Virus record (IMG/VR): IMGVR_UViG_3300005511_000027
Location: 1 to 41,462 of that record
Reading direction: 5' to 3' (one strand)
Source: a virus
Length of the DNA: 41,462 nt
The notes under the pieces are model-generated. The model did not search any database. It was given only the letters and a program-made list of their open reading frames with translations, and was not told where the DNA came from. Positions 1-41,462 of this stretch are shown here, in pieces. The position numbers were made by a program, and so were the translations under genes. Position 1 is the stretch's first letter. Each line of letters opens with the position of its first letter.

Positions 1-1
1 G

Positions 2-1036
2 CTGCGGCGGAAGCTGATGACCGCCAGCAGCGAGATCCACGAGCTGGCATGCCAGCGCGGCGTGGGCTTCGAAGAGACGCTTGACCAGGCAACCGCGCTC
101 CTCACGCCGCTGTTCGACGCCGGCAAAAGCGATGCGTGGCTGGACATGGACGCAGGCATGGTCCAGTTCCTCGACGGCGTCCAGCGTCGGCACGATGGGG
201 AGGAAGACTTCCTTTCCACCGGAATCAAGGCGCTGGACGAGCGGCTCGACGGCGGCATGCGCCGCGGCGAGGTCATTGTCATTGCTGGCCGCCCAGGCAT
301 GGGGAAGACCGCACTGGCGATGTCTATCGCCGATCACGTCTGCGGCATGAGCGAGCCGGTGGGCGTGCTGTCGATGGAGATGCCCAAGGCTCAGCTGACG
401 ACTCGAGTTGTGTCGATGCGCTCGAGCGTGCCCCTGCACAAGCTCAAGCGACCGGAGCGAATGAACGACTACGACTGGAGCGAGATGTGCCGCTCGGTTG
501 AGCTATTGCGGCAGCTGCCGTTGTTCATCGATGACCAGACCGCGCTCAACATCAACCAATTGCGCTCGAAGGCCAGAGGTCTAAAGCGCCGCCGCGGCCT
601 GCGGCTCCTGGTGGTTGACTACATCGGACTGATGGAGGGGACCGATCGCAAGGCCAACCGTGCCACTCAGCTCGGCGAAGTCAGCCGCGGCATCAAGGCT
701 CTGGCCAAAGAACTGGCCTGCACCATCTTGCTGCTGGCCCAACTGAACCGCGAAGTCGAGAAGCGCCCAAACATGCGGCCGATCATGGCCGATCTGCGCG
801 AGTGCGGTGACATCGAGCAAGACGCCGACATCATCGCGTTCGTGCACCGCCCGGCACACGTCAAGCCCGACCTGGGGCCGGAGTGGAAGCACTACGCGGA
901 GATCATCATCGGCAAGCAGCGCGACGGCCAAACGGGTGTCGTCGATGCGCAGTACACGGGCGACACCGTGAAATTCTGCGACTGGATGGGCGACCGGCCC
1001 ACGTCGCTGGTGCGCACGAAGGGAGCAGAGCTGTGA
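2..1036 (+). CDS. dnaB: Replicative DNA helicase, DnaB type (5' end cut by window)
   Basis: RecA-fold hexameric helicase that unwinds DNA 5'-3' at the phage replication fork. The Walker A motif GRPGMGKTA lies about 90 residues into the visible part and the Walker B strand LLVVDYIGLM follows. The late region holds an LAQLNREVEKRP segment and a DLRECGDIEQDAD stretch typical of the DnaB C-terminal domain. The reading frame is open to the first base, and residues before the first ATG (base 17) still look like the DnaB linker (LRRKL then TASSEIHELA), so the N-terminal domain starts upstream. The stop overlaps the GTG of the next gene. Its place at the head of a recombination/replication gene string fits a phage-encoded helicase rather than the host copy. 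Confidence 0.9.
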   Translation: MRRKLMTASSEIHELACQRGVGFEETLDQATALLTPLFDAGKSDAWLDMDAGMVQFLDGVQRRHDGEEDFLSTGIKALDERLDGGMRRGEVIVIAGRPGMGKTALAMSIADHVCGMSEPVGVLSMEMPKAQLTTRVVSMRSSVPLHKLKRPERMNDYDWSEMCRSVELLRQLPLFIDDQTALNINQLRSKARGLKRRRGLRLLVVDYIGLMEGTDRKANRATQLGEVSRGIKALAKELACTILLLAQLNREVEKRPNMRPIMADLRECGDIEQDADIIAFVHRPAHVKPDLGPEWKHYAEIIIGKQRDGQTGVVDAQYTGDTVKFCDWMGDRPTSLVRTKGAEL

Positions 1037-1545
1037 TCGTGCTTTCCCTTCCGTATCCGATCAGCGCGAATCGCTATTGGGCCACCCGCGTCATCAGTGT
1101 GAAGGGCCGCCAGATGCCCGTGGTGTACGTCACGACCGACGCGAAGGCCTTCAAGGAGCAGGTGGGTTGGGTCTGTAAGGCCGCCGGCATACGGCAGCCG
1201 CTCGCTGGCCGCGTGGCGATCTCCGTCCAGCTGTACCCGCACCGGCCGCAGGACTGGGCGACGCGGCAGCGTAAGCACGGCAACGCCTGGGATGACACCG
1301 TGCAGTGCCTCGACATCGACAACGCCAACAAGGTGCTGCTCGACGCGCTGAAGGGCGTGGCGATCGAGGACGACAAGTGGGTGCGGCGGCTGACCTCCGA
1401 GCGCATGGAGCCTGACGCGAACGGCGCGCGCGTGGTGCTGCGCATCGAACAGGTGGCTGCGGAGCAATCACAGGTCGAGCTGCTTCCGGCTGAAGCCGCC
1501 GCGGCGCCTGCGTTCACTCCCGTTCCTGAGGGGCTGCCATTTTGA
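1033..1545 (+). CDS. rusA: RusA-type Holliday junction resolvase
   Basis: Predicted 170-residue endonuclease that cuts four-way DNA junctions during phage recombination. The RusA signature is visible: CLDIDNANKVLLDALKG (residues about 92-108) followed by DDKWV, giving Asp94, Asp96 and Asp113/114 as the metal-binding acidic cluster of the family. The GTG start overlaps the helicase stop (GTGA), which gives a protein of normal RusA length plus an Ala/Pro-rich tail of about 25 residues; starting further upstream would read through the helicase gene in another frame. Translational coupling with the helicase is likely. The C-terminal tail is not part of the conserved domain. Confidence 0.9.
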   Translation: MIVLSLPYPISANRYWATRVISVKGRQMPVVYVTTDAKAFKEQVGWVCKAAGIRQPLAGRVAISVQLYPHRPQDWATRQRKHGNAWDDTVQCLDIDNANKVLLDALKGVAIEDDKWVRRLTSERMEPDANGARVVLRIEQVAAEQSQVELLPAEAAAAPAFTPVPEGLPF

Positions 1546-1847
1546 AGCGCATCTACATCGCCGGCCCGATGACCGGCGAGCCGGAACTGAACTTCCCGCT
1601 GTTTCACCGCGAGGCCGCACGGCTGCGCGCCGAGGGCTGGGAGGTGGTGAACCCGGCCGAGATCAACGCCGATCCGTCGGCCGGCTGGCTGCCGTGCATG
1701 CGCGCAGACATCAAGCAGCTCGTGGACTGCGAAGCCATCCTGATGCTGCCGGGGTGGGAGTGGAGCAGGGGAGCCTCGCTCGAGCACCACATTGCCCAGC
1801 GGCTGGAAATGCGGGTGATCTACCTGCAGACGGAGGTCACGGCGTGA
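1542..1847 (+). CDS. DUF4406 protein (nucleoside deoxyribosyltransferase-like fold)
   Basis: A 101-residue protein that starts KRIYIAGPMTGEPELNFP, the hallmark N-terminus of DUF4406. This family is related to nucleoside 2-deoxyribosyltransferases and common in phages. The middle has VVNPAEI and the C-terminal half has AILMLPGWEWSRGASLEHHIA, where the Glu near the end corresponds to the nucleophile region of deoxyribosyltransferases. The start is TTG overlapping the RusA stop (TTGA). A role in nucleotide salvage or modification is only inferred from the fold. Confidence 0.8.
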   Translation: MKRIYIAGPMTGEPELNFPLFHREAARLRAEGWEVVNPAEINADPSAGWLPCMRADIKQLVDCEAILMLPGWEWSRGASLEHHIAQRLEMRVIYLQTEVTA

Positions 1848-2023
1848 CCATCTGTGCCCGCTGCCACCGCGCGCTGCTGCGCCAGCCGGTCTACCTGGCT
1901 GGATCGGCCTACGGCCCGAAGTGCGCCACCGCCATCTCGGGCTCGAAGCCGCGCCGCGGCACCGGGCGCACGCCCAGCGTCGATGCCCGCCAGCCTGACC
2001 TTTTCACCGAGGCCACACCATGA
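1844..2023 (+). CDS. Small Cys-rich zinc-binding phage protein
   Basis: A 59-residue protein with a CARCHRAL knuckle near the N-terminus and GPKCA about 25 residues later. The layout resembles small DUF6011-like zinc proteins found in phage replication operons. The GTG start overlaps the stop of the DUF4406 gene (GTGA), and its own stop overlaps the ATG of the next gene, so it is embedded in a coupled string. Only three cysteines and one histidine are obvious, enough for one zinc site. The function is unknown; DNA or protein binding is a guess. Confidence 0.6.
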   Translation: MTICARCHRALLRQPVYLAGSAYGPKCATAISGSKPRRGTGRTPSVDARQPDLFTEATP

Positions 2024-2472
2024 TCGAACAACGCCTGTTAAACAGCCCACGCAGCGCGCACGAGGCCGTGCTCGAGCTGTACGGCATCGCCAAAGAGAAG
2101 ACCAAGACCGGCGCGCGGTACCTGCTGCAGCTGGTCAGCACCAACGACTACTACCGCCACCAGCTGCGCAAGGCCTTCCACGGGCCAGTGCTGCGCGACA
2201 TTGCGCACCAGGTGTGGGTCGTGGACGAAAAGAACGGCGTGCGCCAGCGCTACGTGCCGCTGGCCTGGAAGCACTACTACGCCGAGCTCTTCATCGAGCC
2301 GACCTTCGAGGAATACACGGTCAAGAAGACGGGCGAGGTCAAGGTGCGCATGCGCCGGCGCAGCACGGAGGAACTGCCGGATGACGAATTCGCCGAGTTC
2401 CTGCTGAAGGTGCAGGCGCACGCAGTCACTGAATGGGGCGTGGTGTTCACCGAGCAGGAGGGGCAGCCGTGA
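2020..2472 (+). CDS. ninB: NinB-like recombination protein
   Basis: A 150-residue protein with the layout of lambda NinB (Orf), a single-strand-DNA-binding recombination mediator. The best match is the C-terminal part, RSTEELPDDEFAEFLLKVQ then AVTEWGVVF, which corresponds to the SRMRVGEFAELLELI...GTERGVKW block of lambda. The central YVPLAWKHYYAELFIEP corresponds to the AESWK segment. The start ATG overlaps the previous stop (ATGA). Its position before a DUF1364/YbcO-type nuclease mirrors the nin region of lambdoid phages, which supports the call. Confidence 0.75.
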   Translation: MIEQRLLNSPRSAHEAVLELYGIAKEKTKTGARYLLQLVSTNDYYRHQLRKAFHGPVLRDIAHQVWVVDEKNGVRQRYVPLAWKHYYAELFIEPTFEEYTVKKTGEVKVRMRRRSTEELPDDEFAEFLLKVQAHAVTEWGVVFTEQEGQP

Positions 2473-2990
2473 AGCGCTCGCCCATGTCCCGCGGCACCGG
2501 CTTCGCCCGCCGCACGTACACCGCCCCGCCGGCAGCGCCGCTGCGCCGCGTAGAGCACGCCGGCGTCATCGTGCGCTTGTCCGGCGCACCGGTGGCGCGG
2601 CCGAAGTCGGAGCCACACCGCAATCCGCACCTGCTGAGCATGGCGCGCGGCCGCTATTGCCTGCTGCGCGTGCCCGGCGTGTGCATCGGCGGCACCGAAA
2701 CAACCGTGGCATGCCACTCGAATCTCTCGATCCACGGCAAGGCCGGCGCTCGCAAGGCCAACGACGAATACCACGTGCCCGGATGCTTCGCCTGCCACCG
2801 CTGGCTCGACCAAGGGCCGGCTGACGGCGTGCTGAAGGCAATGACCTTCATGCGCGCGCACCTCGAACAGGTCGGCTACTGGCGCGCCGTGGCCGCCGAC
2901 ATCACCCAGCCGCCCAAGGATCGCGCTGCCGCGCTGTGGGCACTGGACCACCTTAATGCAACCCCTGTTGGGAAAGGAGAGACGCTATGA
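2469..2990 (+). CDS. DUF1364 (YbcO-type) HNH-like nuclease
   Basis: A 173-residue protein with the conserved Cys/His pattern of the DUF1364 nuclease family, to which E. coli prophage protein YbcO belongs. Visible are YCLLRVPGVC (Cys64, Cys72), VACHSN (Cys82, His83), GKAGARKANDE, and CFACHRWLDQG (Cys106, Cys109, His110). The pattern indicates a zinc-bound His-Me finger nuclease, probably acting in recombination or DNA processing next to NinB and RusA. A basic, disordered N-terminus of about 50 residues precedes it. The GTG start overlaps the NinB stop (GTGA). Confidence 0.8.
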   Translation: MKRSPMSRGTGFARRTYTAPPAAPLRRVEHAGVIVRLSGAPVARPKSEPHRNPHLLSMARGRYCLLRVPGVCIGGTETTVACHSNLSIHGKAGARKANDEYHVPGCFACHRWLDQGPADGVLKAMTFMRAHLEQVGYWRAVAADITQPPKDRAAALWALDHLNATPVGKGETL

Positions 2991-3280
2991 ACTGCGTACC
3001 TGGAGACACGGCGTACATCGTGGCGCCGTACTTAGACATCGCCATGCGAGGGCTGCCGGTGTACGTCGTGTGCGCCGAAAGTGGGCATCGCCTGGTCGAG
3101 GCCAAGAACGGCGCGCGCAGCCACGGCCGCGGGCAACAGTGCTGGCTGGTTGACGGGCACGACGTCCGCTTGCCAATGGTCATCGGCGATCAGTACCTGC
3201 GGCCGATCCGCGACCCAGGCGAAGACGCCGTGGACGAAGTACTCCAACGGCTCGGCCTTCCGGAAGACGTGCCGGCATGA
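2987..3280 (+). CDS. Hypothetical phage protein, 97 aa
   Basis: The sequence starts MNCVPGDTAYIVAPY and has a beta-rich look (GLPVYVVC, CWLVDG, MVIGDQYLRPI), like small proteins found in Burkholderiales phage early operons. It has two short Cys residues but no zinc motif, no membrane segment and no known catalytic signature. Start and stop both overlap neighbours by four bases, so it is translated as part of the early string. The function is unknown. Confidence 0.7.
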   Translation: MNCVPGDTAYIVAPYLDIAMRGLPVYVVCAESGHRLVEAKNGARSHGRGQQCWLVDGHDVRLPMVIGDQYLRPIRDPGEDAVDEVLQRLGLPEDVPA

Positions 3281-3531
3281 GTCACGACCTCACACCGAAA
3301 CAGGCGGCCGTGCTCGCCTACATGGTCGAGTTCGAGGCCGCGAACGACAACATGCCGACCATGCCCATGATCGCGCGGCACTTCGGATACTCCAGCGCCA
3401 ACGCAGCCAGTGAGCACATCCAAGGCCTGCTGCGCGCCGGCAAGCTGGAGCGCCTGCACGGCCAAGTCGGCTTCCGCTTCAAGAGGAGCACGGAATGCGC
3501 AAGCGCACCCGCCGCCAGCACTACGCGCTGA
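3277..3531 (+). CDS. Small winged-helix protein, LexA DNA-binding-domain type
   Basis: An 84-residue protein whose first 60 residues match the LexA N-terminal wHTH plan: LTPKQAAVLAYMVEF, then PTMPMIARHFGYSS, then ASEHIQGLLRAGKLER. The recognition helix would be around residues 38-52. There is no peptidase domain, so it cannot self-cleave like LexA; it may regulate the early operon or modulate host LexA targets (inference). Its 3' end overlaps the next gene by about 37 bases in another frame, and the last 15 residues are not conserved-looking. Confidence 0.7.
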   Translation: MSHDLTPKQAAVLAYMVEFEAANDNMPTMPMIARHFGYSSANAASEHIQGLLRAGKLERLHGQVGFRFKRSTECASAPAASTTR

Positions 3532-3980
3532 CCAATCCGGTGGCCCTGGCCATCGCCGGCGCACGCATCACCGAGGACAGCCTTCTCGACCAGTTGCGCA
3601 CGCGCGAGCTCTCGGCCATCCATTCTTTCGCCACGGGCGCCGCCACCGTCGATGACTGGCGCACCGTGGCCGATCTGTGCAATCTCGCGCAGACCATGTG
3701 CGGGATGGGCATCGGTCCCGAGGTACTGGAGCCAGCCCAGAAGGTCGAGGTCGTGCTGGGCGAAGCGCACGAGCGCTACCTGGCCACCAGCCGCATGGGC
3801 ACCACCGGTGTCGGCCTGGACGCCATGCGCCACCTTCAGGAATGGCACCACCTCCAGCGCACGAGCGTCGCGCGCTCGGTCTACGAAGCCGCGATCGTGC
3901 GCACCAGCAACCGGATCCGCAGTGCACACCCGAGCGTCAAGGTGTGCATCGGCACCCAAAGTCACACAGGAGCCCGATGA
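3495..3980 (+). CDS. Hypothetical phage protein, 161 aa (helical)
   Basis: A basic N-terminus (MRKRTRRQHYALTNP) is followed by a largely helical protein with segments such as DDWRTVADLCNLAQTMC and ALDAMRHLQEWH-like helices. This type of protein occurs in Burkholderiales prophage early operons without an assigned function. The ATG has a plausible AAGAGGAG-like ribosome site inside the preceding gene, which explains the 37-base overlap. No catalytic or DNA-binding motif is recognised. Confidence 0.65.
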   Translation: MRKRTRRQHYALTNPVALAIAGARITEDSLLDQLRTRELSAIHSFATGAATVDDWRTVADLCNLAQTMCGMGIGPEVLEPAQKVEVVLGEAHERYLATSRMGTTGVGLDAMRHLQEWHHLQRTSVARSVYEAAIVRTSNRIRSAHPSVKVCIGTQSHTGAR

Positions 3981-4483
3981 GCCAAAAGCCTCAACCAGTC
4001 CGCCGCGGTGTCGGTGAGCTGGTTTTTCAGACGATCTTGGACCTGCATAACGCCGGTCGCATCGCCACGCGGCCCGTGGTGGTGTCGATGACCGGCCAGA
4101 GCTACAGCGTCGTCGATGACCACGTGAAGCGGATGCTGGAAGACGGTCGCCTTCGGCGCGTCGCACCTGGTGTATTCGAGCCGGTGGAGGAAATGCCACC
4201 GGCGCAGGCGATCTCGCTCACCGTGCTGCCGAGCGGCATGGCCAAGCTGGAGGTTGGAGACGCGTGCCTCGAACTGAACCCCGCCGACCGGCGTTGCATC
4301 GGGAATCTATTCCGCGGCAGTTCCGAGGAACTGACCAGCCTGCAGGGCGCGCGCGAACTGGCGGACGCTGTGGCCGAGCTCAAGCGACAGCTCGCCGTCG
4401 CGCAGCGCCGCGTCGACCAGCAAGACGAAGTCATCCGCCGGCTGCAGCGGCAGCCGAAGCAAGAAGAAATTCCATTCCTTTAA
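3977..4483 (+). CDS. Winged-helix-like protein with C-terminal coiled coil, 168 aa
   Basis: Starting at the ATG that overlaps the previous stop (ATGA), the N-terminal 60 residues (VFQTILDLHNAGRIATRPVV, then DDHVKRMLEDGRLRRVAPGVF) look like a helix-turn-helix plus wing. A short linker with PPAQAISLTVLPSG follows, and the C-terminus from about residue 120 is a charged heptad region (ELADAVAELKRQLAVAQRRV) ending in QEEIPFL. A dimeric DNA-binding regulator is the natural reading, but no named family is recognised. Confidence 0.6.
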   Translation: MSQKPQPVRRGVGELVFQTILDLHNAGRIATRPVVVSMTGQSYSVVDDHVKRMLEDGRLRRVAPGVFEPVEEMPPAQAISLTVLPSGMAKLEVGDACLELNPADRRCIGNLFRGSSEELTSLQGARELADAVAELKRQLAVAQRRVDQQDEVIRRLQRQPKQEEIPFL

Positions 4484-4534
4484 CCGGCCGCGAGGCCATC
4501 ACCCGGGCGCGAGCCCATTACGTCAGGAGCTTCA

Positions 4535-5209
4535 GTGAACTCAACCATCATCAACCCCACCGTTGGCCGCGTCGTCTGGTATTTCCCGGCGACCAACGCG
4601 GCAGAGTCTGGCTTCGCGCGGCCAGACGACGGCACGCCGCTGGCAGCCATCATTGCTCGCGTCTGGACCGACTCTTGCGTCAATCTGACTGTGTTGGACG
4701 CCAACGGCGTGGCGCATCCCCGCACCAGCGTTCGACTGGTGCAGGAAGGCGAAGCAGTTCCGGTTTGCCACGGGCACTGCGAATGGATGCCCTTCCAGAA
4801 GGGGCAGGCCAAAGCGCAGAACCAGACGCGACAGTACACAGACGGCACGACGGCGACCGGGCCTGGCACTCTCCCCGCGATGTCGCCCGCACAACAGGAC
4901 GCGTCGGTTGAGCAGATGATCGTCACCAAGGGCAGGACCGCGCCACGCATCACGCCTGATGACCTTGCTGCCAACATCGTTGACACCGAGATCGTGAAGC
5001 ACGTGAGCCCCTCCGGCCAGATCCTGCGCTGGGCCGTGCTCACCACGCGCAGCGGGTTCGCTGTCACTGGCCGTCCGTCGGCCGCAGTGTCCGCGGAGAA
5101 CGACGATCCAGAGATTGGTGTGGCAACCGCCATCGCAAACGCGCGCGACGAGCTGTGGCCGCTCATGGGCTACGAACTGAAGTGCCGCTTGGCGCCCGCG
5201 GCCGTCTGA
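4535..5209 (+). CDS. Two-domain phage protein with C-terminal Gp49-like domain
   Basis: A 224-residue protein starting at GTG with a CAGGAG ribosome site seven bases upstream. The C-terminal 90 residues (PRITPDDLAANIV, LRWAVLTTRSGFAVTGRPS, DPEIGVATAIANARDELWPLMGYELK) match the phage Gp49-like family seen in many prophages. The N-terminal 80 residues (VGRVVWYFPA, PLAAIIARVW, VNLTVLDANG, SVRLVQEGE) are a separate small beta-domain that often occurs alone in phages. The join is by a Gln/Thr-rich linker. Function is unknown for both parts. Confidence 0.7.
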   Translation: MNSTIINPTVGRVVWYFPATNAAESGFARPDDGTPLAAIIARVWTDSCVNLTVLDANGVAHPRTSVRLVQEGEAVPVCHGHCEWMPFQKGQAKAQNQTRQYTDGTTATGPGTLPAMSPAQQDASVEQMIVTKGRTAPRITPDDLAANIVDTEIVKHVSPSGQILRWAVLTTRSGFAVTGRPSAAVSAENDDPEIGVATAIANARDELWPLMGYELKCRLAPAAV

Positions 5210-5243
5210 TCGCGATCACCTCCATCCACTCCACAGAAGCACC

Positions 5244-5561
5244 ATGATTCCCAGCATCGAAGACATCCTCGCCATGCTCGCCAAGGGCGAATGCACCCAA
5301 GAGCAAGCGCTCCAGTGGATCGGCTCGCACATCGACCTGGCCACGCGCGACGCCGCGCTACTCGATCACTTCGCCAGCACTGCAGCGATCGGACGCGACT
5401 CGACCGGCAACATCTCCACGCTCAGCGCCACGGCGGTGATGGGCGAAGACCCTCCAGACTGGCCAGCGAATCCTGGCAAGGCCATCCAGTGGTGGTGTGA
5501 CGCCGAGGCCCGGATTCGCTACCTCAAGGCCGAGTCGATGATGAAGGCACGCATCCTGTGA
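5244..5561 (+). CDS. Hypothetical phage protein, 105 aa
   Basis: The N-terminal 35 residues (IPSIEDILAMLAKGECTQEQALQWIGSHI) look like a short helical repeat of the kind found in phage early proteins, and the C-terminus (PGKAIQWWCDAEARIRYLKAESMMKARIL) is helical. The same layout is common in beta-proteobacterial phages, with no known role. The ribosome site is weak. The stop overlaps the GTG start of the next gene. Confidence 0.65.
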   Translation: MIPSIEDILAMLAKGECTQEQALQWIGSHIDLATRDAALLDHFASTAAIGRDSTGNISTLSATAVMGEDPPDWPANPGKAIQWWCDAEARIRYLKAESMMKARIL

Positions 5562-5845
5562 TTTTCAGGCGCATCAGCCCGGTGGGCGCGCCGGCGTTGC
5601 TCATCGATGAGCAGGCGCCGTTCGTCATGCGTGCGGGGCCGGACCCTCGCGACGCGGTGCTCGCGCGCTGCGGCGCCGACCCGGCGTACCAGCGTTGGGT
5701 GCTCGCCTGCCTGCAGGTGCGGCTCAGCATCCAGGCCGACCAGACCTTCCCGCACCCGCCGGACCGGCGCGCCCAAGTTGCGCGCATCGTCCGTGCGTCA
5801 TTGAATGTCCAAACGTCAGCACTGATGTTGGAGAATGTCGAATAA
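5558..5845 (+). CDS. Hypothetical phage protein, 95 aa
   Basis: Starts at a GTG overlapping the previous stop (GTGA) and reads IFRRISPVGAPALLIDEQAP, then a helical middle (YQRWVLACLQVRLSIQ). No family recognised. It is the last gene of the tightly packed early operon; after its stop the base composition drops and the accessory genes begin. Confidence 0.55.
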   Translation: MIFRRISPVGAPALLIDEQAPFVMRAGPDPRDAVLARCGADPAYQRWVLACLQVRLSIQADQTFPHPPDRRAQVARIVRASLNVQTSALMLENVE

Positions 5846-5918
5846 CAAGTTCTCTGACGCGACCGCTCCAATGTCTGGATGCGTTCTAAAAGTCGAGCAG
5901 TGCTGTCGAAAGGAACCT

Positions 5919-6119
5919 ATGAATGCGATTTGGCAGTTCTTGCGAGACAACGCGGTCTGGGTAGTACCTATCGGTATCGCCGTGCTGACCGCGCTAGTCT
6001 GGCCCATTCGGCGGTTACTCGAACCGAAGAGCATCCAGCAAACCCAAACGGTATCCAATGGGTCTACAGGCATTCAAGCTGCTCGAGACGTACGCAGTGA
6101 TGGATCTGGAGAGCATTGA
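5919..6119 (+). CDS. Small membrane protein with C-terminal QTQ-V-GST-IQ motif (first gene of a coupled pair)
   Basis: A 66-residue protein. I chose the ATG that follows an AAAGGA ribosome site by about six bases; upstream residues in frame have no such signal. One transmembrane helix covers about residues 9-30 (NAVWVVPIGIAVLTALVW), followed by basic RRLLEPKS and then a motif QQTQTVSNGSTGIQAARDV. The next gene starts with a clearly related motif (KQTQEVSGGSTAIQ). The TGATG junction couples the two genes. Base composition is lower in GC than the phage core, which suggests a horizontally acquired cargo pair. The motif resembles short bacterial amyloid-signalling sequences (V/IQA-D/H-V pattern); this is inference. 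Confidence 0.65.
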   Translation: MNAIWQFLRDNAVWVVPIGIAVLTALVWPIRRLLEPKSIQQTQTVSNGSTGIQAARDVRSDGSGEH

Positions 6120-6967
6120 TGCTGGGCAAGCAGACGCAAGAAGTCTCGGGCGGAAGCACCGCTATTCAGTCGACCGGGCATGTGGTCGTGCATCAGCATG
6201 GCTTTACGGCTGCTCAGGTTGGAGAAGTATCGACACTTGTGGATCTGTTTCTCAAGGCGCAGCTTCCGGCTTTTGAGGCGCGGGCGCAGAAGATCGCCGA
6301 AGAGAACGCAGCCAAATTACTTGATGCTTTCGTCGCGCATGCGGCCAATGCAGCCGTGCCCCTTTCTGGTGACGAGTTTTCAAAGCCTGCGGGGCAAGCT
6401 GCATTTCATAGCGCATTGGCCGGGGTCGCACTTCACGCGGATGCGGCAGACGTTGATCTTGTTGCGGAAGCGCTTGTGCGGCGTTTGAACTCAGCAGACG
6501 AACCTTTGCTGAAATTGGTGCTGGATTCCGTCATCACAGTTCTTCCAAGGCTAAGCGCTGGACATATCTCTTTTCTTGCTTTCACCCATTTTGTCAAGAA
6601 ACTGAATCTCAGCTTAAAGAGCTTGGAGGTCCTGGAAAACCTTTCCGGTCAGATCATGACGTTGTTCGAGGCTGGAGAAAATCTCTCCGCGCCAAATATT
6701 CAATACTTGGCCGGGCTGGGCTTGATCACGGTGAATCCCGTTTCTGATGCCGATCTGCTTTTCGATATCTGGGAGCGTACCTACGGGTTTCCGATCAACG
6801 CGGTAGAAATTGCTAAGCTTCAGACGCAGCATCTTAAACGTGTTCATGAGATGTATTTGAGGATGAAATTGCCCACGGTGCACCCGACCATCACAGGCAC
6901 GGCTATCGGCCTATTGCACCTCAAACGCAAGTTCATTCGAATAGAACTGGCTGATCACATTGCTTAG
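6119..6967 (+). CDS. Accessory helical protein with N-terminal QTQ-V-GST-IQ motif (second gene of coupled pair)
   Basis: A 282-residue soluble protein. The ATG overlaps the upstream stop (TGATG) and has GGAGAG six bases before it. Residues 3-22 carry KQTQEVSGGSTAIQ and then VVVHQHG, matching the tail of the upstream membrane protein. The rest is predicted helical (FEARAQKIAEENAAKLLDAF, LLKLVLDSVITVLPRLS, FAFTHFVKKLNLS-like segments) without enzyme motifs. I recall a family named LPO_1073/Vpar_1526 with such an N-terminus, but cannot confirm it. Placement between early and late genes and lower GC suggest a moron, possibly anti-phage or superinfection exclusion. Its stop overlaps the stop of the convergent minus-strand gene. 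Confidence 0.65.
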   Translation: MLGKQTQEVSGGSTAIQSTGHVVVHQHGFTAAQVGEVSTLVDLFLKAQLPAFEARAQKIAEENAAKLLDAFVAHAANAAVPLSGDEFSKPAGQAAFHSALAGVALHADAADVDLVAEALVRRLNSADEPLLKLVLDSVITVLPRLSAGHISFLAFTHFVKKLNLSLKSLEVLENLSGQIMTLFEAGENLSAPNIQYLAGLGLITVNPVSDADLLFDIWERTYGFPINAVEIAKLQTQHLKRVHEMYLRMKLPTVHPTITGTAIGLLHLKRKFIRIELADHIA

Positions 6968-7182
6968 AATGGCGACTCAATTGTGCCGATCGCTCGCCTG
7001 CCGGCATCGGTGATTTGCGCGTACACAGTGCGATGGGCGTAGGTCTCTTTTCCTTTCGACATAGGTGTTCGCCTCACGACGACCCAACCGCGGACCTCGT
7101 AGCTTTCCGCATGCGCAATCTCTGCGCTCGACATCAATTCGGTCGAGTGGCTGAGCGAAGCTATACGTCGAAGCAATTCCAT
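6964..7182 (-). CDS. Small wHTH-like protein, 72 aa
   Basis: The start was chosen at the ATG preceded by a GGAGG ribosome site at good spacing; the open frame extends much further upstream but without a start signal. The protein reads MELLRRIASLSHSTELMSSA and ends RTVYAQITDAGRRAIGTIE; the ITDAGRRAI stretch is the usual C-terminal wing/helix of small winged-helix proteins (MarR-like endings). It converges on the accessory pair to its left and its stop overlaps theirs. It may regulate that pair or the nearby repeat element; no direct evidence. Confidence 0.6.
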   Translation of the reverse strand: MELLRRIASLSHSTELMSSAEIAHAESYEVRGWVVVRRTPMSKGKETYAHRTVYAQITDAGRRAIGTIESPF

Positions 7183-7344
7183 GGGGCCTCCGATAGTTGC
7201 GGGACGATCGCATTTTCGGTGGAAACGGAGGCGTGCGACTGCGGCCCAATTTCGCACGGACGGCCCAGCAGCGTGTCGACCAGATCGGCACCCCCGCCGC
7301 TTGAGGAAAGGCTGCGGCTCAATTTCAGGGGGCGACAATTGAGG

Positions 7345-7363
7345 GCACCCCAGTAGGGATTGG
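7345..7363 (+). repeat. Dispersed element copy 1 (GCACCCCAGTAGGG)
   Basis: Copy 1 of five same-orientation copies with consensus GCACCCCAGTAGGGTTCG; this copy ends ATTGG instead of TTCG. A second block, GGATCATCC, follows 32 bases after the A of AGTAGGG, at the same spacing as in copy 2. It lies between the start of a minus-strand small gene and the next core-direction gene, in a 271-base intergenic stretch that holds nothing else I recognise. Confidence 0.75.
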
Positions 7364-7453
7364 ACGGGCGGGTAGGGCGCCGGATCATCCAGGCCACACC
7401 CGATATGGCGAGGGTTCGGCCGGTAGCCACGGCACCATTCAAAGAGGTATCCC

Positions 7454-7747
7454 ATGGCTCACGCCCGCTCGTTCCGCACCTTCCTGTCCCTCGCAGCTGC
7501 TGCCTGCCTGATGGCCGCAGCCAGCACCTACTCGACCGTCACCTTCTACGTCTCCCGAACCTGCACCTTCGTTCGCGACACGATGCTCGACTTCCTGCAG
7601 GTGGCCGTGGCCAAGTTCGAGCAGCCGGCGCTGCGCCTCGTTGCCCGCCCGGTCGAGCTGCTCCAGGTCTGCGCCTACGCCCTGCGGCTGGCCAAGCGCG
7701 AACGCCCGCGCGTGACGCCCGGCTGGCGCATGTGCCCCTCCACCTGA
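7454..7747 (+). CDS. Hypothetical exported or membrane protein, 97 aa
   Basis: An AAAGAGG ribosome site precedes the ATG. The N-terminus (ARSFRTFLSLAAAACLMAAAS) reads as a signal peptide or single membrane anchor, followed by FYVSRTCTFVRDTMLDFLQVAV and a basic C-terminus. There is no known family. It follows repeat copy 1 and precedes an accessory membrane protein, so it may be part of the variable region rather than the phage core. Confidence 0.5.
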   Translation: MAHARSFRTFLSLAAAACLMAAASTYSTVTFYVSRTCTFVRDTMLDFLQVAVAKFEQPALRLVARPVELLQVCAYALRLAKRERPRVTPGWRMCPST

Positions 7748-7841
7748 CCTGATTCACCCTCTCCAAGGGCAAGCCGCTGCCGCAAGAGCAGCGCCGGGGG
7801 CAACCGGCAAAAATGTCCTCAGTGCCACGCTATGCTGCGGG

Positions 7842-8444
7842 ATGCCCATTGAAGATATTCGCTTTTTTTGGTCCATGGCTGCATCCGCAGGCATCGGCGC
7901 CACGGTGGCAGCCGTCATCGGCTACCTATTGGTCCGCAACTTTCTTTCCAGCTACCTGACTGAGAAAGGAAAGAACCTCGCGACCAAAGAAGACGTGGCG
8001 CGTATCACGCATGAGATCGAGGGCGTGAAGATCGGGTACACGCTGGTCGCTGAGCACTTCAAGGCCGAGCACCAGCTTCGCCTCGCGGCGCTCGACAAGC
8101 GATTGCAAGCGGCCCAAGAGGCATACACGTTGTGGCGGCAACTGGTTGAAAAGACCCATCACGAAGATGCCGGCTGGGCTGTGCTGGAGTGCCAGAGTTG
8201 GTGGGATCGCAATTGCCTGTATCTCGACGAAGCCGCACGCGATGCGTTCTCACGGGCCATTTTCAGCGCGGGTGGTCACAGAGGACTGCTCAGGAGTGGC
8301 GCATCCGCAGAACTCACGCACGACAACTGGAGGGACGTTGTCGCCGCAGGAGACATCATTGTCCGAAGCGCGGCCTTGCCAGGGCTTACCTCGATGGAAA
8401 GGCAAGGCGCAGCCGACGCGCTCGAGCGCAACGCAGGCACATGA
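7842..8444 (+). CDS. Accessory membrane-anchored protein with LATKEDV motif, 200 aa
   Basis: A transmembrane helix at about residues 9-30 is followed by a short segment (SSYLTEKGKNLATKEDVARI) that is widespread in small bacterial membrane proteins of prophages and defence-rich regions. A long helical/coiled-coil region (HFKAEHQLRLAALDKRLQAAQ) and a mixed C-terminal domain come next. A TATGCT hexamer ends six bases before the ATG, so the mRNA could be nearly leaderless; no clear -35 is seen and no ribosome site. Likely a cargo gene expressed from the lysogen, perhaps superinfection exclusion; that role is inference. Confidence 0.65.
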   Translation: MPIEDIRFFWSMAASAGIGATVAAVIGYLLVRNFLSSYLTEKGKNLATKEDVARITHEIEGVKIGYTLVAEHFKAEHQLRLAALDKRLQAAQEAYTLWRQLVEKTHHEDAGWAVLECQSWWDRNCLYLDEAARDAFSRAIFSAGGHRGLLRSGASAELTHDNWRDVVAAGDIIVRSAALPGLTSMERQGAADALERNAGT

Positions 8445-8460
8445 TCAGCGGACTCGTGGA

Positions 8461-8480
8461 GCACCCCCAGTAGGGTTCGC
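8461..8480 (+). repeat. Dispersed element copy 2 (GCACCCCCAGTAGGGTTCGC)
   Basis: Copy 2 of the five-copy element, 45 bases from its AGTAGGG to the small-terminase ATG. The second block, GGAATCATCC, lies at the same 32-base offset as in copy 1. It starts 16 bases after the stop of the accessory membrane gene. If the element is a promoter, this copy would drive the packaging genes. Confidence 0.8.
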
Positions 8481-8486
8481 AGCATC

Positions 8487-8767
8487 GGTACGCACCCGGA
8501 ATCATCCGGGTCCATGACAGACGCGCGCGTACCCGAAACAGACAAACTTGCGGCCCACTGGCCGACCATCGAAGCCGACTACCGAGCTGGCGTGAAGAGC
8601 GTTCGCCAGATCGCCAGCGAGCACGGTATCTCCGAGGGAGCCGTGCGGAAGAGGGCGAAGCTGCAAACGTGGACTCGCGACCTCTCAGCGCAGATTCAAG
8701 CCAAGGCTGAAGCGCTGGTACGCATGGAGGCGGTACGCAATGAGGTACGCATTAAGGAGCGCGTACC
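8487..8767. repeat. Cluster of six GGTACGC / GCGTACC sites (candidate packaging site)
   Basis: GGTACGCA occurs at 8487-8494, 8717-8724, 8732-8739 and 8744-8751, and the reverse complement GCGTACC at 8527-8533 and 8761-8767. Elsewhere in the window this heptamer turns up only singly and rarely. Inside the gene, all five valines in these sites use GTA, a codon avoided by the surrounding GC-rich genes, which points to selection on the DNA rather than the protein. Small-terminase genes of several phages (P22, SPP1) contain or adjoin their own pac site, so recognition by the terminase small subunit is the favoured reading. Confidence 0.6.
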
Positions 8768-9164
8768 TGATTCCGTGGTCGTGGATGCCAACGCCAATGT
8801 GGTCTACAAGGTCCAGATGGCCCACCGCACGGGCCTGACCAAGCTCTCGAGCCTCCGGGACTCGCTGCTGCTCGAACTCGAAACAGCGGCCACGTCAGAC
8901 CCTAAGCCCGCCGCGGCGCCGCACGGTACCGAGAACCCGCCTGAGGCCGCCACTGGCCTGGCGCTGCCGGTGCGCATTGAATCGCTGAAGAAGCTCGCCG
9001 AGGTCGACGAGAAGATCCGCCGCGGGGAGCGAGAGGCTTACGGCATCGACAAGCTCGTGCCGGACGAAGGCGGCATCGTGAGCAAGCTGAGTGACGCCGA
9101 GCGCGCCAGCCGCCTGGCCGCGCTGTTCGCCATCGCTCAGAAGAGGGCAGCCGATGGCGCCTGA
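8514..9164 (+). CDS. terS: Terminase small subunit (DNA recognition)
   Basis: A 216-residue protein directly before and overlapping the large terminase gene. The N-terminal domain (WPTIEADYRAGVKSVRQIAS, then EHGISEGAVRKRAKLQTW) is a helix-turn-helix of the kind that binds the packaging site in small terminases. A helical middle with VRMEAVRNEVRIKERV and a Pro/Ala linker follow, then a C-terminal oligomerisation-like helix (DAERASRLAALFAIAQKRA). The gene contains an unusual cluster of GGTACGC sites that may be its own DNA target. Identification rests on position and the HTH, since small terminases diverge strongly. Confidence 0.8.
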   Translation: MTDARVPETDKLAAHWPTIEADYRAGVKSVRQIASEHGISEGAVRKRAKLQTWTRDLSAQIQAKAEALVRMEAVRNEVRIKERVPDSVVVDANANVVYKVQMAHRTGLTKLSSLRDSLLLELETAATSDPKPAAAPHGTENPPEAATGLALPVRIESLKKLAEVDEKIRRGEREAYGIDKLVPDEGGIVSKLSDAERASRLAALFAIAQKRAADGA

Positions 9165-10689
9165 CATTTCCGCGCCTGAGCTCGTGAAGCTCATGCCGTT
9201 CCTCACGGACATGGAGCGCGCTGAGCTCGACATCCTGCTGACCGAAGGCCTGCCGCTGTGGATGGCGCAGGTCGGGCCGCAGTCGATGGCACTTGAATCG
9301 ATGGCCGATATCGTCTTCTACGGTGGCTCGGCCGGCGGCGGCAAGACCGATCTGCTGCTCGGCGCCTCGCTCACCCAGCAGGAGCACAGCATCATCTTCC
9401 GCCGCGAGTCCGTGCAGCTCGTGGGCATTGAAGAGCGCATGACCAAGATCCTGGGCACGCGCAAGGGCTACAACAGCCAGGACGGTGTCTGGCGGCTGCC
9501 CGGCAAGCGCGTGCTCGAGCTGGGCAGCGTGAAGGATCCCGACGACTGGATGAAGTACCAGGGCCGGCCGCACGACCTCAAGGCGTTCGACGAGATCACC
9601 CACTTCCTGGAGACCCAATTCCGCACGCTGATCGGCTGGATGCGCACCGACAACCCGAAGGTGCGCCAGCGCGTGATCTGCGCCGGCAACCCGCCGACCA
9701 GCAGCGAGGGCGAATGGGTCATCCGCTTCTGGGCGCCCTGGCTCGATCCGAAGCACCCGAACCCGGCCAAGCCCGGCGAACTGCGGTGGTTCGTGACGGA
9801 CGAACTGGGCAAGGACATGGAGGTGCCCGGGCCCGAGCCGGTGATGGTCGGCAAGGAGTTGATGACGCCCAAGAGCCGGACGTTCATCCCCTCATCGGTC
9901 GACGACAACCTCTACCTCAGCATGACCGGCTACAAGGCCACGCTGCAGTCGCTGCCGGAGCCGCTGCGCTCGCAGATGCTGCGTGGAGACTTCATGGCCG
10001 GCCGCAGCGACCCGGTCTGGCAGCTGATCCCCACCGAGTGGATCAAGGCCGCCCAGGCGCGCTGGAAGCAGAAGGAGAAGAAGGGCCCGATGTCGGCCGT
10101 CGGTCTCGACGTCGCGCGCGGTGGCATCGACAAGACCTCGGCCGCGCGCCGGCACGGCAGCTGGTTCGATGAGCTGTCGACCGTGCCCGGCATCGCCACC
10201 AACGACGGGCCGAAGGGCGCCGCCTTCGTGGTGGGTCTGATCCGCAACGGCGCGCCGGTGGCGGTGGACGCGATCGGCGTGGGCGTGTCGGTGCTCGACT
10301 TCCTGCGTGGCCTGAACGTGCTGTGTGTGCCCGTGGTCGGCTCGGAGAAGAGCGACATGATGGACAAGACCGGCAACCTGCGCTTCCGCAACAAGCGCGC
10401 CGAGATGTACTGGCTCATGCGCGAGGCGCTCGACCCCACGGCCGAAGACCCGATCGCGCTGCCGCCCGACGATGAGCTGCTGGCCGACCTCTGCGCCGTT
10501 CGCTACAAGGTCGTTCAGCTCGGCCGCTTCGCCGCCATCCTGGTCCGCGACAAGGACGAGATCCGGGAGGTGCTCGGCCGCTCGCCCGACAAGGGCGACT
10601 CCGTGGCCCAGACCTTCCTGTCCGACATCCCCGAGGTCGTGGCACTGCACGAAACCTCTCCACGTGAGGCGCCCGACTGGCGCTACTGA
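9154..10689 (+). CDS. terL: Terminase large subunit (packaging ATPase-nuclease)
   Basis: The motor that cuts and pumps phage DNA into the prohead. From the ATG that follows an AGAGGG site and overlaps the small subunit gene, the protein is 511 residues. Walker A is GGSAGGGKTD at residues 57-66; Walker B is LKAFDEITHF at 142-151. A coupling motif-like CAGNPPTSSEG follows. The C-terminal nuclease domain begins near AVGLDVARGGIDKT, with further acidic residues in VAVDAIGVG and in the late DELLADL segment. The length and the two-domain layout are normal for the family. Confidence 0.93.
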   Translation: MAPDISAPELVKLMPFLTDMERAELDILLTEGLPLWMAQVGPQSMALESMADIVFYGGSAGGGKTDLLLGASLTQQEHSIIFRRESVQLVGIEERMTKILGTRKGYNSQDGVWRLPGKRVLELGSVKDPDDWMKYQGRPHDLKAFDEITHFLETQFRTLIGWMRTDNPKVRQRVICAGNPPTSSEGEWVIRFWAPWLDPKHPNPAKPGELRWFVTDELGKDMEVPGPEPVMVGKELMTPKSRTFIPSSVDDNLYLSMTGYKATLQSLPEPLRSQMLRGDFMAGRSDPVWQLIPTEWIKAAQARWKQKEKKGPMSAVGLDVARGGIDKTSAARRHGSWFDELSTVPGIATNDGPKGAAFVVGLIRNGAPVAVDAIGVGVSVLDFLRGLNVLCVPVVGSEKSDMMDKTGNLRFRNKRAEMYWLMREALDPTAEDPIALPPDDELLADLCAVRYKVVQLGRFAAILVRDKDEIREVLGRSPDKGDSVAQTFLSDIPEVVALHETSPREAPDWRY

Positions 10690-10697
10690 GAACCACC

Positions 10698-12992
10698 ATG
10701 ACCGCATCCACCCTCGAACTGAATGGCTCTGGACCTCGCACGCCCGACAAGGACGCCGAAACCGGCGCGCTGACGCTCGACGAGTTCAGCCAGTACTTCC
10801 ACGAGATCGAAGAGCAGCCGGGCTGGCGCGCGAAGGCTGACCGCGAGATGGAGTACTACGACGGCAACCAGCTGAGCTCCGAGGTCCTGCAGCGACAGCA
10901 GCAGATCGGCATGCCGCCCGCCATCGAGCCGCTGATTGGGCCCGCCATCGATGCTGTGCTCGGGCTGGAGGCCAAGACGCGCGCCGACTGGCGCGTCCAG
11001 CCGGACGCCGAGGACCCGAGCGGCGATGCGGTCGCGAAGGCCCTCAACTTCAAGCTCAACAAGGCCGAGCGCAAGAGCAAGGCCGACAAGGCGTGCTCGG
11101 ACGCGTTCAAGACGCAGGTTGCCGCGGGCATCGGCTGGGTGGAGGTCTCCCGCAACCCCAATCCCTTTCAGTTCCCGTATCGGTGCAAGGCCATTCACCG
11201 CAACGAGATCTGGTGGGACATGCTGGCCACCGAGGAAGACATCTGCGACGCTCGCTACCTGATCCGGCGGCGCTGGACGCCCACGGCGCAGGCCAAGCTG
11301 ATGTTTCCCGACAAGAAGGACCTGATCGGGCAGGTGGTCAGCGGCTGGCCGATCTACGAAGGCCTCGGCACCACCGAAGGCGGCACTTCCACCGACCTGG
11401 TCAGCGCATGGGACCAGCAACGCGGCTGGAGTGTGGAAGAGCAGCAGTGGCGCGACATGACGGGCAAGCGCGTGTGCCTGTTCGAAGTCTGGTACCGGCG
11501 CTGGAACCGCGTGCTCGTGCTCAAGATGCCCGATGGCCGCGTGGTGGAGTACGACCGCAACAACAAGCTGCATGTGCAGTTCGTGGCCATCGGCGCCACG
11601 GTGCCGGAATGGGCGATCGTGCCGAAGATGCGCATGTCGATGTGGATGGGCCCGCACCGCCTCTCCGACATGCCCACGCCGTACCGGCATCAGAAATTCC
11701 CCTACGTGCCGTTCTGGGGCAAGAAGGAAGACCGCACCGGCGTGCCCTACGGCCTGGTGCGCGGCATGATGTACATGCAGGACAACGTCAACGCCACGAA
11801 CAGCAAGCTGCGTTGGGGCCTGTCGGCGGTGCGCACCGAGCGCACGAAGGGCGCCGTCAATGGGACCGACGAGCAGTTCCGCCGAGAGGTCGGGCGCGTC
11901 GATGCCGACATCATCCTCAACCAGGAGCACATGGCGAAGCCGGGCGCATCGTTCAAGGTGCAGCGAGACTTCGAGCTCAACCAGCAGCAGTACCAGATGC
12001 TGCAGGACTCGCGCGCCGGCATCCAGCGGGTCAGCGGCATCTCGCCCAGCCTGCAGGGCGCACAGGGCGACGCGAACTCCGGCATCCAGGAAGCCACGCA
12101 GCTCGAGCAGAGCACCCAGGCTCTGGCCGAGATCAACGACAACTTCGCCACGAGCCGCGCCGAGGTGGGCGATCTGCTGCTGTCGCTGATCGTCGAGGAC
12201 ATGATCGGCCGCGAAGAGACGGTTGTCATCAAGGGCGATCCGCTGCGCGAAGAGCAGGTGGTGAAGCTGAATTCGCCGGTTCAGGACGAAGACGGCATCA
12301 CCTACCTCGACAACGACGTCGAGCGCACCATGCTCAAGGTCGCTCTCAACGACGTGCCCAGCACGCCGAGCTACCGCAGCCAGCAGCTGTCGGCCATGTC
12401 CGAGGCCTTCAAGGCCATGCCGCCGCAGTTCCAGCAAGTGGCCATGCCGTACCTGATCGCGCTCATGGATCTGCCGAACCGCGAAGACATCATCAAAGCG
12501 GTGCGCGAGGCTGCCAAGCAGATGACGCCCGAGCAGATGCAGGAGCGCATCGACGAGGCGGTCAACCAAGCGCGCATGGCGGATGCCCGTGACCTCAAGC
12601 TGCAAGAGTTGTCGATGCGGTATCCGAAGGAGAAGCTGGACGCCGAGATCGGCGAGATCCTGGCCAAGTCCTTCAAGACCTACGTCGAGGGCCTGTATTC
12701 GGCCAACCAGACCGGCGCGACCATCGCGATGAACCCGGCGATCGCGCCGGTGGCCGATGCGGTGGCCGAGGCTGCAGGCTACCGGCCGCCGAACCCCGTC
12801 GGCGTCGATCCGAACCTGCCGGTGCCAGCTGGCCTGCCGTCCGCGGCCGTGGCGGACGTTGCTGGCACGCCGGGTGTCGCGGAGAACACCAGCCCAGCGC
12901 TGCCGCCCGTGCCGCCAGGCCCGGGGTCGCCGTTGGACGGCGCGGAGCGCGGCATTGAGACCGAGAGGGCTACAGACAACGTTCCCGCCTAA
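10698..12992 (+). CDS. Portal protein, P22 type
   Basis: The dodecameric ring through which DNA enters and leaves the capsid. At 764 residues it has the length and features of the P22 gp1 family: WRAKADREMEYYDGNQ near the start, PPAIEPLIGPAIDAVLGLEA, a KIAVNIAV-like helix region (ACSDAFKTQVAAGIGWVEV), a long clip/stem with GMMYMQDNVNATNSKLRWGL, and a Gln/Glu-rich C-terminal barrel (QEATQLEQSTQALAEINDNF). The start ATG follows a short gap after the terminase. The last 70 residues are Pro/Ala-rich. Its stop overlaps the stop of the convergent accessory gene, which suggests that gene was inserted exactly at the portal end. Confidence 0.9.
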   Translation: MTASTLELNGSGPRTPDKDAETGALTLDEFSQYFHEIEEQPGWRAKADREMEYYDGNQLSSEVLQRQQQIGMPPAIEPLIGPAIDAVLGLEAKTRADWRVQPDAEDPSGDAVAKALNFKLNKAERKSKADKACSDAFKTQVAAGIGWVEVSRNPNPFQFPYRCKAIHRNEIWWDMLATEEDICDARYLIRRRWTPTAQAKLMFPDKKDLIGQVVSGWPIYEGLGTTEGGTSTDLVSAWDQQRGWSVEEQQWRDMTGKRVCLFEVWYRRWNRVLVLKMPDGRVVEYDRNNKLHVQFVAIGATVPEWAIVPKMRMSMWMGPHRLSDMPTPYRHQKFPYVPFWGKKEDRTGVPYGLVRGMMYMQDNVNATNSKLRWGLSAVRTERTKGAVNGTDEQFRREVGRVDADIILNQEHMAKPGASFKVQRDFELNQQQYQMLQDSRAGIQRVSGISPSLQGAQGDANSGIQEATQLEQSTQALAEINDNFATSRAEVGDLLLSLIVEDMIGREETVVIKGDPLREEQVVKLNSPVQDEDGITYLDNDVERTMLKVALNDVPSTPSYRSQQLSAMSEAFKAMPPQFQQVAMPYLIALMDLPNREDIIKAVREAAKQMTPEQMQERIDEAVNQARMADARDLKLQELSMRYPKEKLDAEIGEILAKSFKTYVEGLYSANQTGATIAMNPAIAPVADAVAEAAGYRPPNPVGVDPNLPVPAGLPSAAVADVAGTPGVAENTSPALPPVPPGPGSPLDGAERGIETERATDNVPA

Positions 12993-14020
12993 ACGAGTGT
13001 CAACTGAAAAGCGCCGGCGTTATTGAAGTCCATCGCCCGGAGGCCGATTTCCGGTAGTTCCATTGACATTCTCATCGCCGATGTGAAGGTGCCCGCGAAG
13101 GTCTGCCCGGTGAGGTGTCCGACAGCCTCCCAAATGACATGCATGCGGAAGTCCACAGGTGCGATGCTGTGCTTCCACGTATTGATATCGATGGTTGGTG
13201 TCCCCTTCGGGATCACGAATTCGCGTGCAGATCGAAACGTCGTTGGTTTCGCGGGATCAGTCGAAAGGGTGTTGTCATCGGTCAAGAGTTCGACGACGTT
13301 CAGCCCGATCTGCTCGTTCATCGCCTGCAAAACCGTGATCCCGACCTCCGACCTATAGGTGACTGCAATTCCACCCTCAAGCCTGCGGGCAGCGAAGCCG
13401 TCAACAATGTTGACCGTCATCTGATCGACCGGCGCAACCGCGGGTTCAAGCCGGTGCACCCGCAAGCGGCCGCTGCTGATCCGCACCCGGGACCGCAGAC
13501 CAGGGCCGAGTGGTTCTCCGTAGTCGATCACAACGTCGGGGAAGTCACGAAGAATTCCTTCCGGACCGAGTGTGTTGGTGATGGCGCCGAGTCGCTTCGG
13601 AATATCTTCGTAGGCGAAGTCCAGTACAGCTGCGCTGTCCGGCCCGCGATTGGTGACGTAGAGCCGAAAATGCCGACCGTTCGTGACAAGAAAATAGGCG
13701 GCACGAACTTCTGCGTGGTTGGCGTATGACCACGCCTGAGCCGCTACCGCAGCGTCCAGCGGAACGGACGGTGCCTTGGCCTCTACCACCCATCGAACTC
13801 TTCGGCCGGCTTCAAGGATGTAGTCGGCCTTGCCTCGCAGGGGCGGATCCGTGGCCTTCTCTCGTCCAAGCTGCACTTGACTGTAGGCCAGATTGAGCTC
13901 TCGCAGCACGTTGTGCTCCGTTCCGGTTCTATATCCCAACTTCCTGATGAGAGGTGCGATCACCTCCTCGCGAACATCCGTCTCGTTCATCGCGTCGAAA
14001 ACAGGCGCTATCAGTTCCAT
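12989..14020 (-). CDS. Stand-alone HsdR N-terminal-domain (PD-(D/E)XK) protein, accessory
   Basis: A 343-residue protein resembling only the N-terminal nuclease domain of type I restriction HsdR. Seen are VREEVIAPLIRKLGYRTGTE, GKADYIL (Asp of the PD motif), WVVEAKAP (the ExK pair) and AYFLVTNGRHFRLY, in family order. No helicase motor follows; the C-terminal half (VDQMTVNIVDGFAARRLEGG) is unassigned. The ATG at 14020 has GGAGGG before it; longer frames run antisense into the scaffold gene and were not used. It lies opposite to all neighbours between portal and scaffold, has lower GC, and is followed by repeat copy 3. A defence or superinfection role is inferred. Confidence 0.75.
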   Translation of the reverse strand: MELIAPVFDAMNETDVREEVIAPLIRKLGYRTGTEHNVLRELNLAYSQVQLGREKATDPPLRGKADYILEAGRRVRWVVEAKAPSVPLDAAVAAQAWSYANHAEVRAAYFLVTNGRHFRLYVTNRGPDSAAVLDFAYEDIPKRLGAITNTLGPEGILRDFPDVVIDYGEPLGPGLRSRVRISSGRLRVHRLEPAVAPVDQMTVNIVDGFAARRLEGGIAVTYRSEVGITVLQAMNEQIGLNVVELLTDDNTLSTDPAKPTTFRSAREFVIPKGTPTIDINTWKHSIAPVDFRMHVIWEAVGHLTGQTFAGTFTSAMRMSMELPEIGLRAMDFNNAGAFQLTLV

Positions 14021-14056
14021 GGGTTGTCCCTCCTGCTCACAGCGTAGCGCACTGCA

Positions 14057-14080
14057 GCACTCCCCCCAGTAGGGTTCGCC
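14057..14080 (+). repeat. Dispersed element copy 3 (GCACTCCCCCCAGTAGGGTTCG)
   Basis: Copy 3, between the divergent start of the HsdR-N gene and the scaffold gene, 119 bases before the scaffold ATG. It shares a longer 3' flank with copy 4: TTCGCCC, then TCCTT, TCG and CACGAT, with GAT 35 bases after AGTAGGG in both. Confidence 0.8.
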
Positions 14081-14186
14081 CGCTCGTTCCTTCCTCGACA
14101 CGATCACGCCCAGCAACGCCATCCCGGCGAAGCAACCACCAAGACCTTTGGCGGCCACGGCGAGATGTGGCAAGGAACTGGAACAC

Positions 14187-15275
14187 ATGGCAAATATCGA
14201 GCAGTTTTTGGAGAAGCACGCGGATGCCGACGGCAACGTGAGCGAGGAAGCGATGGCCCGCCTTCTGACGGGCGGCATCGAGGGCGATACCGCGGCAGCT
14301 CCGGCTGTGGCGGACACCGGCGCGCCCGCCGCCGGCACCGAAGCACCGACCGACGCCCCCGCTGCCGCTCCGGCTGCACCAGCACCCGCACCTGCTGCGC
14401 CCGCACCGGCTCCCGCGCCGACGGATGCACCGGCAGCTGCACCAGCTGCAACCACCGCGCCTGCACCTGCAGCAGCCCCGGCTGCCGCTGAAGCCGACTC
14501 GGTGATCCTGGCGAAGGATGGAAAGCACACCATCCCGTACCAGAAGCTGGTCAGCGCGCGGGAGGAAGCGAAGTCTGCAACGGCACGGGCCGAGCAGGCA
14601 GAGCGCGACGCGGCGCAACTGCGGGAGCAGCTGGCGAAAGCCACCGTCGCTCCGGCAGCTGCGCCGGGGCCGGCCGCGGCACCCGCTGCGGCCTCCGACC
14701 TTTTCGGTGACTTCTCCGATCAGGCGTTGAAGAAGGGCGTTGACAGTCTGGTCGCGGATGCGCTGGGCAAGTTCAAGTCCGAGATCGCCGCCGACATCGG
14801 CCCGGTCAAGAAGCAGGTCGCTGAGAGCGCTGCGGAAACGCACTTCCGGACCATCTACACGAAGCACCCCGACACGGATTCCATCGTCGAGAGCGCCGAG
14901 TACCAGCAATGGCTCGCGTCGCAACCGTCGCTTGTGCGCCAGACGTACGAGACCGTGTTGGCCAAGGGTACGGCGTCGCAGGTGATCGAGATGCTGGACA
15001 CCTACAAGGCTGCTCAACCCGCCACCGCGCCCGCGCCGGCGCCTGCACCTGCCGCGGCCCCCGCCCCGGCAGTCGACCCGCAGAAGAAGGCCGACGAGGT
15101 CATTGCCTCGGTCAAGCCGAAGACGCCCACCAGCCTGACGGATGTTCCGGCCGGCTCGCAGGTGCATCACGACGAAGCCGAAGCAATGGCCGAAATGAGC
15201 CCGCTCGACCTCATGGCCAAGTTCGAGGGCAAGACGCCCGCGCAGATCGAAGCCTTGATGCGAAAGCTGGTGTGA
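14187..15275 (+). CDS. Probable capsid scaffold protein
   Basis: A 362-residue protein directly before the coat gene, the usual place for a scaffold. I start at the ATG with AAGGA ten bases before it (MANIEQFLEKHADADGNVSE); an in-frame TTG 39 bases earlier has no ribosome site. Two long Ala/Pro tracts (about residues 35-105 and 275-300) flank a coiled-coil region (REEAKSATARAEQAERDAAQ) and a helical middle (DFSDQALKKGVDSLVADALG). The C-terminus (DLMAKFEGKTPAQIEALMRK) is a helical end of the sort that contacts coat. No protease motif is visible. Confidence 0.75.
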   Translation: MANIEQFLEKHADADGNVSEEAMARLLTGGIEGDTAAAPAVADTGAPAAGTEAPTDAPAAAPAAPAPAPAAPAPAPAPTDAPAAAPAATTAPAPAAAPAAAEADSVILAKDGKHTIPYQKLVSAREEAKSATARAEQAERDAAQLREQLAKATVAPAAAPGPAAAPAAASDLFGDFSDQALKKGVDSLVADALGKFKSEIAADIGPVKKQVAESAAETHFRTIYTKHPDTDSIVESAEYQQWLASQPSLVRQTYETVLAKGTASQVIEMLDTYKAAQPATAPAPAPAPAAAPAPAVDPQKKADEVIASVKPKTPTSLTDVPAGSQVHHDEAEAMAEMSPLDLMAKFEGKTPAQIEALMRKLV

Positions 15276-15298
15276 CCAATCCCGCCACGGAGTTCTGA

Positions 15299-16582
15299 AT
15301 GCCATCCACCAATATCCCGTACGGCTCGCCGCTCGCGCTCAAGGCGCAGTCGGTCGGGCTCTTCGCTGCCACCATGCAGCGCCTCACCAACCTGAATCGC
15401 CTGACCGGCCAGATGCCCACGCAGAGCGACGCCGAGGGCAAGCTGCGCGTGCAATCAAGCACCGACATGCCCATCGTGCGCTGCATGGACTTGACCAAGG
15501 TCGCGGGCGACGAAGTGACCTTCGACCTGGTCAACCCCATCGGCGGCAAGCCGATCATGGGTGGTCGCATGGCCGAGGGCCGCGGCGAGCGCCTCGACCT
15601 TCAACAGGACAAGCTGCGCATCAACCAGTCGCGCAAGCCGATCTCGGCCGGCGACACGATGACGCAACAGCGCACGCCCCACCAGCTGCGCCAGCTGGCC
15701 CGCGCAGCTGGCCAGGGCTACATGCTGCGCCTGGAAGATCAGCGCACGCTCGTGCACATGGCGGGCGCTCGTGGCTTCCACGACAACATCGAGTGGGCCA
15801 TGCCGCTGGCATCCGACCCGGATTTCGCGGAGATCGCGGTCAATCCGGTGAAGGCGCCCACGCGCAACCGGCACTACATGTCGACTGGCACTGGCATCGA
15901 GCGCATCGCCGCCGCGGGCAACGAGATCTCGATCGCCACCACCGACGTGATGAACATGGACGTGGTGGACGCCATCGCGACGGTCATCGCTTCGATCCCT
16001 CTGCCGCCGCCGCCTGTCAAGTTCGAGGGCGATGCGGCAGCCGACGACGCACCGCTGCGCGTGCTGCTGGTCTCGCCCGAGCAGTACACGTCGTTCGTGA
16101 AGTCGGGCAACTTCCGCACGCTGCAAGCCTCGGCCATGGCCCGGGCGCAGCAAGCGAAGGGCAACCCGCTCTTCATGGGAGAGGCGGGCCTGTGGAACGG
16201 CATCCTGATCGTGAAGATGCCCAAGCCGATCCGCTTCTACGCCGGCAATTCGCTGCGCTGGTGCGCGAGCCTCACCGACGAAACCGAGACGGCCACCGAC
16301 CTGGTGCCGGCTTCCTTCGGTACCGGCTTCGCGGTGGACCGCGCCATCCTGCTCGGCGGCCAGGCGCTCGCCGAGGCCTGGGGCAAGAACAGCCGCTCGG
16401 GCAACCCGTTCTTCTGGAGCGAGAAGGAGCTCGACCACGGCGACAAGCTGGAAGTGCTCATCGGCTCGGTCGGCGGCAAGAGCAAGGTCCGCTTCGACGT
16501 GAACTACGGCGGCGAGATCTACCAGCCGACCGACAACGGCGTGATCGCGATCGACACCGCGGTCGCCATCGCCGGCCAGTGA
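15299..16582 (+). CDS. Major capsid protein, N4-gp56/DUF4043 type
   Basis: A 427-residue coat protein. The N-terminal LKAQSVGLFAATMQRLTNLN region, PIVRCMDLTKVAGDEVTFDL, GKPIMGGRMAEGRGE, and RINQSRKPISAGDTMTQQRT, HQLRQLARAAGQGYMLRLED match the N4-gp56/DUF4043 coat family in order. The C-terminal half carries a VLLVSPEQYTSF strand and a GNPFFWSEKELDHGDKLEV segment. It is followed by a second abundant structural protein. The length is normal for the family, and the strong codon bias fits very high expression. Confidence 0.9.
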   Translation: MPSTNIPYGSPLALKAQSVGLFAATMQRLTNLNRLTGQMPTQSDAEGKLRVQSSTDMPIVRCMDLTKVAGDEVTFDLVNPIGGKPIMGGRMAEGRGERLDLQQDKLRINQSRKPISAGDTMTQQRTPHQLRQLARAAGQGYMLRLEDQRTLVHMAGARGFHDNIEWAMPLASDPDFAEIAVNPVKAPTRNRHYMSTGTGIERIAAAGNEISIATTDVMNMDVVDAIATVIASIPLPPPPVKFEGDAAADDAPLRVLLVSPEQYTSFVKSGNFRTLQASAMARAQQAKGNPLFMGEAGLWNGILIVKMPKPIRFYAGNSLRWCASLTDETETATDLVPASFGTGFAVDRAILLGGQALAEAWGKNSRSGNPFFWSEKELDHGDKLEVLIGSVGGKSKVRFDVNYGGEIYQPTDNGVIAIDTAVAIAGQ

Positions 16583-16647
16583 TGCAACGGGCCGGCTCCG
16601 GCTGGCCTGCTTGACGCAACCCATTCAACCCAATTCAGGAGCCTCAC

Positions 16648-17127
16648 ATGGCAACCATCACCGTCACCAAGCCGCTGGCCGCTCCGGCCTTCGGCGGCAC
16701 GCCTTACGGCAACATGCTGCGCCGCCAGTTCGTGCTCGAAACCAATGCTGCGGGCGTGCTGCTCGGCGGCGACTCCACGGCCGCTATCGGCATCACCGAC
16801 AAGGTACGCCTGGGCTTGCTGCCTGCCGGCACGCGCCTCGACGACGCCCTGGCCGTCATCTCGGACGCCTTCACGGCCACCATCACCGGTGACCTGGGCT
16901 TCGAGTACGTCGACGGCGTGGACGACGCGACCGTGCCGCAGGACGCCGACTACTTCTTCGTCGATCTGGCCGCAGCGACTGCTGCGCGCACCCGCATGAC
17001 GGTGGCCAACAAGCCCGTCACGCTGCCGAAGGACGCGTACCTCATCTGGACCAACCAGGTGGCGGCGCACGCCTCGGTCGGCCGTGCGGACTTCTTCATC
17101 GACGGCGAAGACCGCGGCCCGCTGTAA
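16648..17127 (+). CDS. Probable head decoration or structural protein, 159 aa
   Basis: Follows the coat gene with a GGAGCC-type ribosome site. The sequence is beta-rich and Ala/Thr/Gly-rich (TITVTKPLAAPAFGGTPYG, VRLGLLPAGTRLDDALAVIS, YLIWTNQVAAHASVGRADFF). Proteins of this size and style directly after an N4-gp56-type coat are common and are taken as decoration or cement proteins; that is inference. It ends 23 bases before a strong terminator, so coat and this protein probably lie at the end of one transcript. Confidence 0.7.
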   Translation: MATITVTKPLAAPAFGGTPYGNMLRRQFVLETNAAGVLLGGDSTAAIGITDKVRLGLLPAGTRLDDALAVISDAFTATITGDLGFEYVDGVDDATVPQDADYFFVDLAAATAARTRMTVANKPVTLPKDAYLIWTNQVAAHASVGRADFFIDGEDRGPL

Positions 17128-17150
17128 CCCATCCCTCCTTGAACCCCTTC

Positions 17151-17177
17151 GGGGCGGGCTCCGGTCCGCCCCTTTTT
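17151..17177 (+). terminator. Rho-independent terminator after the head genes
   Basis: The stem GGGGCGG pairs with CCGCCCC around an eight-base loop and is followed directly by five T. It lies between the decoration protein and the RyR-domain gene and would separate head from adaptor/tail expression. Confidence 0.85.
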
Positions 17178-17196
17178 CCATCCAAAGGAGCAAGAG

Positions 17197-17973
17197 ATGA
17201 ATCGAGAACAGATCGCGCAGGTCGCGCACGAGGTCAACCGGGCCTACTGCGCGTCGCTCGGCGACACCAGCCAGCCCGCCTGGGCGGATGCACCGGACTG
17301 GCAGCGCGCCAGCGCTCTGGCCGGCGTCGACATGCACCTGGCCAACCCGGACGCGACGCCCGAAGCCAGCCACATCAGCTGGTACGAGCAGAAGCTGGCC
17401 GACGGCTGGGTCTTCGGCGAGGTCAAGGATCCCGAGAAGAAGGAACACCCGTGCATGGTCTCCTACGAGGAGCTGCCGGCCGCGCAACGGGCCAAGGACT
17501 ACCTGTTCCGCGGTGTGGTGCACGCCCTTGCCGCCGTGGCCGCCGCTGAGCCCGTTGCGCAACCCGTCCCCAAGGCGGCATTGCCGGTGGGGCAGGGATT
17601 GCAGGCCGTGGGCGTGCAGTACATCGGGCGACGCGAAACGCACGCCGACACGCTCTACGGCTCCGGCACCTGGGCTCAGGGCCAGAGCAAGCCGGTGACC
17701 GCCGCGCTGGCCCGCCAGCTGCTGAAGCACCGCGACGTGTTTGCAGAGGTGCAGCTCTCGGATGCCGCCGGCGCCGTCGTGCAGACCGCAAAGAGTGGTG
17801 AAACGGACGACGAGCAGACGCAAGAGGTGCGTGACCAGGTCCAGAACATGGACAAGGCCGCGCTCAAGGAGCTTGCGATGACGCGCTACCGCGTGAAGGT
17901 CGACGGGCGTCTGTCGCTGGCTGACACCCGGAACGAAGTCATCCGCCTCATCGATCGGTTCGGCGCGCAATGA
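17197..17973 (+). CDS. RyR-domain phage structural protein with C-terminal HeH/LEM-like end
   Basis: A 258-residue protein in three parts. Residues 5-110 match the RyR domain: HEVNRAYCASLGDTSQPAW, ISWYEQKLADGWVFGEVKDP, KKEHPCMVSYEELPAAQRAK, YLFRGVVHAL. The middle (VGVQYIGRRETHADTLYGSG, then LARQLLKHRDVFAEV) is a small phage domain usually found near head-completion genes. The C-terminal 40 residues (KAALKELAMTRYRVKVDGRL) resemble a HeH/LEM-type short helix pair. The RyR domain is known from phages as well as ryanodine receptors, but its phage role is not established. AAAGGAG precedes the ATG. It overlaps the adaptor gene by four bases. Confidence 0.8.
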   Translation: MNREQIAQVAHEVNRAYCASLGDTSQPAWADAPDWQRASALAGVDMHLANPDATPEASHISWYEQKLADGWVFGEVKDPEKKEHPCMVSYEELPAAQRAKDYLFRGVVHALAAVAAAEPVAQPVPKAALPVGQGLQAVGVQYIGRRETHADTLYGSGTWAQGQSKPVTAALARQLLKHRDVFAEVQLSDAAGAVVQTAKSGETDDEQTQEVRDQVQNMDKAALKELAMTRYRVKVDGRLSLADTRNEVIRLIDRFGAQ

Positions 17974-18671
17974 ACCTCGAGGACCTCATCGCTTCGTTCC
18001 GGGTGGACTCGGACGACCAGGCGCGCAGCGTCGGCGGCGGGCAGGACGACCTGCTCTGGCCGGACACGGACGTCGCGCGCTGGTTCGGTGAGGCCGAGGA
18101 AGAAGCTGCGCTGCGCAAGCGCCTGCTGTTCGACGACTACACGCTGGCTATCGTCAGGATCGACGTGCTGGAAGCCCAGAGCTCGTACCCGCTCGACCCG
18201 CGCATGTTCGAGGTGTCGAAGGCCCGGCTGCTCGATGCCACCACCGGCGAGTTTGTCGAGGATCTCTACATCACCACGCGCGAGGCGCTCGACCAGCGCT
18301 GCCCGCACTGGCGCGATGAGCGCCGGCAGCCCGGCTTCTTCGTCCAGGACGACACGCGCATCGTGCTGCCAGGCATCGTCGACCGCGCGTACACGCTGCG
18401 GCTCGAGGGCTACCGCACGCCCCTGGTGCCGATCGTGGCCGACAGTGATCCGGCGACCACGGTGCCCGAGATCGGCGTCATCCATCACCGCTTCCTCGTG
18501 CACTGGGTGCTTCACCGCGCCTACGGCAAGCAGGACGCCGACACCTTCGACCCTGCGCGCTCGCAGCGCGCGCTGAATGCCTTCGAGCAGTACTTCGGTC
18601 TGCGGCCGGATGCCGACCTGCGCAAGGACCAGCAGGCGAATCAGGCACATCACAACGTCGCGTACTGGTAG
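17970..18671 (+). CDS. Head-tail adaptor protein
   Basis: A 233-residue protein at the position of the P22 gp4-type adaptor, between head genes and tail genes. Its plan fits phage adaptor proteins: LEDLIASFRVDSDD, LLWPDTDVARWFGEAEEEA, ALRKRLLFDD, YPLDPRMFEVSKARLLDA and the C-terminal VHWVLHRAYGKQDADTFDP followed by RALNAFEQYFG. Start and stop overlap or abut neighbours. The fold should be helical around a central beta insertion. Confidence 0.75.
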   Translation: MNLEDLIASFRVDSDDQARSVGGGQDDLLWPDTDVARWFGEAEEEAALRKRLLFDDYTLAIVRIDVLEAQSSYPLDPRMFEVSKARLLDATTGEFVEDLYITTREALDQRCPHWRDERRQPGFFVQDDTRIVLPGIVDRAYTLRLEGYRTPLVPIVADSDPATTVPEIGVIHHRFLVHWVLHRAYGKQDADTFDPARSQRALNAFEQYFGLRPDADLRKDQQANQAHHNVAYW

Positions 18672-18674
18672 GCC

Positions 18675-19904
18675 ATGACGATGCGCACAGTCGAACTCGG
18701 CTCCCTCGCTCCCGGCATCAACAACCGGCTGGAGCCCACACAGCTGCAGACAGTCCTGCCGGACCGCAGCAAGGCGACCTTCCTCTACGGTGCCGACAAC
18801 GTCGACATCAACAAGAAGGGCTTCCTGAAGCGCCGGCGCGGCACCGCCGTCACCATCGCCAGCCAGTCCCATTCGATCTGGAGCGACGGGCAGGGCGCCT
18901 TCGCGGTGATCGACGGCACGCTCACGGCGCTGGCCACCAGCGGCGCAGGCCTGGCCAGCTCGGCGGTGCGCGCTGGCCTGCCGGCGCTCCCCATCTCCTA
19001 CTCGCGCGGCGCCGACGGCGACGTGTATTGGTCCAATGGCCAGGTCATTCGCCGCGTAGCCGGTGGCGCCGACCGGCCCATCGCCACGGATCCGCTCGCC
19101 GCCGCGCCGGCTTTCACCCTGACCGCAGGCGCACTGCGCGAAGGCCGCTACCTGATCGCGCTGACGGTGCGCAGCGCCGACGGCGAATCGCCCGCCACGC
19201 CAGTCACGCAGCTCGAGGTGCCCGCGGGCGGCGGCATCGCGTTCACGGTGCCGCAGGCGGTCGAGGTCTACATGTCCGGCCCGAACGGCGGCATCCTGAC
19301 GCGGCAGGCGACCGGTGCCGCGGGCAATGTCGCGATCGTCACGCACACCGAAGACGGCCGCCGCTGCGAGACGCTGAACATGGCGTTGATGCCTGCCGGC
19401 ACCGTCGTCCGCCATCACCGCGGCCGCATGCTGGTGGCCAGCGGCAACACGCTGTGCGTGTCGGAGCCCTACAGCTACGGCATCACCGACCCGTCGAAGT
19501 CCTATTTCCCGTTCCCGGCACCGGTGACCGTCGTCGAGCCCACCGAGGGCGGCGTGTACATCTGCGCCGACAAGACCTACTGGATCGACGACCTGTTCGC
19601 CGACACCCTGCAGACGCTGCTGCCGTATGGCGCGATCTCCGGCACCAGCGGCCGCTCGCCGAACGACCTGCAGGTGTTCTGGCAGGCGCCGGGCGGCTTG
19701 GTCGTGGGCGATGCAGCCGGCGGCGTGAAGAACGTGCAGGAAGACGCGCTCGAGCTTTCGAATGCCGCCACGGGTGCCTCGCTGTACCGCGAGCGCGATG
19801 GCATGCACCACATCGTCTCCACCCGCTTCGGCGTGGAGCCCTCCGTCGCAGCCGCGACCAGCTTCATGGACGCAGAGATCGTCCGGAAAGGCACCATCCT
19901 ATGA
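18675..19904 (+). CDS. Tail/neck structural protein (beta-propeller-like)
   Basis: A 409-residue beta-rich protein following the adaptor, where P22-like phages carry the tail needle/stabilisation proteins. The N-terminal LGSLAPGINNRLEPTQL and ADNVDINKKGFLKRRRGTAV form a common phage opening, after which repeating beta elements appear (SYSRGADGDVYWSNGQVIR, ALTVRSADGESPATPVTQ, MLVASGNTLCVSEPYSYGI). It overlaps the next gene by four bases. Propeller assignment is by eye only. Confidence 0.65.
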   Translation: MTMRTVELGSLAPGINNRLEPTQLQTVLPDRSKATFLYGADNVDINKKGFLKRRRGTAVTIASQSHSIWSDGQGAFAVIDGTLTALATSGAGLASSAVRAGLPALPISYSRGADGDVYWSNGQVIRRVAGGADRPIATDPLAAAPAFTLTAGALREGRYLIALTVRSADGESPATPVTQLEVPAGGGIAFTVPQAVEVYMSGPNGGILTRQATGAAGNVAIVTHTEDGRRCETLNMALMPAGTVVRHHRGRMLVASGNTLCVSEPYSYGITDPSKSYFPFPAPVTVVEPTEGGVYICADKTYWIDDLFADTLQTLLPYGAISGTSGRSPNDLQVFWQAPGGLVVGDAAGGVKNVQEDALELSNAATGASLYRERDGMHHIVSTRFGVEPSVAAATSFMDAEIVRKGTIL

Positions 19905-20410
19905 ACAGCCTCGCATCTAAAGCCGAGAGCGGCTTCACCTACGTGGTCGAGGTCGTCTCGCCCGACGGCCGGCGCTCGCAGCGCGAGGTCGTGCACAACC
20001 TCATCCCCACGGAAGGTCTCGACCACATGATGGGCGTGACCTTCAAGGGCCTCACGCAGGTCACGAGCTGGTTTATCGGCCTGTTCGAGGGGAACTACAC
20101 GCCGGTGCCCACGACCAGCGCGGCCACCATCGCCGCGGCCGCCACCGAGTGCACGGCGTACACGCCCAGCGCGCGCGTCGAGTTCATCGAAGGGTCCGTG
20201 GCTGCGGGCTCCGTCGACAACTCGGCCAGCAAAGCCGAATTCACCTTCACGGCCGACAAGACCATCTACGGCGGCTTCATCGGCTCGGCGTCGCCGAAGG
20301 GCGCCACCACCGGTGTGCTGATCAGCGCGGTCCGCTTCGCCTCGCCCAAGGTGCTCGCAATCGGCGACGTGCTGAGTGTGACTGCCGGCAACTCTCTCGT
20401 CTCCGCATAA
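19901..20410 (+). CDS. Phage structural protein, 169 aa
   Basis: Starts at the ATG overlapping the previous stop (ATGA). The sequence is beta-rich (YVVEVVSPDGRRSQREVVHN, VTSWFIGLFEGNYTPVPTT, VEFIEGSVAAGSVDNSASK). Proteins with the WFIGLFEGNYTP pattern are frequent in podovirus-like tail modules near fibre genes. The exact role is unknown. Confidence 0.65.
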   Translation: MNSLASKAESGFTYVVEVVSPDGRRSQREVVHNLIPTEGLDHMMGVTFKGLTQVTSWFIGLFEGNYTPVPTTSAATIAAAATECTAYTPSARVEFIEGSVAAGSVDNSASKAEFTFTADKTIYGGFIGSASPKGATTGVLISAVRFASPKVLAIGDVLSVTAGNSLVSA

Positions 20411-20419
20411 GGAACCACC

Positions 20420-20854
20420 ATGACTCTCAAAGTTTCGACCGCGCTGCGCAATGCGATGCTCTCGGGCACCGGCCTGAAGACGGCCATCGCCCTAGGCAAG
20501 ATCATGATCTACGCCGGCCCCGTGCCCGCCGACGCGGACGCGGCCGTGACCGGGACGCTGCTGTGCACCGTGACCCTCAACAGCACGGCCACGGGCCTGA
20601 GCCTGGGCACGGCCGCAAGCGGCATCCTGCCCAAGGCCGTGGAGGTCTGGAGCGGGGTCAACGTGGCCACCGGCACGGCGACCTACTTCCGGTATGTGGC
20701 GGTGGGCGACACCGGCGCGTTGAGCACCACGCAGGCCCGCCTGCAGGGCACGTGCGGCACAGCCAGCGCGGATCTGAACATGTCGAGCGTCAACCTGACC
20801 TCGGGCGCAACCCAGACCATCGACGCGGCCAACATCACCTTGCCGACGTTCTAA
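20420..20854 (+). CDS. Tail-module structural protein, 144 aa (paralogue A)
   Basis: The protein has a helical start (STALRNAMLSGTG), a KIMIYAGPVPADADA-like segment, then TGTLLCTVTL and a beta-rich C-terminus (GTATYFRYVAVGDTG, TQTIDAANITLPTF). The same plan recurs in the gene at 26578-26985 (STAVRNARLDAI, KVQIRTGAQPA, SGTLLVEW, GTAAHYRIVDSAG, GQTVNINSWTVTEP), so the two are paralogues. A GGAACCACC ribosome region precedes the ATG. Likely a virion surface or tail protein. Confidence 0.7.
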   Translation: MTLKVSTALRNAMLSGTGLKTAIALGKIMIYAGPVPADADAAVTGTLLCTVTLNSTATGLSLGTAASGILPKAVEVWSGVNVATGTATYFRYVAVGDTGALSTTQARLQGTCGTASADLNMSSVNLTSGATQTIDAANITLPTF

Positions 20855-20857
20855 GCC

Positions 20858-21514
20858 GTGACCGTCCTCATTCGCGACGACTTCAGCGGCTCGGGCTACA
20901 TCAACGGGCGTGCACCCGATGGTGTGGACGCGGGGAATTGGGTTCTCGTTGGCGGGACCAACACCAACGCGGAAGTCGCCTTCGCGCAGATGTATGTGTT
21001 CGGCACCTTCAATGCCAGGGTGGCGGGGCCTGCGGCGGACAGCTACGTGCAGATGGAGTGGGTCGCTGGGGGGTTTGGCGTTCCGACCGTACTGCAGATT
21101 GGCGCTCGGTGGCAGAACTCGGGCGGCATCGGCTCGGGCGTGTTCCTCGAATTCAACAAGGCAGGAGGCGACCCTCACAGTGCTGGGACCATCAGGGTTG
21201 GGACGCGGGATGCAGGGGGCACCATCACGTACCCGATCGGCGTCACGCCGGTTGCGACCGGCTTTGGCGCTTCCCCATGGCTGCTGCGCCTCGAGCTCGA
21301 AGGCACGGCCATCCGCGTGTACAACCGCGGCGGCCTTATCGCTTCGGGGACTCAGAGCGTCATTGCCGCGGCCGGTGACTACTACCTTGCTTCGACAACC
21401 GCATTCAACGCGACCGAGACTGCGGGACTCAAATCTTTTGAGGGCGGCTCCCTGGTGGCGCCCGTCACCCCGCCTTTCTGGACTTCTCTGACGGGCTCGC
21501 GCGAGGTCGTCTGA
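20858..21514 (+). CDS. Concanavalin/LamG-like tail surface protein, 218 aa
   Basis: The GTG start lies four bases after the previous stop. The N-terminus TVLIRDDFSGSGYINGRAPD is the typical opening of phage lectin-like (concanavalin fold) domains, followed by beta strands including GTFNARVAGPAADSYVQMEW and WLLRLELEGTAIRVYNRGG. Such domains bind glycans or stabilise fibres. The stop overlaps the ATG of the next gene. The exact ligand is unknown. Confidence 0.65.
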   Translation: MTVLIRDDFSGSGYINGRAPDGVDAGNWVLVGGTNTNAEVAFAQMYVFGTFNARVAGPAADSYVQMEWVAGGFGVPTVLQIGARWQNSGGIGSGVFLEFNKAGGDPHSAGTIRVGTRDAGGTITYPIGVTPVATGFGASPWLLRLELEGTAIRVYNRGGLIASGTQSVIAAAGDYYLASTTAFNATETAGLKSFEGGSLVAPVTPPFWTSLTGSREVV

Positions 21515-23016
21515 TGGCCTACGGCAAGTTCCGCAACGGCCCCACCTCCCTCGGGCGGCAGGCCGCGAACTGGATGCAGGACGACAAGCTCACCTGGTCG
21601 ACGCGGCGCCGCGGCACGGTGGTGGCGCGCAAGTCGGGCGAGTTCACCAACATTTACCAGCAGCCCGAGCAGGGCCTGGACGGCTACTACAGCCTGGGCC
21701 TCATCGATGACTTATACAAGATCGTCGGCTCGGCCACGGCGCGCGGCACCTTCGGCCAGCGTGGCGATGCCGGCGCGGGCACCTGGTCGCTCGTGCCGCA
21801 GCTGGCGTTCTATGGCAAGGGCCTGGGCGCGGTGCCGCAGTCGAGTTTCGTAGGCGTGGTCGCGAACTTCGATGGCAAGCCCTGCCTGGAATTCCACTAT
21901 GAGATCCTGACCACGCGCAACGGCAAGGCACTGACGCCGCACATCAGCTACCCCTTCTTCGCCGGCTACAACCAGGCGGCCGCACGAACGCAGTTCCACG
22001 GCGGTTACTGGCTCAAGGACGGGGCTGTGCGCAAATTCGCGCTCGGCTACAGCGGCCTGACCGTCACGGGTGGTCAGCAGCAGCCGTTCTACTACTGGGA
22101 AATCGGCACAGACTCCGGTGTCGGCGCGATGCTGACGCTGCCCAACCAGCTGGCCATCGAGCCGATCATGTCGCATGCGGGCCCCGGGAATATCGTCTCG
22201 CTGCACCGCTTCTACCGCCCTGACTATCTGCCGACCACCATCGTGAACGCAGCGAACCCAGGCTATGTCATCACCTACTCGACGGACGGCGGGCGCACAT
22301 GGTCGACGGCTTCGGCCGGTGACATGTTCACCGACTTCGACACCTTCAGAACGCTCATGACCGACACGGTCGCGCATGGCACGGTCTGGAACAACGCGCT
22401 GGCCATGATGAGCATGACGCTGGTGCCGCTCTCGCTCACACAGTCGTTCGCGGTCTGCGCCGTGCCCTACTGCGAACTGGCGGGACTTCCGCTAGAGCCG
22501 GTCACCAAGCTCAAGATCAAATACGGACTCTGCAATGCGGGCGCAGGCTACGCCATCAACGCGACGGGCACGCTCTTCGACGGCGACCCGGCCGATGCCC
22601 CCATCGTGCAGGTGTTCGGCGTGCCTGGCGGGGCGCTGATGGAGGTCACGCCCAACGACGGCGGCACCTGGGCCACGCCTTCCACCACCCAGATCACGGC
22701 CGATGGCAGCACCTTCACGGCCCCGGCCGCGATGCCCTTCGCGCCCTACCAGACCGGGCTGCTGGCCGCGTTCGACAAGAAGACGCTTGTGTGTCCGATG
22801 TACGACGGCGAGCACTCGCTCTACGAAAGCATGGACTGGGGCGTGACCTGGGAAAAGCGCGCGACGATCTATGAAGGCGCCCCGGCCCCGGCGCCGGGCA
22901 GCTTTGTGCTGCAGCGCTTCGGCGCCGTGACCTTCCTGCGCGACAACGATCTGCCGACGAACCAAACGCCCGCCACGCCCTGGGCGACGGACTGCAAATA
23001 CACGGCACCACCATGA
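21514..23016 (+). CDS. Tail protein with sialidase-like Asp-box repeats, 500 aa
   Basis: Two clear Asp-boxes (S-x-D-x-G-x-T-W) are visible: YSTDGGRTWS in the middle and ESMDWGVTWE near the C-terminus. They mark a sialidase/BNR-type beta-propeller. The N-terminus (YGKFRNGPTSLGRQAANWM) is a phage-specific anchor. Catalytic residues of true sialidases (Arg triad, Tyr nucleophile) cannot be assigned by eye, so this is more likely a binding or structural propeller in a receptor-binding apparatus. Gene ends overlap neighbours (TGATG before, ATGA after). Confidence 0.65.
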   Translation: MAYGKFRNGPTSLGRQAANWMQDDKLTWSTRRRGTVVARKSGEFTNIYQQPEQGLDGYYSLGLIDDLYKIVGSATARGTFGQRGDAGAGTWSLVPQLAFYGKGLGAVPQSSFVGVVANFDGKPCLEFHYEILTTRNGKALTPHISYPFFAGYNQAAARTQFHGGYWLKDGAVRKFALGYSGLTVTGGQQQPFYYWEIGTDSGVGAMLTLPNQLAIEPIMSHAGPGNIVSLHRFYRPDYLPTTIVNAANPGYVITYSTDGGRTWSTASAGDMFTDFDTFRTLMTDTVAHGTVWNNALAMMSMTLVPLSLTQSFAVCAVPYCELAGLPLEPVTKLKIKYGLCNAGAGYAINATGTLFDGDPADAPIVQVFGVPGGALMEVTPNDGGTWATPSTTQITADGSTFTAPAAMPFAPYQTGLLAAFDKKTLVCPMYDGEHSLYESMDWGVTWEKRATIYEGAPAPAPGSFVLQRFGAVTFLRDNDLPTNQTPATPWATDCKYTAPP

Positions 23017-24785
23017 CCAACTCCCTCATCAAGAACACCACCATCGAGACGGTCGTGGGCACCGAGGAAGTGCCGGCGCAACCGTACATCCCGCCCACGC
23101 CGGCGCGCACGGTTTCCGAGGTTCGCTATGTCTGCGGCTGGCAGTACCCGGCCGGCTACGGCGCGGTGTCGTACGTCGTGGAAGCCAACGGCGAAGTGCG
23201 CCAAGTCTTCACACCCTCGGTGCCGCCCTCGAAGCTGGCGACGGCGCAGACCTACTGGGCCTGCTCCACGGTGCTGGTGCCCATCACCTACCCGGCCAGC
23301 CCTGGCCAGCCCTATGTGCCGAGCCACACCAAACACACGGTGAACCCGGTCACGGGCTACAACCTCGGGTGGAACGCCGGCGGCCGCTCGATCGCGATGT
23401 TCACGGCGAACGGCTATGTGCAGTTCAAGGCCCGCGCGAGTGCCGTGGGCATCATCGCGGGCATCAACATTTACGACGGCGTGGATGCGCGCTACAGCGG
23501 CAACACCACCGACTACGCCTTCTTCCTGTCGCATGGCGTGGCGCGCCTCATGCAGAACGGCGTGCAGGGCGCCTACATCGGCCCCTACACCGACGCCACG
23601 GTGTTCAAGGTCGATCGCACGGGCACGACCATCACCTACTCGATGGATGGCGTCTCGGTGGGCACTGCCACCGGCGCGTCGACCGCACCGGCCTGGCTGG
23701 AGGCCTCGCTGTTTGCTGGCGACGATGAGGTGTTCGACCCGTCGTTGGTGCAGGTCAGCGCGCCGGATCTGACCACGCACGATGCCACGCTCGACGGCGC
23801 GCTGTCTCCGCTCGAATTCTTCGGCTCGCAGGGTGCCTTTGCCGAACTGAACGGCGTGCTGCCGGCGCTCACCTCGGACATGAGTTCAGGCGTCACGATT
23901 CCGAACTATGCCGTGGGCAACTGGCAGCTTCCGCCGCTGTCGATGGAGCTCAACGGCCTCACGGGCGAGACGGCCACGCTCGCTGGCACGCTGCTGGGCG
24001 CGCGCATGCTCGCGGCAGACCACCCCTATGCGGAGCTGTTCGCCTCGCTGCCGCCTCTGGACGGCTACCTCTCGGCTTACGAGGGCAACCTGAACGCTTC
24101 CTTCCAGTCGCTCGGCGTGGTGGGCACGGAGATGGCCCCGCAGAACTTCCTGGTCGTCACCATGAACAGCCAGGGCGTGATGACCACGACCCTGGCGAGC
24201 GCCGTGCTGGTGTCGGCCGACATGCTGTCCGAAGCCGCAATGGGATCGACCCTGGCCGCCAACGGCATCTACCAGGCCGTGATGCTCAGCCTGGCGCGCA
24301 GCGGCGCCGTGCTCGGCGTGCCTGAGAGCGACAACGAGACGTGGGTGATCAACCTCGACAGCGGCGGCACCACCAGCTACTCGAACTACGCCTTCAACAG
24401 CTTCGCGCTCATCGGCGGGAAGTACTACGGCGCGAGCGCGGCCGGCATCTTCGAGCTCGAGGGCGACACCGACGCCGGCGCGCTGATCCGCGCGCGCGTC
24501 GCGCTGGGCGAGCTGGACTTCGGCAGCCCGATGCTCAAGACGGTCAGCGAGGCCTATGTCGGCATGTCCGGCACCGGCCACCTGTTCGTCAAGCTGATCG
24601 CCGAGGGCAGCGAGTTCATCTACAGGACCAGCGGCTACAGCGACAAGCTGAAGCAGCAGCGCGTGAAGTTTGGCAAGGGCCTGCGCACGAACTATGTGGA
24701 GCTCGAGCTCTTCAACGAAGACGGCGCGGACTTCGAACTCGACACGGTCGAATTCCACGTCGCCGACCTTACACGGAGGATCTGA
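23013..24785 (+). CDS. Large tail/fibre structural protein, 590 aa
   Basis: Residues 105-245 form a lectin-like domain (GYNLGWNAGGRSIAMFTANG, VDRTGTTITYSMDGVSVGTA). The middle has repeated LPPL-spaced segments (LPALTSDMSSG, LPPLSMELNGL, LPPLDGYLSAYEG). The C-terminal 140 residues (ETWVINLDSGGTTSYSNYAF, IFELEGDTDAGALIRA, VELELFNEDGADFELDTVEF) are a common phage tail-end domain. It overlaps both neighbours. Probably part of the tail tip or a head/tail fibre. Confidence 0.65.
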   Translation: MTNSLIKNTTIETVVGTEEVPAQPYIPPTPARTVSEVRYVCGWQYPAGYGAVSYVVEANGEVRQVFTPSVPPSKLATAQTYWACSTVLVPITYPASPGQPYVPSHTKHTVNPVTGYNLGWNAGGRSIAMFTANGYVQFKARASAVGIIAGINIYDGVDARYSGNTTDYAFFLSHGVARLMQNGVQGAYIGPYTDATVFKVDRTGTTITYSMDGVSVGTATGASTAPAWLEASLFAGDDEVFDPSLVQVSAPDLTTHDATLDGALSPLEFFGSQGAFAELNGVLPALTSDMSSGVTIPNYAVGNWQLPPLSMELNGLTGETATLAGTLLGARMLAADHPYAELFASLPPLDGYLSAYEGNLNASFQSLGVVGTEMAPQNFLVVTMNSQGVMTTTLASAVLVSADMLSEAAMGSTLAANGIYQAVMLSLARSGAVLGVPESDNETWVINLDSGGTTSYSNYAFNSFALIGGKYYGASAAGIFELEGDTDAGALIRARVALGELDFGSPMLKTVSEAYVGMSGTGHLFVKLIAEGSEFIYRTSGYSDKLKQQRVKFGKGLRTNYVELELFNEDGADFELDTVEFHVADLTRRI

Positions 24786-25816
24786 TGGCAACTATTCCCC
24801 CCGGTGGCATCGTCACCATCCCTGATCCGACGAGCGGCGGTGCCGGTGCGCCGGTCACCACCACGCAGATCATCAACGCCATGTGGGCGAATGCGCAGAG
24901 CAAGTCCGAATCGGGCGACCTGCGCATCGGGCAGGCCATCGCCCTGGCGGATCCTGCGCCGCACGTGCTCACGCCGACGCTGGACACCACCTACCTGCCG
25001 CCGCTGAAGCCCGACCTGCCGCCGGACAATCCGAACGATGCGGAGGCGATGTACAACACGCAGCGCGACCAGATGATCAACCTGATCACCGACTCGTGGG
25101 CGGACTTCATCACCACCTACTTCCCGAATCCGGGCTTCTACAACGATGCGCTGGCCTGGTGCCATACGGCGTTCACCGCGGGCGGTACCGGCCTGAATCC
25201 CGTCGTCGAGCAGCAGCTGTGGGAGCGCGGTCGGGCCCGGATCCTGTCCGACAGCCAGCGCGCGGAAGACGAAGCCATGGCCACCTGGGCGAACCGCCGC
25301 TGGCCAGTCCCGCCGGGCGCGCTGACCAACCAGGTCAACCAGATCCGCCTGGATGCCGGCCGCAAGCTGGCCGAGCAGAGCCGCGACATCTCGATCAAGT
25401 CTTTCGACACCGAAATCGAGAACGTGCGCTTCGCCGTGAAGCAGGTGCTCGACCAGCGCAAGGTCGCGCTCGACGCCACCGGCGACTACATCAAGACCAT
25501 CATGATGGGACCGCAAACGGCCATGTCGCTGGCCACCGGTCTCGCGAACATTCGGTCGGAGACGTCGCGGGCATTGGTCGCCCTGTACAGCGCGGAGTCC
25601 GCCGCGCTGCAGCCGCGGGTGCAGCTGGCCATCGCCGACGCCGACCTCAAGATGCGTGGCGAGCAAGCGAATCTGCAGGCGCAGATGAATTCGCTGGAAG
25701 CAAAGGTGCGGGCTGCCATCGCGGGCGCACAGCTCGTCGGCCAGCAGGCGGCCGCAGGCCTCAATGCGATCAACTCAAGCGCTTCGATCAGCGGGTCAGA
25801 CACCACCTCAAACTGA
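24785..25816 (+). CDS. Tail-module structural protein with helical C-terminus, 343 aa
   Basis: The ATG overlaps the previous stop (TGATG) with GGAGGA just upstream. The N-terminal half is Pro-rich (IPPGGIVTIPDPTSGGAGAP). The C-terminal half is strongly helical and Ala/Gln-rich (IENVRFAVKQVLDQRKVALD, LKMRGEQANLQAQMNSLEAK, LVGQQAAAGLNAI), suggesting a long coiled coil. This type is frequent in Burkholderiales phages, without a named function. It is the last gene before an accessory insertion. Confidence 0.65.
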   Translation: MATIPPGGIVTIPDPTSGGAGAPVTTTQIINAMWANAQSKSESGDLRIGQAIALADPAPHVLTPTLDTTYLPPLKPDLPPDNPNDAEAMYNTQRDQMINLITDSWADFITTYFPNPGFYNDALAWCHTAFTAGGTGLNPVVEQQLWERGRARILSDSQRAEDEAMATWANRRWPVPPGALTNQVNQIRLDAGRKLAEQSRDISIKSFDTEIENVRFAVKQVLDQRKVALDATGDYIKTIMMGPQTAMSLATGLANIRSETSRALVALYSAESAALQPRVQLAIADADLKMRGEQANLQAQMNSLEAKVRAAIAGAQLVGQQAAAGLNAINSSASISGSDTTSN

Positions 25817-25839
25817 GCACCAACCTGTGTGAAGATCAA

Positions 25840-25867
25840 TTGGCGCTTCTCGGCGCCACTTACTAAT
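25840..25867 (+). promoter_or_regulatory. Possible promoter for the accessory gene, overlapping a GGCGC palindrome
   Basis: TTGGCG is followed after 15 bases by TACTAA. The spacer contains the inverted pair GGCGC/GCGCC. The spacing is shorter than ideal, so the promoter reading is weak. Confidence 0.25.
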
Positions 25868-25883
25868 CACACACGAGGGCCTC

Positions 25884-26486
25884 ATGGAGCGGAATCAAGC
25901 GGAAAAAACTCGGGCGGAGCTGGAAAAATTGGATGGAAGCATTCGATGGGCGAACAGGGCAGTTATTTTCTGGATTGGGCTATGGGGTGTTGTCTATTTC
26001 GGCTGGTTTTGGTTCAACCGAGGCGCCAAGCCTCCTCTAACGCCCGCCAGCTGGGGCGTGATGGGAGATTTCTTCGGAGGCTTTCTAAATCCTGTTGTCG
26101 CCTACTCTGCTTTTTTCTGGCTGACAAAGTCAGTGCGGCTGCAAAAGGAGGAGCTTGCTGAGACGCGGCAAGCGCTGGCGGATTCAGCCAAGGCCCAGGA
26201 TGAGCAGGTCAAGTTGGCAAGCAAGAGTGTTCGGCTAAATGCCCTGAACACACTCTCCAATTCAATCATGACCGAAGTGGCGACGCAAAGAACGCTGTTG
26301 CAGTTCTACGTTGATCAACTGAGAGCATTGAACCGGTCTCTCTATGACATTGAAGGGAACTACACGCATGAAAGTGACTTCAAGTCCAAGATCGCGGCGC
26401 TCAATCAAGTCATTTCCGATCGAATGCTGGAGCGAAATGTTTACGAACGTGAGATCAAGCAGATCTTGGAGACACACGTCGGTTAA
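25884..26486 (+). CDS. Accessory two-TM coiled-coil protein with GDFFGGF motif, 200 aa
   Basis: The first transmembrane helix is at about residues 26-44 and the second at 67-82, where WGVMGDFFGGFLNP leads into VVAYSAFFWLT. A long cytosolic coiled coil follows (RLQKEELAETRQALADSAKA). The same motif order, GDF-x2-GF-x2-P, FFWL, Q-x-EEL-x4-QAL, recurs in the minus-strand gene at 30645-31325. GC content is clearly lower than the neighbours, and an AGGG ribosome site precedes the ATG. Proteins of this layout are common in defence-rich regions of bacterial genomes. The role is inferred as cargo, possibly superinfection exclusion. Confidence 0.65.
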   Translation: MERNQAEKTRAELEKLDGSIRWANRAVIFWIGLWGVVYFGWFWFNRGAKPPLTPASWGVMGDFFGGFLNPVVAYSAFFWLTKSVRLQKEELAETRQALADSAKAQDEQVKLASKSVRLNALNTLSNSIMTEVATQRTLLQFYVDQLRALNRSLYDIEGNYTHESDFKSKIAALNQVISDRMLERNVYEREIKQILETHVG

Positions 26487-26511
26487 TCAATGAAATAGCG
26501 CGATCGTGGTC

Positions 26512-26530
26512 GCACCCCAGTAGGGTTCGC
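26512..26530 (+). repeat. Dispersed element copy 4 (GCACCCCAGTAGGGTTCGC)
   Basis: Copy 4, 25 bases after the accessory membrane gene and 59 bases (from AGTAGGG) before the ATG of the next structural gene. Its 3' flank matches copy 3 (TTCGCCC, TCCTT, TCG, CACGAT) with the same 35-base offset to GAT. Confidence 0.8.
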
Positions 26531-26577
26531 CCCGGGCTCCTTGCGTCGGCACGATGCCGGCATTCAAGGAGCTTCTC

Positions 26578-26985
26578 ATGACTGTCCAGCGATCCACTGC
26601 GGTGCGCAATGCCCGCCTAGACGCCATCGAAACTACGATCGGCGCATCCGCCAAGGTGCAGATTCGCACCGGCGCGCAGCCGGCAAACTGCGCGACAGCC
26701 GCTAGCGGCACGCTGCTCGTCGAGTGGGCGCTGGGTGCTGACTGGGCGGCAGTTGCATCGGGCGGGGTGAAGGCCTTCAACTCCACACCTGTGGCCGGCA
26801 CCGCAGTGGGCACCGGCACCGCAGCGCACTACCGCATCGTCGACAGCGCCGGCACCACCTGCCACGAGCAGGGCACTGTCACGGCCACAGGCGGCGGTGG
26901 CGACGTCACCATCGACAACACGTCGATCGCAAGCGGGCAGACGGTCAACATCAACAGCTGGACCGTGACTGAGCCGGGGGCGTAA
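26578..26985 (+). CDS. Tail-module structural protein, 135 aa (paralogue B)
   Basis: I chose the ATG preceded by CAAGGAG; another in-frame ATG 24 bases earlier lies without a ribosome site inside the flank of repeat copy 4. The plan copies the gene at 20420-20854: helical start with STAVRNARLDAI, then KVQIRTGAQPANCATAASGTL, a TAAHYRIVDSAGTT strand and a GQTVNINSWTVTEP end. The two are paralogous virion proteins at either side of the fibre genes. The stop overlaps the next ATG (TAATG). Confidence 0.7.
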   Translation: MTVQRSTAVRNARLDAIETTIGASAKVQIRTGAQPANCATAASGTLLVEWALGADWAAVASGGVKAFNSTPVAGTAVGTGTAAHYRIVDSAGTTCHEQGTVTATGGGGDVTIDNTSIASGQTVNINSWTVTEPGA

Positions 26986-27878
26986 TGGCTGAGATCACTG
27001 CCGATCGCGTCTACGAGACCAGCACGACCACCGGGACGGGCACCTACACGCTCGCCGGGGCGATTGCCGGCTACCGCGCGTTCTCGGCCGTGTGCGCCAA
27101 CAGCGACACCGTGCGGTGCTTTGTCGAAGAGGTGGATGCCAACGGCGTGCCCAACGGCGGCTGGGAGATCGGCATCTACACCTGGGGCACCGGCGGCACG
27201 CTGGCGCGGACCACCGTCGAGGCCAGCAGCAATGCTGGCGCCGCCGTGAGTTGGGCGACTGGCACCCGACGCATTGGACTGGGCGTGACGGCTTCGAGAC
27301 TTGCTCTGATATCGCCGTCGCCCGCACTGGCTCTGGCTGACTACGCATGGGTCAATCAACTGGCCGCGACAGCGACGGAAGCATCGAGCCGGATAACGAT
27401 GGTTGGCGGGACCGCGGCGGCGGACAGCTGGAACATCTTGAAAAAATCGCTGACCCTCGGCGCAGGACAGACCTTAAAGCTCACAGCATATGGTGCTGGA
27501 CAAGGCGCTGCATCCCCAGCAAATCAGGGGATGGGCCTCATCCTGCGCGAGTCGGGAACGGGGAAGTTCGTCGTATTCATGTGGCAGCCGAACGCCTCTT
27601 CGGCGGGTGGCGCGTTCGTGTGGACCAATCCCACGACTTTCGCTTCTACGGTGATCGCCTTTCCGCTGTTCACGCCAAAGATTTCGCCCAAGGTCTTCAC
27701 GGCCCGCTATACCGGCACGCAGTGGTATTTCGCCTGGAGCGTCGATGGTCTGTTTTTCACCGAGTTCGGGCCTTACACAATCTCCTCGTTTTCGCCAAAT
27801 GAAGCTGGATTCGGCGTGAATAGCGTGTCCAGCACATCGGCGGCCGTGCTATTCGCATCTCGCCTTGAGGTGGTCTAG
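26985..27878 (+). CDS. Tail/fibre protein with phage N-terminal adaptor domain, 297 aa
   Basis: The N-terminal 100 residues (ITADRVYETSTTTGTGTYTL, AGYRAFSAVCANSDTVRCFV, VDANGVPNGGWEIGIYTW, LARTTVEASSNAGAAVSW) are a very common phage tail domain found at the start of fibre-like proteins. The C-terminal 150 residues are lectin-like beta (GMGLILRESGTGKFVVFMW, ARYTGTQWYFAWSVDGLFF). This is a plausible receptor-binding component. The next gene starts immediately after its stop. Confidence 0.7.
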   Translation: MAEITADRVYETSTTTGTGTYTLAGAIAGYRAFSAVCANSDTVRCFVEEVDANGVPNGGWEIGIYTWGTGGTLARTTVEASSNAGAAVSWATGTRRIGLGVTASRLALISPSPALALADYAWVNQLAATATEASSRITMVGGTAAADSWNILKKSLTLGAGQTLKLTAYGAGQGAASPANQGMGLILRESGTGKFVVFMWQPNASSAGGAFVWTNPTTFASTVIAFPLFTPKISPKVFTARYTGTQWYFAWSVDGLFFTEFGPYTISSFSPNEAGFGVNSVSSTSAAVLFASRLEVV

Positions 27879-28607
27879 GTGCTTGGTTCCCGCCCAATCG
27901 GATCCATCCCGCTCGGCAGCAGTGCGGTAGGGAGTTCCGCGACTGGCGGGACAGTCTCGGCGAGCCAGACTGCGGGCGTGACATCGCAGGGCGCTTCTCT
28001 ACAGGTCGCGATTGCGATCTCGAGTGCACAGACGGCGGCGCCAACTACCCAATCTGCCGCACTGCTGGGGAGCTTCACCGCTGCGGCCGCGCAGACCGCT
28101 GCGCCGACAGCCCAATCAGCCTCATTGGGGAGCGTGCCTCGCGTCTCAGCAACGCAGACCGCCGAAGCGACCGGCCAAGCAGCGGCCGCTTCGGTACAGG
28201 CTCTCGTCGTCGCTGCGCAGACCGCCGTTGCCACCACGCAAGGTGCAGCGCTCGGCCGCGCGCTCTCCGCAAGCGCCGACCAGCTGGCCGACGCTGTGAG
28301 CCGAACCGCCGAGTTGCTCGCGCGCATCCAGGCGCAAGCGGAGCAGACGGCCGCAGAAACGTCGCAGGCCGTCGAACTCACTGCAGAGGAAAACAGCCTC
28401 GCTGCCGCGCAGACCAACGCACCGACGACGCAAGTAGCTCTGGTTCGGCACGCCTACGTCTTCGAGCGCAACGAGCGCACGCTGGACGTGGCCGGCGAGC
28501 GACGCGGCTGCATGCCCTTCCCAGAGTCGCGGGGCGTCGCAGTTGCAGCCGAGCAGCGCATCGTTTCCCTGCATGGCGAGCGCCGGCGCATCGCCTTCAC
28601 CGATTGA
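27879..28607 (+). CDS. Repeat protein with 21-residue QTA-x4-Q repeats, 242 aa
   Basis: The GTG start directly follows the previous stop. Residues 28-188 hold eight copies of an Ala/Thr/Gln-rich unit such as AQTAAPTTQSAAL, with the QT (or QL) pair at residues 30, 51, 72, 93, 114, 135, 156 and 178: seven exact 21-residue steps apart from the last (22). A second Gln seven residues later recurs in most copies. A short Gly/Ser start and a basic C-terminal domain (FERNERTLDVAGERRGC) flank the array. Three heptads per unit would suit a trimeric fibre shaft. No family recognised. Confidence 0.7.
   Translation: MLGSRPIGSIPLGSSAVGSSATGGTVSASQTAGVTSQGASLQVAIAISSAQTAAPTTQSAALLGSFTAAAAQTAAPTAQSASLGSVPRVSATQTAEATGQAAAASVQALVVAAQTAVATTQGAALGRALSASADQLADAVSRTAELLARIQAQAEQTAAETSQAVELTAEENSLAAAQTNAPTTQVALVRHAYVFERNERTLDVAGERRGCMPFPESRGVAVAAEQRIVSLHGERRRIAFTD
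27960..28442 (+). repeat. In-frame 63-bp repeat array in the fibre-like gene
   Basis: Eight degenerate 63-base units (21 codons each; the last step is 66 bases) marked by CAGAC(C/G/T)GC-type codons for Gln-Thr-Ala. Drift between units is mostly synonymous or conservative. Arrays like this can change length by recombination. Confidence 0.7.
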
Positions 28608-28616
28608 AAGACCGCC

Positions 28617-28955
28617 ATGGCCACGCTCAAACCCACCACCTACGTTGTCGATTCCAAGGGCGACTACGTGATCGACCGGGACACCGACGCGCAGCTCGAC
28701 TACTCCTTCGACTGGGCCGCCTGGCTGGCGCTCAACCCTGGCGACGCGATCGCCGATGCGGAGTTCATCGTCGATCCCTCGCTGACCGTCGTCCAGTCGT
28801 CGGTCGATGCCACCACCGCCACCGTCTGGCTCACCGGCGGCACGAAGCCCGCGACGGGCCCGAACAAGCTGCGGGTGACATGCCGCATCACCACCACCAA
28901 CACGCCACCCCGGATCGATGACCGATCCATCTTTCTGAGGATTGTTGACCGATGA
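28617..28955 (+). CDS. Small Ig-like tail/fibre adaptor protein, 112 aa
   Basis: A beta-rich protein (TYVVDSKGDYVIDRDTDAQL, GDAIADAEFIVDPSLTVVQS, TVWLTGGTKPATGPNKLRVT, RSIFLRIVDR) of a kind found directly after fibre genes and before the lysis cassette in many phages, often called fibre-tail adaptor. It overlaps the next gene by four bases (ATGA). Confidence 0.65.
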   Translation: MATLKPTTYVVDSKGDYVIDRDTDAQLDYSFDWAAWLALNPGDAIADAEFIVDPSLTVVQSSVDATTATVWLTGGTKPATGPNKLRVTCRITTTNTPPRIDDRSIFLRIVDR

Positions 28956-29317
28956 GCCCGCACTCTGTGATCACCGAAATCAACGCTCCGATCCTCAAGG
29001 CGGGCACGGCCATCACGGCCGCGGTCGGCGCGAACACGAACACCGTGGAGAACGCGGCCATCCAGGTCGCCACCACGCTCGTGAAAACCAATGCCGACCC
29101 GTGGTGGTTCTGGTGGGTGGTCTCGATCCCCTGGGGACCAATCGCGTCTTTCCTGGCAGCGATCTACACCGCCATGCTTGCGAGCGAGTGGATGTGGAAG
29201 AAGGTGTTGAAGCCGCTGCTGCAGCGCTGGGGCTGGATGAAGCCCGCGCCGCGCCGCGTCTTCACTGCGCAGGAGATCGCCGACGCGGCCGCGCGGCTCG
29301 AGGAAGAGGCCGCCTGA
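28952..29317 (+). CDS. Membrane protein of the lysis cassette, putative holin or holin-like, 121 aa
   Basis: One strong hydrophobic stretch, DPWWFWWVVSIPWGPIASFL followed by AAIYTAMLASEW, spans about residues 50-80 and could cross the membrane once or twice. A basic helix and an acidic tail (TAQEIADAAARLEEEAA) follow. It lies immediately before the lysozyme, where holins often sit. No holin family is recognised, and the small protein after the lysozyme is an alternative holin. Confidence 0.55.
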   Translation: MSPHSVITEINAPILKAGTAITAAVGANTNTVENAAIQVATTLVKTNADPWWFWWVVSIPWGPIASFLAAIYTAMLASEWMWKKVLKPLLQRWGWMKPAPRRVFTAQEIADAAARLEEEAA

Positions 29318-29832
29318 TGAACCCGATCGCCAAGCGCGTCTCCGTCGCCGTGCTGTCGCTGAGCGCGGTGGGGTTCGCCGCCTGGAAGGCTGACGAGCAG
29401 TTCGTGGCGGCGCCGATGATCCCGACGAAAGGCGACGTGCCCACCATCGGCTTCGGCTCGACGAAGTACGAGGACGGCCGGCGCGTGGCACTGACCGACC
29501 CGCCCATCACGCGCGATCGCGGCGAGGTCCTCGCGCGCAACCTCATGAGCCAGGATGAGGCGGTGTTCCGCGCCAGCCTGCCGGGTGTGAAGCTGCACCC
29601 CGAGGAATACGACCTCTACATGAACTTCGTCGGCCAGTACGGCACTGGCAACTGGCGCGGCTCCAGCATGCGGCGCGACCTCCTGGCCGGCAACTACGCC
29701 GCCGCGTGCCACGACCTGCTGAAGTACCGCTTCGCGGCCGGCTACGACTGCTCGACCCCGGGCAACAAGCGCTGCCTGGGCGTTTGGACCCGGCAGCTCG
29801 AACGCCACGACAAGTGCATGGCGGTCCAATGA
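29317..29832 (+). CDS. SAR-type endolysin, GH24 lysozyme
   Basis: A 171-residue muramidase. The N-terminal helix (RVSVAVLSLSAVGFAAW) is a weak, Ala/Ser/Gly-rich signal-anchor-release segment, so it can be exported by Sec without a holin pore and later released. The lysozyme core follows: DEQF then PTIGFGST, with Glu27 as the probable catalytic acid. The C-terminal part (YDLYMNFVGQYGTGNWRGSS, LLKYRFAAGYDCSTPGNKRC) is typical of R-type phage lysozymes. Several Cys may lock the membrane-bound form. The ATG overlaps the previous stop (TGATG). Confidence 0.85.
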   Translation: MNPIAKRVSVAVLSLSAVGFAAWKADEQFVAAPMIPTKGDVPTIGFGSTKYEDGRRVALTDPPITRDRGEVLARNLMSQDEAVFRASLPGVKLHPEEYDLYMNFVGQYGTGNWRGSSMRRDLLAGNYAAACHDLLKYRFAAGYDCSTPGNKRCLGVWTRQLERHDKCMAVQ

Positions 29833-30008
29833 ACTACGGCCGCAAGTTCTGGCTCGCCGTCGCGGCATTCGCCACCTTCACCGCGCTGCTGGTGGTCGGA
29901 AAGATCGACCAGGGCGCCTACGTGACCCTGTCCCTGTTCGCGCTCGGCGGGTATCTAGGCGCGAACGTGATCCAGAAGGCCACCGCAAAGAAAGCCACCG
30001 ATGCCTGA
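29829..30008 (+). CDS. Small membrane protein, probable holin, 59 aa
   Basis: A two-helix membrane protein: KFWLAVAAFATFTALLVVG and YVTLSLFALGGYLGANVI, with basic ends. Size and layout suit a class II holin or pinholin that would serve the SAR lysozyme. The ATG overlaps the lysozyme stop (ATGA), and its end overlaps the spanin gene by eight bases. Confidence 0.6.
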   Translation: MNYGRKFWLAVAAFATFTALLVVGKIDQGAYVTLSLFALGGYLGANVIQKATAKKATDA

Positions 30009-30540
30009 TCTGAAGTCGCTCGCCATCTACGTGCTGCTGGCCATGACCATCCTGCTGGGCGTCGCCAGCTGCGCGAGCACCACGATGCTGAAGGCCACGC
30101 GCACCGCGCTCGCCGTGCAGAACAACGCTATGAAGGCGCAGAAGGAGGAGGCCGCCGATCGCCTCCGCGCCCTCAACGCCAGTGTGCTGGCGCAGCAGAA
30201 GCAGCTCGATGAACACTACCTCGCCGGAGAGAAGAATGACCGCACGAACCTCACCAAGATCACCACTCTTCAATCTGATCTGCGCAAGCTGCGCGTTGCT
30301 TCTCAGCAGCTGCTCGATGCTGCCGCCGCGGCAGGAATCACCGGGCTTGGTGGTGGAGCCCAACAAGGTGGTGCTTCCGCCGGTGCCGTCGCTGGTGCTG
30401 AAAACCGAGCCGAAGCCTATCGGCTGGTTCCAGCAGCGCCGGATCAAGAGGCTGACGATGACGCCTTCGACGCCGACCAAATAAACGCAGCCTATGCTTC
30501 GTGCCGCGCAGATGCGCTGAAGCTCAGGCTCAAGAAGTGA
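30001..30540 (+). CDS. Rz: Inner-membrane spanin (Rz-like)
   Basis: A 179-residue protein with one N-terminal membrane helix (IYVLLAMTILLGVAS, residues 9-23) and a long periplasmic coiled coil (MKAQKEEAADRLRALNASVL, KLRVASQQLLDAAAAAG). This is the plan of the i-spanin that pulls the outer membrane to the inner one in the last step of lysis. A second reading frame inside the gene encodes the o-spanin. The membrane helix is followed by SCAS, so Cys24 could even be lipidated, which would be odd for an i-spanin. The C-terminus is acidic and ends KLRLKK. Confidence 0.8.
   Translation: MPDLKSLAIYVLLAMTILLGVASCASTTMLKATRTALAVQNNAMKAQKEEAADRLRALNASVLAQQKQLDEHYLAGEKNDRTNLTKITTLQSDLRKLRVASQQLLDAAAAAGITGLGGGAQQGGASAGAVAGAENRAEAYRLVPAAPDQEADDDAFDADQINAAYASCRADALKLRLKK
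30236..30484 (+). CDS. Rz1: Outer-membrane spanin lipoprotein (Rz1-like), nested in Rz gene
   Basis: An 82-residue protein in a different frame and wholly inside the i-spanin gene. The ATG has GGAGAG seven bases upstream. A signal peptide (PLFNLICASCALLLSSC) ends in the lipobox LSSC, followed by a Pro-rich mature part (SMLPPRQESPGLVVEPNKVV, LPPVPSLV). This is the standard nested Rz/Rz1 arrangement of lambdoid phages. Confidence 0.8.
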   Translation: MTARTSPRSPLFNLICASCALLLSSCSMLPPRQESPGLVVEPNKVVLPPVPSLVLKTEPKPIGWFQQRRIKRLTMTPSTPTK

Positions 30541-30644
30541 GGAGGTGGGGCAGCGGCGGGGGCTCGACGCTTTGCAGATGCGCTGACCGAGATCGAGACC
30601 ATGAGCGCGGCCGATGGTTCTTGCCGCTCGACGCTCGTTCCTGA

Positions 30645-31325
30645 CTAGCTCGGTGCCACGTTTGGCTCTGAATCGGAAAATTGGAGGTGCCTGTTCTGGG
30701 TCCTTGTCATAAAAAAAGCGGCTTCTCCGGGACTTCCCATCGAGTCCACATATCCGATGCTGACTTTCGCCGTGGCTTCAACGGGTATGACGAAGTTATA
30801 GATTTCTCTTTGCTCTGACTTGAACAACGCCCTCCCGTCATCGATGACATATGACCCTGGGAGTTCGATTTGCAGTCGAAATTTCGTCGCCGTGGGCCCA
30901 ATATTAACGATCGAAACTGCGAAACTGGAGACGGTTCCCGCGCCATCGGTAGTTACGCTTGACTGTTGAGGAATGAATTTCGGGCGAGCTGCCTCACGAC
31001 GCAGCCTGCGTTCTTCCGCTAAAGCATCGGTTTCTTGTTTCATCTGCTCTCGCGCAACCAATACCAGTTGCGTTTGCTGCTCGACCGAGTTCTTCAATTC
31101 TTCAGCTTGAAGGTGAAGCGCCTGCGTGCTGTGTCGCAGTTCCTCGCCTTGCTGCATATAGCCGAGGACCAGCCAGAAAAACGCGAGGGGGGCGGAGAAA
31201 CCAGCAATGAAGTCACCCCACTCGTTGACCTTTGTAGGAAGATCTTGTGTGCTCAACATCAAGATTGCGACGCCAATCCAGAGCACTGAAACGCCAATCC
31301 CCATGGTGAATTTTCTATCTCGCAT
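30645..31325 (-). CDS. Accessory membrane protein with GDFIAGF motif and periplasmic/cytosolic beta domain, 226 aa
   Basis: The start was chosen at the ATG with GAGGAGA just upstream (MRDRKFTMGIGVSVLWIGVA). TM1 is residues 8-25; WGDFIAGFSAPLAFFWLV (36-53) leads TM2; a coiled coil follows (YMQQGEELRHSTQALHLQAE, LVLVAREQMKQETDALAEER). The C-terminal 90 residues are beta-rich (FAVSIVNIGPTATKFRLQIE). The GDF-GF-P, FFWL, EEL, QAL order matches the accessory protein at 25884-26486. Lower GC and opposite orientation within the late region mark it as cargo. Function inferred only: exclusion or defence. Confidence 0.65.
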   Translation of the reverse strand: MRDRKFTMGIGVSVLWIGVAILMLSTQDLPTKVNEWGDFIAGFSAPLAFFWLVLGYMQQGEELRHSTQALHLQAEELKNSVEQQTQLVLVAREQMKQETDALAEERRLRREAARPKFIPQQSSVTTDGAGTVSSFAVSIVNIGPTATKFRLQIELPGSYVIDDGRALFKSEQREIYNFVIPVEATAKVSIGYVDSMGSPGEAAFFMTRTQNRHLQFSDSEPNVAPS

Positions 31326-31357
31326 TTCTTCTCCTCGTTTCGAGTGATTGTGCCTGT

Positions 31358-31376
31358 GCACCCCCTGTAGGGTTCG
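31358..31376 (+). repeat. Dispersed element copy 5 (GCACCCCCTGTAGGGTTCG)
   Basis: Copy 5 sits in the divergent gap between the accessory membrane gene and the first ejection-protein gene, 62 bases before that ATG. It has CTGTAGGG where the others have CAGTAGGG, and GAATG at the 35-base offset seen in copies 3 and 4. Confidence 0.75.
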
Positions 31377-31427
31377 ACCCTCCGCGCCTGCGCGCGAAGA
31401 ATGCCTGGGAACCTCAGAAAGGCCCCC

Positions 31428-33578
31428 ATGGCTACTCAACTCTTGCCCGATGAAACCGGCTACGGCGTGCGCCCGCGGCCGCTACCGCCGGCGAGGACAT
31501 CGCTTGGCGCTGTGCCGCCTCCGGCATCGGGAAGCGTGATCGGTCGGCGACCCACCATCAACATGGGCATGGCCGACGTGGTCCCGCCTGCGCAACTGTC
31601 GCCGGCTCAGCCCGCAGCTGCCGTTCCCGCTCAAACACCGGGCGCAGCGCCGACTCAGACCACGCCCACGCAACCAGGCAGCGAAGTCATCGGACGCCGC
31701 CCGACCCTCAACATGGGCTCGGCAGATGTCGTGCAGCCGGCTCGCGTCTCGTCCGCCGCGGTGCCAACCGCATTGCCGGCTGCCGAGGCCGCTGCAACCC
31801 GCTTCCCTTTGGCACGTGCTGTCGGTGGTGCTGGTGCTGCGCTGGGTGTCGGGCTCGAGGGCAAGCAAATCTACGACGTGGCCACCAATCCTGGCTCCAC
31901 GGGCATTGACGTGGCAGCCCAGACCGCCCAGGGCGTGGGCCGGCTCAGTGCTGCAGGTGCTGGCGCAGGGGCGGGTGCCGCAGCGGGCTCGATGCTCGGA
32001 CCGGTGGGAACTGCCGTCGGTGGTGTGCTGGGCGGCGGGCTCGGGTACTTCGCGGCGGACCGTGCGATCTCTGCTGGCCGCTCGGCGCTCGGCAATGATC
32101 CACGTTCGCCTGCAGATCAGATCCCGCCCGTACCGGCTGCGCCGGTCGCGCCTACCGAAAGCGGCGGGGCGGTGTTCGGCATCTACCCGCGCCCGAGCAG
32201 CCAGTTCAGCACGAACGCCAACGATGCTGCCCTGCAGCGCGGCGTGCAGGCCACCGGTCCGTCGACGTTCGCGCCGGCCTCGCTTGCTGTTGCCCCTCCG
32301 CCCGCCTCGGCGCAGCGCTTCAACAACCTGACAGACCCGCGCAGCACGCAGTTCCAAGGCGGTGTTGGCACGACGTCTCCGGCGAGTGCTCAGCAGGGCA
32401 ATGGCGAAGCGCCGACCTCGGTGGTGGGCCTCGGCGCCGTGCCTGCGGCCGTTGCGGCGGCCCCGGCCTCGAGCTTGCCGCTCGGGGTCATTCGTACCGG
32501 CAACAGCTTCTCGGGCAGCAATGTGGGGTCACCGGCCGGCGCTGGCGCTGGCCCGCTCGGCGGCCTCGACGATACGAACGCGCGGCTGGGGCGTCTGCAG
32601 GCCTCGAATGCGGCGGTGCCGCAGGGCGGCTTGACGGTGATCGACAACCCCGGGCCCGCCGCGGCGCAGGCGATGTTCGACGGTGCCGCACTGCGCACGG
32701 TGCTTGCGCGTGGCGCACCTTCCGGTCGCAACGGCGCGCAGGTATTCGCACAGCAGGTCGACGCCGCGCTGAACCCGATCCAGCAGCGCAATGCGCTGGC
32801 TGCCCAGGCCGCGAAGGATGCCGGCGAGACGCAGCGGTCCCTGATCCAAGAGCGGGGCACAGAAGCGCGCGCCCGGCTGGTCGACGCGCGACAGCAGGAA
32901 GCCAACTCGATCGATCGCGCGCGCCTCGGCATTGATGCGATCCGCGCCGGGCAGACCGGCGTGCCCGCCGGCTACCGCGTGAAGACTGACGGCACCGGGC
33001 TCGAGCCGATTCCCGGTGGTCCGGCAGACCCGAGCACGCCGAAGGGGAAAAATGCGCTCAACGACACCCAGGCCAAGGCGCTGCAGTTCGGCAGCCGGAT
33101 GCAGGCGGCTGAGGGCATTCTTGACCGACTTTCAACCGCTGGCGTCAATCAACCTGGCCTCATCAAGCGAGGTGCCGACGCCGTCGGCTTGGGCACGGCC
33201 GCGAACTGGACACAGAGCGCAGAGCAGCAGCAGGTCGAGCAAGCCCAACGTGATTTCATCAACGCCGCGCTTCGCCGAGAGTCTGGCGCAGCAATCGCTG
33301 ATTCCGAGTTCTCCAATGCACGGCAGCAGTACTTCCCGCAGCCGGGCGACAGCCGCGAGGTGATCGCCCAGAAGCAACGCAACCGCGAGCTGGCAACGCG
33401 CGGCATCCTGGCTGAGGTGCCGGACTCCGAAAAACGGCTGGCCCAGGTGCGCGAGCCCGATACTGCTGCGGCTGCGCCGGCTGCTGCCCTGCCGGCCGGC
33501 ATGAGCAAGCAGGTGGGCACCTCCGGCGGCAAACCGGTCTACGAAGACGCGCAAGGCCGTCGATTCATTGGAGGCTGA
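31428..33578 (+). CDS. DNA ejection / internal virion protein 1, 716 aa
   Basis: A large Ala/Gly/Pro-rich protein; the start ATG has AGAAAGG upstream. The N-terminal region contains a duplicated segment, VIGRRPTINMGMADVV at about residue 37 and VIGRRPTLNMGSADVV exactly 50 residues later. A glycine-zipper-like stretch (GAALGVGLEG, AGAGAGAGAAAGSMLGPVG) could insert into membrane. The C-terminal domain (ALQFGSRMQAAEGILDRL, QQQVEQAQRDFINAALRRES, SEFSNARQQYFPQPGDSREV) recurs in many phage virion proteins. Position matches the P22 ejection genes 7/20/16, so ejection through the cell envelope is inferred. Confidence 0.7.
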   Translation: MATQLLPDETGYGVRPRPLPPARTSLGAVPPPASGSVIGRRPTINMGMADVVPPAQLSPAQPAAAVPAQTPGAAPTQTTPTQPGSEVIGRRPTLNMGSADVVQPARVSSAAVPTALPAAEAAATRFPLARAVGGAGAALGVGLEGKQIYDVATNPGSTGIDVAAQTAQGVGRLSAAGAGAGAGAAAGSMLGPVGTAVGGVLGGGLGYFAADRAISAGRSALGNDPRSPADQIPPVPAAPVAPTESGGAVFGIYPRPSSQFSTNANDAALQRGVQATGPSTFAPASLAVAPPPASAQRFNNLTDPRSTQFQGGVGTTSPASAQQGNGEAPTSVVGLGAVPAAVAAAPASSLPLGVIRTGNSFSGSNVGSPAGAGAGPLGGLDDTNARLGRLQASNAAVPQGGLTVIDNPGPAAAQAMFDGAALRTVLARGAPSGRNGAQVFAQQVDAALNPIQQRNALAAQAAKDAGETQRSLIQERGTEARARLVDARQQEANSIDRARLGIDAIRAGQTGVPAGYRVKTDGTGLEPIPGGPADPSTPKGKNALNDTQAKALQFGSRMQAAEGILDRLSTAGVNQPGLIKRGADAVGLGTAANWTQSAEQQQVEQAQRDFINAALRRESGAAIADSEFSNARQQYFPQPGDSREVIAQKQRNRELATRGILAEVPDSEKRLAQVREPDTAAAAPAAALPAGMSKQVGTSGGKPVYEDAQGRRFIGG

Positions 33579-33581
33579 TCC

Positions 33582-35246
33582 ATGTCACTGCAACCTTTCG
33601 ACGGTCAACTCGATCCAGCGCCGAGCGCGCCAGCCGCACTGCAGCCGTTCAGCGGGCAGCTCGACTCTGCGCCTGCTGCGGCCCCTGCGGTCAACTCCGT
33701 GGCCGGATTCGTAGCCGGTCTCGGCCGCGGCGCACGTGACGTGGTTGACACCGGCGCACAGCTGCTGGCCAGCGGCTTCGACAAGATCGCCGGCACCAGC
33801 GAAGGCGATCGTGTCGCCGCCATCAACAAGGCCGGCACTGACCAGTTCAAGCAGGACTACGGCGGCAGCACGGCCGCTGACATTGGCCGCGTTGGTGGCC
33901 AGATCGCCGCCACGCTGCCGGTAGGAGGAGCGCTGGGTGCAGGCGTGCGCGCCGCTGGCGCCGCCGGCCTTGCGCCGAGCGTGGCAGTGCCGCTGGGCGA
34001 GGCCATCGCCTCGGGAGGGCTCGCGGCACAGGGCGCAGGCCTCGGCGTCCGCGCGGCAGGCGGCGCGATCGCGGGCGGCGTGACCGCGGGCCTCGCGGAT
34101 CCTGAGCAGGCCGGTACCGGTGCTGCGCTCGGCGCGGCGCTGCCGGTGGCCGTGCGGGGTCTCGGCGCGGTTGGTCAGGCCATTGGCAGCACTCTGCGAG
34201 GGCCCGAGGTGCCATTGGGTGTGCGCCAAGCCGCGCAGGCCGCGCAGGACGTCGGCTACGTAATCCCGCCAACGCAGGTCGCGCCGACCCTCGGCAATCG
34301 CGTGATCGAAGGGCTGGCCGGCAAGATCACCACGGCGCAGAACGCAAGCGCACGCAATCAGGAGGTGACGACTTCGCTGGCCAAGCGCGCCCTCGGCGTG
34401 GCCGATGACGAACAGCTCACGCCCGAGCTGCTGCAGAACATTCGCCAGCGCGCAGGTGCAGCTTACGACGCCGTCGGCAGCACCGGCACGATCACACCCA
34501 CGGCCGCTTACGATCGCGCACTCGACAGGATCACGGCGCCGTATCGCCGCGCTGCCGCGGGATTTCCAGACGCGACACCGAATCCTGTGATTGCCGAGAT
34601 CGACTCGCTGCGCTCCGGCGCCTTCGATGCGCGGGGCGCGATCGACAAGATCCGCGAATTGCGCGGCATGGCCGATGCGGCCTACCGTCGAGGCGAGGCC
34701 GACATGGGGCGCGCCTTCAAGAGCGGCGCAGGTGCGCTGGAGAACGTGATCGAGCAGCACCTGGCGACGAACGGCTTCCCATTGGCCATGCTCGATGAAT
34801 TTCGCAATGCACGGCAGCTGATCGCACGCACCTACAGCGTGGAACGTGCGATGAATCCGACAACCGGCAGTGTGTCTGCCAAGGACCTGGCAGCGCAGCT
34901 CAAGCGAGGCAAGCCGCTATCTGCCGAACTGCGCCAGGCCGGTGAGTTCGCCACCGCGTTTCCCACGGCAGCGCAGGTGACGGAAAGGATGGGAAGTCGG
35001 CCGCAGTCGTCGCCGCTGGATTGGGCGTTGGCAGGTGGCCTGGGTGCAGCGACGGGCGGAAGCCCGCTGTCGTTGATCGGGTTGGGTGCGCGGCCACTGG
35101 CACGTGCGGCGGCACTGTCGGGGCCGATTCAGCGCGCCCTTGCCGCAGCACCTGCAGCTGCGGCACAACCTTCGCTGGGCGTCACTCGCGCTCGCCAGGC
35201 CCTCGGTCGCGGCGCACCGGTCGCCCTGACAAATCGCGACCTTTGA
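33582..35246 (+). CDS. DNA ejection / internal virion protein 2, 554 aa
   Basis: Begins with a tandem motif, LQPFDGQLDPAPSAP at residue 3 and LQPFSGQLDSAPAAAP 17 residues later, a style known from phage ejection proteins. A Gly/Ala-rich membrane-active-looking region follows (VGGQIAATLPVGGALGAGVR, GLAAQGAGLGVRAAGGAIAG), then a helical half (IDKIRELRGMADAAYRRGE, FRNARQLIARTYSVERAMNP). It starts four bases after the previous stop and is the last structural gene. Its 3' end overlaps a small minus-strand gene by 65 bases. Confidence 0.7.
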   Translation: MSLQPFDGQLDPAPSAPAALQPFSGQLDSAPAAAPAVNSVAGFVAGLGRGARDVVDTGAQLLASGFDKIAGTSEGDRVAAINKAGTDQFKQDYGGSTAADIGRVGGQIAATLPVGGALGAGVRAAGAAGLAPSVAVPLGEAIASGGLAAQGAGLGVRAAGGAIAGGVTAGLADPEQAGTGAALGAALPVAVRGLGAVGQAIGSTLRGPEVPLGVRQAAQAAQDVGYVIPPTQVAPTLGNRVIEGLAGKITTAQNASARNQEVTTSLAKRALGVADDEQLTPELLQNIRQRAGAAYDAVGSTGTITPTAAYDRALDRITAPYRRAAAGFPDATPNPVIAEIDSLRSGAFDARGAIDKIRELRGMADAAYRRGEADMGRAFKSGAGALENVIEQHLATNGFPLAMLDEFRNARQLIARTYSVERAMNPTTGSVSAKDLAAQLKRGKPLSAELRQAGEFATAFPTAAQVTERMGSRPQSSPLDWALAGGLGAATGGSPLSLIGLGARPLARAAALSGPIQRALAAAPAAAAQPSLGVTRARQALGRGAPVALTNRDL

Positions 35247-35325
35247 GGCCGCAGTAGATGCCCCAGATCAGCGCGCCGACTCCGAAGAGGACGAGCTTGC
35301 CGATCTGGTAAGCGGTAAAGGTCAT
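35182..35325 (-). CDS. Small membrane protein, 47 aa
   Basis: The protein reads MTFTAYQIGKLVLFGVGALI then WGIYCGLKGRDLSG and has one membrane helix with a basic C-terminus. Its 3' part runs antisense to the end of the ejection gene. The ribosome site is weak. In P22 the equivalent position holds sieA, an exclusion membrane protein, but there is no sequence resemblance that I can claim. Confidence 0.4.
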   Translation of the reverse strand: MTFTAYQIGKLVLFGVGALIWGIYCGLKGRDLSGRPVRRDRGPGERE

Positions 35326-35401
35326 TGCCCGCAATGTAGCAGGGGCTCCCTGCTGACGTACAGGCCGTTTAGGTGCACTGCTGTCGCTCGAGAAGTGGTC
35401 G

Positions 35402-35893
35402 TCATTCAAACGCGGATGCCGTCCTTGCGTCACCCATCTCTGCGATAAATGCAGCATTCGACTGCTTCATCTCACGCAGCGGTGTCTCGAAAAATTCCTC
35501 ATGAGATTGGATCTCTTTGGCCAGCGTAGGCCTGAAGTCCCATGCGAGGGCCGCATCTCGCAGAACCCTGGAGACGGAGTCGAGGAAGCCAACGGCCGCA
35601 CCCTTACGACTTGGACCGGCACCGGTGGTGGGGGCATTCGCGACGGCGACAGCTGCCTTCAATACCGAATTGGCGATCTCGTGATCTGCGGCAGTTGCCA
35701 CCTCCTGAAGGACCTCCCACGCGACCTTCATGCCGGTCAGGACACCGTCCGCATATTCCTCTTCGGGGACGTCGAACAGGCGCACGTCCGTCTTGTGCGA
35801 CCAGTCGTTGGGATCGCGGGTGATGCAGCTCACGTTCGGATAGATGCGAACGCGCGAAGTTGCGGCGGGCATGGCTTGGCCTTTAGAATTCAC
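35402..35893 (-). CDS. Hypothetical protein, 163 aa
   Basis: I use a GTG with GAGGA nine bases upstream; an ATG seven codons later (PAATSRVRIYPNVSC) is the alternative. The protein is mixed alpha/beta with VRIYPNVSCITRDPNDWSHK, a helical YADGVLTGMKVAWEVLQEVA and a C-terminal FFETPLREMKQSNAAFIAEM. No family is recognised. Composition is less GC-biased than the virion genes, in line with the accessory character of this region. Confidence 0.55.
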   Translation of the reverse strand: MNSKGQAMPAATSRVRIYPNVSCITRDPNDWSHKTDVRLFDVPEEEYADGVLTGMKVAWEVLQEVATAADHEIANSVLKAAVAVANAPTTGAGPSRKGAAVGFLDSVSRVLRDAALAWDFRPTLAKEIQSHEEFFETPLREMKQSNAAFIAEMGDARTASAFE

Positions 35894-36036
35894 GGTGGAA
35901 GTCCTCTCTTGACAGGGCGGTTTTCATCGAGGCCTCAGTTGTTAGCGCAGCTGAGGCTTCAATCTTTGTGGACTTCAGAATACGAAGTTGCCTTCAGAGT
36001 CCGCAAGGTTGGGGCGCATTTTTTTTATCACCAGGA

Positions 36037-36252
36037 TCACTGGCCGGGCGTTGGCGCCAGTGGCGCTGGCTGACTCGCCGCGCCGCTGCGAGCCTCTCTA
36101 GCCAATTGCCGCGTGCGCGACTCGTCGAGTCGCCGCACGATCTCGCGGTTGAGATTGCCGTTCTCATGCTCGACCGATTCGTGCATCAGCCATTTCTTCA
36201 AATCCGGAGGGAGCCGCACCGGTGTTGGCATTTGTTGGATCGCTTTTTTCAT
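36037..36252 (-). CDS. Arc/Mnt-type ribbon-helix-helix repressor, 71 aa
   Basis: A small DNA-binding protein: the beta strand PTPVRLPPDLK and helices KKWLMHESVEHENGNLNREI and VRRLDES form an Arc-type RHH domain. I chose the ATG after the -10 hexamer; the open frame runs 12 codons further, but that would place the start inside the promoter. It is divergent from a second RHH gene, with AGAGTC half-sites between. The position after the ejection genes matches mnt/arc in the P22 immI region. Autorepression is likely, since the sites overlap its promoter. Confidence 0.75.
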   Translation of the reverse strand: MKKAIQQMPTPVRLPPDLKKWLMHESVEHENGNLNREIVRRLDESRTRQLAREARSGAASQPAPLAPTPGQ

Positions 36253-36259
36253 GCGATCG

Positions 36260-36320
36260 ACTTTAGAGTCAAAAAGAATCAGAGTCAACTAGACTCTTTT
36301 GTAAAGAGTCGGAAAGAGTC
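36260..36320. promoter_or_regulatory. Divergent promoter/operator with six AGAGTC half-sites
   Basis: Half-sites: AGAGTC at 36265, AGAATC at 36275, AGAGTC at 36281, inverted GACTCT at 36292, AGAGTC at 36305 and 36315. Outer pairs are 10 bases apart; the inner ones form the palindromes AGAGTCAACTAGACTCT and GACTCTTTTGTAAAGAGTC. The minus-strand promoter is TTGACT (36283-36288) then, after 17 bases, TAAAGT (36260-36265), both covered by sites. Tandem 10-11-base half-site spacing is what dimers of RHH repressors use. Confidence 0.7.
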
Positions 36321-36332
36321 CATGATTCAGGC

Positions 36333-37076
36333 ATGGAACCAAAACAACAAGCCCCGTACCCGTTGCGCATGCCAACGGATCTGCGGGACCGACTAGAGAG
36401 GGCTGCGAAGGAAAGCGGTCGTTCAATGAACAGCGAGGTCGTGGCGCGGCTGCAGTCCAGCTTCGATCAGGTGGGAATCGAGGAGGGCGTTTTGCAGGCG
36501 CTCCACGGCGAGCTCGAGCAGCAGCGTTCGCTGGCGCGCGACTTCCGATCAGCAGCCGATTTTTCGGACAGCTTTAGAGCGACGGTGGCCTCCATGCTGC
36601 TCTCGACGCTGGCGAAAGTGCCCGAGGAAGCGCGCAGCACCATATTGGTCGATGCGCAGGTGACAGAGCACCTCGCCGAATGGCTCAGCGAGCGCGATCA
36701 GCGTGGCGCAGTGTTCTCCCTTCTTCGTCTCATCGATGGCGCGGATCCCGAGGTCGTTGAAACGCTGCGGAACTTCGCATCTCACATCGAAGACCTGGGC
36801 CTGGAGCGTAAGCCCATCACCTTGGCCGTCCGAGGCAAGAAGGTGAAGACGAATGTCTATGCGCACGAACCGGCGAGGAAGGGAAAGCCGCGGTCCGAAA
36901 ACAAGATGATCGTCGTGGGGAACCTAGGTCGTGACTCGGGAGCGCAAATGTTCCCGGGAGCATCAGAAGTGCATGGCGTCAAGGTGGGAGGCGCAAAGGT
37001 GCCACTACCGGCCACGCCTCGCGGACCAGAGCGCAGTCCCAACGCTCGCAAGCCCGGGGCGAAGAAGAAGCCCTGA
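36333..37076 (+). CDS. Arc-family RHH protein with long C-terminal extension, 247 aa
   Basis: Residues 8-46 (APYPLRMPTDLRDRLERAAK, SGRSMNSEVVARLQSSF) are an Arc-type RHH domain. Beyond it lies a helical domain (LEQQRSLARDFRSAADFSDS, FRATVASMLLSTLAKVPEEA, VVETLRNFASHIEDLGLER) and a basic tail ending in KPGAKKKP. In P22 the divergent partner in this region drives arc and the antirepressor ant; here the RHH part is fused to an unknown domain, which might play a combined role. No ribosome site is clear, and transcription may start close to the ATG. Confidence 0.7.
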   Translation: MEPKQQAPYPLRMPTDLRDRLERAAKESGRSMNSEVVARLQSSFDQVGIEEGVLQALHGELEQQRSLARDFRSAADFSDSFRATVASMLLSTLAKVPEEARSTILVDAQVTEHLAEWLSERDQRGAVFSLLRLIDGADPEVVETLRNFASHIEDLGLERKPITLAVRGKKVKTNVYAHEPARKGKPRSENKMIVVGNLGRDSGAQMFPGASEVHGVKVGGAKVPLPATPRGPERSPNARKPGAKKKP

Positions 37077-37195
37077 GTCACATGGAAACAGGGCCGGTGC
37101 GATCGCTCCCACCGGCCTTGTTCAGACGCTGCGCAGCTCAGGCGAGTGACGATGCCTTACATTTACTCCCGCTCGTACCTCTCGGCCCTTTAAAA

Positions 37196-37489
37196 ATGCA
37201 CAACCCTACCTTCGGCCAATCTGTGGTCATGCTGATGGGCCATATCTTTGGAAGCGCGGTTCTCTTTCTCTCAATAGCTTGCGTATCGTGGGGGCTGGGC
37301 GTCGCGATTCACTGGCTGAACGGCATCCACGCATTCGCCCCATCTGTTCTGGGCTTGATAACGAGCGTAGAGTTGGGGCTTCTGTACGTCGATATCGGTC
37401 TTAGCTTGATCGTCTTGATAGTTGGAGCATTTCGATTCATCAAGGAATTGTCAGGACCACGATTCAACATGCCAGGATCACGACTTTGA
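37196..37489 (+). CDS. Small two-TM membrane protein, 97 aa
   Basis: Two hydrophobic helices, FGSAVLFLSIACVSWGLGVA and SVELGLLYVDIGLSLIVLIV, with a soluble basic end. I prefer the ATG after a TTTAAAA stretch; the frame is open 38 codons further, but that part has GC-rich non-hydrophobic sequence unlike the rest. The stop overlaps a TTG start of a tiny gene. A superinfection-exclusion function would fit the immI-like location but is not shown. Confidence 0.5.
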   Translation: MHNPTFGQSVVMLMGHIFGSAVLFLSIACVSWGLGVAIHWLNGIHAFAPSVLGLITSVELGLLYVDIGLSLIVLIVGAFRFIKELSGPRFNMPGSRL

Positions 37490-37632
37490 AATACGTACTT
37501 AGCTCATTCGCCGAAGGATTTGTCGGAAGCTTCAAGTTGGCTGCCGATCTCTTGCGCGCAATGTTCGGAGTGATCTTTCGATTCGTTGAAGACGACGACC
37601 AGCATTCAAACTCACGAACACGCACTCGATGA
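37486..37632 (+). CDS. Tiny protein, 48 aa, TTG start
   Basis: The TTG overlaps the preceding stop (TTGA) as in other coupled pairs of this phage. The peptide has an amphipathic helix (SSFAEGFVGSFKLAADLLRA, MFGVIFRFVEDDD) and an Arg/Ser-rich end. It is followed 22 bases later by a terminator. Too short to assign; it could be chance. Confidence 0.4.
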   Translation: MKYVLSSFAEGFVGSFKLAADLLRAMFGVIFRFVEDDDQHSNSRTRTR

Positions 37633-37653
37633 GTGCTGATCTCCCCATGACAG

Positions 37654-37679
37654 GGCCCGCTTTCGCGGGCCTTTTTTTT
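37654..37679 (+). terminator. Rho-independent terminator after the immI-like region
   Basis: Stem GGCCCGC, loop TTTC, stem GCGGGCC, then eight T. It closes the rightward transcript before the convergent minus-strand operon. Confidence 0.9.
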
Positions 37680-37714
37680 GACACTGTTCGGTCACGATGC
37701 ATTGCATGTGCATG

Positions 37715-38287
37715 TCACTCAGTAGTGGTAGTTCGGCCGAGTGCGGACGTAGCCTTTTCGGTACGCTGCTCCTTGCGCCATTCCCACGGCGCCGTCGCAC
37801 GCTTGTCGCTCCATAGGCCTAAGCCCTTGCCGTGCGCCTGGGTCTGGGCGAACTCGTACTGCTCACGTTCCTGCGGCGTCTGCTCGCGCGAATAGGCGTG
37901 GTACCACCAGGCCATGCCTACCGAGACCATGGCCAAGCCCACATCGAGCGTCTTGGGTCCGCGCGGCGCGAAGGCGGCCGCCACCGTCACCTTGCAGACG
38001 CTGCGGCCGTAGCGGTCGACCTTCGGGCAGTCGAGCTGCGCCTCTTTCATGTAGACGAGATCCGAGAGCGCCTCCTTCGAGCGCTGCCCGAATGGCTGGC
38101 GCTTCTCCGGGGCGTCGATGCCATTGAAGCGCACCTTGATCTGCTCGTAGTCGCCCGCGGCGCCGCAACGCGCGGTGAGGGTGTCGCCGTCGCTGACGCC
38201 GACCACCAGGCACGTGCGGGGCTCGGCGGCCTGGGCCAGCACCGGAAGTGCGAGCAAGCCGGCCAGAAGAAGGTGGAGCGCCTTCAC
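37715..38287 (-). CDS. Secreted thermonuclease-like (SNase) nuclease
   Basis: A 190-residue protein with a signal peptide (KALHLLLAGLLALPVLAQAA) and an SNase domain: VSDGDTLTAR (Asp33, Asp35), VRFNGIDAPEK (Arg53, Asp58, Glu61) and DRYGRSVCKV (Arg95), so all key catalytic residues are present. Four Cys in the mature part suggest disulfides. It would degrade DNA or RNA in the periplasm or outside. The GTG start overlaps the preceding stop (GTGA); it is the last gene of the minus-strand operon. Confidence 0.85.
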   Translation of the reverse strand: MKALHLLLAGLLALPVLAQAAEPRTCLVVGVSDGDTLTARCGAAGDYEQIKVRFNGIDAPEKRQPFGQRSKEALSDLVYMKEAQLDCPKVDRYGRSVCKVTVAAAFAPRGPKTLDVGLAMVSVGMAWWYHAYSREQTPQEREQYEFAQTQAHGKGLGLWSDKRATAPWEWRKEQRTEKATSALGRTTTTE

Positions 38288-38529
38288 TGCAGTGAGACCT
38301 CGGTGCCGTCGGCATTGATCATCACGCCGGGCGTGGCTTGGGCGATCTCGATCGGCACACCCATGTGGACACTTCCGTCGATGTTGGGACCGCCGATGCC
38401 TTTGCGGCGGGTCTCCACATATTCGTTGTGCTGAGCCGGCGTGAGGATGAACTTTTGAGGGTACGCATTGCCGTTCGCGCGCCAGTGTTTGATCAGCGCG
38501 TCGGTCATCGGGAGAAAAAGGGTTGCCAT
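38284..38529 (-). CDS. Hypothetical phage protein, 81 aa
   Basis: The protein reads MATLFLPMTDALIKHWRANG, then PQKFILTPAQHNEYVETRRK and GVPIEIAQATPGVMINADGT. This is a small phage protein type of unknown role. Nine bases separate it from the upstream gene, and its stop overlaps the SNase start. Confidence 0.6.
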   Translation of the reverse strand: MATLFLPMTDALIKHWRANGNAYPQKFILTPAQHNEYVETRRKGIGGPNIDGSVHMGVPIEIAQATPGVMINADGTEVSLQ

Positions 38530-38538
38530 CGTTTCGAC

Positions 38539-38757
38539 TCAAGCAGCGGCGCGCTCGCGCAGGATCTCGACGGGCCCGATTCCGCTGTAGATCGTCGCAT
38601 TGGTCTTCAAGCAGGTGACAGTCCACCGGTCGCCGGGTGTCACCTTGTAGTCGCCGGGCGCCAGCGGCAGCTCGCGGTCTTCGTGCACGTGGCCGCCCAG
38701 CCACGACGGCATGCGCAGGATGGTGGCAGGCTCAGTAAAAAATTCAGTTTGGCTCAT
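38539..38757 (-). CDS. Hypothetical protein, 72 aa
   Basis: A beta-rich small protein: RMPSWLGGHVHEDRELPLAP, GDYKVTPGDRWTVTCLKTNA. The ATG overlaps the upstream stop (ATGA). No family is recognised; it is in the same operon as the secreted nuclease. Confidence 0.55.
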   Translation of the reverse strand: MSQTEFFTEPATILRMPSWLGGHVHEDRELPLAPGDYKVTPGDRWTVTCLKTNATIYSGIGPVEILRERAAA

Positions 38758-39074
38758 GGCTCATTGTCTCGCGGCGCCACGGGAGGGTCAGGCTCTGGCC
38801 GAACCGATTTGCTCTTCTCGCCGATTCGTGACACGAGCCACTCCGACAGCCGCTCTTCGTCGGCTGTCTTGGTCCGGCTGCCGCGTTGATACGGCGCGTC
38901 AGCCCTGATCACGCCGTCACCGCCGAGCCTGACCTCGCGCGATGACAGGATGGGTTCGGCGCCTGGGAAGCGCTTGGCCGCGTCCTCGATGGTCATCTTG
39001 TACGAAGACGGGTGCGGCTTCTTGCACCAGATGCTGGGTGGCATCATGAAAGCGAAAAACTCGACCTCTTTCAC
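38754..39074 (-). CDS. Hypothetical protein, 106 aa
   Basis: I use a GTG (VKEVEFFAFMMPPSIWCKKP) with GAGG before it, seven bases after the upstream stop; an ATG 16 codons earlier would overlap the upstream gene. A helical section (MTIEDAAKRFPGAEPILSSR) and an acidic Pro-rich C-terminus follow. Unknown role. Confidence 0.5.
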   Translation of the reverse strand: MKEVEFFAFMMPPSIWCKKPHPSSYKMTIEDAAKRFPGAEPILSSREVRLGGDGVIRADAPYQRGSRTKTADEERLSEWLVSRIGEKSKSVRPEPDPPVAPRDNEP

Positions 39075-39081
39075 AGCCGCC

Positions 39082-39342
39082 TCACACCGGCCCGTACACC
39101 GCCCGGATGTGCTCGCCGGCATTGCCGTCCGAAGGATCGCCGTAGCGGTCGCCCACGGCAGCGCACAACTCGGCTACCGCATAGGCGAAATCGATCTGCA
39201 CCTGGTCGAGCCTGTCACCCGGCTTGATGATGCCCAGCTCGGCGGCCAGCGCGGCGAATTGCGCTTCGGGCTCGCGTGGGAGACATTCGGTCGATGCACC
39301 GTCGGGGCATTCCTGATGGTCTGCGCGAAGTGGATCAGGCAT
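39082..39342 (-). CDS. Hypothetical protein, 86 aa, first gene of LexA-box operon
   Basis: The ATG has GAGGGA at good spacing. The protein is acidic: PREPEAQFAALAAELGIIKP, VQIDFAYAVAELCAAVGDRY, DPSDGNAGEHIRAVYGPV. The longer open frame upstream is antisense to the SRAP gene and is not used. A LexA box lies 18 bases upstream of the start, so the operon should be SOS-induced. Confidence 0.6.
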   Translation of the reverse strand: MPDPLRADHQECPDGASTECLPREPEAQFAALAAELGIIKPGDRLDQVQIDFAYAVAELCAAVGDRYGDPSDGNAGEHIRAVYGPV

Positions 39343-39359
39343 ATTGGGTCCCTCGAAAG

Positions 39360-39379
39360 TACTGTAAAGGCATACAGTA
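39360..39379. promoter_or_regulatory. LexA (SOS) box
   Basis: TACTGTAAAGGCATACAGTA has both perfect TACTGT and ACAGTA arms of the E. coli-type LexA operator at the correct 20-base length. It lies in the divergent gap between the minus-strand operon and the SRAP gene and could repress both until DNA damage. Confidence 0.85.
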
Positions 39380-39432
39380 TCGAACCGACCTGAGTGCCCC
39401 GTCAATCCGTTCCCGAGTGCAGAATCCGGCCA

Positions 39433-40140
39433 ATGTGCAACCGTTACATCTCGCCTGATGACTACGAGATCGAGAGCTTCTGGCACGTGCGCCAGAACGG
39501 TCCGCCGCGCTGGGTGAAGGCGGTCTATCCGCGCTACCTGGGTCCGTTCATACGCCGGGCCAAGGACGTGACCGCGTACGAGCGCGAGCTGGTGACGGGG
39601 CAGTGGGGCCTCATCCCCTGGTTTGCCAAAGAGCCGAAGCTGAAGTACCCGACCAACAACGCCCGAAGCGAAGAGCTCGAGGCGAAGGCCAGCTACAAGG
39701 ATCCTTGGAAGCGCGGCCAACGCTGCATCATCCCGGCCGCCGCCTTCGACGAGCCGAACTGGGAGACGGGCAAGAACGAGTGGTGGCAGTTCAAGCGCGC
39801 TGACGGTGCGCCCTGGGGCCTGGCGGGTTTGTGGAACACCTGGACCGACAAGACCACCGGCGAGATCCACGAGAGCTACACGATGCTGACGCTCAACGCC
39901 GACGCGCATCCGCTGATGAGCCGCATGCACAAGCCCGATCCGAAGCTGGCGCCCGACAAGCAGGACAAGCGATCGGTGATCCCGCTGGAGGTGCACGAGT
40001 TCGACCTGTGGCTGGCGGGCACCGTCGAAGAGGCGAAGCAGCTGCTGAAGGTGCCGCCGGTCGAGCTGTTCGACGCCGGGCCAGCGCCCGCCATGGTGGT
40101 CCCGCTCGGCATACCCGATCCGGAACCTGAGAACGGCTGA
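39433..40140 (+). CDS. SOS-response-associated peptidase (SRAP; YedK/HMCES family)
   Basis: A 235-residue protein that covalently shields abasic sites in single-stranded DNA. The start is fixed by the MCNRY signature: after Met removal Cys2 becomes the reacting N-terminal residue. Further family motifs: GQWGLIPWF, NNARSE (Asn76, Glu80), RCIIPAAAFDEPNW (Glu107 in the active-site region), and TLNADAHPLMSRMHK (His). An upstream ATG would hide Cys2 and was rejected. A LexA box 54 bases before the ATG fits SOS control. Confidence 0.9.
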   Translation: MCNRYISPDDYEIESFWHVRQNGPPRWVKAVYPRYLGPFIRRAKDVTAYERELVTGQWGLIPWFAKEPKLKYPTNNARSEELEAKASYKDPWKRGQRCIIPAAAFDEPNWETGKNEWWQFKRADGAPWGLAGLWNTWTDKTTGEIHESYTMLTLNADAHPLMSRMHKPDPKLAPDKQDKRSVIPLEVHEFDLWLAGTVEEAKQLLKVPPVELFDAGPAPAMVVPLGIPDPEPENG

Positions 40141-40170
40141 CGCTCGAACCAGGTGGAGCGGCGCAAGCGG

Positions 40171-40455
40171 CTATTCCGTCAGTCGGGTCTGGACATGCTC
40201 TATCCGCCCGACGGGCGACATCCACAAGATCGTCTCGTCCATGTTGAGCCTCAGCATGTCGGCGTGGTCTTCCAGGTGTTTGACCCTGATCAACTGTGCG
40301 CGGGTCGGTGGAGGGCCGACGCCATAGGCGCATTTCAACAGGGCGATGTTCGCGTCGAAACGGGCTTTGCGCGCCCGGTTGTGCACCTTGCTCCAGCGCG
40401 AATACAGCTGTTTCCAGCTCTCCAAGGCTTGGTCGATTTCCACCGCTTTCTCCAT
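40171..40455 (-). CDS. Hypothetical helical protein, 94 aa
   Basis: A basic helical protein (VEIDQALESWKQLYSRWSKV, HNRARKARFDANIALLKCAY, THAQLIRVKHLEDH-like). No family recognised. It converges on the SRAP gene and is divergent from the ligase, separated by 148 bases in which I see no clear promoter. Confidence 0.5.
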   Translation of the reverse strand: MEKAVEIDQALESWKQLYSRWSKVHNRARKARFDANIALLKCAYGVGPPPTRAQLIRVKHLEDHADMLRLNMDETILWMSPVGRIEHVQTRLTE

Positions 40456-40603
40456 TGCGAAGCGAAGTGCTTCAAGACCGCAATTTCGCGCGGGTGTCTG
40501 CGGTACGCCACTATCAAAGTTGCTAGGGTAGATCGCGCAAGCGTAGAGAAATTAGGGTCTTCGACTTACACCCGCCGACTGCGAGAGGGAGCAGCGTGGC
40601 TGC

Positions 40604-41224
40604 ATGGTCAAGCTCGACGATCTCCAGCCCATGCTGCTCGACGAGCGCCCGCTCAACCTTGACGAGCCGGGCTGGATCTACGAACTGAAGATGGACGGCT
40701 ATCGCTTGCTGGCCGAGTTCGACGGCACAGTGCACCTGCGAACGCGCAATGGCACCGATGCGACGAAGTGGTTCCCTGAGGTCGCGCAAAGCTTGGCCCT
40801 CGTGAAGGCTGGGGAGTGCGTTGTCGACGGCGAGGTATGCGTGCTCGACGATCTGGGCCGCAGCGACTTCAACCAGCTTCAGGACCGCGCGCGCCGCCGG
40901 CGCCGATATCCGGGATGCCCGGACGTCGTCTACTGCATCTTCGACCTGCTGGTGCACCGTGGTGTCGACATCACTCAGCAGCCGCTGCTTAAGCGCAAGG
41001 CTGCGCTGGCCAAGATTCTGAAGAAGCCATTGCCTTCGATCATGTACGTCGGCCACTTCGATACCGGCGCTGCGCAGTTGTTCAAAGAGGCCGTGATTCC
41101 GCTGAAGCTCGAAGGCCTAGTGGCAAAGCGCGTGGATAGCGTCTACCGATCCGGTGTGCGCACGAGTGACTGGGTGAAGGTGAAGCGGAAGGGTGCGATC
41201 CCGCCGGAGCGATTCAAACGATGA
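40604..41224 (+). CDS. Minimal ATP-dependent DNA ligase (adenylation domain only)
   Basis: All nucleotidyltransferase motifs are present: motif I ELKMDGYR with nucleophile Lys29 and Arg34, motif III CVVDGEV (Glu77), motif IIIa VVYCIFDLL, motif IV LEGLVAKR (Glu170, Lys175) and motif V DWVKVKRK (Lys192, Lys194). At 206 residues it stops directly after motif V, so the OB-fold domain is missing. This resembles the ligase domain of LigD-type proteins without its partner domain. GAGGGAG lies 12 bases before the ATG. Phage or host origin is uncertain. Confidence 0.8.
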   Translation: MVKLDDLQPMLLDERPLNLDEPGWIYELKMDGYRLLAEFDGTVHLRTRNGTDATKWFPEVAQSLALVKAGECVVDGEVCVLDDLGRSDFNQLQDRARRRRRYPGCPDVVYCIFDLLVHRGVDITQQPLLKRKAALAKILKKPLPSIMYVGHFDTGAAQLFKEAVIPLKLEGLVAKRVDSVYRSGVRTSDWVKVKRKGAIPPERFKR

Positions 41225-41298
41225 AGCGCATTTTTTGGATTGCGCCTCACGCGTGAAGCGGTGCATCACGAGTCGCAGCACCGTCATGCGCACCACTG

Positions 41299-41332
41299 GA
41301 TATGAGAGGCGTCGCATATCTCGTCTCATATC
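41299..41332. repeat. Inverted repeat GATATGAGA ... TCTCATATC
   Basis: A perfect 9-base inverted repeat with a 16-base spacer; the spacer contains CATATCTC, a further near-copy. It lies between the ligase gene and the tRNA-Lys terminator, where a prophage end would be. Operator, excisionase/integrase site or chance hairpin cannot be told apart here. Confidence 0.5.
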
Positions 41333-41343
41333 GAGCCGCAATG

Positions 41344-41377
41344 AAAAAAGCCCGCTACCTGATCGATAGCGGGCTTT
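41344..41377 (-). terminator. Rho-independent terminator of the tRNA-Lys transcript
   Basis: On the minus strand AAAGCCCGCTA pairs with TAGCGGGCTTT around a nine-base loop, followed by a run of T. It lies 23 bases downstream of the tRNA 3' end. Confidence 0.85.
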
Positions 41378-41399
41378 CCAGCATTACTGCGCTTGTTGG

Positions 41400-41462
41400 T
41401 GGTGGGCCCTGAGTGACTCGAACACTCGACCTACGGATTAAGAGTCCGCTGCTCTACCAACT
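41400..41462 (-). tRNA. tRNA-Lys (anticodon CTT), 5' part outside window
   Basis: Read on the minus strand, the T arm GAGTG-TTCGAGT-CACTC, the acceptor strand AGGGCCC with discriminator A and encoded CCA (41400-41402 on the plus strand) are visible. The anticodon stem GCGGA/TCCGT encloses the loop CTCTTAA with anticodon CTT for codon AAG. The D arm (AGTTGGTAGAGC) is cut at the window end. The 3' end faces the prophage, as expected for a phage integrated into a tRNA gene. Confidence 0.92.

Follow-up and report, generated by a model that had tools for sequence, protein, structure and literature searches.

We conclude that a short element, repeated five times in a virus record from IMG/VR (IMGVR_UViG_3300005511_000027; the window is the whole stretch of 41,462 nucleotides that was analysed), is very probably a phage late promoter that drives structural and lysis genes; its most likely reader is a small DNA-binding protein of the same virus. 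The complete reading, to which we give a probability of roughly 0.8, is that of an activator-dependent late promoter at which a protein of the phrog_8117 family and the sigma70 polymerase would act together, with leaderless or leadered starts, a hairpin at the terminase gene terS and an upstream side that would tolerate insertions. A phage-specific late promoter was one of several possibilities raised by the first-pass annotation, and it is strongly supported by the bipartite structure, the fixed spacing of the -10 and of the leaderless ATG, the strand bias and the protein co-occurrence described below.

The five copies, as had been claimed, all lie on the plus strand and outside confident genes. 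Allowing up to 3 mismatches to GCACCCCAGTAGGGTTCG, a pattern scan recovered four of them against 0.05 expected by chance, and none of 100 shuffles reached this number; the fifth (31358–31375, CACCCCCTGTAGGGTTCG) was recovered using the core CCCCNGTAGGG. The places first given for the copies stand, with slight shifts in where the best alignments begin (copy 2 from 8462, copy 3 from 14061). The conserved downstream flanks are also genuine and correspond to a -10-like hexamer, separated from the 13-mer core by exactly 22 nt in all five copies. What had been described as an inverted repeat, ACCC-N5-GGGT, is present in the element as an imperfect, partial dyad. The -35 is poor, its position being overlapped by the TTCG of the element, and a search for canonical sigma70 promoters at copies 1–3 gave no sigma70-type match. 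The sole Rfam match in the window was the tRNA at its end.

Table. Features of the element, its candidate activator and the neighbouring accessory genes in the window.
Feature	Position	Strand	Details
Candidate activator phrog_8117, 168 aa	3977–4483	+	Upstream of terS
Accessory gene(s) before copy 1	6116–7182		phrog_19542 protein on +; short ORF on -
Predicted late promoter, copy 1	7345–7388	+	Core 7348–7360; -10 GATCAT 7383–7388
Accessory gene before copy 2	7842–8444	+	200-aa protein, hydrophobic N-terminal stretch
Predicted late promoter, copy 2 (terS)	8462–8514	+	Core 8465–8477; -10 AATCAT 8500–8505
Inverted repeat ACCCGG-aatcat-CCGGGT around the -10 box	8494–8511	+	RNA fold -11.7 kcal/mol; arm-swap test (see text)
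Accessory gene before copy 3	12989–14020	-	HSDR_N_2 (restriction-enzyme N-terminus-like) protein; antisense to late genes
Predicted late promoter, copy 3 (portal-scaffold junction)	14061–14104	+	Core 14064–14076; -10 CACGAT 14099–14104
Accessory gene before copy 4	25884–26486	+	Membrane-type 200-aa protein, phrog_8999
Predicted late promoter, copy 4	26512–26555	+	Core 26515–26527; -10 CACGAT 26550–26555
Accessory gene before copy 5	30645–31325	-	Membrane-type 226-aa protein, antisense
Predicted late promoter, copy 5	31358–31402	+	Core 31362–31374; -10 AAGAAT 31397–31402

Searching for the consensus in relatives, we found the element to be multi-copy, strand-biased and not private to the prophage of the window. 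After a pattern scan of IMG/VR, 50 whole records were scanned with the element pattern; it matched in 41 of them, many with 4–7 copies and nearly all of these on one strand, while a reversed control pattern matched 0–1 times in the same multi-copy records. The closest cellular relatives are Variovorax prophages; further ones belong to Acidovorax, Delftia, Comamonas, Corticibacter, Lampropedia and Parazoarcus. Multiple copies per genome, nearly always on the late-gene strand, were present in phages from Variovorax, Acidovorax, Delftia, Comamonas and Pseudomonas (for the last, F116 and USP_18). The conserved block can be written as CC-N4-TA[A/G]GGnT (CCCC[A/T]GTAGGGTTCG in the window); its middle four bases differ among phages (CCTG, CCAG, CCAC, CGTC, AGCA or GGCA) and are consistent inside any one of them.

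An alignment of 94 non-redundant elements, gathered without any -10 requirement, gave the consensus C-CCCC-[T/A]-G-TA-[G/A]-GG-TT-C-G, followed by about 20 unconserved bases, the hexamer [A/G]A[A/C][A/C][A/C]T and a GC-rich stretch. The hexamer occurs at a fixed spacing, with A at position 2 in 79% of these elements and T at position 6 in 78%. A larger collection of 184 elements was restricted to those with a -10, which leaves only its ATG statistics informative; within it the spacing to the -10 was 22 nt in 143. Taking the hexamer T as -7, the dyad is centred at about -42 and overlaps the -35; this is the position typical of class II activators. We propose that the conserved block is the binding site of the phrog_8117 protein, probably as a dimer, and that the protein, sitting over the poor -35, would recruit the host RNA polymerase with sigma70 to the -10 by class II activation.

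The start codons downstream fall into two classes. Among the 184 elements, ATG was found 72 times at offsets 34–36, compared with about 2 at each position nearby; GTG or TTG occurred just 5 times. An ATG located 6–8 nt past the -10 begins a reading frame of 60 codons or more in 68 of the elements, and a Shine-Dalgarno sequence was present in only two of these 68, against a background of 14%. Such a distance without a Shine-Dalgarno implies that late mRNAs, mainly those of terS and holin, are leaderless: terS follows 40 of the 68 close-ATG elements, and a holin-like gene of 107 aa follows 7. For the remaining elements starts are mostly 50–70 nt away and 45 of 95 have a Shine-Dalgarno. Transcription would accordingly be expected to begin 6–8 nt past the -10, so that at terS and holin the transcript may start at the AUG itself, while the other promoters would produce a short leader with a Shine-Dalgarno. 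The same geometry rules out the comparison with mycobacteriophage stoperators (operators at which a bound repressor ends transcripts) or start-associated sequences (short stretches that immediately precede start codons) that had been put forward, given that the conserved block is separated from the start codon by 36 nt or more, an interval that contains the -10, and is found nearly always on the late strand.

Both classes are represented in the window. At copy 2 the ATG of terS (small terminase, 8514) lies just 8 nt past the hexamer, and its mRNA is predicted to be leaderless. Copy 1 is followed by a leader of about 60 nt before a 97-aa ORF, whose ATG at 7454 is preceded by the purine-rich AAAGAGG, and the gene in scaffold position after copy 3 (ATG 14187) has a Shine-Dalgarno. 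After copy 4, an ATG at 26554 falls in or at the -10 box and an in-frame ATG at 26578 is preceded by AAGGAG; the latter is more likely to be the real start codon. Copy 5 has the same arrangement, with an ATG at 31401 in or at the -10 box and an in-frame one at 31428 provided with a Shine-Dalgarno; here too the second is the more likely start.

Clustering the proteins of 24 genomes (23 that bear the element plus CF418) singled out one non-structural family, present in 22 of them: phrog_8117, annotated as of unknown function. The USP_18 member was recovered by profile, raising the count to 23 of 23 element-bearing genomes, in all of which the gene is encoded upstream of terS; CF418 has neither the element nor the protein. 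At 55 non-redundant portal-related loci, the element was found in 29 of the 38 with phrog_8117 and in none of the 17 without it (Fisher p 4.6e-8, a test that overstates independence here, as loci lacking phrog_8117 belong, on average, to more distant relatives). We regard phrog_8117 as the likely activator of the element. No element was detected by the pattern used at nine of the 38 positive loci; L148, L258 and L286 have diverged versions. An order-wide search by the phrog_8117 family alone, not via the portal, yielded three genomes besides the central one. Two of them carry elements (four and two copies, all on the plus strand), where 0.11 per 20 kb would be expected by chance; the third and weakest (E 8e-4, at the detection limit) had none, and G053, which encodes another, distant member of the family, showed no element with it either.

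The AlphaFold2 model of the protein (mean pLDDT 87) shows an N-terminal winged helix-turn-helix followed by a beta segment and a C-terminal helix of 56 residues. No Pfam family passes its cut-off for it. The DNA-binding domain resembles that of DtxR/IdeR in fold (61 residues in Foldseek, rmsd 1.6–1.7, with a weak best E of 6e-3), and sequence matches to these regulators are marginal (E 0.004). Beyond this domain phrog_8117 has a three-strand segment and the long helix; membership of DtxR/IdeR was rejected, as the match spans only about 61 residues and the C-terminal part is a long helix where these regulators have a metal-binding dimerisation domain. In the recognition helix, the residue that follows a conserved acidic pair is associated with base 5 of the site (raw counts of 26 for R with T and 13 for H with A), an association that is strong in these counts but amounts to just 2–3 independent changes when mapped on the protein tree and lacks statistical significance; we retain it as a lead and have dropped it as proof of binding.

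The elements that precede terS have a further feature, in that the sequences flanking the -10 are complementary and the 3' arm ends 0–3 nt before the AUG. The arms differ among phages yet match within each phage. Fixed-register pair counts were not above shuffles because the loop length varies, and an arm-swap test between phages was used in their place: own arms gave -9.6 kcal/mol against -6.2 ± 0.39 for swapped arms, and none of 500 swaps was as strong. Leadered elements showed no comparable fold, the terS hairpin being much stronger (p 3e-14). With the -10 inside the inverted repeat, RNA reading through from upstream would fold a hairpin against the AUG, and the true late terS mRNA would be devoid of its 5' arm. 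We infer that read-through RNA is blocked from terS translation and that the late mRNA, beginning at the AUG, is translatable.

In the window each copy follows an accessory gene (5 of 5), and the claim that the element marks every accessory insertion holds locally. As a general rule it fails: for 107 elements from 23 genomes, in neighbour classes that are approximate because they rest on gene calls made in this analysis, the upstream neighbour was a same-strand core gene in 35 cases, a minus-strand gene in 22 and a rare plus-strand gene in 50. Different cargo does precede the element in relatives, as seen at the portal-scaffold junction, alongside cargo-free cases. When this junction is free of cargo the element lies 2–51 bp after portal (G024, G033, G040, G030, G049, L150, L171 and L311), and when cargo is present 0.3–4.8 kb after it. 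Although the cargo differs between phages, the element stays beside the core gene in most, usually 57–305 bp before the scaffold gene, with exceptions such as G009 and G042 that have further genes between. No matching copy was found on the other side of the cargo, so the element flanks one side only. The simplest reading is that the association of cargo and element is true but indirect and reflects where insertions are tolerated. As each late operon would begin with a promoter of its own, foreign genes in either orientation, also antisense, could insert just upstream without silencing the core genes.

These patterns bear directly on the idea, also present in the first-pass annotation, that the element links modules and lets cargo recombine in and out; it would then be a site of recombination or insertion. 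The accessory gene before every copy in the window is what such a linker would produce, but the element is kept at cargo-free portal-scaffold junctions, about one third of elements directly abut a core gene and no second copy lies beyond the cargo; a -10 box and an ATG at fixed spacing would also be left unexplained. We regard this reading as ruled out for practical purposes, its probability being negligible. Very improbable, in our judgement, is an element acting at the RNA level, with the conserved block in the mRNA leader and a role in translation or antitermination. The fixed strand, the fixed start-codon distance in one class and the hairpin adjoining the AUG would fit it. However, this distance is fixed only in the class without a Shine-Dalgarno and varies elsewhere while the -10 spacing remains constant, which indicates a promoter with a fixed start site and not an RNA leader element, and the hexamer carries the sigma70 -10 signature.

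A less remote alternative, still unlikely, accepts the late promoter and assigns it to another trans-acting factor, either a host regulator or a different phage protein, with phrog_8117 merely linked. It would account for the nine phrog_8117-bearing loci without an obvious element, and it agrees with a residue-base covariation that is not phylogenetically significant. A host factor would not explain, on the other hand, why the middle four bases vary by phage and are consistent within each. Moreover, apart from structural proteins, no family other than phrog_8117 is shared by essentially all element-bearing genomes, and the window proteins that were scanned contained neither a sigma factor nor an RNA polymerase domain, on which basis a phage polymerase or sigma factor was rejected as reader of the site.

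An activator-dependent late promoter of this kind has well-known counterparts. The genomes of P2 (Ogr/Delta) and Mu (C) have multiple late promoters, every one of them carrying an activator site ahead of the -10, and a single small phage DNA-binding protein serves them together with the host polymerase. The system proposed here would share the multiple late promoters, the activator site and, by inference, the single phage protein, and differs in the site, CC-N4-TAGGGTT near -42, and in the protein, a winged helix with a long C-terminal helix. Lambda Q acts at a single late promoter by antitermination; as with Q, one regulator gene just upstream of the late operon is predicted to switch on the late genes, but here multiple promoters are spread along the late region. 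Accessory genes between late operons, often antisense, are familiar as morons or lysogenic-conversion genes. Unlike in typical morons, a specific, recognisable predicted promoter marks the insertion slot here on its core side. A precedent for the hairpin exists in T4, where the late promoters of genes e, soc, 49 and I-TevI lie within the DNA for the 5' strand of an inhibitory hairpin, and it has been proven that the long early transcripts form this hairpin and the late transcripts do not (PMC3014915). Similarly, promoter position predicts that the 5' arm is missing from the late transcript in our case. The T4 late promoters, in contrast, use gp55 and TATAAATA, and their messages have a Shine-Dalgarno, while the hairpin of the window type has a sigma70-like -10 in its loop and a late mRNA predicted to be leaderless, and is found in temperate phages, where terS and some holin genes carry it.

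A wider synthesis would be a late switch with two locks, shared by a broad group of temperate phages: the phrog_8117-dependent promoters, diverged together with the protein, and the hairpin at terS and part of the holin genes, which would restrict translation to the leaderless late mRNA, with the promoters acting as boundaries for defence and conversion genes; we offer it tentatively, at slightly less than even odds. In the open literature searched, a scope that left many older phage papers outside, there was no description of the element, its protein, the late promoters of the F116 group or leaderless terS. The analysis proposes a function, late activator plus operator, for the abundant phrog_8117 family and for uncharacterised genes such as F116p37, and provides predicted transcription start sites for temperate phages of Variovorax, Acidovorax, Delftia and Pseudomonas. 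It also predicts leaderless mRNAs for packaging genes, which would be unusual among proteobacterial phages. Finally, the element may be used as a search key, as accessory genes, known defence families included, are found just upstream of it; in the terS slot of a Variovorax relative, the cargo is an AbiJ_NTD4/PDC-S32 defence protein.

The slot upstream of the element that carries the HSDR_N_2-like gene in the window is filled by a related gene in the compared phage genomes G001 and G005, and in the Variovorax phage G002 a candidate defence gene sits as cargo beside a late promoter. Late-promoter slots may be promising places in which to search for new defence genes.

Features of the window and of phage G002
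Feature	Location	Strand	Remark
HSDR_N_2-like protein	window 12989-14020	-	antisense within structural operon
SRAP (SOS-response-associated peptidase) gene	window 39433-40140	+	
tRNA gene	window 41403-41462	-	Rfam match, cut off at 5' end; window stops inside
AbiJ_NTD4 / PADLOC PDC-S32 candidate defence protein	G002 32336-33196	-	cargo upstream of terS promoter

At copies 4 and 5 of the element, the ATGs taken by mechanical ORF calls in the window (26554 and 31401) overlap the -10 boxes. The true starts are likely the downstream in-frame ATGs at 26578 and 31428, both of them preceded by Shine-Dalgarno sequences.

Neither the candidate activator gene, phrog_8117, nor the element was found in the portal relatives L137, L164, L166, L174, L254, L267, L268, L272-L274, L295, L298, L304, L316 and L322. 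The element's right half, TAGGGTTcG / TAGGGTTAG, is similar to the IdeR/DtxR iron-box half site, TTAGGTTAG, and the predicted DNA-binding domain of the candidate activator is likewise nearest to IdeR/DtxR, a double likeness that is possibly coincidental.

Pseudomonas phage F116 encodes, late in its genome, a protein of identical annotation to the SRAP gene product. The tRNA gene at the window end is a likely prophage attachment site.
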